Assembly (NCBI GenBank): GCA_027923505.1
Contig: BROI01000006.1
Location: forward strand, 930,001 to 994,000
Length of the DNA: 64,000 nucleotides
Source of the DNA: Mayamaea pseudoterrestris
Taxonomy: Eukaryota; Bacillariophyta; Bacillariophyceae; Sellaphorales; Sellaphoraceae
Reading direction: 5' to 3'
Positions 1 through 64,000 of the stretch are shown piece after piece (position 1 is the stretch's first letter; each line of letters starts with the position of its first letter). A program made the position numbers and the translations under genes. The notes under the pieces are model-generated. The model did no database searches. It saw only the letters and a program-made list of their open reading frames with translations, and was not told the DNA's origin.

Positions 1-1199
1 ATGTCATGGCATCTGTGGGCTGAGACTGGTGACAAGTTGTCACCAAATACATTGCCATCCCCTGAGACACCAGCTAGGCATATGATCTTGTAGCGCAGCC
101 TGAAAAATGATGTTGGCACCATTCTGGTGTAATTTGGGCACCTACAGGGCTTGCTGTAGGGGCGTTTGAATGTCATGGCATCTGCGGGCTGAGACTGGTG
201 ACAAGTTGTCACCAATCACATTGCCATCCCCTGAGACACCAGCTAGGCATACCATCTTGTAGCGCAGCTGGAATAATGATGTTGGCACCATTCTGGTGTA
301 ATTTGGGCACCTAAAGGGCTTGCTGTAGGGGTGTTTGAATGTCACCGCATCTGTTGGCTGAGTCTGGTGACAAGTTGTCACCAAATACATTGCCATCCCC
401 GGAGACAACACCCAAGCCAACCATCTTGTAGTGTAGCTGGAATAATGATGTTGGCACCATTCTGGTGTAATTTGGGCACCTACAGGGCTTGCTGTAGGGG
501 CGTTTGAATGTCACAGCATCTGTTGGCTGAGTCTGGTGACAAGTTGTCATCAAATACATTGCCATCCCCGGAGACACCAGCTAGGCATACCATCTTGTAG
601 CGCAGCCTGAATAATGATGTTGGCACCATTCTGGTGTAATTTGGGCACCTACAGGGCTTGCTGTAGGGGCGTTTGAATGTCATGGCATCTGCGGGCTGAG
701 ACTGGAGACAAGTTGTCACAAAATACATTTCCATCCCCTGAGACACCAGCTAGGCATACCATCGTGTAGCGCAGCTTGAATAATGATGTTGGCACCCTTC
801 TGGTGTAATTTAAGCACCGACAGGGCTTGTTGTAGGGGCGTTTGATTGTCACGGCATCTGCAGGAAGAGACTGGTGACAAGTTGTCACCAAATACATTGC
901 CAACCCCTGAGACACCAGCCAAGTCTACCATCTTGTAGCGCAGCCGGAAAAATGATGTTGGCACCATTCTGATGGAATTTGGGTACCTACAGGGCTTGCT
1001 GTAGGGGCGTTTGAATGTCACGACATCTGCGGGCTGAGACTGGTGACAAGTTGTCACCAATCACATTGCCATCCCCTGAGACACCAGCTATGCATACCAT
1101 CTTGTAGCGCAGCCTGAATAATGATGTTGGCACCATTCTGGTGTAAATTGGGCACCTACAGGGCTTGCTGTAGGGGCGTTTGAATTTCACAGCATCTGC
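1..1199. repeat. Tandem satellite A, 169-bp unit, about 7 copies, cut by window edge
   Basis: The anchor TGTCAYNGCATCTG recurs at 2, 171, 340, 509, 678, 847, 1016 and (degraded) 1185, so every spacing is exactly 169 bp although units differ by many substitutions. Each unit holds two short hairpins: TGGTGACAA/TTGTCACCA with a one-base centre, and TACAG/CTGTA. Overlapping minus-strand reading frames of 88 codons appear in each unit, but 169 is not a multiple of three and none begins a recognisable protein, so the array is read as non-coding. The left end lies outside the window. Confidence 0.93.
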
Positions 1200-1900
1200 G
1201 GGCACCAGCTGATGTAGTCTCCAAGTTCTGCCAGTAGGATGGCCTGCATTCTGTGGCCCCAGGCTTGTGCACAGTAGCTGGCTCCCATGACCTGCTCCAA
1301 CGGCCAGAGAGGTATACATGGATAGCTGGCAGTTGCCAGGCATTGTTTCATGATGTAGAAAGTGCAATCCATTCATCACTAGTCCATATAGTCTCCAGTT
1401 CTGCCAGTAGGACTGCTTGAATTTTGTGGCCCCAGGCTTGTCTACAGTAGCTGGCTGCCATATCCCACTTCAGCACCAATGAGGTATAAATGGGTAGCTG
1501 GCAGCTGACAGGCATTGTTTCATGATGTAGAAAGTGCAATCCATTCATTGCTAGTCCATAAATCTCCAAGTTCTGCCAGTAGGACCGCTTGAATTTCGTG
1601 GCCCAAGGCTTGTCCACCGTAGCTGGCTGCCACGACCCACTCCAACTGATGGGGAGGTTTAAATTGATAGCTGGCACTTAACAGGCATTGTTTCATGATA
1701 TATATAGTGCAATCCATTCATCACTGGTCCATGTAGTCTCCAAGTTCTGCCAGTAGGACTGCCTGATTGTGTGGCCCGAGGCTTGTCCACAGTAGCTGAC
1801 TGCCAGGACCCACTCCGTTGACAGGCATTGTTTCATGATGTCAAAAGTCAAATGCATTCATCACTATAGTCTGTGTAGTCTCCAAGTTCTGCAAGTAGAG
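1200..1900. repeat. Tandem satellite B, about 172-bp unit, about 4-5 degenerate copies
   Basis: CTCCAAGTTCTGCCAGTAGG-like anchors occur near 1219, 1393, 1564, 1738 and 1880 (spacings 174, 171, 174, 142). The sequence is unrelated to satellite A, which it abuts directly at about 1200. The last copy is shortened and decayed. No coding function is seen. Confidence 0.85.
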
Positions 1901-2201
1901 AAAATAGGAACGGCTCTGATTGTTTGGCTCACCAGCAGCTGTTGACATTTTTTGGTTTGAATACCGGGTGTACGTAACGACTTTGCAATCCCGTTGCGAC
2001 ATGCCCTGTAAGACTATAGCAAGGCTATCATAATGATACAAAGCGACGGCGGTTTTGATGCCTCTCCTTTCAGCATCGCCGCTTTGGAGGAAAGCAGTGC
2101 TAGCACGTATATCCTATGTCACAACTTTGCTCATAAACAAATCAAAAACTTAGTAGAGTAGCCTACAGCATATAGCTCATTGTTTGCGCAGGGTGAAATA
2201 T
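1901..2201. other. Spacer between satellite B and the nitrate reductase 3' end
   Basis: About 300 bases without a recognisable gene or repeat. It must hold the 3' UTR and poly(A) region of the minus-strand nitrate reductase gene. Nothing else is seen. Confidence 0.5.
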
Positions 2202-5069
2202 TTAGAAAGCAAAGATGCTCTTCTTGTCGTGACCAAGTGTCTGCAACGCCGGTGTCACTCCCTTCTCCAACATGATTGGAGGGCCGCAAAGAAGATTGTG
2301 CACACCCTTGGCTGGCTCAAACAAATGCTCCTGGAAGAGCTGCTTGTCGACAAAACCAGTGCTGTACTTCCAATCCTTCGGGTGGTCTTCCGACAAGATG
2401 TAATGCACCTTGAACTTCTCGGGGTACTTGGATGCCCACTCGTCCAACGTGGAGCGCATGAGCAATTCTTCCTCGATGCGGGCGGCAAAGATCAGGCTCA
2501 TCTTCGTCGGGTCATCCTCATGCCGAAGAATCTCAGATGCAATCTGCATGATAGGTGTAATTCCAGTGCCACCAGCCACCATGTTGAAACACTTTGCCTT
2601 TTCTGGTTCATTATCAATCTTGAAGTTACCATTCTTGGTGTATTCGAACTCTCCGACTGGTCCACGCATATTCAAGGAGTCGCCAACTTTGAGCGTGTCC
2701 ACATATTGACTCATCTTGCCACCCTTGGGGAATCGATCGCATGGATGGTAGACTTTGATGACAAACTTGACGCACCCAAGATCATGGTTTGACGAGATTG
2801 GGGTGTAACGCCGAATGACAGTCTCGCCATCAATGTTGGCCGACAAAAACATGTGCTTGCCGGTCGGCAATCCAAGAACGTGCTCCGGCGTCGGGAGAGC
2901 AAAGTTGAGTAGGATTGTGTCGCGACTAAGAACTTCCTTGTGCTGAAGTTTGAACGGTGTCTTTTTGCGAGGGTTAAGAGCAATCTTGTGTCCTTGCTCG
3001 TCGACTTGCTCCTCTTCTGGTGGAGTTTCCTCTTCCTTGCCATCTCCCTTCTTGTCCTTGTCAAGATCGCCAATGTAGTACTTCTCGAGCATCTTGTGTG
3101 CCTTCATGGAGTGAATCGCAACAAAGTCCTCGGTCGCATCTTCACCGGCATTGATCGTGATAGCCTCCATGCCACCGGGGTGCATGTCCAAGTATTCTGT
3201 CGCGTCGTAAACACGGTCCTTGACAATGATCCAGCAATCCTTTTCTGTATTGTGCTTGCGCACTTCCTGAAGCGAAAACGTCTTGCCATTTTCCTTCTTG
3301 GCAGGTTCTTCGTCCTCCTTGCTGCCGACTTCGACTTCGTCCAAGATTTTGCCGTAGCCTGCCGATTCTGGCTTGTCGGAGATGCGCGTCATCCAACCAC
3401 CCGTCTGCTGCCCAGGTTGCGTCGGATGCTCAAAGCGAAACTCAAAGTCGCCAGAGTCATTCTTCTCCAAGTGCACCTTGACGCGGAAAATTTGATTGTT
3501 TCCCATGCCCATCAAGTTCCACGTTGGTTGATGCGGCTGTGTATTGTTCGACTCGTCCCAGGCCCTGCACCATATTTCCTTGGCGCCTACCAAATCTGCC
3601 ACAGGCAAATCATACGTCCACCAGACCCAGCACCATTGCATGCCGTGCGGGGTGGGCCGCTCCTTGACGTTTAGTTTCGCAAGGTCCCAGTTGCGTCCGC
3701 CGTCGGTGCTGACTTCGACGCGAGTAATCTTGCGTCCGCCACCCGAGTAAGCATATCCAGTGACGGGGAAGGTGTTTTTGATATTCTTGGCGAGCGAAAG
3801 GGTTTCATTGTGATCGGGCTTGCTCATGGCCGAATTAATGTTGAGTTCATTAAAAATGTACTCTGGCTTGTAGAACCAATCGTTCTTGCTTGCCTCCTCG
3901 GCTGTGACATGCGGCGGCAATATGCGATTGTCGTTGTAGTGATACATGTTGTGCGTCTCGTGCTCAATGACATTAATCTTGGCGAGCCACTGTATAACAA
4001 GATATGAATTTAAGTTGCTGGTGAGAAATTATTTGCCGTCGTCATCAAAAGGGCCGAACTTTTTCATTTGTATGGAACGTACCTTGATCATGCGACCACC
4101 AATATAACCAGGAATGATCAAACGAACCGGAAAGCCATGATCCGGCTGCAGCTTTTGCCCATTCGCCTCGTAGGCAATCAACACATCGTAGGCTGGATTC
4201 ATGGCACGCGCCAAGGGAATACTCGTTCCATACTTGACTTGCTTGCCCCACTGCTCATCTTCAAACGGTCCCGGTCCAACCTTGTTGGGCAAGTCTTCCG
4301 TTCCAATGAATTCCACATGCTTCAAGTGCGCGTTACTCGCATCGACACCAGCGCGCAGCAATACGTCGCGCAGCAAGACTCCCTTCCAAACGTTGGTACT
4401 CACACCGGCTGGTCCCCAATTAAAGCCAATGGTTTGCCGCATCATGTTTTGCTCCTTGCGGCGATTGCCGGCGCACACCAATGTGACTGGGAACTCGCGC
4501 GGATCAAACTGTTTCACCAAGTCGTCCATCTTTAGTGTGAGTGAATGATGCACGCAAGTGCCGCCGACTTGTATTTCATGCTTGTCCCATTCCAGTTGCG
4601 GACAGGCGCCGTGGTTGCGCACGTAGTGTAGACTGGACGGCGTAATGAACTGGTACTGATGGTGAATCGCCAGTGGCGGTTCGCAGTTGAAGGGGTGCTT
4701 GCCGGTGAGTCGCACCAAACGGCCGTCGCGCTTGACCCAGGCGTCGGGCGTCTTGTCGTCGCGCGCATCCGGAGGTAGCTGCTGGAGAATGGAATCCATG
4801 TCAGTCTTGCTTTCGTCAGTGGACGGAGCAGTCGCCACGTCTCCCTCGCGGCCTTCGTTGCGAATGTTGGAGACGAAGGGAGTTGGAATCGCACGTGGGT
4901 AGGGACCGTACAGCTTTTCGCAGGATGGTTCTTGGGGAGTCGCGTCGTCGTTCATCTTGTTTGACTTGTCCGAAACATCACCGTCGTCCAGCATGGAGGA
5001 GGAGCTGCTCGTTGGACTGCTCGTCGGCGAGGTGCTGCCGCTGTTACTATCTTGAAGTTTGGGCGCCAT
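2202..5069 (-). CDS. NR: Assimilatory NADH nitrate reductase, two exons
   Basis: Reduces nitrate to nitrite in the cytosol using NAD(P)H through FAD, haem b5 and molybdopterin. Exon 1 is 5069-4083 and exon 2 is 3989-2202, with a 93-nt phase-0 intron (GTACGT...ATACAG). The join restores GGRMIK-WLAKINV, the conserved end of the Moco domain. The product is 924 aa. Domains in order: sulfite-oxidase-type Moco domain with the ligand Cys near residue 199 in LVCAGNRRKEQ; dimerisation domain; cytochrome b5 with HPGG (His about 599) and a second His about 23 residues later; FAD domain with RRYTPIS; NADH domain with GGTGITP; C-terminal FAF. The ATG at 5069 is the first in frame; the frame stays open 61 codons further up but has no ATG. 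The gene is divergent from the small plastid protein and close to moaA. Length and domain order match eukaryotic nitrate reductases. Confidence 0.97.
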
Positions 5070-5492
5070 GGTGCTAGTTGTAGTCGTTTGTCGCAATTTA
5101 TGAACCCGTTTGCTTCCCGTCTTTCCGCCTTCTTCCTGCAGAGAGACGAGGGGAGTTCGATGCCACCACCTCGTACCTTTGCTTCGCGAACTGAAGCTTC
5201 TTCCCGCAGTTTGGGTGTATGCTCCTCTAGCAATCAAATGTGATCGAGTCACATCGAGTCTAGTGACTGTTAGCGGTCACGCACGATCCCTTTGGGAATA
5301 GGCTTTTCTCGAACACTCAATGCCATAGTAGAAAACACGTCATTGGCGCGGCGGATTGAACCTCCGTCGTCCGTTCATCCATCACCATGAAGAATATTGG
5401 TGCATCAAACGAGCAGCAACAACGGCTTAAGCACTGACAACTACGGTATCAAACAATCTTTAAAAATACAATCTGCTGTCCTCTAATTTACT
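5070..5492. promoter_or_regulatory. Divergent promoter region of nitrate reductase and the small plastid protein
   Basis: This 423-bp gap separates two divergent ATGs and must carry both promoters. It contains GTGATCGAGTCAC (5240-5252) and GTGACTGTTAGCGGTCAC (5263-5280), two dyads that share GTGA/GTCAC arms. These could be binding sites for a dimeric factor such as a bZIP protein, but that is inference from symmetry only. No clear TATA box was assigned. Confidence 0.4.
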
Positions 5493-5867
5493 ATGAAACA
5501 AACTAGCGCATTACCTTATTTACTCGCCATGCTACTGGCCCTTGCTTTGACTGAATTGACCACTGCATTCGTCGTTGCGCCATCACAGGTTGCTGTCCGA
5601 CAAACCATGCAAGCCAGTCTGCAATTACATGCAATGTCGACGCACGCTATTGACCTTATGCAGCAGCAATTTCTATCTTCTATCTCATCATCATCATTGA
5701 CACTGGGTGCGTCCACGGTCGATCCAACCTCCTTTCTCTCCAATGTTCTCGGATCATTGCTCAATACTCCCATTATACTATTGGTACCAATTTTTGCGGC
5801 GCTTGGAGTTGCCGGACTATTGGCCTTTTTGCTAGTCAAGTCGAGTGAACCGGAGGAGGATGAATAG
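5493..5867 (+). CDS. Small plastid-targeted single-pass membrane protein, unknown
   Basis: The product is 124 aa. Residues 1-25 form a hydrophobic signal peptide ending in TTAFVVAPS, an ASAFAP-type site whose Phe is the key residue for import into stramenopile plastids. A Ser/Gln-rich stretch follows. Residues about 90-115 form one hydrophobic helix (TPIILLVPIFAALGVAGLLA), and the protein ends in an acidic tail EPEEDE. A signal, transit region and one short membrane helix fit a small nuclear-encoded thylakoid or photosystem subunit, but no named subunit could be matched. Its divergent neighbour is nitrate reductase. Targeting is well supported; function is not known. Confidence 0.72.
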   Translation: MKQTSALPYLLAMLLALALTELTTAFVVAPSQVAVRQTMQASLQLHAMSTHAIDLMQQQFLSSISSSSLTLGASTVDPTSFLSNVLGSLLNTPIILLVPIFAALGVAGLLAFLLVKSSEPEEDE

Positions 5868-6059
5868 ATTTGAAATGATGAAATTGAAAATGGAACGACG
5901 TGGTAATTGCTGGAAGGAGCGATGAAGTTAAAAAATTCCACAGTCAGTCGGTAGAACTTGCGCAATAGCAAGCTAACATAAAGTAACTATTTCAGAAAGC
6001 TAGCATTTAAATGTAATATTCAAGCATATCATGTAGACACATTCTCCTGACGTCGTGTT

Positions 6060-7589
6060 TCAACCACCAATCAACGTCATGGGCCGATTGTTTCCCGCGT
6101 CCTTCGATATATCCAACGCATCCAAATGTCCACCGAGCGCCCACGGCTTGCTTTGCACCGCGGCATATACAATGCGATGCAAGTCGTCTTCCGATAGACC
6201 CGCCCTCATGGCGTTGCGCAGCGACACCATGTGCGATCCCGCGTCAAAGAGGCACACCTTGATTTGACCGTCGGCCGAAACGCGCAACCGGTTGCAGCCG
6301 GCGCAGAAATGGTGCGACATGCTGGTGATGAAACCAACCGTGGTGCTAGCTGATGCTAATGTTGTATCGTTGTTGTCACCACGAAACGTCGCCTTGTACC
6401 ACTTGGTGGTATCGTGCGGATCCCGTTCGGGTAGTTGCTCCCAGTGCAGCCTGTCGCTCGTTCGCTCCATCATTTCCGTGTAGCTCATGAACGTGTTCGT
6501 GTTCCATCCATTGTTTGTAAAGGGCATGTATTCTATGAATCGAATGACGACATTCTTTTCAGATCCAAGTTTCACAAAATCAACTAGTTCATCGTCGTTT
6601 TGTCCGCGCATGACGACAATGTTCACCTTGACGGATACATTACTGCTATTATCGTGGTTGCGACGACTCGCATCCAAAACACTCAACACCTTTGGTAGAT
6701 AGGAGGCTGGTCGTCGCGTAATGCGGGCAAACTTTTCTGGCTCCAAACTGTCGAGTGAAACGTTCATGGAGTCAAGCCCCGCCGCCATCAACTGCTCCAG
6801 TAGCTTTGGTTTTTGCCCCAACAAAAATCCATTCGTGGTAATGCCAACACTCACATTCATACGCTTGAGCTCCGTGACAATGTCCAGTAAATGTGGATTC
6901 AAGGTTGGCTCGCCGCCCGTCAGTCGAATCTTGTTTACACCAAGACTACAAAAGTGTTTGGCCAATGTCAATAGTTCCGTAGTGGTGAGTAGCTGCTCCT
7001 CGGGTTGCAGCGCGACGCCTTCGATTGGCATGCAGTAGGTGCATCGAAAGTTGCATCGCTCCGTCAGCGAAAAGCGCAAGTAGTTGTGTCTGCGGCCGTA
7101 GGAATCTTGGAGGACGTGCTGTCTCGAAGGAGGATGGGGTAGTTTGGCGAGTATTGCTTGCCAATCTTGGTAGGATTCGGGTGAATGCGTAATGAGAATT
7201 GGTGGAGGAGGTAGTTGCTGCTCGTTACTTATGGTATTGTTGTTGCTATGAAAGGGTTGATGATTCGATGTTTTTGTTGTCGTTAATGGCGTCGTCGTTT
7301 GGTGAACATGAATGTTCCGTGGCGGAGCGCCTCGCGGTGCTCGCAGCGATATCCGTTCACCTGCTAATACATCATCTTCCAGTTGTTTCCGCAGTGCTTC
7401 CAGGCGCGGCTGCTGTCGAGGTCTTCTCGTGTCCTTGTCGCGATCGGATGATGGTGGAGACTCGTCGTCGTATGCTGCTGCATCATCAATGGTGCAGGCT
7501 GCGGTTGAGCTAAACGCGTGCGTTTGCCTCCTCCAAGCGTCGCAACCACGTCGTCCATGGTTCAACTGCTTTATTACTTGTCGTATCAT
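6060..7589 (-). CDS. moaA: GTP 3',8-cyclase (MoaA/CNX2), molybdenum cofactor biosynthesis
   Basis: A radical-SAM enzyme that turns GTP into 3',8-cyclo-GTP, the first step of molybdopterin synthesis. The product is 509 aa in a single exon. The N-terminal 4Fe-4S cluster motif is CNFRCTYC with Cys179, Cys183 and Cys186. LTGGEPTLNP, the SAM-binding GGE region, follows. The C-terminal substrate-side cluster is CAGCNRLRVSADGQIKVC. The protein ends in the conserved Gly-Gly (TLIGG). The first 35 residues are Arg-rich with few acids and look like a mitochondrial presequence, which fits plant CNX2; a linker of about 110 residues without known domain follows. The gene lies 1 kb from nitrate reductase, a molybdopterin enzyme, in the same orientation. 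It is divergent from the M18 peptidase. Confidence 0.95.
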   Translation of the reverse strand: MIRQVIKQLNHGRRGCDAWRRQTHAFSSTAACTIDDAAAYDDESPPSSDRDKDTRRPRQQPRLEALRKQLEDDVLAGERISLRAPRGAPPRNIHVHQTTTPLTTTKTSNHQPFHSNNNTISNEQQLPPPPILITHSPESYQDWQAILAKLPHPPSRQHVLQDSYGRRHNYLRFSLTERCNFRCTYCMPIEGVALQPEEQLLTTTELLTLAKHFCSLGVNKIRLTGGEPTLNPHLLDIVTELKRMNVSVGITTNGFLLGQKPKLLEQLMAAGLDSMNVSLDSLEPEKFARITRRPASYLPKVLSVLDASRRNHDNSSNVSVKVNIVVMRGQNDDELVDFVKLGSEKNVVIRFIEYMPFTNNGWNTNTFMSYTEMMERTSDRLHWEQLPERDPHDTTKWYKATFRGDNNDTTLASASTTVGFITSMSHHFCAGCNRLRVSADGQIKVCLFDAGSHMVSLRNAMRAGLSEDDLHRIVYAAVQSKPWALGGHLDALDISKDAGNNRPMTLIGG

Positions 7590-8086
7590 TGAATATAGCA
7601 GGTCAATTGCTCCAGAGTCAAATTGGTGTTTGATCCCTTTCGAAAATTGGGCGAATGCTCGAGCTTCGTCTCACGTCGCGGATGGTTCGGCATGTTCCGG
7701 CATCACGCGGCGTCGTCATCTTCTGTCTTACCGTTATACACCTTCACTGACGTAGGCAAAACCGGTCGGACCTTTCAAAAATCAAAATTTTTGGCAGTAC
7801 ACTTCACGCTACAGTGCCAAAAACTTTGAAAATCGAAGTTTTTGGCAGTACACTTCACGCTACAGTGCCAATAACTTTGATTTTCAAAAGTACACTTTAC
7901 GCCATAGTACTATATCGGTGCGACAATTGTGCGTGACGAGCGACGGAGTCATTCGACCGCATGTTTCACCATGGCAATTTTCATAGACACGACGCATCCG
8001 CAGAATCGGTCCTTTGCTAAACATCTTACAGCATATCAGCTTCAAAACCCTGTCGCGTCCCATTATATCGAATTTCGTCGTCTCCA
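7590..8086. promoter_or_regulatory. Divergent promoter region of moaA and the M18 aminopeptidase
   Basis: This 497-bp gap between two divergent start codons carries a short tandem repeat (entered separately at 7771-7910). No gene was recognised. Confidence 0.4.
7771..7910. repeat. 51-bp direct repeat with internal hairpin
   Basis: TTTTTGGCAGTACACTTCAC begins at 7788 and again at 7839, 51 bp apart, and a degenerate third copy of TACACTTYACGC begins at 7891. Within each copy TTTTTGGCA and TGCCAAAAA or a near match form a 9-bp stem around about 18 bases. The repeat sits between two divergent genes and could be a shared upstream regulatory element or a decayed minisatellite. Confidence 0.8.
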
Positions 8087-9706
8087 ATGACGCGTCGCAC
8101 GCTCAGCATGACTCGATTTCAATCGAGTCGACTCGCGATAGCCTTGAGCATGTTGCTCACAATGTCATCATTCTTAAGCTCTTGCTGTCACGCCTTCGCC
8201 GCACAGCCTCCGCTCCATCCAGTCAGTCCCATGCAGACGGAACTCGCACGAAAAGCCATGAAATTCATTGACGCTTCTCCCGATCCCTTTCACGCTGTTC
8301 AAACATCCATTCAGTTGCTGAAGCAGGCTGGTTTCGTTCAACTAAAGGGTCCCTACAAGAATCTGATAAAAGCTGGCGGAAAGTACTACTTTACCAAGAA
8401 CAAGTCGACGCTGGTTGCCTTTTGCATTGGAAATCAATACTCTGCAGATACAGCTGCTGCTGGTTTCAAAATCATTGGCGCGCACACGGACAGTCCCAAC
8501 CTGCGCGTCAAGCCGCGCTCCAAGCGAAAGAGTGCTTCCGGCAATCTCGTGCAGCTCGGAGTGGAATGCTACGGAGGCGGTTTGTGGCACACGTGGTTCG
8601 ACCGCGACTTGGGAGTGTCGGGTCGGGTGCTGGTGCGAATTAATCATGGTAATGATGGTAACGACGACACTACGATCAAGGTGCAGCAACGATTGGTGCA
8701 CATGGCGAAACCACTGCTGCGGATAGCCAACCTTGCCATTCATTTGCAAACGACAAAGGAACGAGAAGCGTTTGTAGTCAACAAGGAGGATCACCTTTCG
8801 CCTATACTGGCCATGGAAGTCAAGAAGCAATTGATTGGTGAGCGAAATGGGGCCAAGGAAGAAGATGACACCAAGAAGGATAATGACAAGGATTCAAACG
8901 ACGACGGCTGGACGGAATATCAGAGTCCTGCGTTACTGCAGATTCTTGCCAAAGAGCTGAATGTTCAAGCGAGCGACATTGTAGACTTTGAGCTATCCCT
9001 CTTTGACGTTCAACCAGCGGCACTTGGTGGCATGCACAATGAATTTATTCACTCGGCTCGTCTCGACAATCTTGCCTCCTGTTTCATGGCCGTACAAGCG
9101 CTCGTCAACCACGTGGAGCAAGGCAAGCTGGAACGCGACCAGGATATTTCCATGATTGTCTTGTACGACCACGAGGAAGTCGGTAGCACCTCGGCGGTTG
9201 GCGCGGCGAGCCCCATCATGGCCGAAACCATGAAACGCGTAACGGCAGCCTTGCAGACGGACGATTTTGATGCGTACGACGCATGCATTCAAAGGAGCTA
9301 CGTCTTGAGCTGCGACCAGGCGCACGCCGTCCACCCCAACTACGCAAGCAAGCACGAAAAGTCGCACCAGCCAAAGATGAACCAGGGCATGGTCATTAAG
9401 CGCAATGCCAATCAGCGGTACGCCACCACAACCATGACGGGTGCCATTATGCGGGAGATTGCTCGCAAAGCCAAGCTACCGCCGATTCAAGAGTTTGTCG
9501 TGCGACAAGACTGCGGATGCGGATCAACGATTGGTCCTGTCATTAGCGCGGCCACTGGCATTCGTGCCATTGACATGGGCTGTCCTCAACTGTCCATGCA
9601 CTCGATTCGAGAAACCATGGGTACCATGGACATTGAGAATGGCGTTAAGCTATTCGAGGCGTTTTTGGAACATTTTCGGGCAGTGGATGACTCCATTGAG
9701 CAGTAA
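8087..9706 (+). CDS. DNPEP: Aspartyl aminopeptidase (M18 family), probably plastid-targeted
   Basis: A di-zinc aminopeptidase that removes N-terminal Asp or Glu from peptides. The product is 539 aa, single exon. M18 motifs in order: GAHTDSPNLRVKP (metal His and Asp), SARLDNLAS (bridging Asp), LYDHEEVGSTS (catalytic Glu and metal ligand), and near the C-terminus DCGCGSTIGP and the metal His in LSMHSIRETMG. All are present, so the enzyme should be active. Residues about 15-37 form a signal-peptide-like hydrophobic stretch ending in CCHAFAAQPP. This is an ASAFAP-type motif and suggests import into the plastid rather than the cytosolic or vacuolar location common in other eukaryotes. An Asp/Lys-rich insert near residues 255-275 is unusual but probably a surface loop. 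The ATG at 8087 is followed by others that would still keep the signal. Confidence 0.95.
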   Translation: MTRRTLSMTRFQSSRLAIALSMLLTMSSFLSSCCHAFAAQPPLHPVSPMQTELARKAMKFIDASPDPFHAVQTSIQLLKQAGFVQLKGPYKNLIKAGGKYYFTKNKSTLVAFCIGNQYSADTAAAGFKIIGAHTDSPNLRVKPRSKRKSASGNLVQLGVECYGGGLWHTWFDRDLGVSGRVLVRINHGNDGNDDTTIKVQQRLVHMAKPLLRIANLAIHLQTTKEREAFVVNKEDHLSPILAMEVKKQLIGERNGAKEEDDTKKDNDKDSNDDGWTEYQSPALLQILAKELNVQASDIVDFELSLFDVQPAALGGMHNEFIHSARLDNLASCFMAVQALVNHVEQGKLERDQDISMIVLYDHEEVGSTSAVGAASPIMAETMKRVTAALQTDDFDAYDACIQRSYVLSCDQAHAVHPNYASKHEKSHQPKMNQGMVIKRNANQRYATTTMTGAIMREIARKAKLPPIQEFVVRQDCGCGSTIGPVISAATGIRAIDMGCPQLSMHSIRETMGTMDIENGVKLFEAFLEHFRAVDDSIEQ

Positions 9707-10181
9707 TTCATGTTGAAATTGTTTTAATTACCTTGGCTACACTTATAAGCACCGAGAGAGAGCGTATTAGACTGCATAAGGACTAATATGATCCCGCAGA
9801 ATCGTTTCTACCGGTCCGGTACGTACGTATGCACTTTCGATTCGGCCGTTCAGTAGTCGTGTGTGGTTGCATGTGTGACTGACGTGAGTTTTCCTCCTCG
9901 TCACAGCAAGAATTCATTTGGACAAGGCTTAACTATCGTCATTAATTGCACCATCAATGGATAATGACGTGGGAAATCATGACGACCAAGGCAATTACAC
10001 GAAGGTAGTGCTGGCGCCTTTGGATGGTGCTGGCGTTCAAAATATGAGTATGCCAACAATGCTAATCGACTTTCACCACTTTCGGCCCGAGCTTTCAAGT
10101 TTCAACCTTCTCCTCCTTACTTTTCCTGAGTTGAGGTGTTGCTAAAGCTTCTATATATCGTGCTTGTCTTTCTCGTTGGAC
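9707..10181. other. Intergenic spacer, no gene seen
   Basis: Holds the 3' UTR of the M18 peptidase and the promoter of the MFS gene. The reading frame of the MFS gene is open a few codons above its ATG but starts there with TTG. No repeats or RNA genes were recognised. Confidence 0.4.
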
Positions 10182-11953
10182 ATGGAATTGAAGGTGACCA
10201 GTACAACCGAGAAGTTGAATAACAACGACAAAGTTCGCTGCAATGCCCGATGTTTGATTCCTCCGTTCGTTTTGTGCAACAGCATCAACGAGCAACCTTT
10301 GAATTTGAAATCCAAGAACGCTCCTACCGGTAGTATCCAAGAAAAGGACGTGACCAACCGAACTACTCCTAGCAAGCTTGACGATCCAAAACCAACGGCC
10401 GACACCAAGCTTCCCTTGAACGGCGGGCTTGGGGATAACAGTGATGATACCAACACGGAGGTAACCTATTTTTCGCTTCTCAGATCCAATCGAAACTTCC
10501 GTCTGTTTCTCATGAGCTACATTGTCGCACACTTGGGCGAATGGCTTACCTACTTGGCCAGCATGTCGGCTATTGCGGAAATTCAGAACGAGCAGATTGG
10601 AAATGTTGAAGGTGACAGCAGTAGTCGCATGGCGATCAGTTTACTGATTGTGATTCGCCTGATACCCAACATACTTCTTAGTCCGATTGGGGGAGCTCTC
10701 GCCGACGGACGGGATCGTCGACACATAATGATGGGTCTTGATGTTTGCGGAAGTCTAACGGCTTTGTTGTTCATGTTTGCGTTTCATCAACGATCAGTTC
10801 CTCTCATCTATCTGGCCACATTCCTGCAAGAGTGCGTCGCTGGCTTGTACGAGCCAAGTCGCTCCGCAATTATCCCGCTGATGTGCCCGGGCGATGAGGA
10901 GATGAAAAAGGCCACGACAATGGCAGGTGTTGCCTGGAGCGTGATTGCTGCCTTTGGATCGGCAGCCGGTGGGTTTTTGGCTAGTCTCGTAGGAATTCAC
11001 GGTTGCTATAGTAAGTCCCGTATCAGAATATTGCATGTCCTTTCAAATTGGATGAACTCTTACATTATCTTGTTGCGCGTCACAACCCTTCAATAGAAAT
11101 GGACGTTGTCACCTACCTGGTCAGCGCTGCGCTAATGTTCTCCGTTGGAGGTAGCTGGACGGTGGAAGAAGAAAGGGAAAAGCCGTCGGGCAAAGCCGAG
11201 CAAAACATGGTGATCCAAGGAATTTCCTACTTACGCAACGCCTTTTTTGGTGGTCTCATCTTTTTGAAAGCCTCTGTCTTTATTATCAGTGGCGCTAATG
11301 ATGTTTTATATGTCTCATACTCGGAGCGGGGGCCGCCAGACTACCAGGCATCACGCTTGGGTATGCTGTTTGGAAGTATTGGCGTCGGAAGCTTCATTGG
11401 TCCACTTTTGATCGAGAGGTTCAACGACATGGACAACCCAAGGGTCATACAATCACTATGTCTCGTTGGTTTTGTTGTCATGATGGTGGGATGTCTCATG
11501 ATGGGAGCTTTGACGAGCTTTCCTTTAATCTTGTTTTCGAGCGCGTTTCTCTCCATGGGGCGCAGCGTCGTATGGATCAATTCGTCGTTGCTTTTGCAAA
11601 AGTTTTGTGCGCCCGAAATGCTTGGGCGAGTGTCATCGATCGAATACTCGGCGGCGCTGTTGGCAGAAGGCGTATCCGCTGTAATGGCTGGTTTCTTGCA
11701 GGATCGATTTAATGTCTCTGCCAACAACGTTTCTCTGCTGCAAGGTTTTGGTTGTGCCTTGCTGCTGACCGCCTGGTCGTTCTATCATTTTAGTGGCGGT
11801 GGAGCTACATATGATGCTTTGGACAAGGATGACTCTTCGACCGTCTCGTTAACTGAGCAGGAAGACTCATCAAGCGTGTCGTCGACGGACATTGAGGCCG
11901 ATGCGGATACATCGGCATTGCTTTTGACCCCTCATTGCATGGAAGTCGTTTGA
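10182..11953 (+). CDS. Major facilitator superfamily transporter, EntS-like, two exons
   Basis: A multipass transporter. Exon 1 is 10182-11010 and exon 2 is 11097-11953, with an 86-nt intron (GTAAGT...AATAG). The join gives GIHGCY-K-MDVVTYLVSA, inside the usual conserved MFS segment before helix 6. The product is 561 aa. The N-terminal 105 residues are hydrophilic. The MFS domain starts at LLRSNRNFRLFLMSYI; the helix 2-3 loop carries GGALADGRDRRHIM, the MFS signature. The closest known type is the MFS_3/enterobactin-exporter (EntS) group, but the substrate cannot be read from sequence. The C-terminal 60 residues are acidic and Ser-rich. The ATG at 10182 was chosen because the frame above it has only TTG. 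Confidence 0.88.
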
Positions 11954-12520
11954 GATTATAACTTACAACTAGGTTGACCTTTTCAAATATTCTTTGCTGG
12001 GGTTGCACACGATATACTTCAGGCGTCAAAATTGTATACCGTATGTATAAACGAGCCGCGACATTTTGGAATGCGCTTTTCACTTTGCCGATTGACGCTG
12101 CGAGTACCTACTACCGTATAGCTGGGCGGACAATGAAGTCAACTTTCATTCCATGCTAGTATGCTGCTCTAACAGTAAATCGAGATTTACATAGCTGCGC
12201 TATATCGACCACTTGGAGTGTCCGTATCACATTACATATCCATACTTTACTACTCCTACTCTGTACTACCGGTAGCAAATCAGTCGTATTCGTGCAACAA
12301 CGGTGGATTTCACGATCCGGGGATCGGGCCCGATGCACGGGCATAGATAATCTGGTTCAACAACAAAATGTCGTTTTGACTCAAGGGCAATTCATGGGAT
12401 CGTAGTCTCATTACTGCGAAGAACCGTCAGCGGTTCTGAAGCGTGCTGGACTTCATGCAGGAATGTGAATGAAAAACGAGCGCTCATTCACACTTTCCAG
12501 CTGCAGGGCTGCCGGTCACC
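11954..12520. other. Intergenic spacer, no gene seen
   Basis: 567 bp between two same-strand genes. Short reading frames are present on both strands, but none has protein-like composition. No repeats were recognised. Confidence 0.4.
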
Positions 12521-13132
12521 ATGACGGCTGATCGACCTTCCGTAGTTGCTTCTCGGCGGCGCTGGCCCGCTAATACAGCTGTAACAGTCGATGTCCAGAG
12601 CAGTACTTTTTTCAACAGTTCTTTTTGTACGGGAAAGGGCTTGGAGCTCAAGTCTGCTTCGCATCAGGATTCCAAATCATCTACAGTCGCACCTGCATCC
12701 GATGGAGGTTCGGTCATGTACCACGACGAAACGCCGACAATCTTCCTTGATTTCTCCACTGCATCTCCGTCTTTTAAAAAGAAGGGTGTCGTCAGAGCCT
12801 TTCATTCCATTGTTTCGCCATTGGCAAATCCCGAGTTTGCGCCGCGGGTGCCTCGACGAATCCCGTCCTCGGACAGCAGCAACTTGTTTCTCAGTCAAAC
12901 GGCTCATGGAAGACTTGAACGAACAACGAAACGAAACGGACGGCCAAAGATTGATGCAGGTGCCTTACCAGCCGAGCTGGCGCTGGATAGCTTGAATGGC
13001 GATTCTCCGTCGCGACGCGGTAGTGGTGCGCCCCGTCGACCGGTTCGAAAACCGACGAACGAAAGCGAGCTGGAGCAGGTGGCTCGCGCTGCCACGAGAA
13101 TGGCGCAACTGAAACAAACTCAAAGCTGTTGA
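12521..13132 (+). CDS. Unknown basic, low-complexity protein (203 aa)
   Basis: ATG at 12521, 203 aa, no domain recognised. The protein is Ser-, Arg- and Pro-rich; a more ordered stretch lies at about residues 70-100 (ETPTIFLDFSTASPSFKKKG). Arg-rich patches (RVPRRIPSS, PRRPVRKP) resemble kinase sites. A short predicted helix lies at the C-terminus (ELEQVARAATRMAQLKQ). It is convergent with P1, separated by 294 bp. It lacks the C-terminal motif shared by the P1-P5 family and is not counted as a member. Coding is supported by frame length and a sensible start only. Confidence 0.55.
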   Translation: MTADRPSVVASRRRWPANTAVTVDVQSSTFFNSSFCTGKGLELKSASHQDSKSSTVAPASDGGSVMYHDETPTIFLDFSTASPSFKKKGVVRAFHSIVSPLANPEFAPRVPRRIPSSDSSNLFLSQTAHGRLERTTKRNGRPKIDAGALPAELALDSLNGDSPSRRGSGAPRRPVRKPTNESELEQVARAATRMAQLKQTQSC

Positions 13133-13426
13133 ACAGGAGTATGTGCAAGCGTCTTTGAATGTCAGATTCACACTGAAACTTTAGAATTCTTTCGGTCGAA
13201 AGAGGCCATGACCCACCATTCTACATCTTAATAAACTACATTCATCAGCAGTTATAATGCATCAGTTCAATGTTCTTGTATGCGTCTTTCATTGCACATC
13301 TTATAGCTTTAGCAGACGTTTGTAATCGCGCGTATTATGCAATACTCAGTAGCAGATTTTCCGGAAACAGGATAGCAAGTCTCCATTACCCTCTGCGACG
13401 AGGCGTTGCATAACAGTAAACTGCAA

Positions 13427-15568
13427 TCACTTAATACCTTGCGTCAACGCAGTATCCGCAATCGTCAGACCGTGATTATGCAGCTCTTGAATTTGCTCGT
13501 CTGTAATTCCAATCATGTGCGCCAAGTCTCGCATCGTTTCCGAGTTTGGGCGGCTCTTGTCGAATGAAACATTGCCTTCACCTCTCAAAGGCGATTGAAG
13601 TGCCATGCCAATGCCGTGTCCAACACCTTTGAAAATCTTGCTTGCCCGCCGAGCATTCTTGCGCGGGCTCACAATCGGCCCCATTGTGTGCTTCATGCCA
13701 TCGTACGCTCGACTCAAACCACCGCCGTCGCTCATGCGGCGAGACTGACGCCGAGGCTTTTCCGTGATTGGCGCTTCGTTTGTCATCTGGGCACACTCTG
13801 CCATGCTTGCATCATTACCAGCACTGGCACTCGCCCGACGGCGAAACAGGCGACGTTCAGAACCTGGTGAGACTTGAAACATTGAGCTCAACTTTGCGAC
13901 AGTCTTGGATCCCTTTGTCGACGCAGTGTTCATTGTTGTTTGTGATGCTCCAGAAGCTGGCGTCGAATAAAGACTTTGCTTGACCGACTTTGCCTCGGCT
14001 GGCAGCGTTTGCAACTGTGTGAAAGCTTTCCCGAGCGCATATTTGGGCAATTGTATGGTATCCAACTGAAATTCTTGCGATGGAAATCCGCCAACGGAAT
14101 GGCGCCGCTCAATTCCGCTAGTAGCTGTAGATTGTGTCTCAAATGCGTGTTCATCGGACATGTCCACCAATGCAGCTCCTGTGCTCGCCCTTCGGTGCCT
14201 CAATGGACCGTCGTGCTGATTTGCGGATGGTGGTGCCTGCACTGGCGAGTTGTCCGGCTTTGACGTGGTGGGTTGTTCGACAGGTTTCCGTGCTTTACTG
14301 GCAGCTGCTATCGTCTTCCCGGAAGTTTGTTTCACCGAAAATTTTCGCGCCGCACCATTGCTTGAAGTTCTATGCGGAGACAGAGAACGTCTCTTATTAG
14401 AGCTATCGTTACTGGAATCTCTGGACCGATTCATGCTGCTGCTGCGCCCTTGCTCGGGTTGTGACTCGAGGCGAATAGCCAAATTACTTTTCAGATCACC
14501 GGCGGACACTAATCGCTCTTTCTTCGATCCTGGGGACGAAGATGAAGGTCGTGGTGACGACGAAGCTGGATGACGGTGGTGGTGTCTCTGTGATCCATCG
14601 TGCTTGAGGACTGAGGAAGTGGTCGCCTGTTTTGATTTACGGAGAATGCCAGGCTTGGCCTTACCCGGTTGATCCGACGACAATGGCAATTTGTCCAATG
14701 TTTGTTTTGTATGCTTGACCCGTTGCTCCTGCGTCTCTAGGGTGGCTGGACTGCTTGCAGCAGTGGCGTTGCTGGATACAACCTGGACATGTTTCCGTCG
14801 CTCCGTAATCACCGGTAAGTGAGACAACGACTTTGCTCTCTTTCTAATAGACTGTACTTGCATATTTCGTTGACGATGCGGCGAAATTTTCGTGGTGTGC
14901 CGCCGAGGATGGCACGCATTGGTTTCGTTAGCTATCGTCTCGAGAGATTGGGATGTGAAAATGTTTTCCGTCGTTGCAATTGGTTCGACGGTAGCCTTCT
15001 TCCAATCTAGTTCCGAAAACTTTTTTAACTCGTCAGCGCATTCTACTTCATTAGGTTCCTCTTGCGTAACTCCATCCTCCAATCTATACTGAAACTCGGA
15101 GCTTGAGCCTTGGTTCGCGAAGGCAGGTGCCGACTGGATGGATCTGATTGACGTATGCAAATTCTCGAGTCTGCTTCCATTCAGTATGGCTAGCTCAATC
15201 CGATCAATTTCTGATTGAATCATTCCCAGCTTCAGTTCATTGTCTTGACAAAATGCTTCGGATAGAATCGAGCGCATCTCCTGCTCAGAAGCGCTGTTGT
15301 CAAACTTGCTGCTGAATCTCTGGTGGTAGGTGAGTGTACTTGCATTCGATTCATCTTTATGCTCGTTCGTTTCTTTTCGTCTCGATGGACTTGACTTTCG
15401 GGTATGCCTCGGAGTGGAGCCGTTGCGATGGGAAGGAGGGCTTCGCCGCCTTGGCGATCGAGCGACGGATGGGTCTTGTTGTTTCACGATCGTCGTCATT
15501 TTGAGTGAGTTGCTGGAAGATAATCTAGTCGCAGGCCATTTAGACTCGTCACTTTGGATGTAACTCAT
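13427..15568 (-). CDS. P1: disordered Ser/Arg-rich protein with shared C-terminal motif (713 aa)
   Basis: No known domain. The body is rich in Ser, Arg, Lys and Gln and is predicted to be disordered. Near the N-terminus are SR-like patches (RSPRRRSPPSHR, RKSSPSRRK). RSIQSAPAF, a recurring R-x-x-S-A-P type motif, lies near residue 150. FSELDWKK near residue 190 resembles the acidic-Trp motif of P2 and P3. Further R-x-x-S sites are RRHSVGGF and RRASTGAA. The last 35 residues carry the family motif: MIGITDEQIQELHNHGLTIAD. The start is the ATG at 15568; a TTG directly before it was not used. Related genes at 30693, 35352, 38096 and 45624 share only the C-terminus and short motifs. Function unknown; the many potential phospho-sites suggest a phosphorylation-controlled scaffold, which is inference. 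Confidence 0.8.
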   Translation of the reverse strand: MSYIQSDESKWPATRLSSSNSLKMTTIVKQQDPSVARSPRRRSPPSHRNGSTPRHTRKSSPSRRKETNEHKDESNASTLTYHQRFSSKFDNSASEQEMRSILSEAFCQDNELKLGMIQSEIDRIELAILNGSRLENLHTSIRSIQSAPAFANQGSSSEFQYRLEDGVTQEEPNEVECADELKKFSELDWKKATVEPIATTENIFTSQSLETIANETNACHPRRHTTKISPHRQRNMQVQSIRKRAKSLSHLPVITERRKHVQVVSSNATAASSPATLETQEQRVKHTKQTLDKLPLSSDQPGKAKPGILRKSKQATTSSVLKHDGSQRHHHRHPASSSPRPSSSSPGSKKERLVSAGDLKSNLAIRLESQPEQGRSSSMNRSRDSSNDSSNKRRSLSPHRTSSNGAARKFSVKQTSGKTIAAASKARKPVEQPTTSKPDNSPVQAPPSANQHDGPLRHRRASTGAALVDMSDEHAFETQSTATSGIERRHSVGGFPSQEFQLDTIQLPKYALGKAFTQLQTLPAEAKSVKQSLYSTPASGASQTTMNTASTKGSKTVAKLSSMFQVSPGSERRLFRRRASASAGNDASMAECAQMTNEAPITEKPRRQSRRMSDGGGLSRAYDGMKHTMGPIVSPRKNARRASKIFKGVGHGIGMALQSPLRGEGNVSFDKSRPNSETMRDLAHMIGITDEQIQELHNHGLTIADTALTQGIK

Positions 15569-16135
15569 CAATCAGAAAGCGAGCGAGCTGAGTATGGAGC
15601 TGATGTGCATCAGCAGTTGTCCGCAAGCACCGAGAGTGACAGCTTTGATCGTGAGGTTACAGCGACATTCGTCGAGCGATTAGTGCTGGCCAAAGGTTTT
15701 GCAAGACCCAATTGTTCTACCGGCGATCGTGAAATGACTCCACAGAAGATGAATCGAGTACTGTTATGTCTATAGTAATGACTCCTCGATGCGTGTCGCG
15801 TCAATTCGGATTGTTCTCTTAGCTACCGTAGGAGTATGCATAATATCATATGATGCTTTACTCATCCCAATAGCAAGAGGTTGCTGGTCCCATAGGCGGG
15901 CAACTGTGCCGTCAAGAACCGTGATTGGCTAACTGTAAGGTAGATGGAGTTCTAAAGCATCGACTGTCATTACATTTGTTCTTGACAACTTGCCATGGCT
16001 ATAACAACAAGGAACAAAGAACAGAATGAACAACTAGAATAAACATCATTTACCGCAAAATGGCCTGCATGCATGTATGCATTAATAAACCCTATACTAT
16101 TTGTTTTTGCTCATGCATCAAAGTCTGCTTTGTCC
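15569..16135. other. Intergenic spacer between Ub-NiSOD 3' end and P1 5' end
   Basis: Holds the 3' UTR of the ubiquitin-NiSOD gene and the promoter of P1, both on the minus strand. A 73-codon plus-strand frame at 15554-15775 overlaps the P1 start and looks like chance. No repeat was seen. Confidence 0.4.
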
Positions 16136-17134
<999 letters not shown>

Positions 17135-17560
17135 GATGGAGTCTTGAGCGAAGAACGATGTATTATAGAGCAAGGCAAGGCTGTCGACGGTTCCTCTACA
17201 GTTGTTACGGTATGTCGGATGGTGCGAAGCCTCGCAAGGATCCTCGTGGAACGAGTTGCGCGCGTGTCGAAGATCGCGGCTGAACCCTAACTTATCGAGA
17301 TGACTACGAAATTGGATAGCGACATACTTTATCGCGCGTTAGCTATCTCATATTTACTTTAATTTACAGCTCACATGCATCTTATAACACATTTTGCGGG
17401 TCAGGGAGGTGGTAGGATCAAGGGTTTTACAATGCCTGCAATGACTTTTGCGCGCTTCGTGCGCACAAACATTGCCGAACAGCAGATCCAGTATACTAAA
17501 TGAAAATTGACTACCAGTGGCCCAGGTAGAAGATGTCGCAGAAGCACCAATCATTTATGA
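17135..17560. promoter_or_regulatory. Upstream region of Ub-NiSOD
   Basis: About 425 bp between the Ub-NiSOD start and satellite C. It should hold the promoter. No specific element was recognised. Confidence 0.35.
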
Positions 17561-18995
17561 TCCCCATCATTTGAAGCATTCCCAACTTTTATTAAACTTT
17601 TGCTAAGGTCAACCAAACTCTACAACCTTGGCGGTCATGCAAATCATTCAGGTTTAAGGAATAGACATGCTAGCTTCCACATAGCTAAATATCCTGTACA
17701 TCCAAACACCACAACATCAGGCATCCCCATCAATAACAAACATTGCCACCATATACCAAAGCATCAATGAGGCCAACAAACCCAAACAAACCTAGCAAGC
17801 TCAAGTTTTGGGAAAACCGTGGGAGTAGATGGGCCAAATAGAGCAACAGCGCAGTCTATGAAACCGAACCAATTAAACGGTGGCTTTGAATGTCATATTA
17901 GCCATTGCCACCTTTTGACAAGATATACGTAAAGCACTATGAAACATTCAATGTTGGACAACTCATGTTTTCCTGGCAAAACAGGAGTAGATACGCTGTA
18001 TTTTATGCGACTGTTGTCACACAGCAGCAGCGACTGCATCCACATAACTTTGGCCATCCCCATCATGTGAAGCATTCCCACCTTTCAAAAAGCTTTTGGT
18101 AAGGTCAATCAACCTCTACAACCTTGGCGGTCATGCAAATCCTTCAAGTTTTGGGAGTAGACATGCTAGCTTCCACATAGCTAAGTATCCCGTACGTCGC
18201 CACACCACACCACCATGTCCGCTGGGCATCCCCATCAATTACCAACATATCCACTGCGGGCCAAACTATCAATGAAGCCTAAAAACCAAACAAACCTGGC
18301 AAGCTCAAGTTTTGGGAAAGCTGTTGGAGTAGATGGGCTAGATAGAACAACAGCACAGTCTTTGAATCCAAATCTATCAAACCATGGCTCTGTTTGTCAT
18401 TTTAGCCAGTGCCACCTTTTGACAAGGTATACGTGAGGTACAATGACACATTCGATGTTGGACAACTCATGTGTTCCTGGCAAAACAGGAGTAGATACGC
18501 TGCATTTTGTGCAACTGTATGTCACACAGCAGCAGCGGCCGCATCCACAGAACTTTGGCCATCCCCATCATGTGAAGCATTCCCACCTTTCAAAAAGCTT
18601 TTGGTATGGTCAATCAACCTCTACAACCTTGGCGGTCATGCAAATCCTTCAAGTTTTGGGAGTAGACATGCTAGCTTCCACATAGCTAAGTATCCCGTGC
18701 GTCGCCACACCACACCACACCACCAGGTCCGCTGGGCATCCCCATCAATTACCAACATAGCCACCATGGGCCAAGCTATCAATGAGGCCTAAAAAACAAA
18801 CTTACCTGGCAAGCTCAAGTTTTGGGAAAGTGTGGGAGTAGATGGGCCAAATAGAACAACAGCGCAGTCTATGAATCCAAACCAATCAAACTATGGCTCT
18901 GATTGTCAATTTAGCCAGTGCCACCTTTCAACAAGGTATATGTGAGGTACTATGACACATTCAATCTTGGACAACTCATGTGTTCCTGGCAAACT
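17561..18995. repeat. Tandem satellite C, about 495-506 bp unit, nearly 3 copies
   Basis: CCCCATCATNTGAAGCATTC begins near 17562, 18057 and 18563, giving spacings of 495 and 506 bp; the third copy ends near 18995. Shared segments include CTACAACCTTGGCGGTCATG and GACATGCTAGCTTCCACATA. Length differences come from small indels such as extra CACAC units. The reading frames inside are not conserved between copies, so the array is taken as non-coding. Confidence 0.9.
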
Positions 18996-19807
18996 TGGGG
19001 TGTTGGACATACCCATAGTGTAGACCATTCCATGGCGTAGGCTTCCGGGCAGTCTTTTTTGCACCGTTTGAGACTATGCTCGTGGCAATGGCACTCCCTG
19101 GAAAGGTTTTGCCTGATTCATTGGGTTTTTGATGGTTTGGCATCCAGGCAGCCCCTTTTGCACCTTTTTTGAGTCTATTCTCATGTATGTCCATTGTAAA
19201 GCTTTGAAGCCAGACCCCCACAGCAAAGTTATTTCACTGTTCCTTGCGGAGTGCCTAAGATGTAGGTCCTAAGTGAGTCTGAGCTTGCATCTTGTCCAAT
19301 ATCAAGCATTTATGTGTTACCTTGCACAAACTGATGTTGATCTGCTCTATACTATGATAAGACATCGGGAAGTAGCAGCAGCACCATTGTCACATCGTTC
19401 TACTGGTACACTCTACAGTAGTGACATGCGAAGGGTGGGGCAGTGCCACCGACCGTCAGGTCAGCTTATTTGTCTGCTAATGGTCGAAGCACGTGTGGAG
19501 CAGCACAGGAAGAGATTTGGAGACAATGTGTTGGCTTGCCTCTTGTTCAGATCGGACTTGCTTGGAAATAAACGCAGTTACTAAATTATAGTGTCATCAA
19601 TAATAATGTCAACTAGTTATATATGTGTACTAGAGAGAGAGATGAGAGAGTTTATGTCTTGTGTTTTGTACAGGCGCATTTGTGCAAGGGTCGCGCAGAA
19701 AATGTCGCACGAGGGGTGTCCTCGTCGTTTTGGAATTTTTTAGATTATGTGCATGGCTGGCCGATGAAGGAGTGTATGTAGTTTTCATCAGCTTGGCTTT
19801 GTTCAAG
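18996..19807. other. Spacer with a degenerate direct repeat, no gene seen
   Basis: Two related segments near 19045 and 19145 (GGCAGTCTTTTTTGCACC and GGCAGCCCCTTTTGCACC) form a weak repeat of about 100 bp. An open frame at 19273-19584 begins with GTG and has no protein-like features. The right end contains the 3' UTR of the minus-strand fibrillin-like gene. Confidence 0.45.
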
Positions 19808-21565
19808 CTACTTGTGCATTTTGGAAAAGGCAAAGATAGTGCCGCGGTGACCTTGGACAATCCGCATGGTTTCGTCAACGTAGAGAGTATCAACATAGGC
19901 CGTTCCGTGACCACCAATCGGACGCGTAAAGGTGTACTCCATGCTGCCATCCTCATTCATGTCCGTCGGCATGGTTGCTCCCATGAGCAACTTGACGGCA
20001 AGAAACTTGGCTTGCTCGGAAAGAGACTTGACTGGTGGATGGACGGCAAAGAGTTGCTTCCAGTTGGCTTGATCGGCTGGATCGTTATTTGGCTCGATGC
20101 GTCCGCCCGTAATCCAAACCGATTGCCTTGATGGGACCTTGGGATCGGGTAGCGTGTAGCCATATGTAGTCATGATCCCCTTGATAGGTCGGTGCACATC
20201 CTTGTTGGGAGCGTTGCCTTCCGGTGAGTCGCACTCAATGGTAAAGGCGGTAACGATGCTGTTAAACAAACAAGAAAAAATGGTGCAGTGTAAGCGAAAA
20301 TGTTGCGTGGAGTATCATATGCATCACCCGCAGTGTAACACTTACTTGTACGTTTGCAACAAAGCATCACCTTGATCCACCTCGTCCTTCAAGCTCTTTG
20401 GAACAATCAAGTGAGCATCCTGCGAGCGCTCATCCGCACCAACGTCATGCACTTGGTTGAAAGAACCCTGCAAGCTGCAAACCAAGCTTGTCGGTGAAAA
20501 CATGTCAAAGGACATGCGTCCCAATGTATACAACGGATCGCCTTGATCGGTTTCTCCAAGGCAGCCAAAGAAGAGTGGCTTGGTGAGCGACAACCACATT
20601 CCCTTGCTTGCCTGTACTTCAGAATGCGGCGAGGATGCTTGCGCCGTGGCGGCATAGTGCTGCTTCAAAAAGTCGAGACAGCTGGAAAGTTCCGCATTGT
20701 CGACAGTTTCGCCGCGCGTACTTGCCAGCGCCTTTAGCACGCCATCATGTGCGTCTCGCACTGCAATCTGAATGCTAGTGGAAAAAGTTGGTTGGCGAAT
20801 GAGTATATGTGATGGAGCTTGATGCTGCTGCTGCTGCTCGGGAAGAATCAAGTGAACGCTTCGCTGCTGCGTCTGGCTCGGTCCAGAGTCAACGCTCGAG
20901 TTGGCCGATGGAAGCGAGAGGGGCGAAAGAGTGGCGTTATCCTGGCGCGGCATCACGTCAGCTGGAATCACGTGAACATGCTGCGTCTGTAACTGCTGTT
21001 GCGGCTGAGGACGCTGCACGCGAACGGCAATGGGTCGAACCAGATGGGGTCGATGAGAAGCTTGCTGTTGCTGCTGCTGCTCTGGCTGATGCGAATCCAC
21101 ATGATTCTTGCGCTTGTTTTGATAATGATTTTCTCGCCGGCTTCGCTCCTGCAATACCATCATGATGGATCCTTCGTCATGCCCATGTTCTTGCTCTTCC
21201 TCCTCCATGTGCTCTGGTGATGGATTGCGGGCGCCGCTGGATCGATCCGGAAGACCCGCCATGGGGTGCCACTTTTCGTTCCATGCGTGTGCATCGACAA
21301 CGCCTTGATGAATGTGCGTTCCAACTCTCTGCTCGTAGGCAAGCTGATACAGATCACCAGCCGCTGCTGATACTTTGACCGCAACGGGACGATGAAGAAT
21401 CGCCGGCGGCGATGCAATCGCTTCGGTTTCCTGGTAGTCGACGAGCACCAGTGCGGGTCGAGGTGCAGACGCTGCTGCAAGTTCGCTCTGCGTGGGTACA
21501 TCCTTTGCCGCATCGGACCAGGCCATTCTCCGCTTGCTCGAGGGAATAATCGAGTCCTCGTTCAT
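19808..21565 (-). CDS. PAP/fibrillin-like protein with long Gln-rich N-terminus, two exons
   Basis: Exon 1 is 21565-20346 and exon 2 is 20258-19808, with an 87-nt intron (GTAAGT...TTAACAG). The join reads LLQTYN-IVTAFTIECD. The product is 556 aa. Residues 1-270 are of low complexity with poly-Gln, His and repeated [IL]-[RL]-[PQ]-V segments (RPVAVKV, RPIAVRV, HVHVIPAD, VHLILPE) spaced through the region. The C-terminal half is folded: MSFDMFSPTSLVCSLQG, then DTLYVDETMRIVQGHRGTIF, which resembles the end of plastid-lipid-associated (PAP/fibrillin) domains (YxDExxRIxxGxxGxxF). Fibrillins bind lipids in plastids, but no plastid signal is seen here, so a cytosolic or other role is possible. The family call is tentative; gene structure is solid. 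Confidence 0.7.
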
Positions 21566-22280
21566 GGTAGCTTGTATGTTGTGGCGCTATAAATAGTATT
21601 CGCAAGCTTGTATAATAACGATGAGCAAGAGGGCGCTGACGAAACGGTTTTGCTGCCGCGGCGATGCAACCGCCTTGAAGCTAGACTCGGGTGCTGACGG
21701 ACAATCCTCTCGCTCTCCTTTCGGTAATCAGTGAGGGAATGAAGAACAAGCTATGGGCTGTAGATAGATAGCCCCATTGTCAAGCTAGCAGATGGTTTAC
21801 TTGACGCAAGTGTAATGCGAGTGCGTGCGCTCCGAGCCACCAAAGGAAGAGCCGCCGAACGTGAGTGCCATCAAGCCTTGACATCCGATTGAACGACTCA
21901 GCGGCGCTCGATAACGTGATCTACTCGCGGACTCAACGCTTCCAAGTAATGTGGACGAGGCTTTTCAAACGCCATTGAGTACTTCAACGCTTCGGGGTAA
22001 TTCGGGTGGGGCAACGATAGAAACGAGGCATGGCCAGTCAGTGACGTACATCTTGGCTTATATAAATCGGAGAGGCATATCACAATGCCTCATAGTTCGG
22101 TAGTTTCGCCGCCGGCTGGAGACTCCGCGTCAGAATGACCATCTCTAATCGCGGATGAAAACACCTACGTGGGTACTTTGTGACGTATAGTTGGTTTGAA
22201 ATTCTATTCTAATGACGTACGTGAGTGATATTTTTGACGGCTAAAAATGTCATGGTAATCACGCCACGTGGGTGTATAGG
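21566..22280. other. Intergenic spacer left of the Ty1/copia element
   Basis: 715 bp holding the promoter of the fibrillin-like gene. It ends in TAGG (22277-22280), the left copy of the element's target-site duplication. No gene was recognised. Confidence 0.45.
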
Positions 22281-22488
22281 CAATTTGGGTGCGCCATAGT
22301 CGACCGAAATATCGTGTAAGACTCGGATTGGAATATCGAGTCTTGTACACGAAGAGTCTTGCGAGCGGCAGGCTCGGATGTCGAGTAGTGTAATAGTCTC
22401 ACAATTTGGCTCGGATCTCTACGAGATCGAGTGTTGTCACACAATACAAATATACCGTATTCTCGTACACTACGACGTATATTTATTG
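22281..22488 (+). repeat. Left LTR of the Ty1/copia element
   Basis: 208 bp, identical to the right copy over its whole length. It starts CAATTTGGG and ends TTTATTG; both ends match each other as a 4-base inverted repeat. The sequence directly after it (GTTTATCAG) would be the primer-binding region; its tRNA could not be named with certainty. Confidence 0.9.
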
Positions 22489-23056
22489 GTTTATCAGCTA
22501 CCCATAGAACACTACACTTGTGTATGTTGCAAAGTTGGGCTTTACCATTGTCGGTACGCGCCAGGGATGGCAGGTAGAAAGAATATCCGATGCAATCAGA
22601 TGGACTTGATAGTAGCATCGCTCATACTGGAGGATCCATGGACGTGATCGCACGGTTCGTTCCCTTCATTAATGTCAGCTCATCCGGCTGAGTGATACCG
22701 CACGAGGTATTAATGGCAGAGCAAATATTGCGCGCGATGGACAGCGCAGCAGATCCTTTGGCCGTGCGCAAGGAAATCCATGTTGTTGCGCTTGAGACAG
22801 CGAACTCTCACTTGAACAATGAGTATCGGAGACATGGTGGCCAGGGCCTGACCCCGATGACGGCAATGCTGGTCGGCGGACGTTCGCGTCGCCAATAAAT
22901 GACTGAGATAAGTACAGAGATCGCACTCGTCGTACTAGTCAATCCGAGCGAATCGCGACAATGATGAGCGGCGTGCAAGTGCGCGTGCGCGACATGCATG
23001 ACTACGGACGAGAGTCAGTGCGTGAAAAGTCTGTGAATGAAAATGTGTCGCTAACA

Positions 23057-23656
23057 TTAGATTGCTCTATTGTAAGCGTTCATTGCAGCAATGTATCCTC
23101 TGGAATAATCCTTTTTGCCAGGAGGAATGACATAATGCAAGCCTCGGTACCCAGAGTCCAGGCTGTCCTGACTCTCTGACATCATCACAGAGTAGGGCGC
23201 GGAAGTGTCGTCGGAGTCGCTTGAACACGATAGCACTGCAGGATAATCATGAAGTTGATGGAACTGGCGCAAGCAATAGTCTCGGCACGTGAACTCGATG
23301 TTCCACGCAGCGAAGAAATAGTACTTGTTTGGGCCTTGTCCGTAAGGAAAGATAGCGCCGACGAGAACATTGTCGAATTTCTCCACGCCAGGGCGATGAC
23401 AGCTTGGTTCCAGAATCAACGAACGCGGAGGCGTCTTGTTCGCTTCGGCAACATCGAACATGAGTTCTTGGCAGTTGCGTCGCATGATCAGAATAGCGCC
23501 GTCCAACATTCCGAGTTCCTTGAGTGCAGCCTTAAGGGCGTCTTGGCTTTCGAATGGTTCGAAGGGGACGCGGCCCGTCTTGCTTGCCATGATGGCACGG
23601 GTGGACCTGTTGTGAAGTATCGAATTAACGCACGACATTCTTTCGCTGGCTCTCAT
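23057..23656 (-). CDS. Antisense 199-aa frame in the leader of the Ty1/copia element, unknown
   Basis: ATG at 23656, 199 aa, opposite in strand to gag and pol. The composition is protein-like rather than low-complexity, with a hydrophobic core (MLDGAILIMRRN, VLVGAIFPYGQGPNKYYFF), clustered aromatic residues and two Cys in FTCRDYCLRQF. A Ser/Asp-rich loop (SCSSDSDDTS) follows. A second possible start is MASKTGRVPF, 22 residues in. No domain was recognised. Some LTR elements carry extra antisense genes, and a captured host gene is another possibility. It is rated as likely coding because of length and composition only. Confidence 0.5.
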   Translation of the reverse strand: MRASERMSCVNSILHNRSTRAIMASKTGRVPFEPFESQDALKAALKELGMLDGAILIMRRNCQELMFDVAEANKTPPRSLILEPSCHRPGVEKFDNVLVGAIFPYGQGPNKYYFFAAWNIEFTCRDYCLRQFHQLHDYPAVLSCSSDSDDTSAPYSVMMSESQDSLDSGYRGLHYVIPPGKKDYSRGYIAAMNAYNRAI

Positions 23657-24036
23657 TTAATGAGAAAGAATTGTGTGGCGAATTCTCGGGCACGAAAACT
23701 TCAACGGTCGAAACGGTGTCGTTGGAATGACGTCGCCTGGCGTTGAACGCGAGGTGCGACGCGCGGTGCACGCACCGCGCACCGTAACGGGTGTGTCGCG
23801 CACCGAATAATTTCAAAACGCACGCGCGACAAGACTTAAGCTAAGTACACTCGTGGCGAATAAATGACTCAACTGCTACCGTTGAATCATGCCAAACTGC
23901 GCGTTGACACATGTGCACATTCGTTACACTCACAAATTTGCTGATCGTCTCGACAGATCGATCGTGTCAACGAAGCCGCACGCGCCATACCAAGAAATTA
24001 CCCTATACTACCATATAAGCCCAAGACACTTCTAAA

Positions 24037-25506
24037 ATGGCCCAAGTCATGAACAACGAACTCATTAACTACTTGCTACCGTTAGGCTTTACTGTGGACC
24101 AGATGTTTGCGATTGGTCGTCAAGGAGTTCTCTCGTTCGAGGGACTCAAGATCTTCGATGACAAGGCTATCGATTCGGTCGCAGCTGGATGCAAGAACCC
24201 TGGAGGAACTTCTGTGAATGCCGCTGGGGCCACGATACGTGATCCTGGAGTGTTGCTTCCGGTTCCATTTATCCTGACGCTGAAGGCGCTCGCATATGGC
24301 TTACGTCATTGCGACAAGACACAAGTCGTCTTCAATCCGATCATTCACGGGGCGGCATGGCTTAACTCGCTCATGCACTTTAGAACGTTTATCATCAAGG
24401 CCTACACGGCTCCAACGGACAAGCCGGCGAAGATGACGAAGGTGACGCTTATCCGCGATTCATTTGACGCGATCATCTTGTACTTGTCAACTTTGCGCGG
24501 CGTTGGCGAAACGTTTCTTGCATACGTCGTTCGCGACGAGTATGACCCTGAACCGGAACCAATCGGAGGTTGGTTGTCGTTGGACAAGGAGATGATTGCT
24601 AGAGCACCACTGCAAGGACCATTGTATGAGGCCGACAATCAATCTGTCTATCTGATCTTGAAGAGTGTGTTTGGTGGAACCGACGCTTACTCTTGGATGA
24701 TGGCTCATGAACGGGCTGGCGACGGTCGCGGAGCTTATCGCAGCGTCTACGATCATTACATGTCGATATCCAGTCGTTCGGCCACAAGACAGAAAGCGGA
24801 AGCGACGATTCGTTCGCTTGTCTACAGTAACGAAAACAAAATGACGTTTGAGCAGTACGTGTCGAAACTCCAGCTTGCGCATACTGACCTTGAAAGAGAG
24901 GGACATCCGATGAGTGATGACGACAGAGTCTTACATCTCAACACTGGGATTTTGAGCGACGTGTTGTCGGCGGCGAAGCACAGCCACACTTTGGATGAAG
25001 CAAGAGAGCCGGATGACCGTACTTTGGACACTTTTGATAAAGTTGTCAGCTTTTACCAGTCCATTATCTCCAAGCACCTGGCGAGTTCTGCAACTGCAGC
25101 GAAGCGTCGCAACGTTTCGTGGGCAGGAACTACGCATGAAGGCGGAGGCCGCGGAGGCGGTGGGCGCGGCGGACGTGGAGGCCGAGGCGGACGTGGCGGA
25201 AGAGGCCGCGGCGCCGGCAGAAACGTGCCAGCAGCCGAATGGAATAAGCTCAGCCATGAGCAGAAGGCCAAGGTCATTAGTGATCGCAAGAAGAAGCAGA
25301 AGACTGGCAATGGTAGTGGTGGTGGCGGTGCTGGCGGAACTCAAGGAGCAGGCAGCTACAATTCCCAAATTGCTGCGCTCAACTCCTCGATGCTCCAAGT
25401 CCAGCAGCAGCTTGCGGAGCGTGCTGAAGGGACGGATGAAGCGCCTCCTGCGGGAGGCGGCGGCAGTGGTACGCAGCTTGGCGCAGCCATGGGCGGACGC
25501 CGTTGA
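24037..25506 (+). CDS. gag: Gag-like protein of the Ty1/copia element
   Basis: A 489-aa capsid-type frame. Residues 1-370 are mostly helical with the features of copia Gag (a central region around YLILKSVFGGTDAY, and FEQYVSKLQLAH near residue 275). No CCHC zinc knuckle is seen; instead residues about 370-400 are an RGG-type stretch (GGRGGRGGRGGRGRG) that could bind nucleic acid. A Gly-rich tail follows. It lies just upstream of pol in the same reading direction. Confidence 0.8.
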   Translation: MAQVMNNELINYLLPLGFTVDQMFAIGRQGVLSFEGLKIFDDKAIDSVAAGCKNPGGTSVNAAGATIRDPGVLLPVPFILTLKALAYGLRHCDKTQVVFNPIIHGAAWLNSLMHFRTFIIKAYTAPTDKPAKMTKVTLIRDSFDAIILYLSTLRGVGETFLAYVVRDEYDPEPEPIGGWLSLDKEMIARAPLQGPLYEADNQSVYLILKSVFGGTDAYSWMMAHERAGDGRGAYRSVYDHYMSISSRSATRQKAEATIRSLVYSNENKMTFEQYVSKLQLAHTDLEREGHPMSDDDRVLHLNTGILSDVLSAAKHSHTLDEAREPDDRTLDTFDKVVSFYQSIISKHLASSATAAKRRNVSWAGTTHEGGGRGGGGRGGRGGRGGRGGRGRGAGRNVPAAEWNKLSHEQKAKVISDRKKKQKTGNGSGGGGAGGTQGAGSYNSQIAALNSSMLQVQQQLAERAEGTDEAPPAGGGGSGTQLGAAMGGRR

Positions 25507-25587
25507 CTCATTGGGGTCGACAATTGTAACGAGGAGGGAAGTCAAGAGCCGGGGGACAAGGACAATAAGGAAGTAAGAGAGCAAAGC

Positions 25588-28500
25588 ATGCTTGATATAG
25601 AGAAATCTCTAGAGCAAGTTGCACTTTACTCGCCTGTTGTTGGACTCTTGAATTCTAGTCGTACATTTGGACCGAGTCAGAAATTCATCAAAGCGTTCTC
25701 CACGGAGAGAACAGTAGCGCGCGCGGCATCTGAGAGGCCTTCGGAAGGACAAGCTTTTCCAATTGAGTTGGATTCGCACGCAGACACATGTTGCTTTGCA
25801 AGGGCGCATGTGAGCATACTTGCCGAAAGGGATCAGACAGTCACCGTGACGCCGTTCCTGGAAGGAATGGGAAGGATCAAGAACGTCAGAGTCTGCGATG
25901 TACTCGTGGCGTATGATCATCCGATTGATCTGAAGACGTTTTGTCTGCGATTTAATCAAGTACTTGTGTTCGATGCCTTAACGTCGCATCTGCTCAGCCC
26001 GAACCAAATGCGCTTGAACGACATCGAAGTTAACGAATGTCCAAGGCACTTGAGCAGCAAGCGAGACAAGGATACACATACGATCAAAGTACCGGACGAA
26101 GATTTGACGATTCCACTCTACGTTCATGGAGTAATCAGTCAGTTTCACGTTCGGAAGCCGACGGAGGATGATAAGGAAGAGTGTCCCTGGATTGACATGA
26201 CCTACGAGAATCCACCGTACGATCCATACGACAAGAGCATGGCGGATCGTGAAGCAGCCCTTATCGGAATCGAATATCCTGGCGCCAACATTGACAATTT
26301 CGATCGTAATGTTGCGGCAGCCTTGACAGCGGAGTTTGCCAATGCACCACACTGGCTTACTGATCAAGATGTGTTGGAAGAGGATCTACTGGCTCAAGAG
26401 ACCTTTACACATGAGGATATGATAAGGATCCAGTCTGCAGTTCGAACCAGGAAAAGAGAAGGAGTTGTGACAGCCGAGAAACTCCAGCAGAGGTGGAACA
26501 TTGGCCTGGAGACGGCACGGAATACTCTCAAGGTTGTCACACAGAAGGGCGTTCGTCGCTTCGCTGGCGATAGACCTTTGAAGAGGATGTGGTCGCGCGC
26601 GGAAGCGCTGCGCTTCCGGCAGTTAAACTGCGAGATGTTCACCGATACAATGCAGGGTCCTTGCAAATCAAGGAAAGGCTACAAGTACCTTCAAGTCTAC
26701 ACGACAGACGCCAGCTTCACAACAGTATACCCCATGAAAAAGAAGAGCGAAGCCCCGGAGACACTGGACTTATTACACAGGGAATTTGGTGTACCAAGTG
26801 TTCTGGTGCCGGACAACGCTCCAGAGCTTGTTGCAGGCGACTTTTTAAAGAAGGCTCGCGCTGCAGGCTCACATATCCACTCGATTGAACCCTACACACC
26901 CAACCATCAGCGTGCAGAATCCACCAACAATGTGCTAAAGCAAATGTACAGGCGGGCTATGCGCAAGTCAAACTCGCCGGCGGTATTTTGGGCTGATTGC
27001 TTTGTGCTGCAAGCTGCTATTTACAGTCGCCTTGCGCATGACAGAGTAGTACTCGATGGAGACACTCCGTATAAGCATTTAATGGGAGACTCGGCTGATA
27101 TTTCGCATCTGGCGGAATTCAGCTGGTATGAGTACGTGTGGTTCTGGAATCAAGATGGAGACGATAATTACGCTCTGGGGAGATACTTGGGGCCATCTCG
27201 CGACGTTGGTCAGGCCATGACGTCGCAGATCCTCACTGAGAAAGGCACGGTTGTGCATCGCTCGTCGACATTTCCATTGTCGGACGAAGACCTTCGTAGC
27301 GAACCGCTGAAGGCCCGGATGAAAGCTTTTGATGAAGCAATCCAAGAGCGATATGGAGCTGGATATAATGATGATCCACAGCTTGTGGAAACGCCAGAAT
27401 ATCCTGAGTTTGAACCTCCTACCTACGAGCCCTACGAGGACGAGGAAAGGAAAGAGGAAGAGGTTCCGGATGCAGATGACATTGATCACGATGCAGTTGA
27501 CAAGTATCTGACGACGGAAGTGCTCTTACCTGACGGCAACGGTACGGCAATTGGCACCGTGGTTGGCCGCAAAAGAGACGTTCACGGTAACCCCGTGGGA
27601 CGGTCAAACATTAATCCGCTCCTTGATACGGCGATTTACAGTGTCGCTTTCCCGGATGGGCGAATCAAGGAGTACTCTGCTAACGTAATTGCAGAGCACA
27701 TCTACTCCAGTGTCGATGACGCAGGGCACAGACACATGCACCTGAGGGAGCTCATTGATCACAAGAGTGATGCTACAGCAGTCTCGCAAGAAGACAAGTA
27801 CGTTCGCAACACAGACGGCAGTCTCTTCCAAGGCCGAGAGCAGCTGCGCAAAACAACCAAGGGTTGGTGGCTATTGGTCAAATGGAGTGATGAGACTGAG
27901 TCGTGGGAGCGATTGGCTGACCTAAAGGAATCCTTTCCGATCCAGGTAGCGGAGTATGCAGTTGGAAACCGCATCTCAATGGAGCCAGCTTTCGAGTGGT
28001 GGGTTCCGCAGTTTCTCAAGGACAGAGACCGGATAATCAAACTCGTCAAGGCCAGAGTTGCCAAGAAGACGCATAAGTTTGGCGTCGAAGTACCGCGCAG
28101 TGTCAAGCACGCAATTGAAATTGACGAGGCTACCAAAACGACGTTTTGGACGGACGCTATTAATCTGGAGATGACTAATGTGAGTCCAGCGTTTAAAATC
28201 CTGGAGAAGGATGCGCCAACTCCGATTGGGCATCAACACATTCGGTGTCATATGATCTTTGATGTCAAGGGGACTCTGCAGCGCAAGGCACGGTTCGTCG
28301 CAGGAGGGCACGTCACAGACACGCCTTCGGCTATGACTTACCAGAGTGTCGTTTCGCGAGAGAGCGTCAGAATTGCGTTTCTGATCGCAGCTCTAAATGA
28401 CTTGGATATCTGCGCGGCAGACATTCAGAACGCCTACATTACTGCTCCATGCCGCGAAAAGATCTGGACTGTTCTCGGACCAGAATTCGGCGCGCAATTA

Positions 28501-29769
28501 CAAGGACGCAAGGCTGTTATAGTCAGGGCATTGTACGGTTTGAAGTCGGCTGCAAGAGCTTTTGGCTCGTTTCTTGCGGAGAAACTGCAGGACTTAGGCT
28601 GGATGCCATGTCGTGGGGAGTCAGATGTGCGGATGAGGTCACGAACCAAGGAAAATGGGGAGAAGATTTGGGAGTATCTCCTGGTCTACACAGATGACCT
28701 GTTGTGCGTGGCGGTAGACCCGACAGCAGCGATTAAAGAAATTAATGAACATTTCACCCTCAAGAAGACTTCCATCGGTGAGCCTACATCATATCTTGGG
28801 AGTACCATCTCCAAGTACAGTCACGCGCATGACCCGACGAAAGAATACTGGGCAATGGGCTCAGAGAAATACGTGCGAGAGGCTATTAAAGTCGTCGAGA
28901 TGCACTTGGAAAAGGACAATTTAATATTGCGGAAGAATCCGACAGTTCCTTTACCACCAGGCTATGCACCAGAGATGGACGTCTCGCCGGAGCTGGAGAA
29001 CGATGAAGCAACATTCTTCATGTCGCAAGTCAGCGTACTGCGATGGGCTGTTGAGCTTGGAAGGATAGACATTGCTGTCGAAGTCTCTATGCTGGCGTCG
29101 CACATGGCTTTGCCAAGGCGAGGGCACCTGGACGCAGTGTATCACATTTTCGCGTATCTAAAGAAGCATGATCGCTCTAAGATTGTCTTTGACTCGAGAT
29201 ACATGGAACTTGAAACTCGAGAGTCACCTCAAGAATGGTCGGAATTCTATCAGGGAGCTGAAGAGAAGATTCCAACCGACATGCCCGAACCACGGGGCAA
29301 GCCAGTGCAAATGATTGTTTTCGTTGATGCGAGTCATGCATGTGATAAGCTGACGAGAAGATCGCGAACGGGGGTTCTAATGTACTTGAACCGGGCACCA
29401 ATCGCATGGTTATCCAAGAAGCAAAGCACTATCGAGACGAGTAGTTTTGGATCGGAATTCACAGCTATGAAAGTCGCTGCTGAAATGATTCTTGCTCTAC
29501 GGTTTAAGCTGCGCATGATGGGTATACCGCTGGATGGCGCAGCGCACGTTCGCTGTGACAATGAGGCTGTCGTGAAGAACACTTCAATTCCGGAGTCGAC
29601 ATTACAGAAGAAGCACAATGCGGTGAATTATCACTTTGCGCGAGAGCGAGTCGCTGAGGGTACGATGCAGGTCTTCAAGGAGGACGGCAATACCAATCTC
29701 GCGGATATGCTCACGAAATGTCAACCTGGACCGAAGCGTCAGGAGATGGCAAGCCATGTTTTGAAGTAG
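25588..29769 (+). CDS. pol: Pol polyprotein of the Ty1/copia element
   Basis: A 1393-aa frame. Domains in order: aspartic protease (ELDSHADTCCF), integrase (FTDTMQGPCKS, VPDNAPEL and the Glu in HQRAESTNN give the D-D-E set), a chromo-like/linker region, reverse transcriptase (CAADIQNAYI, ALYGLKSAARAF, LVYTDDLL) and RNase H (VFVDASHA, SFGSEFTAMK, RCDNEAV). This order is typical of Ty1/copia. All hallmark motifs are present. Confidence 0.92.
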   Translation: MLDIEKSLEQVALYSPVVGLLNSSRTFGPSQKFIKAFSTERTVARAASERPSEGQAFPIELDSHADTCCFARAHVSILAERDQTVTVTPFLEGMGRIKNVRVCDVLVAYDHPIDLKTFCLRFNQVLVFDALTSHLLSPNQMRLNDIEVNECPRHLSSKRDKDTHTIKVPDEDLTIPLYVHGVISQFHVRKPTEDDKEECPWIDMTYENPPYDPYDKSMADREAALIGIEYPGANIDNFDRNVAAALTAEFANAPHWLTDQDVLEEDLLAQETFTHEDMIRIQSAVRTRKREGVVTAEKLQQRWNIGLETARNTLKVVTQKGVRRFAGDRPLKRMWSRAEALRFRQLNCEMFTDTMQGPCKSRKGYKYLQVYTTDASFTTVYPMKKKSEAPETLDLLHREFGVPSVLVPDNAPELVAGDFLKKARAAGSHIHSIEPYTPNHQRAESTNNVLKQMYRRAMRKSNSPAVFWADCFVLQAAIYSRLAHDRVVLDGDTPYKHLMGDSADISHLAEFSWYEYVWFWNQDGDDNYALGRYLGPSRDVGQAMTSQILTEKGTVVHRSSTFPLSDEDLRSEPLKARMKAFDEAIQERYGAGYNDDPQLVETPEYPEFEPPTYEPYEDEERKEEEVPDADDIDHDAVDKYLTTEVLLPDGNGTAIGTVVGRKRDVHGNPVGRSNINPLLDTAIYSVAFPDGRIKEYSANVIAEHIYSSVDDAGHRHMHLRELIDHKSDATAVSQEDKYVRNTDGSLFQGREQLRKTTKGWWLLVKWSDETESWERLADLKESFPIQVAEYAVGNRISMEPAFEWWVPQFLKDRDRIIKLVKARVAKKTHKFGVEVPRSVKHAIEIDEATKTTFWTDAINLEMTNVSPAFKILEKDAPTPIGHQHIRCHMIFDVKGTLQRKARFVAGGHVTDTPSAMTYQSVVSRESVRIAFLIAALNDLDICAADIQNAYITAPCREKIWTVLGPEFGAQLQGRKAVIVRALYGLKSAARAFGSFLAEKLQDLGWMPCRGESDVRMRSRTKENGEKIWEYLLVYTDDLLCVAVDPTAAIKEINEHFTLKKTSIGEPTSYLGSTISKYSHAHDPTKEYWAMGSEKYVREAIKVVEMHLEKDNLILRKNPTVPLPPGYAPEMDVSPELENDEATFFMSQVSVLRWAVELGRIDIAVEVSMLASHMALPRRGHLDAVYHIFAYLKKHDRSKIVFDSRYMELETRESPQEWSEFYQGAEEKIPTDMPEPRGKPVQMIVFVDASHACDKLTRRSRTGVLMYLNRAPIAWLSKKQSTIETSSFGSEFTAMKVAAEMILALRFKLRMMGIPLDGAAHVRCDNEAVVKNTSIPESTLQKKHNAVNYHFARERVAEGTMQVFKEDGNTNLADMLTKCQPGPKRQEMASHVLK

Positions 29770-30009
29770 ACATGGAGATTACAGGGTTTGGAGGTTTTTC
29801 CCTTGATTCGATGCACTGAATCAGAAGTCACGCTAATGTACCTGCTGGCACCTTACAACCAAGTTGGACAACTTGGACCAATGAGTAAAGATTAAAGGAG
29901 ACACTATTCATCGAGAGATGTGGGGCATGAATGGCTTACGGGTGAAATCGATTGATCTCAGTAACTGCTTGAGGCGGCAGGAATGAGATGCAGATCAATT
30001 CCAGGGGAG

Positions 30010-30217
30010 CAATTTGGGTGCGCCATAGTCGACCGAAATATCGTGTAAGACTCGGATTGGAATATCGAGTCTTGTACACGAAGAGTCTTGCGAGCGGCAG
30101 GCTCGGATGTCGAGTAGTGTAATAGTCTCACAATTTGGCTCGGATCTCTACGAGATCGAGTGTTGTCACACAATACAAATATACCGTATTCTCGTACACT
30201 ACGACGTATATTTATTG
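30010..30217 (+). repeat. Right LTR of the Ty1/copia element
   Basis: 208 bp, identical to the left LTR. Preceded by a short purine tract and followed by TAGG, which repeats the four bases before the left LTR. Confidence 0.9.
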
Positions 30218-30692
30218 TAGGTGCTGCCCAAGAAACCGTGATTGGAGTTCGACTGCTTCGGAATAGGCTATAGTAAAACTTTTGTGTCGGCAGTGGGCCA
30301 TGTTGGGGGTGTGCATTTCTGAATGCTTGGAACGTTCTACATAAGCCATGAGTCGCTTGCTTTTCATTCGGTCATTAATTTGGAAACGGAGTCGTTTTTG
30401 TCTTGCTTTGGATGCTTGGGCTTATCAAATCTTGAGTGTTCATTAGGCCCAACAGGTTTGATTGGCCTCCATCGCCATTGGTAATCGTGCCATGAATTCG
30501 AAGAAGGACGTTGCGTCTTGGTCAGCAGCGTGTCAGCATCGTTGGATCGATTGCCAATGTCCACCAGCAACCGGGCCGAGAGGGAGCAGGAGCAGGAAAC
30601 GGAACGGGAGAGCTTCGTCATCATCCACCTCCAGTAGCTAACCAGTCAGGGATCTGAGAAGGGCTAAAAACCTGCAGCAGGAAATCGAAACC
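30218..30692. promoter_or_regulatory. Region between the Ty1/copia element and P2
   Basis: 475 bp that must hold the promoter of P2. The Ty1/copia element ends just upstream, so its right LTR lies within 0.5 kb of the P2 start. No specific motif was assigned. Confidence 0.4.
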
Positions 30693-33149
30693 ATGATGGT
30701 GTTGGAACATCAGCCCGTCAATAACAACAAAAAGCTGACGGACTTTTTCACGCTGGACAATATACAGAGCAAGAGAACTGCCCTCGACTGTCGATCGCTG
30801 CCCGCCCTGTCGCTCGGCAAGAGTACCGACAGCTCCTTGAAGGATCCGAACAATCGCAAAGAGTCATTGTCAGCAGCAAGACGAACCAAAGGATCATCCT
30901 CCAAGCAGCAGCAGCGACGAACTCCAGCTAGCACTCAAACAGTTCGAGGCAAGTTCAACGCCTCCATGCCAAACATGACCTTCAATATGGATGACGAGAG
31001 TGATTCTGAATTTTCTGATATTGAATGGACCGACGGCAAGCAGCAAAACTCCAAGACTAAAAAGAAGAATGCCCAGTCATCACCAAAGCGAGAAACAGAC
31101 AAGTCATTAAAGAGTTTGCTCGAACGAAAGGAACTAAAGGCAGCCATGAGTAGAAACGCAATCAGTGATGATGACTGCATCATCAAGGCGCAGCAGCGCC
31201 AGCAACGACGAGTCAGTTCCATGTCCGTGGCGAAGAGCTTAATGAGCGCTTCCTCGGACGATTCTTCCACCTTTGATGCGAATGGCATGAAGAAGAAACG
31301 AGTATTAAAGGTTCGAGCGAGCGACGTTTCCAAGTTGCCTGGTCGGCTGCGCGATACTCTTGCCTCTAAATCACCATCAGCTGTAGTAGACGCCGACGAC
31401 GCCTCCTGCGCCTTCTCCGTCGTGAGCAAAAACAGTATTGGTGCGCTGGCGCCAAGCCGCAAGGATTCCGATCGCTCGCGAAGCATGAGTCGACGACAAA
31501 CCATGGAGCAAGCATTGGCGCCGCCAGCACCTCCAGTGCGAGGCGTGTTGCGACAACGCAGCATGGATGGCGGGCCATTGATGCTCATGAACCCCCGACA
31601 AAAACCAGTTGGGTTGAATGGAGTGGCAGCGCGTCGCCAGCAAAGTATGAGCGTAGTGCCGTCCAATTCCTCCAGCTTGCGCGGACGCAGCGTCGAACGC
31701 TACGCTCCTCCTACAACGAATACAAGTTTCGTCGCACCAAGTGGTCGGGTGCGATCAATGTCACGCGTCAAGCGGCCCGCCAGAAGTGGCAGTTTCTCAG
31801 AAGACGAGCCTTCCGTCAAGCCTCTTTCTCCGAGCAAGCATTCAAACCTGTTCATGTCCAATGTTTTGACGGATCGACTCTGGGCATCGGCTGACAATTT
31901 AAATTTCGTGCCAGATTCGTTTGAAGCGCAGGGAGAAAGCCCGCGCCGGGGCGTTCGACGTAGCCAGTCGGACGATGCCATGATGCACTCCGCGACGCCC
32001 CGGCGTGGTTTGCGGCGGAGCCGCAGCATTGACCCGCGTGCCGGCGCTGCGGAGCAAGTGGCGGCAAAAACTAATGCTGCCAAGGTGGCTTGCAAGCCAA
32101 CAAAACCACCCGCTTCGTCTTCGCGACGATCTAAAAGCGTTGATTGCCGGCAACCTGACGTTGCTGCAGGACGTCCTGCTCTCAGCAGCAGCTCAGCAAT
32201 GAATTCTCCTTCTGCCAAGACGGATGTTGCTCCGTCGAAACCGCGGAGCAAATCAACCAGCCGCAAAGCTCGTCCAGAGGAGTTAAAACCAGATGAGCCG
32301 AGCAGTCCTCGTCGCAAAAGCCGTCCTGATGCTAGTTGGAGAATTAGTGAAACGAAGGATGATGAAACGAATGCAAAGAGCAATGAGACTGCTCGTAGTC
32401 GCAGTCGAGTGCGAAGGCCCACTCGTGGGGATGGCCAAGTTGAAAGCAGCGCTAATGATGCAGCGAAGGTACGGAGCAAGAGTAAAAGCACTCGGTCGTC
32501 CAAGGAAGACATTGTGGAGCGAAAACAATCATCTCGACCGACAGGCGAAGAAAAAGGATTGCGTTCAAGCAGGTCGAAAAGCCGACCGCAAAGTAGTCGC
32601 AGCAAGTCAGTGGCACGAGACAAGAGCCGAGACAGTCGATCCGTTACCAATAGGCAAACTTCCCTTACGAGTTCGAGTCCTCGCGACGAACAACAATGCC
32701 TGAATACGCCGGCGCCTACAACTGACGGCAAGTCAAGTAGTAGATCCAAGTCTGTCGCTCGACCAAGCAGCAAGTTTAACAAGGAGTCCAACGCTTCTCC
32801 GACGCCATCGATAACATCCAACCCAGTCGGCGCCATACTTAAGACGCTTGCGGATGTTCCTGCTCTGGATATCAGTCCGCGCAAACGCTTGACACGACTC
32901 CTTGGCAAGCACCATGCCTCGTCACCAAAAAAATCTAGCGAGGGCAACTCGTTAACGTCTGGTAGTTCCTTGTCCAAAATATCACGAACCGACTCGCAGG
33001 CCACTTCCAGCACGTCGGCATCCACCTACGAGCCAACCGAACTTACTCCAGGCGCCATGTCGCGCATCAAAGATCTTGGTATCACGCCCGAGCAGTTGGC
33101 GCTTTTGAATAATATGGGATTGAAGATTGCCGAGCGACCGTCGAACTGA
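30693..33149 (+). CDS. P2: disordered Ser/Arg-rich protein with shared C-terminal motif (818 aa)
   Basis: ATG at 30693, 818 aa, single exon. Short motifs in order: acidic-Trp motif DSEFSDIEWTDG near residue 110; basic motif VLKVRASDVSKLPGRL near residue 207, which parallels P3 and P4; many Arg-x-x-Ser repeats (RRGVRRSQSDD, RRGLRRSRSID, SSRRSKSVD, RSKSVARDKS, SRSKSVARPS). The middle resembles SR/RS domains but the repeat is looser. The C-terminus is MSRIKDLGITPEQLALLNNMGLKIAE, the family motif. There is no signal peptide or membrane segment. AATAAA lies at 33258, about 110 bp past the stop. Function unknown; a phospho-regulated scaffold or cytoskeleton/nuclear factor is guesswork. Confidence 0.85.
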   Translation: MMVLEHQPVNNNKKLTDFFTLDNIQSKRTALDCRSLPALSLGKSTDSSLKDPNNRKESLSAARRTKGSSSKQQQRRTPASTQTVRGKFNASMPNMTFNMDDESDSEFSDIEWTDGKQQNSKTKKKNAQSSPKRETDKSLKSLLERKELKAAMSRNAISDDDCIIKAQQRQQRRVSSMSVAKSLMSASSDDSSTFDANGMKKKRVLKVRASDVSKLPGRLRDTLASKSPSAVVDADDASCAFSVVSKNSIGALAPSRKDSDRSRSMSRRQTMEQALAPPAPPVRGVLRQRSMDGGPLMLMNPRQKPVGLNGVAARRQQSMSVVPSNSSSLRGRSVERYAPPTTNTSFVAPSGRVRSMSRVKRPARSGSFSEDEPSVKPLSPSKHSNLFMSNVLTDRLWASADNLNFVPDSFEAQGESPRRGVRRSQSDDAMMHSATPRRGLRRSRSIDPRAGAAEQVAAKTNAAKVACKPTKPPASSSRRSKSVDCRQPDVAAGRPALSSSSAMNSPSAKTDVAPSKPRSKSTSRKARPEELKPDEPSSPRRKSRPDASWRISETKDDETNAKSNETARSRSRVRRPTRGDGQVESSANDAAKVRSKSKSTRSSKEDIVERKQSSRPTGEEKGLRSSRSKSRPQSSRSKSVARDKSRDSRSVTNRQTSLTSSSPRDEQQCLNTPAPTTDGKSSSRSKSVARPSSKFNKESNASPTPSITSNPVGAILKTLADVPALDISPRKRLTRLLGKHHASSPKKSSEGNSLTSGSSLSKISRTDSQATSSTSASTYEPTELTPGAMSRIKDLGITPEQLALLNNMGLKIAERPSN

Positions 33150-33381
33150 CTGTGAATGTTTTTGAATGACTACTGGCTGCAGTTTTATAGGTGCGCTGTA
33201 ATTAATGTTCACGTTTTAGTTTTAGAATACTCTAATACTATAATTCATTGTATGGAGAATAAAGATCTTAAAGCCATTGTTTAATGATGGCATTTTAAAT
33301 AGCTATCGTCGCCTCCCACGTTGTGACGAGACGTTCCTACGTTCTGATCAGTCCACGTGCTGTAATTAACTGTAAATCAGT

Positions 33382-34824
33382 CTATGGCGTCTCCAAACTG
33401 TTTGCATGTTTTGCGCTGACTGGTAGTAGCGAGCTCAGCTGCTTGGGTTTTAAGATTCGCTTTGCTTTGGAGTGTGAAAACGCCATGAATCCTGCAAACG
33501 AGCAAACAATGCCAACCACTCCGGTGAAGGTGATCGGAATGCCAAAATAAATGCTCGTGACTATAATGGCAAAGATGCGCCGTATGCAGTTCAACGCAGC
33601 ATGGTGAACAACCGATATTCTTGTCAAAATGTACGTGGATGCCAAATTGTAGCATGTAAACGCACAGCCATTCAAAAGCGCCAGTGTCGCGTAACGATAG
33701 AGTAATCCACTCCGCAGTATGCCAACGTGTCGGACAATGGTCCACAACGAACGAAGTATACCAGGCATGTCCCAAAGTAGCACTGGCACTGCCAACACAA
33801 CGACTCCAAGTTGCTGCATGCGAAACTGTAGATTCAAGTCGTCAACCATTGCGACGCTTCCTTCCGGAGTTGCGCGAAACAGTTTTTGGTGTAAACCTCG
33901 AAAGGAGAAGCACAAGTTGGAAGCCATGACCACCAAGGATGATAACACGGAACTGAATAATGTGGATTGCACATGGTCTGCTGCTGCAAGTTGTTCGCTC
34001 ATTGGTTCAGCAGCCGACGCATGATAGTTTCCCACTGTGGAAAGCAACACGCCCAGCACAATCACCAAAAGACTAGTCGCTTCCTGCTTGCTCAAGGTTT
34101 CAATGCCAAACCAAACAGCAACAGAAGCACTTGTGATTGGCTCCGACGCCTTGATGGTTTCGACAAAGGCTGCCGATGAGCCGGCGAATCCATAGTTCGT
34201 GGCGAGAAAGCCAAAGGTAAAGTAGATGGAAGCGTACACTAGTGATGGATTCGGAGTGAATTGCTCCAGTGCTTGCGTGAACGACTGTTTCGATTGCGGT
34301 GAATATGAAGCAGCAGTCCGACTACCTGGCCATGGCTGTAAGCCCGCGCTGCCCAAGAATCGAACTTGAAGCAGCAATCGCAGCAGGGAAGAACCAATGA
34401 GTAGCTGTTGAATGGTGAGAAACAATGGCGGAACGCTTCCAAAGTGATCATTCTTATCATGCTTCATTAACAGAATTTTGGAGCTTCCAATGGAAACGAC
34501 TCCAAGTGAAAACCAAAGAACAATCGCCAGCAACAAACGCGAGTGTTTGCCAAGGTTGCGTGAAACGCCTTTTCGCTTGCACCACCTGGAGTAGAATCGA
34601 TACCAAAATGCGTTTCGTTGACTGGATCCACCAGTGACTCGTTTTCGTCGTGTTTGGCCTGGTAGTACAGGCGGCAGATGACTTTTGCTACGAATAGCTT
34701 GTTGTTGTCGTCGAACGCTTGATGGGCTGGGAATAGAGTAGGACAAGGGAAATGGATTCGGAGCAGTTATTCTGCTGCCGTCATCAATATCCAAATGAGA
34801 CGATCGTCTCATGGTGGTAGTCAT
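33382..34824 (-). CDS. Triose-phosphate/nucleotide-sugar transporter family (TPT) membrane protein
   Basis: 480 aa, ATG at 34824. Residues 1-95 are hydrophilic and basic. About ten hydrophobic segments follow from LLLAIVLWFSLGVVSIGSSK on. Family features include FATNYGFAGSSAAFVETIKASEPI (the TPT segment with the substrate-facing Lys and the SEP motif) and, near the end, the paired TRISVVHHAALNCIRRIFAI segment. The DMT-superfamily TPT group carries phosphorylated sugars or nucleotide sugars in Golgi/ER or plastid envelopes. The substrate cannot be read. No clear plastid presequence is seen, so Golgi/ER is slightly favoured. It lies between P2 and P3 on the opposite strand. Confidence 0.88.
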   Translation of the reverse strand: MTTTMRRSSHLDIDDGSRITAPNPFPLSYSIPSPSSVRRQQQAIRSKSHLPPVLPGQTRRKRVTGGSSQRNAFWYRFYSRWCKRKGVSRNLGKHSRLLLAIVLWFSLGVVSIGSSKILLMKHDKNDHFGSVPPLFLTIQQLLIGSSLLRLLLQVRFLGSAGLQPWPGSRTAASYSPQSKQSFTQALEQFTPNPSLVYASIYFTFGFLATNYGFAGSSAAFVETIKASEPITSASVAVWFGIETLSKQEATSLLVIVLGVLLSTVGNYHASAAEPMSEQLAAADHVQSTLFSSVLSSLVVMASNLCFSFRGLHQKLFRATPEGSVAMVDDLNLQFRMQQLGVVVLAVPVLLWDMPGILRSLWTIVRHVGILRSGLLYRYATLALLNGCAFTCYNLASTYILTRISVVHHAALNCIRRIFAIIVTSIYFGIPITFTGVVGIVCSFAGFMAFSHSKAKRILKPKQLSSLLPVSAKHANSLETP

Positions 34825-35351
34825 TGCGTTTGTATGAAGTTTTGCTTGCCTTATGAAAGCTGCAAGTGTAGTCTCACTGGACCTTTTCGAACGGCTCTCT
34901 CATTCACCTTGCGCCATGGTCGGCGTGGCGGCATACGAATGTCGTTTCATAACCGGTACGATGCGTGTGACGTCATCAAACTCAACGCGCGCGGGTGCGA
35001 ACGCGAGCCGTTTCTTGAAAATGTGAAACGCACCATGGAAAACGACGCTACAACATGTCATCCTTGAACGCACCGCATTATCACGACTAGCTTGCACAGT
35101 GGCGCCGAAACTAGACGCAGCATATACAGCAGCGTATCGATCATCTCGAGACGTTGAAAGAGAGGAGCATTTACGATTTAGCGACTCTCCGTACACGGGC
35201 TTTCGCATCTTTTTTGAATTGGAATTTCGTTGCAAAGAACATTTATTTTGTGACGAGACCACAAAAAAGATTCACGCCTCCATATTCAAATACATGCGAG
35301 CTTCCTATAGCTAGTCGGACAGTAGCTTTTGGGAAACAGACGCAAACGAGT
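34825..35351. promoter_or_regulatory. Divergent region between the TPT transporter and P3
   Basis: 527 bp. The P3 frame is open for 66 codons above its ATG but has no upstream ATG, so this part is read as 5' UTR. TGACGTCA occurs at 34969-34976 (GTGTGACGTCATC), a full palindromic CRE-type site that could serve either gene. Confidence 0.45.
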
Positions 35352-38054
35352 ATGACTACTACGTCATTGAGCAATCAACTGAATGCTGCGGCGCGAGAAC
35401 AAGAGGAAGAAGAAAATTGCAGTATTCAACGATCACTGCACTGTCGGCAAAGCCATGGATTGAACCAGATTGCTACATCTCCAAATCAAAAGGATGAGAG
35501 CCGCCAAAAGCTTCCAGCTAGTGGTGGAATCTCCATGGAAAGCAGCAGCAACAATGGGCACTTCGCCGTCAGTACGGCGCCATTGACGCCACCTCTATAT
35601 GAATCGCACTCTTCCCTTCAGAGTCAGACGGAGGAAAATGCATTTCTGGAGGAGCTGAATGACTCATTGACGCTTGACCAAATATGGCATTCCGACTTGC
35701 TTGATCAAGCTGCGGCTACTGCAAATGGGACGGCAAATGCTACTGGAAATGCTCAAAGTAAAATTGCTGGAGACGAGGCCAATATACCTGCCACTCCAGT
35801 TGCAACGACGAAACCAAAACGCAGAAAGCAACGCATGACTGAGCGACTCGATAAGCGTTCGCAGTCGGCTCCTCAACTCGGCAGTGACGACGATGAAGAA
35901 AGCTTTGATTTTAGCGAGGTGGAGTGGAAGGATCATGACGTTGCGGCAAAGTCGGCGCTGCTGGGCAACAAGCTTGAAATGATTTCAAAGTATGCGGCTG
36001 GCGACATGTGCGGAATGACGAGTCATAGATCGCCGACGACGCCGCCGTCATTGAATTCAAAACGATTGTCGAATCAGCTGCGTGCTCGTGCACGCCGACA
36101 ACACACCAAGACGTTGTACTCGTCTGACTCGGATTTAAGAAGACGACACCAAGGTGGAGACGATGAGAAACTTGACAAAAGTCCCCCGTCGGCTCGACCA
36201 AAGATGGAAACGAATCGCAAAAAGATCAAGCTCCGCGCATGCGACTTGGGGCTGACTTCTTTGAAGAACATGGGTCCAGCGGCTTTGCAGGAGGCCATTG
36301 CCAAGTGGAAGGATGAAAGTGGGCACGTTGGTGTCGTCAAGAGCATTAAAGTGCAAAAAGTCAAGGACGACGTGGCTGATAGCGCTGCAGCGGAGCAGCA
36401 AAGGCGGCGCGCACTGGAGGAGAAGCTTTGGTCGTCCGGTTTGGAAAAGGTTCCATCGGACGAGCGGTCTCGTGCGCGCAGTATCAGCAGCGAAAAGACT
36501 GTCAAGCGCAGCAACAGCGCCACTCGGTCGAATGCGCGGAGGAGCCTACTGGACAAGTTAAATGGGAAGACATTAAAAAGCAACCAAAAGCGAAACGCAA
36601 TGTCGCCCTATGGTGCCTTGACCAAGGCTGGCCTGCGGTCAGTTGGGTCGCTCGATGATTCATTACACGGTCGGCAACTTGCGTCGGAAATGCAATTAAA
36701 ACGACCGGAGCGATCTGCCAGCGAAGATTTAGTCAAGTCGGCTGGCGAAATAGTAAGCGAAATTGACCAGAAAAGCAAGTCTTTGCTGGCATCGCCGAGA
36801 CGAACATCAACGAGTGACCCTGTGAAGCAAGTTGGACCGGCGGTCTTGTATTCACCGCAGCTGATTGTTGCTCCATTTGAAGGTGGTGACGGAGCAATTT
36901 CTTCAGTCACTTGTTCCAAAAAAGGCATGAAGATTCGGCGGATAAAAGATCCGCCAGCGATACCGCCATCGCCTGTTGGTGCTTCATTGAAATTACAACT
37001 GCCCAAGCAGCTCCCGCTTGCAGTGACGGATGAGTGGAATGATTCCCAACGACAACGAGCAAAGTCAATGACAGAATCGAAGCTTAAACAAGCTGTGGAA
37101 AGGACACCAATTGCCAACACCAAGGCACGTCTGCGTTCGAAGTCAACAGGAAGACATGAGAAACAGCCTTATAAAGTGACTAGCGTGAGCACTGCTACTT
37201 CTGGTCGCAAGGTCAAGGACGACGTGAACCAGGAAATTGAGGAATTGACACCTCGAAGGAGGAGTACCTCAAATTCGCGGTTGGCTGCTAGTTCGAAAGA
37301 TGGCGATGCGAGACGAGGCCGTAGCGTAAATGGTGACGGTATTCAGTCTAGCGACAATAAACCAAAACGTTCCGTCTCCGCTGGGCGAAAGCAAGCGGGA
37401 AGCACATTGTCTGAAAAACGAGATGGATCTGTTCAGCTGATGCCAAAGAAGCCATCGACAAGAGATGCTGATGAAACAAGGGGAAGATGCGAAACTTCGT
37501 CAAAGATGTTACGATCTCGCGGTAGATCGGCTGGACCTGCGCCGCGAGCAAGCCAAGAACCTAACACTTTCCAGAAAAACGAGAAAAAGCGAAGCAAGAG
37601 TGTTGTTACCTTTAACAAAATGGATATGGAGGATCGAATAACTGCCAAAGCTAACAAAGAAGTGCTAGGAAATCGGCCCCCAACGCGCCAAGCGGCACAC
37701 TTCCGGTCTGATGTAGGAGATTTGCTACGAAGTCCGTTTAGAGCCGTCAAGGGTGCTATACGCAGAGTGACAACAAAAGGTAAAATCAATTCCGACAACG
37801 ATGCACCTGAGTTACCCGTAGCAGTTCGCATCGATCAAGCGCCGCCAAGTAAAGTGCCGCAGTGTATGGATGATTCTAATTCTACAGACCCTGCCAGCGG
37901 AGCCAGTATCTGTGAGCATCGTCGGTGGTCAGACTTTTCACAGTATGGAGACGACGTGAAGGCGAAACTTGGGCGTGCTGGCGTTTCAGAAGATATGATT
38001 GAGTCCTTGCGGCGAATGGGGCTAATTATAACGGATATAGGTGGAGATGCGTAA
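35352..38054 (+). CDS. P3: disordered Ser/Lys-rich protein with shared C-terminal motif (900 aa)
   Basis: The ATG at 35352 gives 900 aa. Motifs in order: KRSQSAPQLGSDDDEE near residue 165 (the R/K-x-x-S-A-P motif); FDFSEVEWKDHD directly after it (acidic-Trp motif as in P2); KIKLRACDLGLTSLKNMG near residue 292 (parallel to KIKMKASDLGL of P4 in spirit and position); an Ala/Lys helix (ALQEAIAKWKDE). Many R-x-x-S sites lie between residues 350 and 780. The end is KAKLGRAGVSEDMIESLRRMGLIITD, the family motif. P3 is convergent with P4 with only 41 bp between their stop codons. No known domain, signal or membrane segment. Confidence 0.86.
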   Translation: MTTTSLSNQLNAAAREQEEEENCSIQRSLHCRQSHGLNQIATSPNQKDESRQKLPASGGISMESSSNNGHFAVSTAPLTPPLYESHSSLQSQTEENAFLEELNDSLTLDQIWHSDLLDQAAATANGTANATGNAQSKIAGDEANIPATPVATTKPKRRKQRMTERLDKRSQSAPQLGSDDDEESFDFSEVEWKDHDVAAKSALLGNKLEMISKYAAGDMCGMTSHRSPTTPPSLNSKRLSNQLRARARRQHTKTLYSSDSDLRRRHQGGDDEKLDKSPPSARPKMETNRKKIKLRACDLGLTSLKNMGPAALQEAIAKWKDESGHVGVVKSIKVQKVKDDVADSAAAEQQRRRALEEKLWSSGLEKVPSDERSRARSISSEKTVKRSNSATRSNARRSLLDKLNGKTLKSNQKRNAMSPYGALTKAGLRSVGSLDDSLHGRQLASEMQLKRPERSASEDLVKSAGEIVSEIDQKSKSLLASPRRTSTSDPVKQVGPAVLYSPQLIVAPFEGGDGAISSVTCSKKGMKIRRIKDPPAIPPSPVGASLKLQLPKQLPLAVTDEWNDSQRQRAKSMTESKLKQAVERTPIANTKARLRSKSTGRHEKQPYKVTSVSTATSGRKVKDDVNQEIEELTPRRRSTSNSRLAASSKDGDARRGRSVNGDGIQSSDNKPKRSVSAGRKQAGSTLSEKRDGSVQLMPKKPSTRDADETRGRCETSSKMLRSRGRSAGPAPRASQEPNTFQKNEKKRSKSVVTFNKMDMEDRITAKANKEVLGNRPPTRQAAHFRSDVGDLLRSPFRAVKGAIRRVTTKGKINSDNDAPELPVAVRIDQAPPSKVPQCMDDSNSTDPASGASICEHRRWSDFSQYGDDVKAKLGRAGVSEDMIESLRRMGLIITDIGGDA

Positions 38055-38095
38055 ATGCAAGTGATGAAATTATTGTAACCATGGTTTGCAAACTA

Positions 38096-41000
38096 TTAAG
38101 ACTCTGTTATCTTAAGTCCGAGCTTATGCAGCCGCGTAAGTTGATCTTCCGTGATTCCTGCTAGTGCAACTTTCCTGAACATGGGGTCCTCTGTTATTTC
38201 ACTGACAGTTCTTTCGGGAACATGGCGGTAGTCTTCGTAAAGCGGAATCATGAGCTCTTTTACACCGACGCGGTAAGTCTTGGTTCGTGTTTTTGCTTCC
38301 GGTGGACGGGCCACTGGGGTCGAAAGGGAATCAGATGTACTTCCAAGATTTGTAGATGATTCATGTTGATTATCAGTCTTGCTGGGTGTTACCATTGCTG
38401 CTTTCGCTGATGTACTTTCAAAATGACGCATGAGACGAGGCAAATCTTTTATGGGCGACAAATTTGTAACTTCAGCCGTAAGATCCATGTGTGAACCTGA
38501 GATATCATGAGAGCAAGATCCACGCGACAATTGCAGCCCTCCTCTATCATCTTTTGCATAGTTGGAGCTTGTTGTCGACTTTCTCATGCGCGATCCGACA
38601 AAATCATAGGAGAAGTCACTCGAAGATCCGGTATGACCATCGTCTTGGACTTTGCTTTCTGAATGCGGCGGTGGACTACTTGTCGTGGTGCCATTGCTAT
38701 GATCCACTTGGGATGTTCTCTTGTCTATACTGCGTCTACTTTTTGATCTTGACTTGCGAACACTTTTGACACTCGTCTCCATTCCTTCTTGATAGCCATT
38801 GTTCTGTTTGTCGGGTGATCGAATTTTATCCTTCTCTATACCACGAGGAGGATCCAGCGTATTGTCCTTGCGGCCGCCGTTGCTTGAATCACTTCTGCCC
38901 GAACTCTTCGACATATTCGCCGAAGGATTCAACTGTTTGCCAGGATTCAAAGATCGGTTCCCGGTGCTCCTCCCTCTACTCTTTTTAACTTCCGTAGAGT
39001 TGCCCTCAAAAAAGACGGATGCCTCTTTCATCTCGGCTCTGTTCTGATGCGCGGTCCACTTCTTCCATGCATGTTGTACGATCGCAGGATTCATTTCGGT
39101 GGAAGATAACCCCAGGTCGCTCGCTTTCATCTTGATCCGCTTAGCTTTTGGCTTTTTTCCCGATGACTCATGCGCAGCAGCTTTTTTAGACATGGGATCA
39201 ATATCGGCACTGCAAACAGACTTTTGACGGCGAAGCCGGTTTGGTATCAGGGAGTTGTCCACCAGCATAGGTTGTAGTTCCGCAGGACAAAGGGTTTGTC
39301 GCCGGCTTCCAGTGGGCAATCGAACGATAGTTTTCGTCTTGGACGTCGATAGTGTCATTTCATCATTGAGCAAACCAGGTGCGCTCTTTGACCTAGCCAT
39401 GCTATTTCGACGATCAGCTTTCCATGAAGGCGACGAGTCCACTTTGCCTTCGACGCGGCTGCATCTTAAGTTTAAGGTCGAACTATGCATAACAAGTGTC
39501 CCTGGCTCAGGAACGTATCTCAGCGGATTTAAAGAAACCGAAGTTGTTGATGGAAATTCTTTATCAGCATTCATTTCGATAGAGGCAGCGCAATCCGTGA
39601 GTAAAGCAGCCAACGAGGAGGGATCCTCATTAACCTTTGCTCGCAAGAGAACCGACGACGGAGGCAAAGTGGGTGTCATATCCTGGACGAGTGAATTGAT
39701 GTCTGATGCCAAGGTTGTCATGCCGCCCGGTGAATTGAATACCGAAAGCTTATATTGGCTTTGCGCATCGTGTAATTTCCTTGGTAGGATGCGCATGTTA
39801 CGCGGTTGCCCAATGGACTCGTTTAAATCTGCTTTCTTGTCAGGAAACTCCTTGTCTTGTCTTATATCTGCCGTCTGTGCTTTACGGACTGCTGGAGAGG
39901 GATCAATTGCAGGCTGGCTTATCCTGTCGTCACTGGTCAACAACTGCGATTGAGCAAAGCCTTGACGAACATATCCTGCTTTTAAAAGCATTTGTATCCC
40001 TTGGCCCTGCTCACTTTTATTGCTCTTATTCTTTTGAACATGCAAATTGTTTGCAAGGCTTATGCTTTCGACCTCATTTTGCTCCTGGAATGTCAGTTTC
40101 GTAGGGACTGAGTGTTGCTTCCTCAGACCACGTTCCGTCCGGCGCATATTCCTGCTTCCACTGAGCGAAGCCGCCACGGACTGTTGCTTCCGCCTACGAA
40201 CTTTCTTGTCCGGTGAAGTCATAAGCTGCGACGTTGATGCGCTCAAATACGGCAATTCACCGAAAGATTTAGTGTTATTATTAACATTTTTTGCTGTCAT
40301 GCTACGCTTCTCCGCTTGCGCAGGCGTCCATAGAATCTCCGCAGCTTGAGCCGCATCTCCTTTGTTCGCCTCCGAAGCCATTCCATCTGCTGGGGCCCAG
40401 TCAATATCAGTCGATTCCTCATGTTGCGTGCTGACGGCATCACTACGTGGCGCAGCGACATTATCTTTAACCTGAGTCCGCCGACATGTTGTATAGGAAT
40501 CGGTAGTCGCTGCTGGCAATTTTGTGTCAGGATCACTATTTCGTTCTTCCAAATGCCGCAAGGCCAGCGAAGCCTCAGACCCGGGCGAGAAAACCATACC
40601 ATACAAACTCTCGTACAGCGCAGCATGGGATTGCTCATCATCCCCTGTCGGAGAAGCCTCCTGTAGCAGGTCACACAATGGAACCGGTGGCAGATTGAGC
40701 GACGACACCGTAGATTTCTCTTGATAGGTTGATGGCGTCAAAATCCCAAGCGTTGCCGTCGTAGCGCTTGTAGCGTCAACCATTGAAGCATACGTGTGAA
40801 GGGAGTGTAACTGTAGCTCGGAAGATTCCCCATCACTCATGGAGGCAAATGTATGCTGCGACAGTTTCAACATTGATGCCGGTGACCAGACAATGTCAGA
40901 AGCGGATACATCGGCAAATGTTTGCGCGTCATTTGCCGCTGTTGCCGCCGCCGCTGCCTCATGCTTCGCACCAACCTTCTGAAAATACGAATGCAAAGGT

Positions 41001-42300
41001 TGCGTTTGCGACTGCAATGTTGAAAAGGACTGGCGTTTCCTTGCATAGTTGCTTGCTCCATGCTGCATGTTGGGCACTGACATCTGCTTGGCCATTCGCT
41101 TTGACTTGGCTGGCTTGCTGTCGGTAGCCGAGGCTTGTCGAAACGATCTACGAGCACCTTCTTTGACAGGAATAGAACTATGTTGCATGGAATCTCTTCT
41201 CTCCGGCAAGTGTGGAGCTGATTGCTGCTTTTTCATGGATTCGCGTAACAATGCGCGTCCCTTGGTTGGAATAGACGTAGGCGTTGAAAAAGGTAACGAG
41301 ACTCGAGACCCTGTCGACGACTTATAGCTCGCCGCCTTGTTTGTAGCAATCGTTGTAGTCCCAGCAATATCTCTCTTGGATGCATCTTTAAAAGAACGAT
41401 CACAAGCGATCTGGATATTCGTTCGAGCTTCACCTTTGCCAATTCTATTTGCTGCGGCACTCAACGACCCTCGCCGCAGTGGCGCCTTCAATGAAAGGCA
41501 CGAGGAAGAATTCCTTCCTGTTACAGCAAACAGGTCTCGCTGGCTCAAGGAAATATGCTGCGCCGACGAGAGGACCACCTGTGGGCGCTCGCAGACGCTA
41601 TCAAGCTCACTGACGGTTGTTTCGTCCAAATCAATCATAATGTTTGGTCCGCAACTCAGCTGAGTACTGGAGGCTGTATTGTGCGAGGATGGTTCCTTTC
41701 GTTCGCATTTGTAGTCTAGAATGGGTGTTGATCCATACAGGTGAAGCATCTTTGGCAAAGATTCGTCATCAACTTCGGCTGCAGCTGATTCGAGTTCAAC
41801 CCCCGCCATGCTTGCTTCTTCGATAATCTCGTCTATTTCTGCTTCCAACCGCCGAGTCGATTTAGGCTGTATACATTCGTCAAGTGAAGGACTAACAACC
41901 GAAAGAACCTGGTCCGTTTCAGTTGGAGCAGTATCTTGCTGCGGCTGAGGATTCATGGTCAAGGCGCGACGTAAGTTGGTGCGGCTTAGAATGCTGCCCA
42001 GTCGCCATTTCTTGGGCGATTGGGTGCTGTCGGCAGGCGAGTGCATCAAGTCGCTTTGGCTATTTGACATCCACCAATCCATAATTTCGTTTCTTTCCGC
42101 TATTTGCAAAAGGGCTATGTCGTCAATGCAGCTTGCTGATCGGATTTGTTGTACGAGTAGCTTCAAGGAGGGATCGGACTGGCTGAGCTCTGTTTAAAAG
42201 CTTTATGAGAGCATGCACTATCCAATCATATTTTTGTTCCCAAATAGGTTGTAGCTGTTAGTTGCTGCGTTGGTCCCTTTTTACTGGTAGACCAAGCCAT
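38096..42300 (-). CDS. P4: largest disordered family member, two exons (1369 aa)
   Basis: The long frame opens 5' without an ATG until residue 29. A 16-nt first exon at 42300-42285 (ATG GCT TGG TCT ACC A) joined over a 95-nt intron (GTAAAA...AAACAG, 42284-42190) to 42189-38096 gives MAWSTKLSQSDPSLKLLVQQ, so it is preferred over the internal ATG at 42082. The product is 1369 aa. Three D-I-x-W-x-P-A motifs occur (SDIVWSPAS, TDIDWAPAD, AEILWTPAQ). S-A-P/S-V-P motifs recur: KKQSAPHLP, KQMSVPNMQ, RKQHSVPTK, ARSKSAPGL. RIKMKASDLGLSS near residue 1070 parallels P3. The C-terminus FRKVALAGITEDQLTRLHKLGLKITES carries the family motif. No known domain. Confidence 0.85.
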
Positions 42301-43338
42301 CTCATGTTGCAGCATTTTTTCACGAGCAAAGCAAGTCCAACCTTTCGCCACGCCACTTTTCATCATGCCATGCTGGCTTCGATGGATCAATGGGGCAATA
42401 CTCGCTGGTCATTTTTAGGTGTTTTATCAGTCGTGCCAAAATCTTAGAACGTCACAACGTCAGAAGGAGGACAAGTTGCGACTGGATAGAGAAGATTGAA
42501 TTGTTGACGCCAAGAATGGATTAACAGTAAAAAATCACTTGATGAACTATGTTGGTATACTTGGGGAAAACAAGGAAAGAGACTAGGAAGTCGGATGGGC
42601 AACCTTGCTCCAAATCGTCGTCATTATGCGGATCATTGCGAATTGACTTGACAAGTTCCTCGTCAACGACCATCGACCATTGGCATTATAACAGTCAACC
42701 TTGAGTCAAGTTCTATACATTTCGCTCGGATAACATGGCAATGGATTTTTTGCAAGACATGGGATGAATGGGTACATGGCCTGGAAGTTGGAGCGGGCCC
42801 CATGCCGGTCGTTTGTTCTTCACGCAAAGGTGCTCCACTGCTCCATTAATGGATGTGTACGACTTGATCAGTATCTACGCGTCTACGCATCGGATGGCAG
42901 AATCAATGTCGTCGCGGCTGTCGCACCAGATTTGACTGCCAGTTCAAGCCAGCCATGATAGCAGAAGATGGGGGTCCACGGTCCACTAACACATACTGGA
43001 TAAGTGCGGTTCCACCCGTGGCATCCGTGGAGTGCGACGCGAATGGATGAACGATGTTACGGAGAGTATTGGACGCCTAAGTTTTGGGAGCGACTTGCAG
43101 ATACCATGCCGGCGAGTTAAAACGTTGGCGTTTTATAAGGGGGGAATTGCGATGTATATAATATATCATCTTGGTCTGTTGCGCGCTAGGCAGCCCATAT
43201 TTTGTCTTGTTTGTTCTGGTTTGGCATCGAGATTCGCAGTATTTATGTAGACTACAAATACGTTAAGCCAACCGATATGTAAATGCTACATAAGCTTAAT
43301 CAATCATTGGTTCAGCGAGTCGAACAAGCCCACCAACA
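42301..43338. other. 1-kb intergenic spacer, no gene seen
   Basis: Contains the P4 promoter at its left and the 3' UTR of the ankyrin gene at its right. Short frames are present but start with poor context and look random. No repeats were recognised. Confidence 0.4.
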
Positions 43339-44847
43339 CTACTCACTCACCTCTTGGATGCTCACCAACTCTGCTGCCAGCCCCTCATGTATAAGACTTC
43401 CAAGCGCCGCTGCCGCTGCAACTGCTGCTCCGTCGATATCGCAAGGTTTTTCTTCGTCATTCTCAAGTGCCTGAATAAAGTACATGACTTCCTTATCGTC
43501 GCCTGGCATTGCGTTTGCGATTGGCGGAGACTTGGCAATTGAATGACAATCATTATGCACTGGTAAGCCTTCCTCTTCCTGGCCAAACATGACCGTAGAG
43601 TCACTCGCGAAAGTGAAAGAATTAAGCATCTCATTGTGCGCGTCTTGATCATTAGCAGCATACACATCAGGATCATCATTCGCCTTCTTCTCCTCCCCAC
43701 TTTCGATCTCATCGACAGTAAGATTTGCCGCTGCTACTGCACCCGTAATCAACGCAGATTGCGATCCATTTGCATTTTTCAAAGATGTTTCTAGTTCATG
43801 GCGAGCGTACAGAAAGCTCTTGAAGGCTTGTTCAAGATGGAGCTGCGTTGCAATCAAGTATTTATTCGAACTTGAGTGTGCGAGTTGGCACTGGTGAAAA
43901 TTTGCCGAAAGCTTGTTAATGCTTATATTCAACGTATCAATCTCAGTGTCTTTAAGCTCCAAGACTTCTCGTAGCGCATGAACATGTTGCTGCGACTGTT
44001 GTAGATCACTTTGCGTTTGTTCAAACTTGTGCTCGAGCTCTCGATTCTTCACCTTCCATGTTTCTTCTACCAGATGAAAGGCGTTAATGATTGTCTCCTG
44101 CTCGGATAACTGCGACGTCAAGTTCAATATTGTTCCAGTCAATTTGTCAGCTTCTCCTCGTAAAACGCTGTGTCGCTCATGTTCCACTCTGATATCGTCG
44201 TCATGTTGCTTCCGCATCGCCTCGAGCTCATTGGCATGCTCCTGCTCGACTTGCTCTAACTCGTTTTGATGTGTCAAACGGACCGCCTGATATGTTTCGG
44301 TTGCCCGCGTCAAGCTCTCCAGCACAATCTTTTGATCGTCATACTCCAAAAGCTCCGTTTCATGCAACACATCCAGAGGAGTCCGTCCCGATTGATCCGC
44401 CGCTTGTAAGGCGGAAACATTGGCGGCAATGAGTAGATTCACAACTTCCGGAGCCGCTCCACACTCCACGGCCAGATGCAGCGGCAAGGATCCAAACTGC
44501 GTCGGCTTGGATGCACTCTCGGAAAAGACGCTCAACAAGTGACTCACGAGCCAGGCTGGTGCCTGCCGTCGACAAGCTTCGTGAATGGGGAGTCGTTGCC
44601 AGACGCTCCAGACAAAGGTTGTTCCAATCGTGCCAGTGCTCTTGATCCACGTTCGGACTTGGCGAGGCGACTCCTTGGCAATGGAGAAGGCAAGCTTCCA
44701 ATTGCTTTCCTCAATCGCGGCGAATAGAGGACTTCCGCTGTTTTCGTGGTAGAATGCGAATTGTTCCAAGACAATTTCTTCGGTGCCGTCGTCATTTTCT
44801 TTGTCGTCACCATTGCGATTGTCGTTCGCTTGTCGAATGGATTCCAT
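43339..44847 (-). CDS. Ankyrin-repeat and coiled-coil protein (502 aa)
   Basis: ATG at 44847, 502 aa. Residues about 35-165 hold degenerate ankyrin repeats: SPLFAAIEESNWKLAFSIAK, RLPIHEACRRQAPAWLVSHLL, SLPLHLAVECGAAPEVVNLLI and a final SGRTPLDVL. Residues about 185-350 form a long coiled coil (NELEQVEQEHANELEAMRKQ and onward). The last 120 residues are acidic and low in complexity. Such ankyrin plus coiled-coil proteins form a large family in diatoms with unknown roles, presumably in protein binding. It stands between P4 and P5. Nothing suggests an enzyme. Confidence 0.85.
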   Translation of the reverse strand: MESIRQANDNRNGDDKENDDGTEEIVLEQFAFYHENSGSPLFAAIEESNWKLAFSIAKESPRQVRTWIKSTGTIGTTFVWSVWQRLPIHEACRRQAPAWLVSHLLSVFSESASKPTQFGSLPLHLAVECGAAPEVVNLLIAANVSALQAADQSGRTPLDVLHETELLEYDDQKIVLESLTRATETYQAVRLTHQNELEQVEQEHANELEAMRKQHDDDIRVEHERHSVLRGEADKLTGTILNLTSQLSEQETIINAFHLVEETWKVKNRELEHKFEQTQSDLQQSQQHVHALREVLELKDTEIDTLNISINKLSANFHQCQLAHSSSNKYLIATQLHLEQAFKSFLYARHELETSLKNANGSQSALITGAVAAANLTVDEIESGEEKKANDDPDVYAANDQDAHNEMLNSFTFASDSTVMFGQEEEGLPVHNDCHSIAKSPPIANAMPGDDKEVMYFIQALENDEEKPCDIDGAAVAAAAALGSLIHEGLAAELVSIQEVSE

Positions 44848-45623
44848 TATCTAAAACGCTAATGTATAGCTGCAGCTACTTTCAACAATAAGATGTACCG
44901 TAGGAGCGAATCGTCGTTTGCGATGTTAGACACGGATGATGTTGTATGCGTTGATGCGGCGGCGCCACACGGAATCATCGAAACTCATAATCCTTGACGC
45001 CATTCACCACGCGGACGTAACACGACGGAAACTTGTAATGTTCGCTCCTCCATGCCAAGCGTGTCGGAGACGTTTCGAAAAAGGTGCTTGGTGGAACGCG
45101 TGATGAACGTTGCCGTCACGCTTCGATGAGAGAAAATAATGTGAGCGCCAAACGGCTCATGCGTTCCAACCGCCACAGCCACTTTGCTCTCAAGCGATCG
45201 AAAATTACGGTCGGTTTTCTCGTTCAGCTTAAAAACAATCCAGATTGCTTTGACCAAATTTAATTTAATAATAGATGATGGTCAGCTTTCTTTTAGGAGC
45301 AGCAATCGAATGCATGGTGGTTGTTTCAAGACGCTATTGCGAGCAAGCCTGGACGTTCGACGAAGCCTGGACATTCGACGAAGCCTAGATAAAACAGCTG
45401 GTCATTTTTAAAACGTCAATGACGTTGTGGCAAGACTCGCGGAGTGTGACGATGGGTTGCAGTTTCGCACAATGGCCATGAACAAAACGGACTGGACCGG
45501 ACTGCTTGACATTGAAATCATACCCTCAGATACCGTCGTAAAAGCCAAGTAAGCCGATAGATCCATCACACTCAGTACGCTACATCTGTAAAGCCCGTCA
45601 GTACAAACGACCCTTTTTCTATC
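44848..45623. other. Intergenic spacer between ankyrin gene and P5
   Basis: 776 bp between divergent genes. A minus-strand frame at 44985-45257 is open for 90 codons but begins with TTG, and an overlapping frame ends in WRSEHYKF...DYEFR. Either could be a remnant or an unseen exon, but no join with GT/AG and phase was found. A direct repeat of about 18 bp (CGACGAAGCCTGGACATT) lies at 45358-45390. Confidence 0.35.
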
Positions 45624-47033
45624 ATGACGAGCAGCAGCAGCCAGAAGGAATTCACCTTTCCAGTCGCCAGCACCAAGAATAGCCTTCGCGTCGTGCGACC
45701 GACGCGCAACCTTGGCGAGGCGCTCAAGGCAACGGCAAGCAGCAGCAAGAGCCGCAGCGGATCAGGAACCACGGCAAGCATGTCCGTCTCGTCGCGCAGT
45801 GAAATGTCGAGTGCTTCCAAAAAGTATACGCTGGCGCCGACGCGAAACAGTAGTAACAGCAATCATCATGGCAGCAACTCATCGCTATCCAATGCAAATA
45901 CTGCCATGCAGCGACGAAAGGAGCGACGGCAGCAGTCGGCATCGTCTGGAAAACCCATCGAGGCGCTCCCCGGCGGATCGTTTCACGCGTCCTTTCACTA
46001 TCAATCTACTTCAGAGCCTGACGACGATGACGACGACGCCTTTGAGAATCAAGACGAATGGTGGGATGAACAACATCATGGAACATCTTCAGACTTTGCA
46101 GCTGCAACGAATGAACGTAGAAATTCAATTCAGGTTCGAAAGACCAAGGTGCATCCAGAGGAATTTGGTGCCAACAATAACAAAAGTACAGCTAGCTCTT
46201 TGTTGAACGCTCGCCACAAGGAATCATTAGCAGCTGCACCAAAAGCGTCATCGAGTCGAAGACTAGATCAGGCACTGGCGAGTCAAAAGCCGCTGGCTGC
46301 GACTCCAGGCGACTGCTGCAAGTCGGTGCAAAGCAGCATGAGCTCGCGCGGCCGCAAACTCGAAAGCAGCGGCAGCAGGGCTCCAACCTCGCGCAGCGTG
46401 TCACGGAGTGGGCGCTCGAGTCTTGCCGTTCCAACGTCCAGTCTACTGGGAACATCATCCGTCGTCGAGTCGCCAGCGAAAGCATCATCGACACGTACTA
46501 GCGTAACTCGATCTTCGCGGCCCCGCGGCAAGAGTGTGGAAGCGCCGCGCGTCAATACGTTGCTGAGTCATGGGCGACCGCAGCGAAAAACTGGAGCTAC
46601 AAGTAGCGCGGGATCGGTCGTATCCGCGCCGGCGCAAATGAATGGACGGGTCAAGGTTGGTCGAGTGGCGCGGCCGAGTGGCAATGCAAGTAGTAGTACA
46701 AGTGCAGCCAACACGAGTGGCACGACTACTTCATCATCGTCATCAGCTGCGAATCGATATGGGTTCCCATCCTGTTTCTCTGGCAATGGCAGCTGTCGAA
46801 ATCTGGAAGCCTCCACGCATACAGTTTCCTTTGATCCATTTGCAGTGTCAGAGCACGAGCAGCGCCAACACCAAAAGGAACGCACGGCGCAACTTCCGCT
46901 GCAAGTTCAACGCAAGGGCAAGTATAGTGACAAGGAAAAAATGCTTCGCAAAATTAAAGAAATTGGAATATCAGAACACATGCTACAGAATATGAAGCAG
47001 GCTGGTTTGGTCATTACGGAAACGAAACGATGA
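45624..47033 (+). CDS. P5: smallest disordered family member (469 aa)
   Basis: ATG at 45624, 469 aa, single exon. The body is very rich in Ser, Arg, Ala and Thr (runs such as ASSKSRSGSGT, SVSRSGRSSLA). An acidic-Trp stretch FENQDEWWDEQHH lies near residue 140. RRQQSASSGKP resembles the R-x-x-S motif of its relatives, and RKTKVHPEEFG near residue 172 may be a weak form of the basic-DLG motif. The C-terminus is KMLRKIKEIGISEHMLQNMKQAGLVITETKR, the family motif. No known domain, signal or membrane helix. Satellite D starts about 110 bp downstream. Confidence 0.83.
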   Translation: MTSSSSQKEFTFPVASTKNSLRVVRPTRNLGEALKATASSSKSRSGSGTTASMSVSSRSEMSSASKKYTLAPTRNSSNSNHHGSNSSLSNANTAMQRRKERRQQSASSGKPIEALPGGSFHASFHYQSTSEPDDDDDDAFENQDEWWDEQHHGTSSDFAAATNERRNSIQVRKTKVHPEEFGANNNKSTASSLLNARHKESLAAAPKASSSRRLDQALASQKPLAATPGDCCKSVQSSMSSRGRKLESSGSRAPTSRSVSRSGRSSLAVPTSSLLGTSSVVESPAKASSTRTSVTRSSRPRGKSVEAPRVNTLLSHGRPQRKTGATSSAGSVVSAPAQMNGRVKVGRVARPSGNASSSTSAANTSGTTTSSSSSAANRYGFPSCFSGNGSCRNLEASTHTVSFDPFAVSEHEQRQHQKERTAQLPLQVQRKGKYSDKEKMLRKIKEIGISEHMLQNMKQAGLVITETKR

Positions 47034-47139
47034 ACGAGCCCTGCGTCGCCATTCAGTACCAAGCAGTTGTGATTAGCTACTACTAATTCATACAAAGTGG
47101 CATGCCAGAATGGTACGCATAACCTAGAATACAAAGAAA

Positions 47140-50100
47140 TTTCAGTTTGTAGTTAATCTAAGCTCATAGCCTTGTCTATGAGGGAGTGGGGCCCAACAAC
47201 ATGCCATGAGACTCCGCACATTCAGTGTTAACAAAAGGTTAAATTTGCCAGCAATGCATCCTTCTTGGCTCCAGGGATGATCAGTGTTGCCTGCTGAACC
47301 TGCCAATTCCATTGAATTCATGTTTGTTGACATGATGGGGCCAATGAGGTGGTTAAGTTGCACCTCCAGTCAATTTCATCACCATGTATGCCATGGTGAG
47401 ACTTAGCGGATCCAACAACTTGTTGGATCTGCTAGCAGTGCACCTCAAATTGCACTTCAGACTGCCAGAATTGGCCTGCCAATACTGGAATACAACGACC
47501 ACTGTGTTTCAATCTGATTAGGACTCAAAGGCTTGTCACCATGGGTGCGGAACCCATCCCTTTGCCATGAGCTTCCGCACATTCAACCAATGGTTGAATG
47601 TGCCAGCGGTGCACCCTTTTTGGCTACATGGATTATCAGCGCTGCCTTCTGAGCCGTGAAATCCTTTCCAATTCATGATTGGTGTCATGATGGGCCAATA
47701 ATTTGGTCAGTTGCACCCATCCCAGTCTCCATCACCATGTATGCCATGGTGCAACTCGGCTTGCAGATCCAACAACTTGTTGGATCTGCTAGCAGTGCAC
47801 CTCAAGTGGCACTTCAGACTGCCAGAACGGCCTGCCGAAACTGGAATACAAAGCGAATTGTGTTTCCATTTGATTAGGACTCAAAGGCTTGTCACCATGG
47901 GTGTGGAACCCATCCCTTTGCTAATGAGCTTCCGCACATTCAACCAATGGTTGAATGTGCCAGCGGTGCACCCTTTTTGGCTACAGGGATCATCAGCGCT
48001 GCCTTCTGAGCCCTGAAATCCTTTCCAATTCATGATTGGTGTCATGATTGGCCAATAATTTGGTCAGTTGCACCCATCCCAGTCTCCATCAAAATTGAAT
48101 GCCATGGTGCGACTCCGCTTGCAGATCCAACAACTTGTTGGATCTGCTAGCAGTGCACCTCAAGTGGCACTTCAGACTGCCAGAATGGCCTGCCAATACT
48201 GGAATACAATGAGCATTGTGATTCCATTTGATTAGGACTATAAGGCTTGTCACCATTGGTGCGGAACCCATCCCTTTGCCACAAGCTTCCACACATTCAA
48301 CCAATGGTTGAATGTGCCAGCGGTGCACCCTTTTTGGCTACAGGGATCATCAGCGCTGCCTTCTGAGCCCTGAAATCCTTTCCAATTCATGTTTGGTGTC
48401 ATGATTGGCCAATGATCTGGTCAGTTGCACCCATTCCTGTCTCCACCACCATGTATGCCATGGTGCGACTCAGCTTGCAGATCCAACAACTTGTTGGATC
48501 TGCTAGCAGTGCACCTCAAGTGGCACTTCAGACTGCCAGAATGGCCTGCCAATACTGGAATACAATGAGCATTGTGATTCCATTTGATTAGGACTATAAG
48601 GCTTGTCACCATTGGTGCGGAACCCATCCCTTTGCCATGAGCTTCCGCACATTCAACCAATGGTTGAATGTGCCAGTGGTGCACCCTTTTTGGCTACAGG
48701 GATCATCAGCGCTGCCTTCTGAGCCATGAAATCCTTTCCAATTCATGATTGGTGTCATGATGGGCCAATAATATGGTCAGTTGCACCCATCCCAGTCTCC
48801 ACCACCATGTATGCCATGGTGCGACTGAGCTTGCAGATCCAACAACTTGTCGGATCTGCTAGCAGTGTACCTCAAGTGGCACTTCAGACTGCCGGAACGG
48901 CCTGCCAGTACTGGAATACAAAACGCATTGTGTTTCCATTTGATTAGGACCCAAAGGCTTGTCACCATGGGTGTGGAACCCATCCCTTTGCCATGAGCTT
49001 CCGCACATTCAACCAATGGTTGAATGTGCCAGCGGTGCACCCTTTTTGGCTACAGGGATCATCAGCGCTGCCTTCTGAGCCCTGAAATCCTTTCCAATTC
49101 ATGATTGGTGTCATGATGGGCCAATAATTTGGTCAGTTGCACCCATCCCAGTCTCCACCACCATGTATGCCATGGTGCGACTCCGCTTGCAGATCCAACA
49201 ACTTGTTGGATCTGCTAGCAGTGCACCTCAAGTGGCACTTCAGACTGCCAGAACGGCCTGCCAATACTGGAATACAAAGCGAATTGTGTTTCCATTTGAT
49301 TAGGACTCAAAGGCTTGTCACCATGGGTGCGGAACCCATCCCTTTGCTAATGAGCTTCCGCACATTCAACCAATGGTTGAATGTGCCAGCGGTGCACCCT
49401 TTTTGGCTACAGGGATCATCAGCGCTGCCTTCTGAGCCCTGAAATCCTTTCCAATTTATGATTGGTGTCATGATGGGCCAATGATTTGGTCAGTTGCACC
49501 CATCCCAGTCTCCACCACCATGTATGCCATGGTGTGACTGAGTTGCAGATCCAACAACTTGTCGGATCTGCTAGCAGTGTACCTCAAGTGGCACTTCAGA
49601 CTGCGGGAACGGCCTGCCAATACTGGAATACAAAACGCATTGTGTTTCGTTTGATTAAGACTCAAAGGCATGTCACCATGGGTGCGGAACCCATCCCTTT
49701 GCCACGAGCTTCTGCACATTCAACCAATGGTTGAATGTGCCAGCGGTGCACCCTTTTTGGCTACAGGGATCATCAGCGCTGCCTTCTGAGCCCTGAAATC
49801 CTTTCCAATTCATGTTTGATGTAATGATTGGCCAATGATCTGGTCAGTTGCACCCATTCCTATCTCCACCACCATGTATGCCATGGTGCGACTCAGCTTG
49901 CAGATTTAACAACTTGTTGGATCTGCTAGCAGTGCACCTCAAGTGGCACTTCAGACTGCCAGAATGGCCTGCCAATACTGGAATACAATGAGCATTGTGA
50001 TTCCATTTGATTAGGACTCAAAGGCTTGTCACCATTGGTGCGGAACCCATCCCTTTGCCATGAGCTTCCGCACATTCAACCAATGGTTGAATGTGCCAGC

Positions 50101-52590
50101 GGTGCACCCTTTTTGGCTACAGGGATCATCAGCGCTGCCTTCTGAGCCCTGAAATCCTTTCCAATTCATGATTGGTGTCATGATGAGCCAATAATTTGGT
50201 CAGTTGCACCCATCCCAGTCTCCACCACCATGTATGCCATGGTGTGACTGAGTTGCAGATCCAACAACTTGTCGGATCTGCTAGCAGTGTACCTCAAGTG
50301 GCACTTCAGACTGCCGGAACGGCCTGCCAGTACTGGAATACAAAACGCATTGTGTTTCCTTTGATTAGGACCCAAAGGCTTGTCACGATGGGTGTGGAAC
50401 CCATCCCTTTGCCATGAGCTTCCGCACATTCAACCAATGGTTGAATGTGCCAGCGGTGCACCCTTTTTGGCTACAGGGATCATCAGCGCTGCCTTCTGAG
50501 CCCTGAAATCCTTTCCAATTTATGATTGGTGTCATGATGGGCCAATGATTTGGTCAGTTGTACCCATTCCAGTGTCCACCACCATGTATGCCATGGTGAG
50601 ACTCAGCTTGCAAGTTTAACAACTTGTTGGATCTACTAGCAGCGCACCTCAAGTGGCACTTCAGACTGCCAGAATGGCCTGCCAATACTGGAATACAATG
50701 ACCATTGTGTTTCCATTTGATTAGGACGCAAAGGTTTGTCACCATGGGTGTGGAACCCATCCCTTTGCCATGAGCTTCCGCACATTCAACCAATGGTTGA
50801 ATGTGCCAGCGGTGCACCCTTTTTGGCTACAGGGATCATCAGCGCTGCCTACTGAGCCCTGAAATCCTTTCCAATTCATGATTGGTGTCATGATGGGCCA
50901 ATGATTTGGTCATTTGCACCCATTCCTGTCTCCACCACCATGTATGCCATGGTGCGACTCATGGATCTGCTAGCAGTGCACCTCAAGTGGCACTTCAGAC
51001 TGCCAGAATGGCCTGCCAATACTGGAATACATAGCGAATTGTGTTTCCATTTGATTAAGACTCAAAGGCTTGTCACCATGGGTGTGGAACCCATCCCTTT
51101 GCCATGAGCTTCCGCACATTCAACCAATGGTTGAATGTGCCAGCGGTGCACCCTTTTTGGCTACAGGGATCATCAGCGCTGCCTACTGAGCCCTGAAATC
51201 CTTTCCAATTCATGATTGGTGTCATGATGGGCCAATGATTTGGTCAGTTGTACCCATTCCAGTGTCCACCACCATGTATGCCATTGTGAGACTGAGCTTG
51301 CAGATCCAACAACTTGTTGGATCTACTAGCAGTGCACCTCAAGTGGCACTTCAGACTGCCAGAATGGCCTGCCAATACTGGAATACATAGCGAATTGCGA
51401 TTCCATTTGATTAGGACTCAAAGGCTTGTCACCATGGGTGTGGAACCCATCCCTTTGCCATGAGCTTCCGCACATTCAACCAATGGTTGAATGTGCCATC
51501 AGTGCACCCTTTTTGGCTACAAGAGTCATCAGCGCTGCCGTTTGAGCCTGAAATCCTTTCCAATTCATGTTTGGTGTCATGATTGGCCAATGATTTGGTC
51601 AATTACACTCATTCCAGTCTCCACCTCCATGTATGCCATGGTGAGACTGAGCTTGCAGAACCAACAACTTGTTGGATCTGCTAGCAGTGCAACTCAAGTG
51701 ACACTTCAGACTGCCAGAACGGCCAGCCAATACTGGAATACAAAACGACCTGTGTTTCCATTCAATTAGGACTCAAAGGCTTGTCCCCATGGGTGTTGAA
51801 CCCATCCCTTTGCCACAAGCTTCCGCACATTCAACCAATGGTTGAATGTGCCAGCAGTGCACCCTTTTTGGCTACAGGGATCATCAGCGCTGCCTTCTGA
51901 GCCCTGAAATCCTTTCCAATTCATGATTGGCGTCATGATGGGCCAATGATTTGGTCAGTTGTACCCATTCCAGTCTCCACCACCATGTATGCCATGGTGA
52001 GACTCAGCTTGCAGATCCAACAACTTGTTGGATCTACTAGCAGTGCACCTCAAGTGGCACTTCAGACTGCCGGAACGGCCTGCCAATACTGGAATACAAA
52101 GCGAATTGTGTTTCCATTTGATTAGGACTCAAAGGCTTGTCACCATGGGTGTGGAACCCATCCCTTTGCCATGAGCTTCTGCACATTCAACCGATGTTTG
52201 AATGTGCCGGCGGTGCACCCTTTTTGGCTACAGGGATCATCAGCGCTGCCTTCTGAGCCCAACAAATCTAATCCAGGCATGTTTACTGACATGATGGGGC
52301 CAATGGTTTGGTCAGTTGCACCGCAAAGTCAGTTTTCATCACCATGTATGCCATGGTAAGACTTAGCGGATCCAACATCTTGTTGGATCTACTACCAGTG
52401 CATCTCAGTAACCAATCTGACTGCCAGAATGGTCCCCAGACCAAAAAAAGACCATTCAGTTTATAGTTGATTTAAACTCATACTCATAGTTTTGTCAATG
52501 AGGATGTGGGACCCATCAACATGCCATGAGACTCCGCAAATTCAACATAAGGTTGAACGTGCCAGCAGTGCACCCTTCTTTGTTAAGGTA
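47140..52590. repeat. Tandem satellite D, 357-bp unit, about 15 copies with variant end units
   Basis: GGCTTGTCACCATGGGTG-like anchors recur from 47530 to 52137 at 355-358 bp, with one 330-bp unit near 50960 that lacks an internal segment. Each unit carries several dyads: CATTCAACC/GGTTGAATG, CCAACAA/TTGTTGG and ACCATG/CATGGT. Central units are close to each other. The two ends (about 47140-47400 and 52260-52590) are a diverged variant that the ends share with each other (CAACATGCCATGAGACTCCG at both). Frames of 70-100 codons recur on both strands but 357 bp units are broken by stops and indels, so no protein is called. Confidence 0.93.
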
Positions 52591-52766
52591 TTTTGTGCTA
52601 TTATTGAAAATGAGACCAACCACTCATATCTTTTATTGATAGCTCAATAATTCGTGAGTGCAGTCACTTTGCCATAACAAGCTACTGCGGCATACTGTTA
52701 AAATGTACTTCTACTTTATATTAATTCATCGACTGGTCTATGTCCCTATGAAGACAAAAGGTGTGG

Positions 52767-55700
52767 TTACATGTCGCGATAGGATCGCTCCAAAGAACTG
52801 ACAACGATCAGTGCCTCCTGTGTTCTGTCCAGATTTGTAGTCTTACTGCTACCAATTGAGTTGTCGGTGACTGTCGGCTGATCGCTGTACTCGAATGTCG
52901 ATACAATTCGCTTACTATTTTTCCACTGATACAATACATCATTCTCGCCAGTGTAGCCGTAGAACAAGCCATTGCGCAAGCAAAACAATAGAAATTGTCG
53001 CCAGACGAAGTCGCGCATCATGGTACGGGGGTCGCCCACCACAATGAAAAGCTTCTGCGCTCGAGTCATGGCCACGTTAGAACGCTTTGGTTGATTAAAC
53101 ATTCCCATGCTATGCTGAACGTCATGGCCCACTAGGTTCCAGTTACTTCGAGTTAAACTGAGAAGAATCACATCCCGTTCAACGGCCTGATAGTCTTCGA
53201 CGAGGCCAACGTTGACAGCTCCCAATCCTCGTTGCCGCAGCAAATCACGAATCAGTACGACTTGCGCGCGGAACGGTGCCATGATCCCAATGGATTGCGT
53301 GGACACTTCTAAACTCGTTAGCTCAGCTGCCAATTCGACAACGACTTTAGCTTCATCCTCGTTCTGCCACGAGTTGCCAGCAAACCCAGATTGTATCGTA
53401 ACAGACCTGTCAGCACCCTTGACACCCCGCAAGTGAATCGGCCAACCATACTGCTTCTTCGCGCTAATAACATGCGGCACTGGATCCGACTGCGTCCCAT
53501 CTGAAACCACAACCACTGGCTCAGTTTGTAATTCTAAACGTCGAAGTTTTTCGCACCATCCCAGTCCGTCATTGATTGGAACTGCACTCTGCAACTTATC
53601 GTAGTAGAATAGGGCACTTGGCATCATCAGAAACGATGGATGTCCGCGATAATTGATTGTCAAGAAAATTGATAGGTTGTCTCGAAACGAAAGCTGGATA
53701 AAGTCAAGCATGCAGACCATGTCGGGTCCGAGCAAATGATTGTTGCCACCGCCAAGAGCCCCAACTGGTCGAAGGAGGAGGCGCTCCATCCAGGATTTAC
53801 CCATGCCGGCAGTCCGCGCCTGCGAAGAATATACCGAGGGTGATAGTTGCCGTGGGTCTCCACAGAGAACCAATTCCGCTTTGCGTACGCCAGGCGCTGT
53901 ATCAGCAACAACCGACACCGGAATAAGGGACTCGGGCTCTGTCGCTTGGGCCGCCTCGTCAATGAACAAATGAGTAAAATGGCACGAGTCAATTCCTTTC
54001 AAAATCACATCAACGTTGCATGACGCGCCAGCTTGTGCCACGTAATTAGCAAGATCTTTGCGGCGCACTCGAAGCTGCTGATTCGTCAAACCCTCCCCGT
54101 ACAGTATATGAGCGTCTTCGCATGTCGAAACAATCACCTTGAAGGCAAACAAGTCTTTACGCGACGGTATGCAAAATTCGCCCAATCCACCTGTGAGTTG
54201 TCGCGTGTATCCAAGAACTTGGACTGGAACAGTTTCAACTGCTCGTGAGCTGTCATAAAGTCGAAATAGTTGCAGTCGATCCAAATGTTTGCTAAGCCGC
54301 GTGATAATGTTGTCAGCTGCAGCATGTGACGGCGTGCACATCAAGATATGCGCCGACGGATCTGATGCCAGAACATGGCGGACGGCTGCCAGTTGGGTGT
54401 TGGTCTTGCCAGTCCCCGCTGGCCCTGTAAGAATGATCGGGCTCCGCATCGTGCCGAATTCAATATGGCGCGTGCGACGCAACACGAGTTTGAGAAAGTC
54501 TCGCTGCTGCAAATTCAAGTCTTCCGAATAGACGACTCCATGATCAAGCGGAACATCGTCGTTAGGCAAGACTGGAGCCAAAGACGGATATATGATCGGT
54601 GATAAATAGTCCAACGGCTGTTTGTAGAGCCAGTCTAATGCCGTAAGACATCTCGCGTGCTTCGTCACTTGGGGAACAAAGCGTATGTTGAACGTCGACA
54701 ACAGGGACGCCGCTGCCGTGAACAAAACGTTGTGCTTTGTTTGGTCAACCCATGTGCCGTGCACCAGGTCACCTTTTCGTTGAATTGATTGCACTGTGCA
54801 AAATATTTCAATAATGACGGGAGGGAAAAATCCAGCCGCCCGGCCCACTGCTGGATTGATGGGCAAGGCGATCGGACGCATCGAACGAACCAACATGACA
54901 TCGCCCACCTGCAGGGGTGGATTCGCGTCGGCAATACCAAGCACCGTCGTGGAGCAAACGTATACAACTGAGTCATCCTTCGTTTGCGCATGAAACGTGA
55001 CGGGGTGGTTGTACTGGGAGTATCGCTCGTAGAGCAACGCCATTTCTTGTCGCTCCGTGGTCAATAATCTGTCAAAGGTTGAACAGTAGCTCCCTAAATC
55101 CAAAGCGCTCTCTACTTGCGGCAGAGGAGGCAATTCATTGCTCGTCAAAGTCCCCATCAGTTTGCGGTGCCGGTGCTCTATGGCAAAGTAAAGCGAGTCG
55201 TCAACTGGAATAGTTCGGAAAGGACAGAGCTCATTATCGGGTACGGAAGCAAATTGCTGTGGAACCAAGATTACATCGCGACCAAACTGCATGCACGGTG
55301 GAGCAGATGCATACATGCGTGTGGCAAAAACTTCATTGATACGTCGAAATGATTCTGGCACATAGTTGGCGCTCAAGAGAGATGTCGATGCCAACTTCGT
55401 CGTAATCATTCCAATTTTATTGCCCTTCCCCTGAGGCTCTTTCGTCATGTTCTTGCTATTTCCCGGTAACTTGCCATTATATTCTGCAGCATCAGCTACG
55501 TGGGTCGCTATGGTCTGCAAAGCCGAATCAGCTTTCGAAGAACTCGCAGCAATCACCTTCTCAGACTTGCTTGGGGATTTTTCAATATGAGGATTGCTGC
55601 TTTCTGCATTCTTTTCAATGTCAGCGTTCCCGCCATTTGCGCAAGAGAGCGATGTGTCTTTTATATTATATAAAATCGTTTCAGAACTACCGCCACACTC

Positions 55701-56357
55701 AAGCTGTTGTTGTGCAACGAAATTGCTGTCGTGTACTATCAAAGTAAGAACATCTTGAACGTCACCTTCGCTCGAAATTGAGGTTGACTCCAATGTCGGC
55801 GAAAGTTCCTTTTCATTCGACTCGGCCTCATCCGCTGCTGGCTTGGGGTTACTGCTTGCGGTATCAGAAGCAAGTTTGCGGCCTTTTTTCAAGCGCTTGG
55901 GCTCCCCAATGCGAGCTTGCTCGCCTTTTACAAGAGTCAGGTCTGCAATTGCCACGTACGGCCACTCTGAATCTTCTTCAAAGGTGACAAGGACAATGGA
56001 AAGCTGTGCAATATCGCTGCTTTCGTTGAGGCAGCTTATACTGCTTTCAACAACCTTGTCAGCCTTGATTCGCATTGAGTAAATCCCATCGGAGAGGAGC
56101 AACTGCATGAAGAAAAGTGAGGAGAAGATGATTAGGGATGCGCTGCGCCAACTACCAAGGAAGAACCTTCAATCTGCTCGACTCACCGTATTTGGATATA
56201 TGCTAATATCCTGTCCAGCGTTGAAACAAATCGAAAGCACTTGCAGCAAATGCTCTTGTCCGACGACTTCATTCTTGCATTCCGATTGATTCGCAGGCGA
56301 AGTCGCCGCCAAGGAGGCGATTGACGACAGCAAACCAGAAGAAAGCGTCGTTGACAT
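52767..56357 (-). CDS. SF1 helicase (UPF1/MOV10-like) with RPA70N-like N-terminal domain, two exons
   Basis: Exon 1 is 56357-56187 and exon 2 is 56102-52767, with an 84-nt phase-0 intron (GTGAGT...CATGCAG). The join gives SIYPNT-LLLSDGIYSMRIK. The product is 1168 aa. Residues about 25-125 read like the N-terminal OB fold of RPA1: LLQVLSI, LLLSDGIYSM, a later hydrophobic strand and VAIADLTLV. A charged, Ser-rich linker follows. The helicase starts with an N-terminal beta-barrel-like region, then Walker A GPAGTGKT (about 616), DEAAQ (about 770), LCGDPRQLSPS, NYRGHPS, VEDYQAVERDVILLSLTRS and SNVAMTRAQ. This set is SF1 UPF1-like, closest in appearance to MOV10/SDE3 RNA helicases. The RPA-like part could instead point to DNA repair or replication. 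Confidence 0.87.
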
Positions 56358-56671
56358 TATAAATACGTTTTTAGTCAATCTTTCCTTGCTATACCTGTAC
56401 GTGCAGGTATCTCTCGGAAGCCTTTGCTTGTTTTCAATGTATGGATCGTTGCTTGAGTCGTTGAACAGTAACGCCAGAATGTGTCAACTTTTCGTCATCA
56501 AGTCGCTTGCAATCTCTTATTTCCCCCGTCAAGAGACTTTTAGAAGCTGTCTGGCCAAGGTAAACGCCCGATGAAACTTTCAAGGGAATGCATTGGGTGC
56601 CGGCGGGTTCGTTCTGATTATTTTTGGATCGCCATGGTTTGCGCCTGTCGACAATTTTGCGGTGCGACGCT
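56358..56671. other. Spacer between the helicase start and the CRE-like repeat
   Basis: 314 bp with the helicase promoter. A short inverted pair TACCTGTACGTGCAGGTA lies at 56391-56408. No gene was seen. Confidence 0.4.
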
Positions 56672-57060
56672 GTGACGTAATTGACACTGGCACTCGTTTC
56701 GTACTATTGCCTTAATGACGTAATTGACACTGGCACTTGTTTCATACTATTGCCTTATGACGTAATTGACACTGGCACTCGTTTCATACTATTGCCTTTG
56801 TGACGTAGTTTTCACAAGCACTTGTTTCATACTATTGCCTTATGACGTAGTTTTCACTGGCACTCGTTTCATACTATTGCTTTGTGACGTAGTTTTCACT
56901 GGCACTTGTTTCACACTCCTGCCTTGTGACGTAGTTTTCACTGGCACTCGTTTCGTACTATTGCCTTGTGACGTAATTGACACTGGCACTCGTTTCATAC
57001 TATTGCCTTCTGATGTAATTGACACTGGCACTCGTTTCGTACTATTGCCTTGTGACGTAA
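56672..57060. promoter_or_regulatory. Ten phased TGACGT repeats upstream of aconitase
   Basis: TGACGTA begins at 56672, 56715, 56758, 56801, 56843, 56885, 56927, 56969, 57011 (TGATGTA) and 57053. Spacings are three of 43 bp and then six of 42 bp, four helical turns, so all sites face the same side of the DNA. The rest of the unit (ACTGGCACTCGTTTCATACT) is conserved too. TGACGT is the core of CRE/bZIP sites and of the CO2-cAMP-responsive elements known from diatom carbonic-anhydrase promoters. A further GTCACGTGACGC lies at 57081-57092. The array ends 217 bp before the aconitase ATG. Confidence 0.8.
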
Positions 57061-57277
57061 TTACCTTCTCAGTCACGAGTGTCACGTGACGCGCCTCGAG
57101 GTTCGAGCAGCTGCTGCCGGATCCATTCGCTGTCGCTCGCTTGCTGCTGCTCTTGAAAAGGATTCTTCCGTGCGAAGCACTTGGACGACTGGTCGCGAAG
57201 ACAGATATCTTCTCGCACTTTAACTCTCTGTATCTATCACTACTATAGCAGTGAAAGCAAGTCAATTAGCTAGGACC

Positions 57278-60175
57278 ATGATGATGCTTGCTCACCGCCG
57301 CGTTGCGGTTCGAAGCTTGTCGACCTTGATGGGTCGCGTGAGTGCCGGCCGCAATTTGATTCCAGCCACCTCTCGCATTGGAGCCATGTCTACGATGGAT
57401 GTCTCGATGTTGCAAGCCATTGGATCAAGTACATCGTCATCTACGTTTAATCGCTCGTTTCATTCATCGTCTCCAGTGACATTGTCAGCATCATCGCCAT
57501 TTTTGAGCGACTACCAAAAGCACGTTGACGAGCGCGCGCAAATGGCAGCCGGCTTTGGGATTGCGCCACTGCCACTCAATGCCTCGCAAGTTTCTACATT
57601 GCTCAACGAACTAGAAAAGGAACCAGTCGACTCTGCAACCGCCAAGCAGCTGTTGGAATTATTCACCGAGCGCGTTCCTCCAGGAGTCGATGAAGCCGCC
57701 TATGTCAAGGCGACGTGGCTGTCAAGCATTGCCAAGGGATCGACGACTAGTCCTCACATGGATCGTGCGCAAGCCATCAAGCTACTTGGAACCATGCAGG
57801 GCGGCTATAACGTTGCGGCGCTGGTGGAGTTGCTGGAAGATTCGGACGAAAGTCTTGCCGTGTTGGCGGGCGAGCAGCTGTCGCATACACTCTTGGTGTT
57901 TGACGCCTACTATGACGTGGAAGCGCTTCATAAAAAGGGCGTCAAAGCCGCTACAACCGTATTGGAAAGCTGGGCGAATGCCGATTGGTTTTTGAAAAAG
58001 CCAAAGGTTCCAACCAAAATGAGCGCCACCGTCTTTCGCGTCACTGGCGAAACTAATACCGACGACCTTAGTCCAGCCCAGGATGCTTGGAGTCGACCCG
58101 ATATTCCGCTCCACGCCGTCAGCATGCTCAAGAATGCCCGCGATGGCATTGTGCCAGTCAAGGATGGTGAGATTGGGCCGCTCAAACAAATCAAAGAGTT
58201 GCAAGCCAAGGGACTACCACTAGCCTACGTTGGTGACGTGGTTGGGACGGGTAGTTCGCGCAAGTCGGCTACCAACTCGGTGCTTTGGTACATGGGTGAT
58301 GCCATTCCATATACCCCAAACATTAAAGCAGGTGGTTTGTGCATTGGTCAAAAGATTGCGCCCATTTTCTTCAACACCATGGAAGACTCTGGTTCATTGC
58401 CGATTGAAATGTCAGTGGACGCTTTGAACATGGGTGATGCCATTGATGTATATCCATATGATGGCAAAGTTTGCAAGCATGGGACTGATGAAGTCATTTC
58501 CGAATTTACGCTCAAGACGCCAGTCATTTTGGATGAAGTTCGCGCTGGTGGACGCATTCCGCTCATTATTGGACGTGGATTGACGGCCAAGGCGCGCGAA
58601 ACGCTTGGCCGAGCATCAGACTTGACGGATGTTTTTGTCATGCCGCAGCTTCCTGAGGGAGCCAACGAGCCAAAGGGATTTACGCTGGCGCAAAAGATGG
58701 TTGCCAAGGCGTGTGGATTACCAGAGACGCAAGGTGTCGTCCCCAATCAGTACTGCGAACCCATGATGACCACGGTTGGCAGTCAAGACACGACGGGTCC
58801 GATGACTCGCGACGAACTACGCTCCTTGGCTTGCCTGGGATTTTCGGCCGACTTGGTCATGCAGTCGTTTTGCCATACAGCCGCCTACCCAAAACCAGTC
58901 GACGTTGTCACACACCATACGTTGCCCGAATTTATTCGCACGCGTGGTGGAGTTTCGCTGCGACCAGGTGATGGAATCATTCACTCATGGATCAATCGCA
59001 TGTTACTGCCTGATACGGTTGGAACCGGTGGTGACTCGCATACACGCTTTCCCATTGGTATTTCATTTCCAGCGGGTAGTGGATTGGTAGCGTTTGCGGC
59101 TGCGACGGGTATCATGCCGCTCGACATGCCGGAATCCGTCTTGGTGCGATTCAGTGGTGAAATGCAACCTGGTATCACGCTACGCGATCTTGTCCAGGCG
59201 ATTCCATACACAGCGATCCAAATGGGACTCTTGACGGTGGAGAAGAAGGGCAAGAAGAATGTGTTTTCGGGACGCATTTTGGAGATTGAAGGCTTGCCAG
59301 ACTTGAAGTGCGAGCAAGCTTTTGAGTTGTCGGACGCTTCGGCTGAGCGTTCAGCGGCTGGGTGCACTATTAAGCTGAACAAGGAACCGATTATTGAATA
59401 CATGAACTCGAACATTGTCATGCTCAAGTGGATGATTTCAGAAGGCTACGGCGATCGTCGCACATTGGAGCGCCGTATTGCTCGCATGGAGGAGTGGGTT
59501 GCGAACCCAATCTTGATGGAAGCTGACAAGCAGGCGGACTATGCGTGTGTCATTGATATTAATTTAAATGACTTGAAAGAGCCAGTGCTTGCCTTGCCAA
59601 ACGATCCGGATGCCTGCGCGCTACTGTCAGAGGTGGCTGGGTCCAAGATCGACGAAGTCTTTATTGGAAGCTGCATGACGAACATTGGTCACTTCCGCGC
59701 GGCAGGCAAGCTATTGAATCAGCTCCAAAAACCGCTTCCAACTCGTCTTTGGGTCGCCCCTCCCACCAAGATGGACGAAGCGCAGTTGATTGAGGAAGGA
59801 TACTATGGCATATTTGGAGCGAGTGGAGCCCGCACGGAAATGCCGGGCTGCTCCTTGTGCATGGGTAACCAAGCTCGTGTCGCTCCCGGATCAACGGTTG
59901 TTTCAACCAGTACGCGCAATTTCCCGAATCGCCTTGGACAAGGCGCGAACGTTTACCTCGCCAGTGCGGAATTGGCGGCCATTGCGAGCATCGAGGGTGA
60001 GCTTCCATCGGTTGATACCTACATGAAGTACATGAGCCAGGTCAATGCGACAGCTGCTGATACATACCGCTACTTAAATTTCGACGAGCTTCCAGACTAT
60101 GTCAACTCAGCCGGTTCAGTGGAGATTAGTGAGGAGATGAGAGCGGCGGCGCACAAGCTTTCAGCTGGACAGTAA
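57278..60175 (+). CDS. acnB: Aconitate hydratase B (AcnB type), mitochondrial
   Basis: Turns citrate into isocitrate in the TCA cycle. ATG at 57278 (the frame above begins with GTG), 965 aa. Residues 1-85 are Arg/Ser-rich with almost no acids, a mitochondrial presequence. AcnB starts at [20 protein letters not shown]. Order: HEAT-like N-terminal domain, swivel domain, then the three catalytic domains, the order of AcnB and not of AcnA/eukaryotic ACO2. The 4Fe-4S ligands are Cys799 (GSCMTNIGH), Cys858 and Cys861 (CSLCMGN). Their spacings of 59 and 3 equal those of E. coli AcnB (Cys710, 769, 772). The active-site Arg/Ser region near the swivel ([12 protein letters not shown]) is also present. 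The promoter carries the TGACGT array. Confidence 0.97.
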
Positions 60176-60295
60176 GGATGTGTATGGTGCGTTGAATTTA
60201 AATGTTAACTTCAGACTAAATATTTCGATGACGAATGCGACGCCATGATAATTTGGGTATTCGTTATGAGGTATATGTACGTCTTCGTTTTACGA

Positions 60296-62383
60296 TCAAT
60301 CTTCTTCCAGTGTTTGACTGCCATTACCAAAACCAACAGGCATGGCGACCTTGCTGCTACTCGCCAACGTTGGGAGGTCGACCAGATCTGGATCACGAAA
60401 CAGACGCCTTGATATGTCGCAATTAGCAAGATTGCTCGTGCTAGAACTTCTCGAGAGCGCATTTACTGTCAAATCAGTCTCAGACAAGCTTTCAGCATGT
60501 AGTCGCACAGGACATTCCACCATTTCCATATCCAGCCCATCATCACCGGCACCTAGTCCCCATTCATCATTTGCCGAATCGCTAGCGTCGTCATTCTTCT
60601 TCTTCCTCTTGCTCACGCGAGGAAGCGACGACTGAATTCCGCCCATGGACGAAGGAATAACATTTTTCATCAAGTTTGCCGCCTGTGACTGCTGGCCGCC
60701 TCGTATACTATCATCATTGTCGACCAGCAACATTCCATCACGCGTCGTGGCATTTGCATGGTGCATTGGATCGAACAAAAATCGCTGAAACTTGTAGAGC
60801 GGTCGAATCACTTGGTAGTTGCGTCCCATGACTTGTTGAAGCAGCAGTAAAAACCCGACCATGCTGAACATTAAAACCATGAGCGCCAATATGTAATCAC
60901 TGTAATCAGCGTCGGCAATCAACGAAGGGTGGGTTGCCGACGGCATGGCCGTGTTGACTGAAACGATCTGCAAATAGGGAGTCGTCAAATTCACTCGATA
61001 GTAGTACGACCCATCAAAGAATACATAGGCTCGCGCCGTGGTATTTGTCACTGCCAAGCCATATCTTGGATTCTGAAAACATTGCGCAATCGTTTGCACC
61101 ATGAGTGAACCATCACCATTCAGCAGCGCTGTTTGATACATGCCAGCGGCTTGGGTGTGCGTTGCGTTTGCAGCCTTTTTGGCCGCTTCGGCTGCGGCGG
61201 CAGCCGCCTGCGCCGCCTGCTCGTTTCCGGAGTGTTGCGCGTCCTCGGCAGCAGATTGTGCATCCTGTGCAGCTTCGGAAGCGTCTTGAGCAGCTTGACT
61301 GGCGTCATCCTTGTTGAGTGGAGCTACCGTCTTGAGCATGGTTGGTGCTAGAGAAACTGATGGTTGCAGCGTTGGTGATTGTGAAATAGTTGCATTGGTC
61401 GAGTCGTTGATTGTTGTCAATGGCGTTGGTGCAAAGTCCGTCAAGGATCCCAGCAGTAAGTCTTCCAGCGTCCGATGGTACATTCCATTGTCGTTTCTCG
61501 ACCGCTCCTTGCGCTTACGATTGCCGATGGTTCGATTGGTCTTGCGTGGTTGTTCATACATGCTGTAGTTGGCCGTGGCCATGGAGGTTAAGCAATTGTA
61601 AAGCTTGCTGTAAAACAGCGTCGGATCCAAACTATCAAAGTTATCATTGTTTCCTACATGAACACGCTGCACGTCACTGGCGATTAACCGCAGTTGCCAC
61701 CGGTTTGGAAGAATCAAAGGAGACAAGTCAACTCCAACATCTGCAAGATGCTGCAGAAGGGCAAGCAAAAAGTCTAGGTCACTGCTTGACTTTAGCAGCA
61801 GTTCGTTCGTAGATTTCTTGTAGACACTAAACGGCTGATACCGCCGTCGCGACTTTGTCGGATAAGCTACAGCCGTTTGCAGTAGATTCTTGAGGACGGC
61901 GCCAGTCATGGTGGCAACATAGGTGGCGGAATGATAGTCATTCGGACTGATTCTTGTGGTAAAGTAGATGCGCGCCTCATTGTCCCAAGCAACAAATTTC
62001 TGCTGTTGACTGCCTTCTCCTTCATCGTCATGCGTGACGAGTCGAGGAATGGCTTCATGCGTCAAGTCCAGTCCTTGTCGAAGCGGACCATACTCTAGCG
62101 TAAACTCGCGGCGGCGTTGTTCGAGCGACGAAAGTAAACTTGCACTTGGCGGTCGGTAGCGTAAACCCAGCGCCAGCTTTCGCACTGGGATTGTAGAATT
62201 GGCCAATCCATGCAAAAGTGCAGTTCGTTGGAGAACGTAGCATTCCAAAACGCTCGAAGCATCCAAGCCTTGGGTGAGTGATGGGATGAGCGAGGCTGTC
62301 AAAATTCGAGGAACTGTTGCAGGGTCGTTGCTGCTGCTGCTACTAGTGCTAGTTGCGGAGTTATCGCCTGCTGCAACGCTCAT
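60296..62383 (-). CDS. Unknown single-pass membrane protein (695 aa)
   Basis: ATG at 62383, 695 aa. Residues about 30-290 are globular with no recognised domain (LGLRYRPPSASLL, WDNEARIYFTTRISPNDYHS). Residues about 368-410 form an Ala/Gln/Asp helix of heptad-like repeats (DASQAAQDASEAAQDAQSAA). A second folded part with several N-glycosylation sequons (NTT, NLT) follows. One membrane helix lies at about 495-520 (YILALMVLMFSMVGFLLLLQ). The C-terminal 170 residues are charged and hydrophilic with a basic patch (RVSKRKKKNDD). The topology is probably lumenal/extracellular N-terminus and cytosolic tail, although no signal peptide is seen. It is convergent with aconitase, 120 bp apart. Confidence 0.75.
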   Translation of the reverse strand: MSVAAGDNSATSTSSSSSNDPATVPRILTASLIPSLTQGLDASSVLECYVLQRTALLHGLANSTIPVRKLALGLRYRPPSASLLSSLEQRRREFTLEYGPLRQGLDLTHEAIPRLVTHDDEGEGSQQQKFVAWDNEARIYFTTRISPNDYHSATYVATMTGAVLKNLLQTAVAYPTKSRRRYQPFSVYKKSTNELLLKSSSDLDFLLALLQHLADVGVDLSPLILPNRWQLRLIASDVQRVHVGNNDNFDSLDPTLFYSKLYNCLTSMATANYSMYEQPRKTNRTIGNRKRKERSRNDNGMYHRTLEDLLLGSLTDFAPTPLTTINDSTNATISQSPTLQPSVSLAPTMLKTVAPLNKDDASQAAQDASEAAQDAQSAAEDAQHSGNEQAAQAAAAAAEAAKKAANATHTQAAGMYQTALLNGDGSLMVQTIAQCFQNPRYGLAVTNTTARAYVFFDGSYYYRVNLTTPYLQIVSVNTAMPSATHPSLIADADYSDYILALMVLMFSMVGFLLLLQQVMGRNYQVIRPLYKFQRFLFDPMHHANATTRDGMLLVDNDDSIRGGQQSQAANLMKNVIPSSMGGIQSSLPRVSKRKKKNDDASDSANDEWGLGAGDDGLDMEMVECPVRLHAESLSETDLTVNALSRSSSTSNLANCDISRRLFRDPDLVDLPTLASSSKVAMPVGFGNGSQTLEED

Positions 62384-62872
62384 TTCCTCTTTTAAAAGAA
62401 ATTCTTTCTATCTCTATGCTCTCTGCCATGTACAGTAACTGCCTGATAGGTGTAACAGGTGGATGAAAATGGCTACCGGTGGCTCATGGTCGCCATTCTC
62501 TCGGCCGTTTTTGGCTGTCGCATCGGTTTGCGATCCAAGACTCGAGCAAGCGCAAAGCGATGGCAACATTGGCAACAAGTTGGGTAGCTATCACGACTCA
62601 CCTGCGATACAGGTAGCTCTTCAAAGTCGAGCGATTCTAGCCTGATAGAAGCAGGTGGATACATCATAGAATTAGTGTATAAGTCCCTGTATGCTTGCGG
62701 GTCCGACCGACTTTTCTACGTACCTCCAGCTTGCGCTTGAAGCGGCATTTCGGTTTAGGCGTTGTGAAGGAAAACAACTGGCCGTACAATCCATGTGTTG
62801 GCTCAACTAAACAAATTATAGGAAGCAGATTGTTTCATATCAATATAAAGTTAATTATCCCGCTCCCGTCAT
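62384..62872. other. Intergenic spacer, no gene seen
   Basis: 489 bp holding the promoter of the membrane-protein gene and the 3' UTR of the last gene. No repeats or RNA genes were recognised. Confidence 0.4.
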
Positions 62873-63949
62873 TTACGATGCATCCTCCGTCCCCAAGGAT
62901 ACTCGTCGGTTTTCACGCTTCAAATAGGCCAGCTCCAATAAATGGCCCTTTGGTGGAGTAGCTGCGGCGTCGTGGGATCCGGCGTTAAGCAGCTCCATCT
63001 CATGGCCGGGTATCATTGCCTTAGAGTCGTCGGTACACTCCTCGACAGCCGGCTCGGGCAAAATGGCCGCACTTGTCGAAGAATGTTTGTTCGCTCGGCG
63101 CTCTCTTGCCATCTCACCAATACTTTTGCGCTCAATTCTTACAGGAGTTGTCGGTAACGAAATCGGCTGCTGCAAACATTTATTCTCCACGTGACTGGCA
63201 TTGATGTTTCCTACCTCCTCGACTGCAGCGTCGACCGTCGGGAGTTTCTCTGCCGAACTCAGTGTTGGCACCACCAAATTGGCTATTTCAAGGTCATGAA
63301 CAGATCCAGAAAGACGACGCGCCGACACAAGCGGCAGCAATGCGCTCTTATGTGGTCGATTAGCGGCTTTCTCCATAGACATTCGGGCCCTTCTGGCTTC
63401 GCTGAGTAGCATAGGGCTACCCACCGGCTTGACTCCAGCGTCTGGAGCGGATGGTATTGTCGTAAGTGATGGTTCGTCCGTCGTGAAACAGTCGGGAGGC
63501 TCGACAAGATCCTCCTTTTCTTTTACTAAATTGTTGCAAGCAGTCTCTATCACATGTATCAGAGATGATTGACCTTCTGGCGAAAGTAAAGCCTCCTTTT
63601 TGAATGTGCATTCAACTCCGGGCATCGTTTCTGCATTTGCCGCATTGATAGGGACTGATTCGGTTGGCATGCTCTGACATTCAGCTTCATGAGCTTTTGC
63701 TGAATTGTGTGTCTCCGAAGAGGAATTGAAATGTGGTAGCTTGTCGGTGTGCTTGACAACTGTTGCTTTCATTGGAGAGTGAGATGCAATCGGCTTTGTT
63801 GGTGACCGAAGAATTAGATTTTCAAAAAGTGCTCGAGCATGTTGGACACCGGAGCTCGGAACATTTTCCGGGTCATAGCTTTGTGGAGGCTCTGGCGTTT
63901 CCAACACTACGTGCGTCCTGCTATCCTCATTACAAGCGTTCTTGTCCAT
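62873..63949 (-). CDS. Unknown charged protein (358 aa), 5' end possibly beyond window
   Basis: The first in-frame ATG is at 63949, giving 358 aa; the frame stays open to the window edge, so upstream exons or an earlier start cannot be excluded. No known domain. Two similar segments, SEARRARMSMEKAANRPHK (about residue 190) and KSIGEMARERRANKHSS (about residue 295), may be a short basic helical repeat. There are several S/T-P sites (RSPTKPIA, SHSPMKATV, TTPVRI). The C-terminal LLELAYLKRENRRVSLG is probably helical. It does not carry the P1-P5 C-terminal motif. Function unknown. Confidence 0.6.
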   Translation of the reverse strand: MDKNACNEDSRTHVVLETPEPPQSYDPENVPSSGVQHARALFENLILRSPTKPIASHSPMKATVVKHTDKLPHFNSSSETHNSAKAHEAECQSMPTESVPINAANAETMPGVECTFKKEALLSPEGQSSLIHVIETACNNLVKEKEDLVEPPDCFTTDEPSLTTIPSAPDAGVKPVGSPMLLSEARRARMSMEKAANRPHKSALLPLVSARRLSGSVHDLEIANLVVPTLSSAEKLPTVDAAVEEVGNINASHVENKCLQQPISLPTTPVRIERKSIGEMARERRANKHSSTSAAILPEPAVEECTDDSKAMIPGHEMELLNAGSHDAAATPPKGHLLELAYLKRENRRVSLGTEDAS

Positions 63950-64000
63950 GGTAGCCAACGTACTGACTTTGTTGTCGCTCGCCAAAGTACCAACACTCCC

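What the first reader, a model, noticed from the sequence alone, without database searches (positions are those of the whole stretch)
13427..47033. Five clustered, disordered Ser/Arg-rich proteins that share one C-terminal motif
Seen: P1 (13427), P2 (30693), P3 (35352), P4 (38096) and P5 (45624) differ in length (469-1369 aa) and body sequence, yet all end in G[IV][TS]xxx[IL]xx[LM]xxxGLxI[AT][DE], within 1-14 residues of the stop. Few things keep a C-terminal stretch of 30 residues while the rest drifts freely, so it is likely a binding or targeting module, probably two short helices. I recognise no family with this layout. Clustering in 34 kb points to local duplication.
Basis: seen in the sequence. 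Interest (0 to 1): 0.85.

Follow-up and report, generated by a model that had tools for sequence, protein, structure and literature searches.

The report
Clustered diatom proteins sharing C-terminal hairpin
A gene cluster in a diatom encodes long, floppy proteins that look very different from one another but end in the same tiny hook, predicted to be two short helices and probably a docking module for a partner that has yet to be found.

Summary
The motif G[IV][TS]xxx[IL]xx[LM]xxxGLxI[AT][DE] occurs five times in six frames of the window, each 1-8 residues before the stop of a long frame. The genome is that of the diatom Mayamaea pseudoterrestris. A tail profile finds six more copies leftwards, all C-terminal: eleven in C6:859150-977033 and no other in the 324 kb of C6 read. 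Ten of eleven are recovered when held out; P6 is not. Probable orthologues exist for P5 (two) and P7 (one). Among P5 orthologues the tail is 75-83% identical, the body 34-51%. AlphaFold2 models P5 as disordered except two C-terminal helices. Some members share an internal basic motif; bodies are enriched in R-x-x-S but not K-x-x-S, though not in P4 or P5. The tails scanned match no Pfam family or solved fold convincingly. Best reading: an undescribed, tandemly expanded family of non-secreted phospho-regulated scaffolds whose tail docks to a common partner. The family is well supported; the mechanism is inferred.

The parts
13427..15568 (-). P1, 713 aa, tailed Ser/Arg-rich protein
   Evidence: no Pfam match at E<=1; identical to database protein P0004
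13454..13510 (-). P1 C-terminal motif GITDEQIQELHNHGLTIAD, 8 aa before stop
   Evidence: held-out E 3.2e-5 with the four-tail model, 1.2e-7 with the ten-tail model
30693..33149 (+). P2, 818 aa, tailed Ser/Arg-rich protein
   Evidence: identical to database protein P0001
31014..31037 (+). P2 acidic I-x-W motif (SDIEWTDG)
   Evidence: modest statistics
31290..31376 (+). P2 basic internal motif B (KKKRVLKVRASDV...), limits approximate
   Evidence: profile match (P2 was in the model)
33078..33134 (+). P2 C-terminal motif, 4 aa before stop
   Evidence: held-out E 9.3e-4 with the four-tail model
35352..38054 (+). P3, 900 aa, tailed Ser/Arg-rich protein
   Evidence: identical to database protein P0006
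35913..35936 (+). P3 acidic V-x-W motif (SEVEWKDH)
36210..36305 (+). P3 motif B (NRKKIKLRACDLGLTSLKN...), limits approximate
   Evidence: P3 was in the model
37980..38036 (+). P3 C-terminal motif, 5 aa before stop
   Evidence: held-out E 1.8e-3 with the four-tail model
38096..42082 (-). P4, 1328 aa, tailed protein; convergent with P3, 41 bp between the two frames
39060..39154 (-). P4 motif B (KRIKMKASDLGLSST...), limits approximate
   Evidence: P4 was in the model
40328..40888 (-). P4 stretch with three I-x-W motifs (SDIVWSPA, TDIDWAPA, AEILWTPA); limits run from Trp codon to Trp codon
38102..38158 (-). P4 C-terminal motif, 1 aa before stop
   Evidence: held-out E 9.7e-7 with the four-tail model
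45624..47033 (+). P5, 469 aa, tailed protein with probable orthologues P0005 and P0008
   Evidence: AlphaFold2
46965..47021 (+). P5 C-terminal motif, 3 aa before stop; predicted helices at residues 437-447 and 451-459
   Evidence: held-out E 8.5e-7 with the four-tail model

Best explanation
The five genes belong to a family of at least eleven tail copies within about 118 kb of one contig of the diatom M. pseudoterrestris. Shown: each tail (P6 with less certainty) is a homologous stretch of about 30 residues at the extreme C-terminus. In P5, the one member modelled whole, it is the only part predicted to be ordered (two helices joined by Gly-Ile, ending Gly-Leu-x-Ile), and it is the best-conserved 30-residue stretch among the three P5 orthologues. 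Inferred: these are cytosolic or nuclear adaptors or scaffolds. The hairpin docks every member onto one shared partner, or onto each other, by its conserved hydrophobic face. The long basic disordered body carries R-x-x-S sites for an Arg-directed kinase (PKA-, CaMK- or CDPK-like) and short motifs (hydrophobic-x-Trp, basic motif B) for other partners, so that phosphorylation tunes what is assembled at the shared dock. The family grew by local duplication; the body diverged fast and the tail was held.
For: Family: five strict motifs, all at C-termini. Eleven tails at 37.7 domain bits or more against 7.5 for the best non-member among 6378 frames (all eleven are in that model). Ten of eleven recovered when held out. 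All eleven end 3-10 residues after the last Ile of the motif. Orthologues keep the tail: P0005 and P0008 for P5, P0007 for P7 (tail 74%, body 54%). P5 tail identity 33/40, 30/40, 33/40 against body 195/384, 118/343, 142/349; the best 30-column window of the P5 alignment is the tail, 24 of 30 columns identical in all three. Structure: P5 pLDDT block means 37-53 up to residue 430, then 65, 88, 90, 77; helices 437-447 and 451-459. In 14 aligned tails seven positions are hydrophobic (A, C, F, I, L, M or V) in 14 of 14 and two Gly and one Ile are invariant (near-copies and orthologues included). Regulation: R-x-x-S 121 observed, 79.2 expected (z 5.5); K-x-x-S 57 against 61.8 (z -0.7), eight proteins. 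Motif B in P2, P3, P4, P7. No signal-like N-terminus in P1-P7, P10, P11 (KD9 at most 0.59; M18 peptidase 2.71) and net charge +22 to +70. P10 and P11 differ at Ks 0.056.
Against: No partner, localisation or phosphorylation has been measured. The tail modelled alone is weaker (mean pLDDT 62.6, pTM 0.29, three helices), so it may fold only when bound or in context. R-x-x-S is not enriched in P4 (12 against 12.1) or P5 (6 against 8.0), and it is one of ten patterns tried. The Trp motif was defined after looking: 10 of 31 Trp have I/L/V at -2, p 0.009. P6 is not recovered when held out. P8 and P9 are known only from short tail frames, and P7's tail lies in another frame from its body. Ka/Ks of P10/P11 is 0.77, with four changes in the last 35 residues, so recent constraint there is weak. 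P5 orthologues also keep an N-terminal stretch, SQKEFTFPVAS, so the tail is not the only conserved element.
Confidence: 0.45

Rival explanations
1. The hairpin is a self-association module: members dimerise or form mixed bundles through their tails, making a phospho-regulated mesh or condensate rather than docking to a third protein.
For: Two short helices with seven all-hydrophobic positions leave little core of their own; the tail alone is modelled only weakly; eleven copies sit together.
Against: No dimer could be modelled here. The conserved Gly and end residues fit a fixed external groove equally well.
Confidence: 0.25
2. The tail is a C-terminal targeting or stability signal (organelle targeting or C-degron) read by a receptor; the bodies are functionally unrelated.
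For: Always close to the stop: 3-10 residues after the last Ile of the motif in eleven of eleven; bodies differ strongly.
Against: About 30 residues and two helices are long for a C-degron (recalled knowledge). P2, P3, P4 and P7 share an internal motif too, and six of the eight bodies counted have more R-x-x-S than expected.
Confidence: 0.15
3. Members are WASP-like actin regulators: the tail mimics the helical part of the WASP GTPase-binding domain and the acidic Trp motifs mimic the Arp2/3-binding acidic region.
For: The profile search of solved structures lists WASP (1cee) at E 1.4, aligned on profile positions 6-23; acidic Trp stretches such as DDDDDDAFENQDEWWDE in P5. The WASP features are recalled.
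Against: E 1.4 is not significant and eleven other chains score better; the longer profile does not list WASP. No ARPC4 match in the genome (without a positive control for that family). [quoted passage not shown]
Confidence: 0.03
4. Silica-forming or wall proteins (silaffin-like, Ser-rich, basic and phosphorylated).
For: Ser-rich, basic, disordered (in P5), in a diatom.
Against: No secretory N-terminus by hydropathy in P1-P7, P10 and P11: max KD9 near the N-terminus at most 0.59. P8 and P9 starts are unknown.
Confidence: 0.04
5. Chance or compositional convergence of low-complexity C-termini.
For: Bodies are low in complexity; P6 is not recovered when held out.
Against: Ten of eleven tails recovered when held out, best non-member E 0.63 or worse; probable orthologues keep the tail.
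Confidence: 0.01

Closest known systems
Kinesin-1 cargo adaptors with W-acidic motifs (SKIP/PLEKHM2, calsyntenin)
   Same: Disordered adaptors with a Trp flanked by acidic residues and a hydrophobic residue at W-2 (definition from PMC5450233 passages); P2 SDIEWTD, P3 SEVEWKD, P8 TGIDWSD
   Different: W-2 is usually I or V here rather than L/M; several members have Pro or a neutral residue in place of acids; no kinesin light chain was looked for in this genome; I know of no counterpart of the C-terminal hairpin
SR proteins (RS-domain splicing factors)
   Same: Ser/Arg-rich, basic
   Different: No RRM or other Pfam domain in P1-P5 or P6, P7; RS/SR dipeptides are not above composition, 158 against 160.9
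WASP GTPase-binding domain helices
   Same: Weak profile match over one helix and the Gly-Ile turn
   Different: E 1.4, no further WASP features found, no ARPC4 match in the genome
UBA-type helical domains
   Same: Helix, Gly-hydrophobic loop, second helix (recalled resemblance, no call)
   Different: No UBA match in Pfam scans of proteins or window tails; there is no room for the third UBA helix because the protein ends
Diatom ankyrin proteins of silica pore patterning (dAnk)
   Same: An ankyrin-repeat gene lies between P4 and P5 (window 43339-44850)
   Different: That protein has no tail; kinship to dAnk not tested; only search listings seen

Membership tests
C6 tailed family (defined here) | Hairpin motif at the very C-terminus | tested here: met
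   Five of five in the window; eleven of eleven tails end 3-10 residues after the last motif Ile
C6 tailed family (defined here) | Recovered by a profile that does not contain it | tested here: met
   Ten of eleven tails; P6 not recovered
C6 tailed family (defined here) | Internal basic motif B | tested here: inconclusive
   Found in P2, P3, P4, P7 and in two tail-less neighbours; P1, P5, P6, P10, P11 are not among the 16 best rows (the model held P2, P3, P4, P7, P0007 and one neighbour)
Kinesin-1 W-acidic adaptors | Trp flanked by D/E with L/M at W-2 | tested here: inconclusive
   Relaxed form in six of nine members against a shuffled mean of 1.3, maximum 6 in 2000 shuffles (pattern chosen after looking); 10 of 31 Trp with I/L/V at -2, p 0.009
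Kinesin-1 W-acidic adaptors | Binds the kinesin light chain TPR domain | not testable with these tools
   needs a binding assay
WASP-family nucleation factors | Significant similarity to the GTPase-binding domain | tested here: not met
   E 1.4; not listed with the longer profile
WASP-family nucleation factors | Arp2/3 complex present in the genome | tested here: inconclusive
   ARPC4 not found, but the control rang nowhere; the same kind of search found a 14-3-3 gene; other subunits not searched
SR proteins | RNA-recognition motif | tested here: not met
   No Pfam match at E<=1 for P1-P5, P6 and P7 body
SR proteins | RS dipeptides beyond composition | tested here: not met
   158 observed, 160.9 expected over eight proteins
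Silaffin-like secreted proteins | N-terminal signal peptide | tested here: not met
   Max KD9 0.59 or lower near the N-terminus of P1-P7, P10, P11; controls M18 peptidase 2.71, aconitase 1.22, TPT transporter 0.47 (a membrane protein without an N-terminal signal by this measure) (hydropathy only)
14-3-3 clients | R-S-x-S-x-P sites | tested here: inconclusive
   3 observed, 0.9 expected over eight proteins; one 14-3-3 match in the genome

The most novel reading that the evidence does not exclude
The tail is a previously undescribed, perhaps diatom-specific C-terminal docking domain that recruits a whole tandem array of rapidly evolving, kinase-regulated disordered adaptors to a single hub (for example a motor or cytoskeletal receptor that also reads the Trp motifs), so that one receptor serves a chromosomal 'library' of interchangeable adaptors.
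Probability: 0.2. Interest if true: 0.75.

Novelty: new variant of a known kind. Interest (0 to 1): 0.5.

Why it matters
Orphan disordered proteins are hard to annotate because so little in them is conserved. Here one short C-terminal element gives a handle on a whole family in an ecologically important group: it can serve as a profile, a bait and a deletion target. If one receptor reads all the tails, that would be a testable example of how a tandem array diversifies linkers while keeping the dock constant.
Full report
WHERE IT IS. The window is G000:C6:930001-994000 of a 30.6 Mb, 41-contig genome. Database protein P0003, identical to the P6 protein described below and carried on a contig of the same length as C6, is named as Mayamaea pseudoterrestris, a diatom of the order Sellaphorales. 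The gene neighbourhood fits: nitrate-reductase-type domains, a molybdenum-cofactor radical-SAM gene, an M18 peptidase, a reverse transcriptase of Ty1/copia type (RVT_2), a triose-phosphate-transporter-family gene and a bacterial-type aconitase.

OBSERVATION. The five frames are there. The strict motif has five matches in six frames, each 1-8 residues from a stop; G-x12-GL-x-I has only one more match. Models made from four tails find the fifth at E 8.5e-7 to 1.8e-3, with the best non-member at E 2 or worse. The motif is not chance.

THE CLUSTER IS LARGER. I read 304 kb of contiguous C6 (810001-1114000; and the window) and 20 kb more to the left. Frames of at least 30 aa were searched in the 304 kb (25 aa in the 20 kb), so a tail on a shorter last exon would be missed. 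A model of six tails (the five plus P6, found by eye) gave eleven matches and then a gap: the weakest had domain E 5.5e-4, the next frame 3.7. With all eleven in the model the gap is 37.7 against 7.5 bits. The extra places are P6 (910374-911690, minus, 438 aa frame), P7 (tail in 907863-908060, minus, beside a 570-aa frame), P8 (880341-880508, minus), P9 (861048-861173, minus), P10 (878515-880335, plus) and P11 (859150-861042, plus). All eleven end 3-10 residues after the last motif Ile. When each tail, or each pair of near-copies, is held out, ten of eleven come back (E 3.1e-3 to 4.9e-9; best non-member 0.63 or worse). P6, which carries a two-residue insertion, does not; its membership rests on position, composition and a Trp motif. 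The extra 20 kb holds no tail. The rest of the genome was searched only with protein queries, whose first look proved insensitive: joined tails found themselves and near-copies only, and a consensus set found P1 and P2 plus two false hits. Members on other contigs are therefore not excluded.

ORTHOLOGUES. P5 has probable orthologues P0005 (455 aa, tag ena) and P0008 (413 aa, tag lgn, E 2.6e-52), and P7 has P0007 (589 aa, tag ena). Their species are not given. P5 identities: tail (last 40 columns) 33/40, 30/40, 33/40; body 195/384, 118/343, 142/349. The best 30-column window of that alignment is the tail (24 of 30 identical in all three); an N-terminal stretch SQKEFTFPVAS is kept too. P7 against P0007: body 54%, tail 74%. 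No other named diatom protein appeared, but the two searches that found relatives scored only the about 8000 candidates sharing most words, so this is not evidence of absence; the first search, with the P2 tail, found P2 alone among 41 candidates.

STRUCTURE. Full-length P5 with eight aligned sequences: mean pLDDT 46.4, 398 of 469 residues under 50, last four blocks 65, 88, 90, 77, helices 437-447 and 451-459. The P4 tail alone with five sequences: mean pLDDT 62.6, helices 21-28, 31-38 and 43-51. In 14 aligned tails (eleven plus three relatives; hand alignment) two Gly and the Ile of GLxI are invariant, the position before helix 2 is Thr or Ser in 14 of 14, and seven positions are hydrophobic in 14 of 14. 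No solved structure or Pfam family matches convincingly. Other members were not modelled.

BODY. Over eight proteins (P1-P6, the P7 body and P10; P11 left out as a near-copy, P8 and P9 as incomplete) and ten patterns tried, R-x-x-S is 121 against 79.2 expected (z 5.5), R/K-R-x-S 32 against 12.7 and R-S-x-S 35 against 13.1, while K-x-x-S is 57 against 61.8, S/T-P 89 against 72.1 and RS/SR dipeptides 158 against 160.9. This fits sites for an Arg-directed kinase and not an SR splicing domain. P4 (12 against 12.1) and P5 (6 against 8.0) show no R-x-x-S excess. Motif B (a basic stretch, then A-S-D-L-G-L or similar) occurs in P2, P3, P4, P7 and in two tail-less neighbours, 877052-878212 and 857207-858937, which are 79% identical over 364 columns (only 857207 among these was outside the model). 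So tail and motif B are separable. A hydrophobic-x-Trp motif, often with acids, recurs, but its statistics are modest and post hoc. N-termini of P1-P7, P10 and P11 look non-secretory and their net charges are +22 to +70.

EVOLUTION. P10/P11 and P8/P9 sit in corresponding places about 19.3 kb apart, near a 9.9 kb duplication at 95% (862607-872433 and 882193-892052). P10 against P11: Ks 0.056, Ka 0.044, ratio 0.77 over 597 codons, four residue changes in the last 35. Three tail-to-tail convergent pairs occur: P3/P4 with 41 bp between frames, P10/P8 and P11/P9 with 5 bp (coordinates). P7's tail is in a different frame from its 570-aa body, where P0007 is continuous: a frame change, an assembly error or a tiny intron; not resolved.

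MECHANISM. Shown: homology of ten tails, C-terminal placement, conservation of the tail in P5 and P7, a predicted hairpin in P5, R-x-x-S excess in six of eight proteins. Inferred: docking of all tails to a common partner or to each other, with phosphorylation tuning other contacts. The kinesin W-acidic idea is a lead: the definition was read in passages of PMC5450233, and no kinesin light chain was looked for. The WASP idea is disfavoured: E 1.4, no ARPC4 match, without positive control, and the statement in PMC11420354 that many diatom species lack Arp2/3 (passage).

VERDICT. A real, tandemly expanded family with a C-terminal module that I could not find described in Pfam, solved structures or the papers searched. 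Function is inferred only.

Noticed in passing
window 1-1203 and L010 1-10000 (C6:920001-930000): A 169-bp tandem satellite of over 11 kb lies between P6 and P1; related repeats occur at C6:1041395-1048538.
   Followed up: partly
window 47230-52432: A 356-bp tandem array, 14.7 copies at 91% matches, directly downstream of P5.
   Followed up: no
window 52976-64000 (to C6:998145) and C6:1007711-1023120: A 15.5 kb segmental duplication at 94% identity carries most of the AAA helicase gene and the bacterial-type aconitase gene.
   Followed up: partly
window 24019-29769: Two adjacent long open frames of a Ty1/copia-like element: the second has RVT_2, the first has no Pfam match and is gag-like by eye only.
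   Followed up: no
window 43339-44850: Ankyrin-repeat protein with a weak coiled-coil (Filament) match between P4 and P5, without the tail.
   Followed up: no
L012 1980-3938 (C6:911980-913938): 652-aa Ser/Arg-rich frame divergent from P6, with an SLEWEGES Trp motif and an RSKSV stretch near its end but no tail and no Pfam match.
   Followed up: partly
C6:877052-878212 and C6:857207-858937: Two tail-less proteins, 79% identical over 364 columns, that carry motif B next to P10 and P11.
   Followed up: partly
window 2202-5276: Nitrate-reductase-type gene split by an in-frame stop between the molybdopterin and dimerisation parts; by eye most simply a short intron.
   Followed up: no
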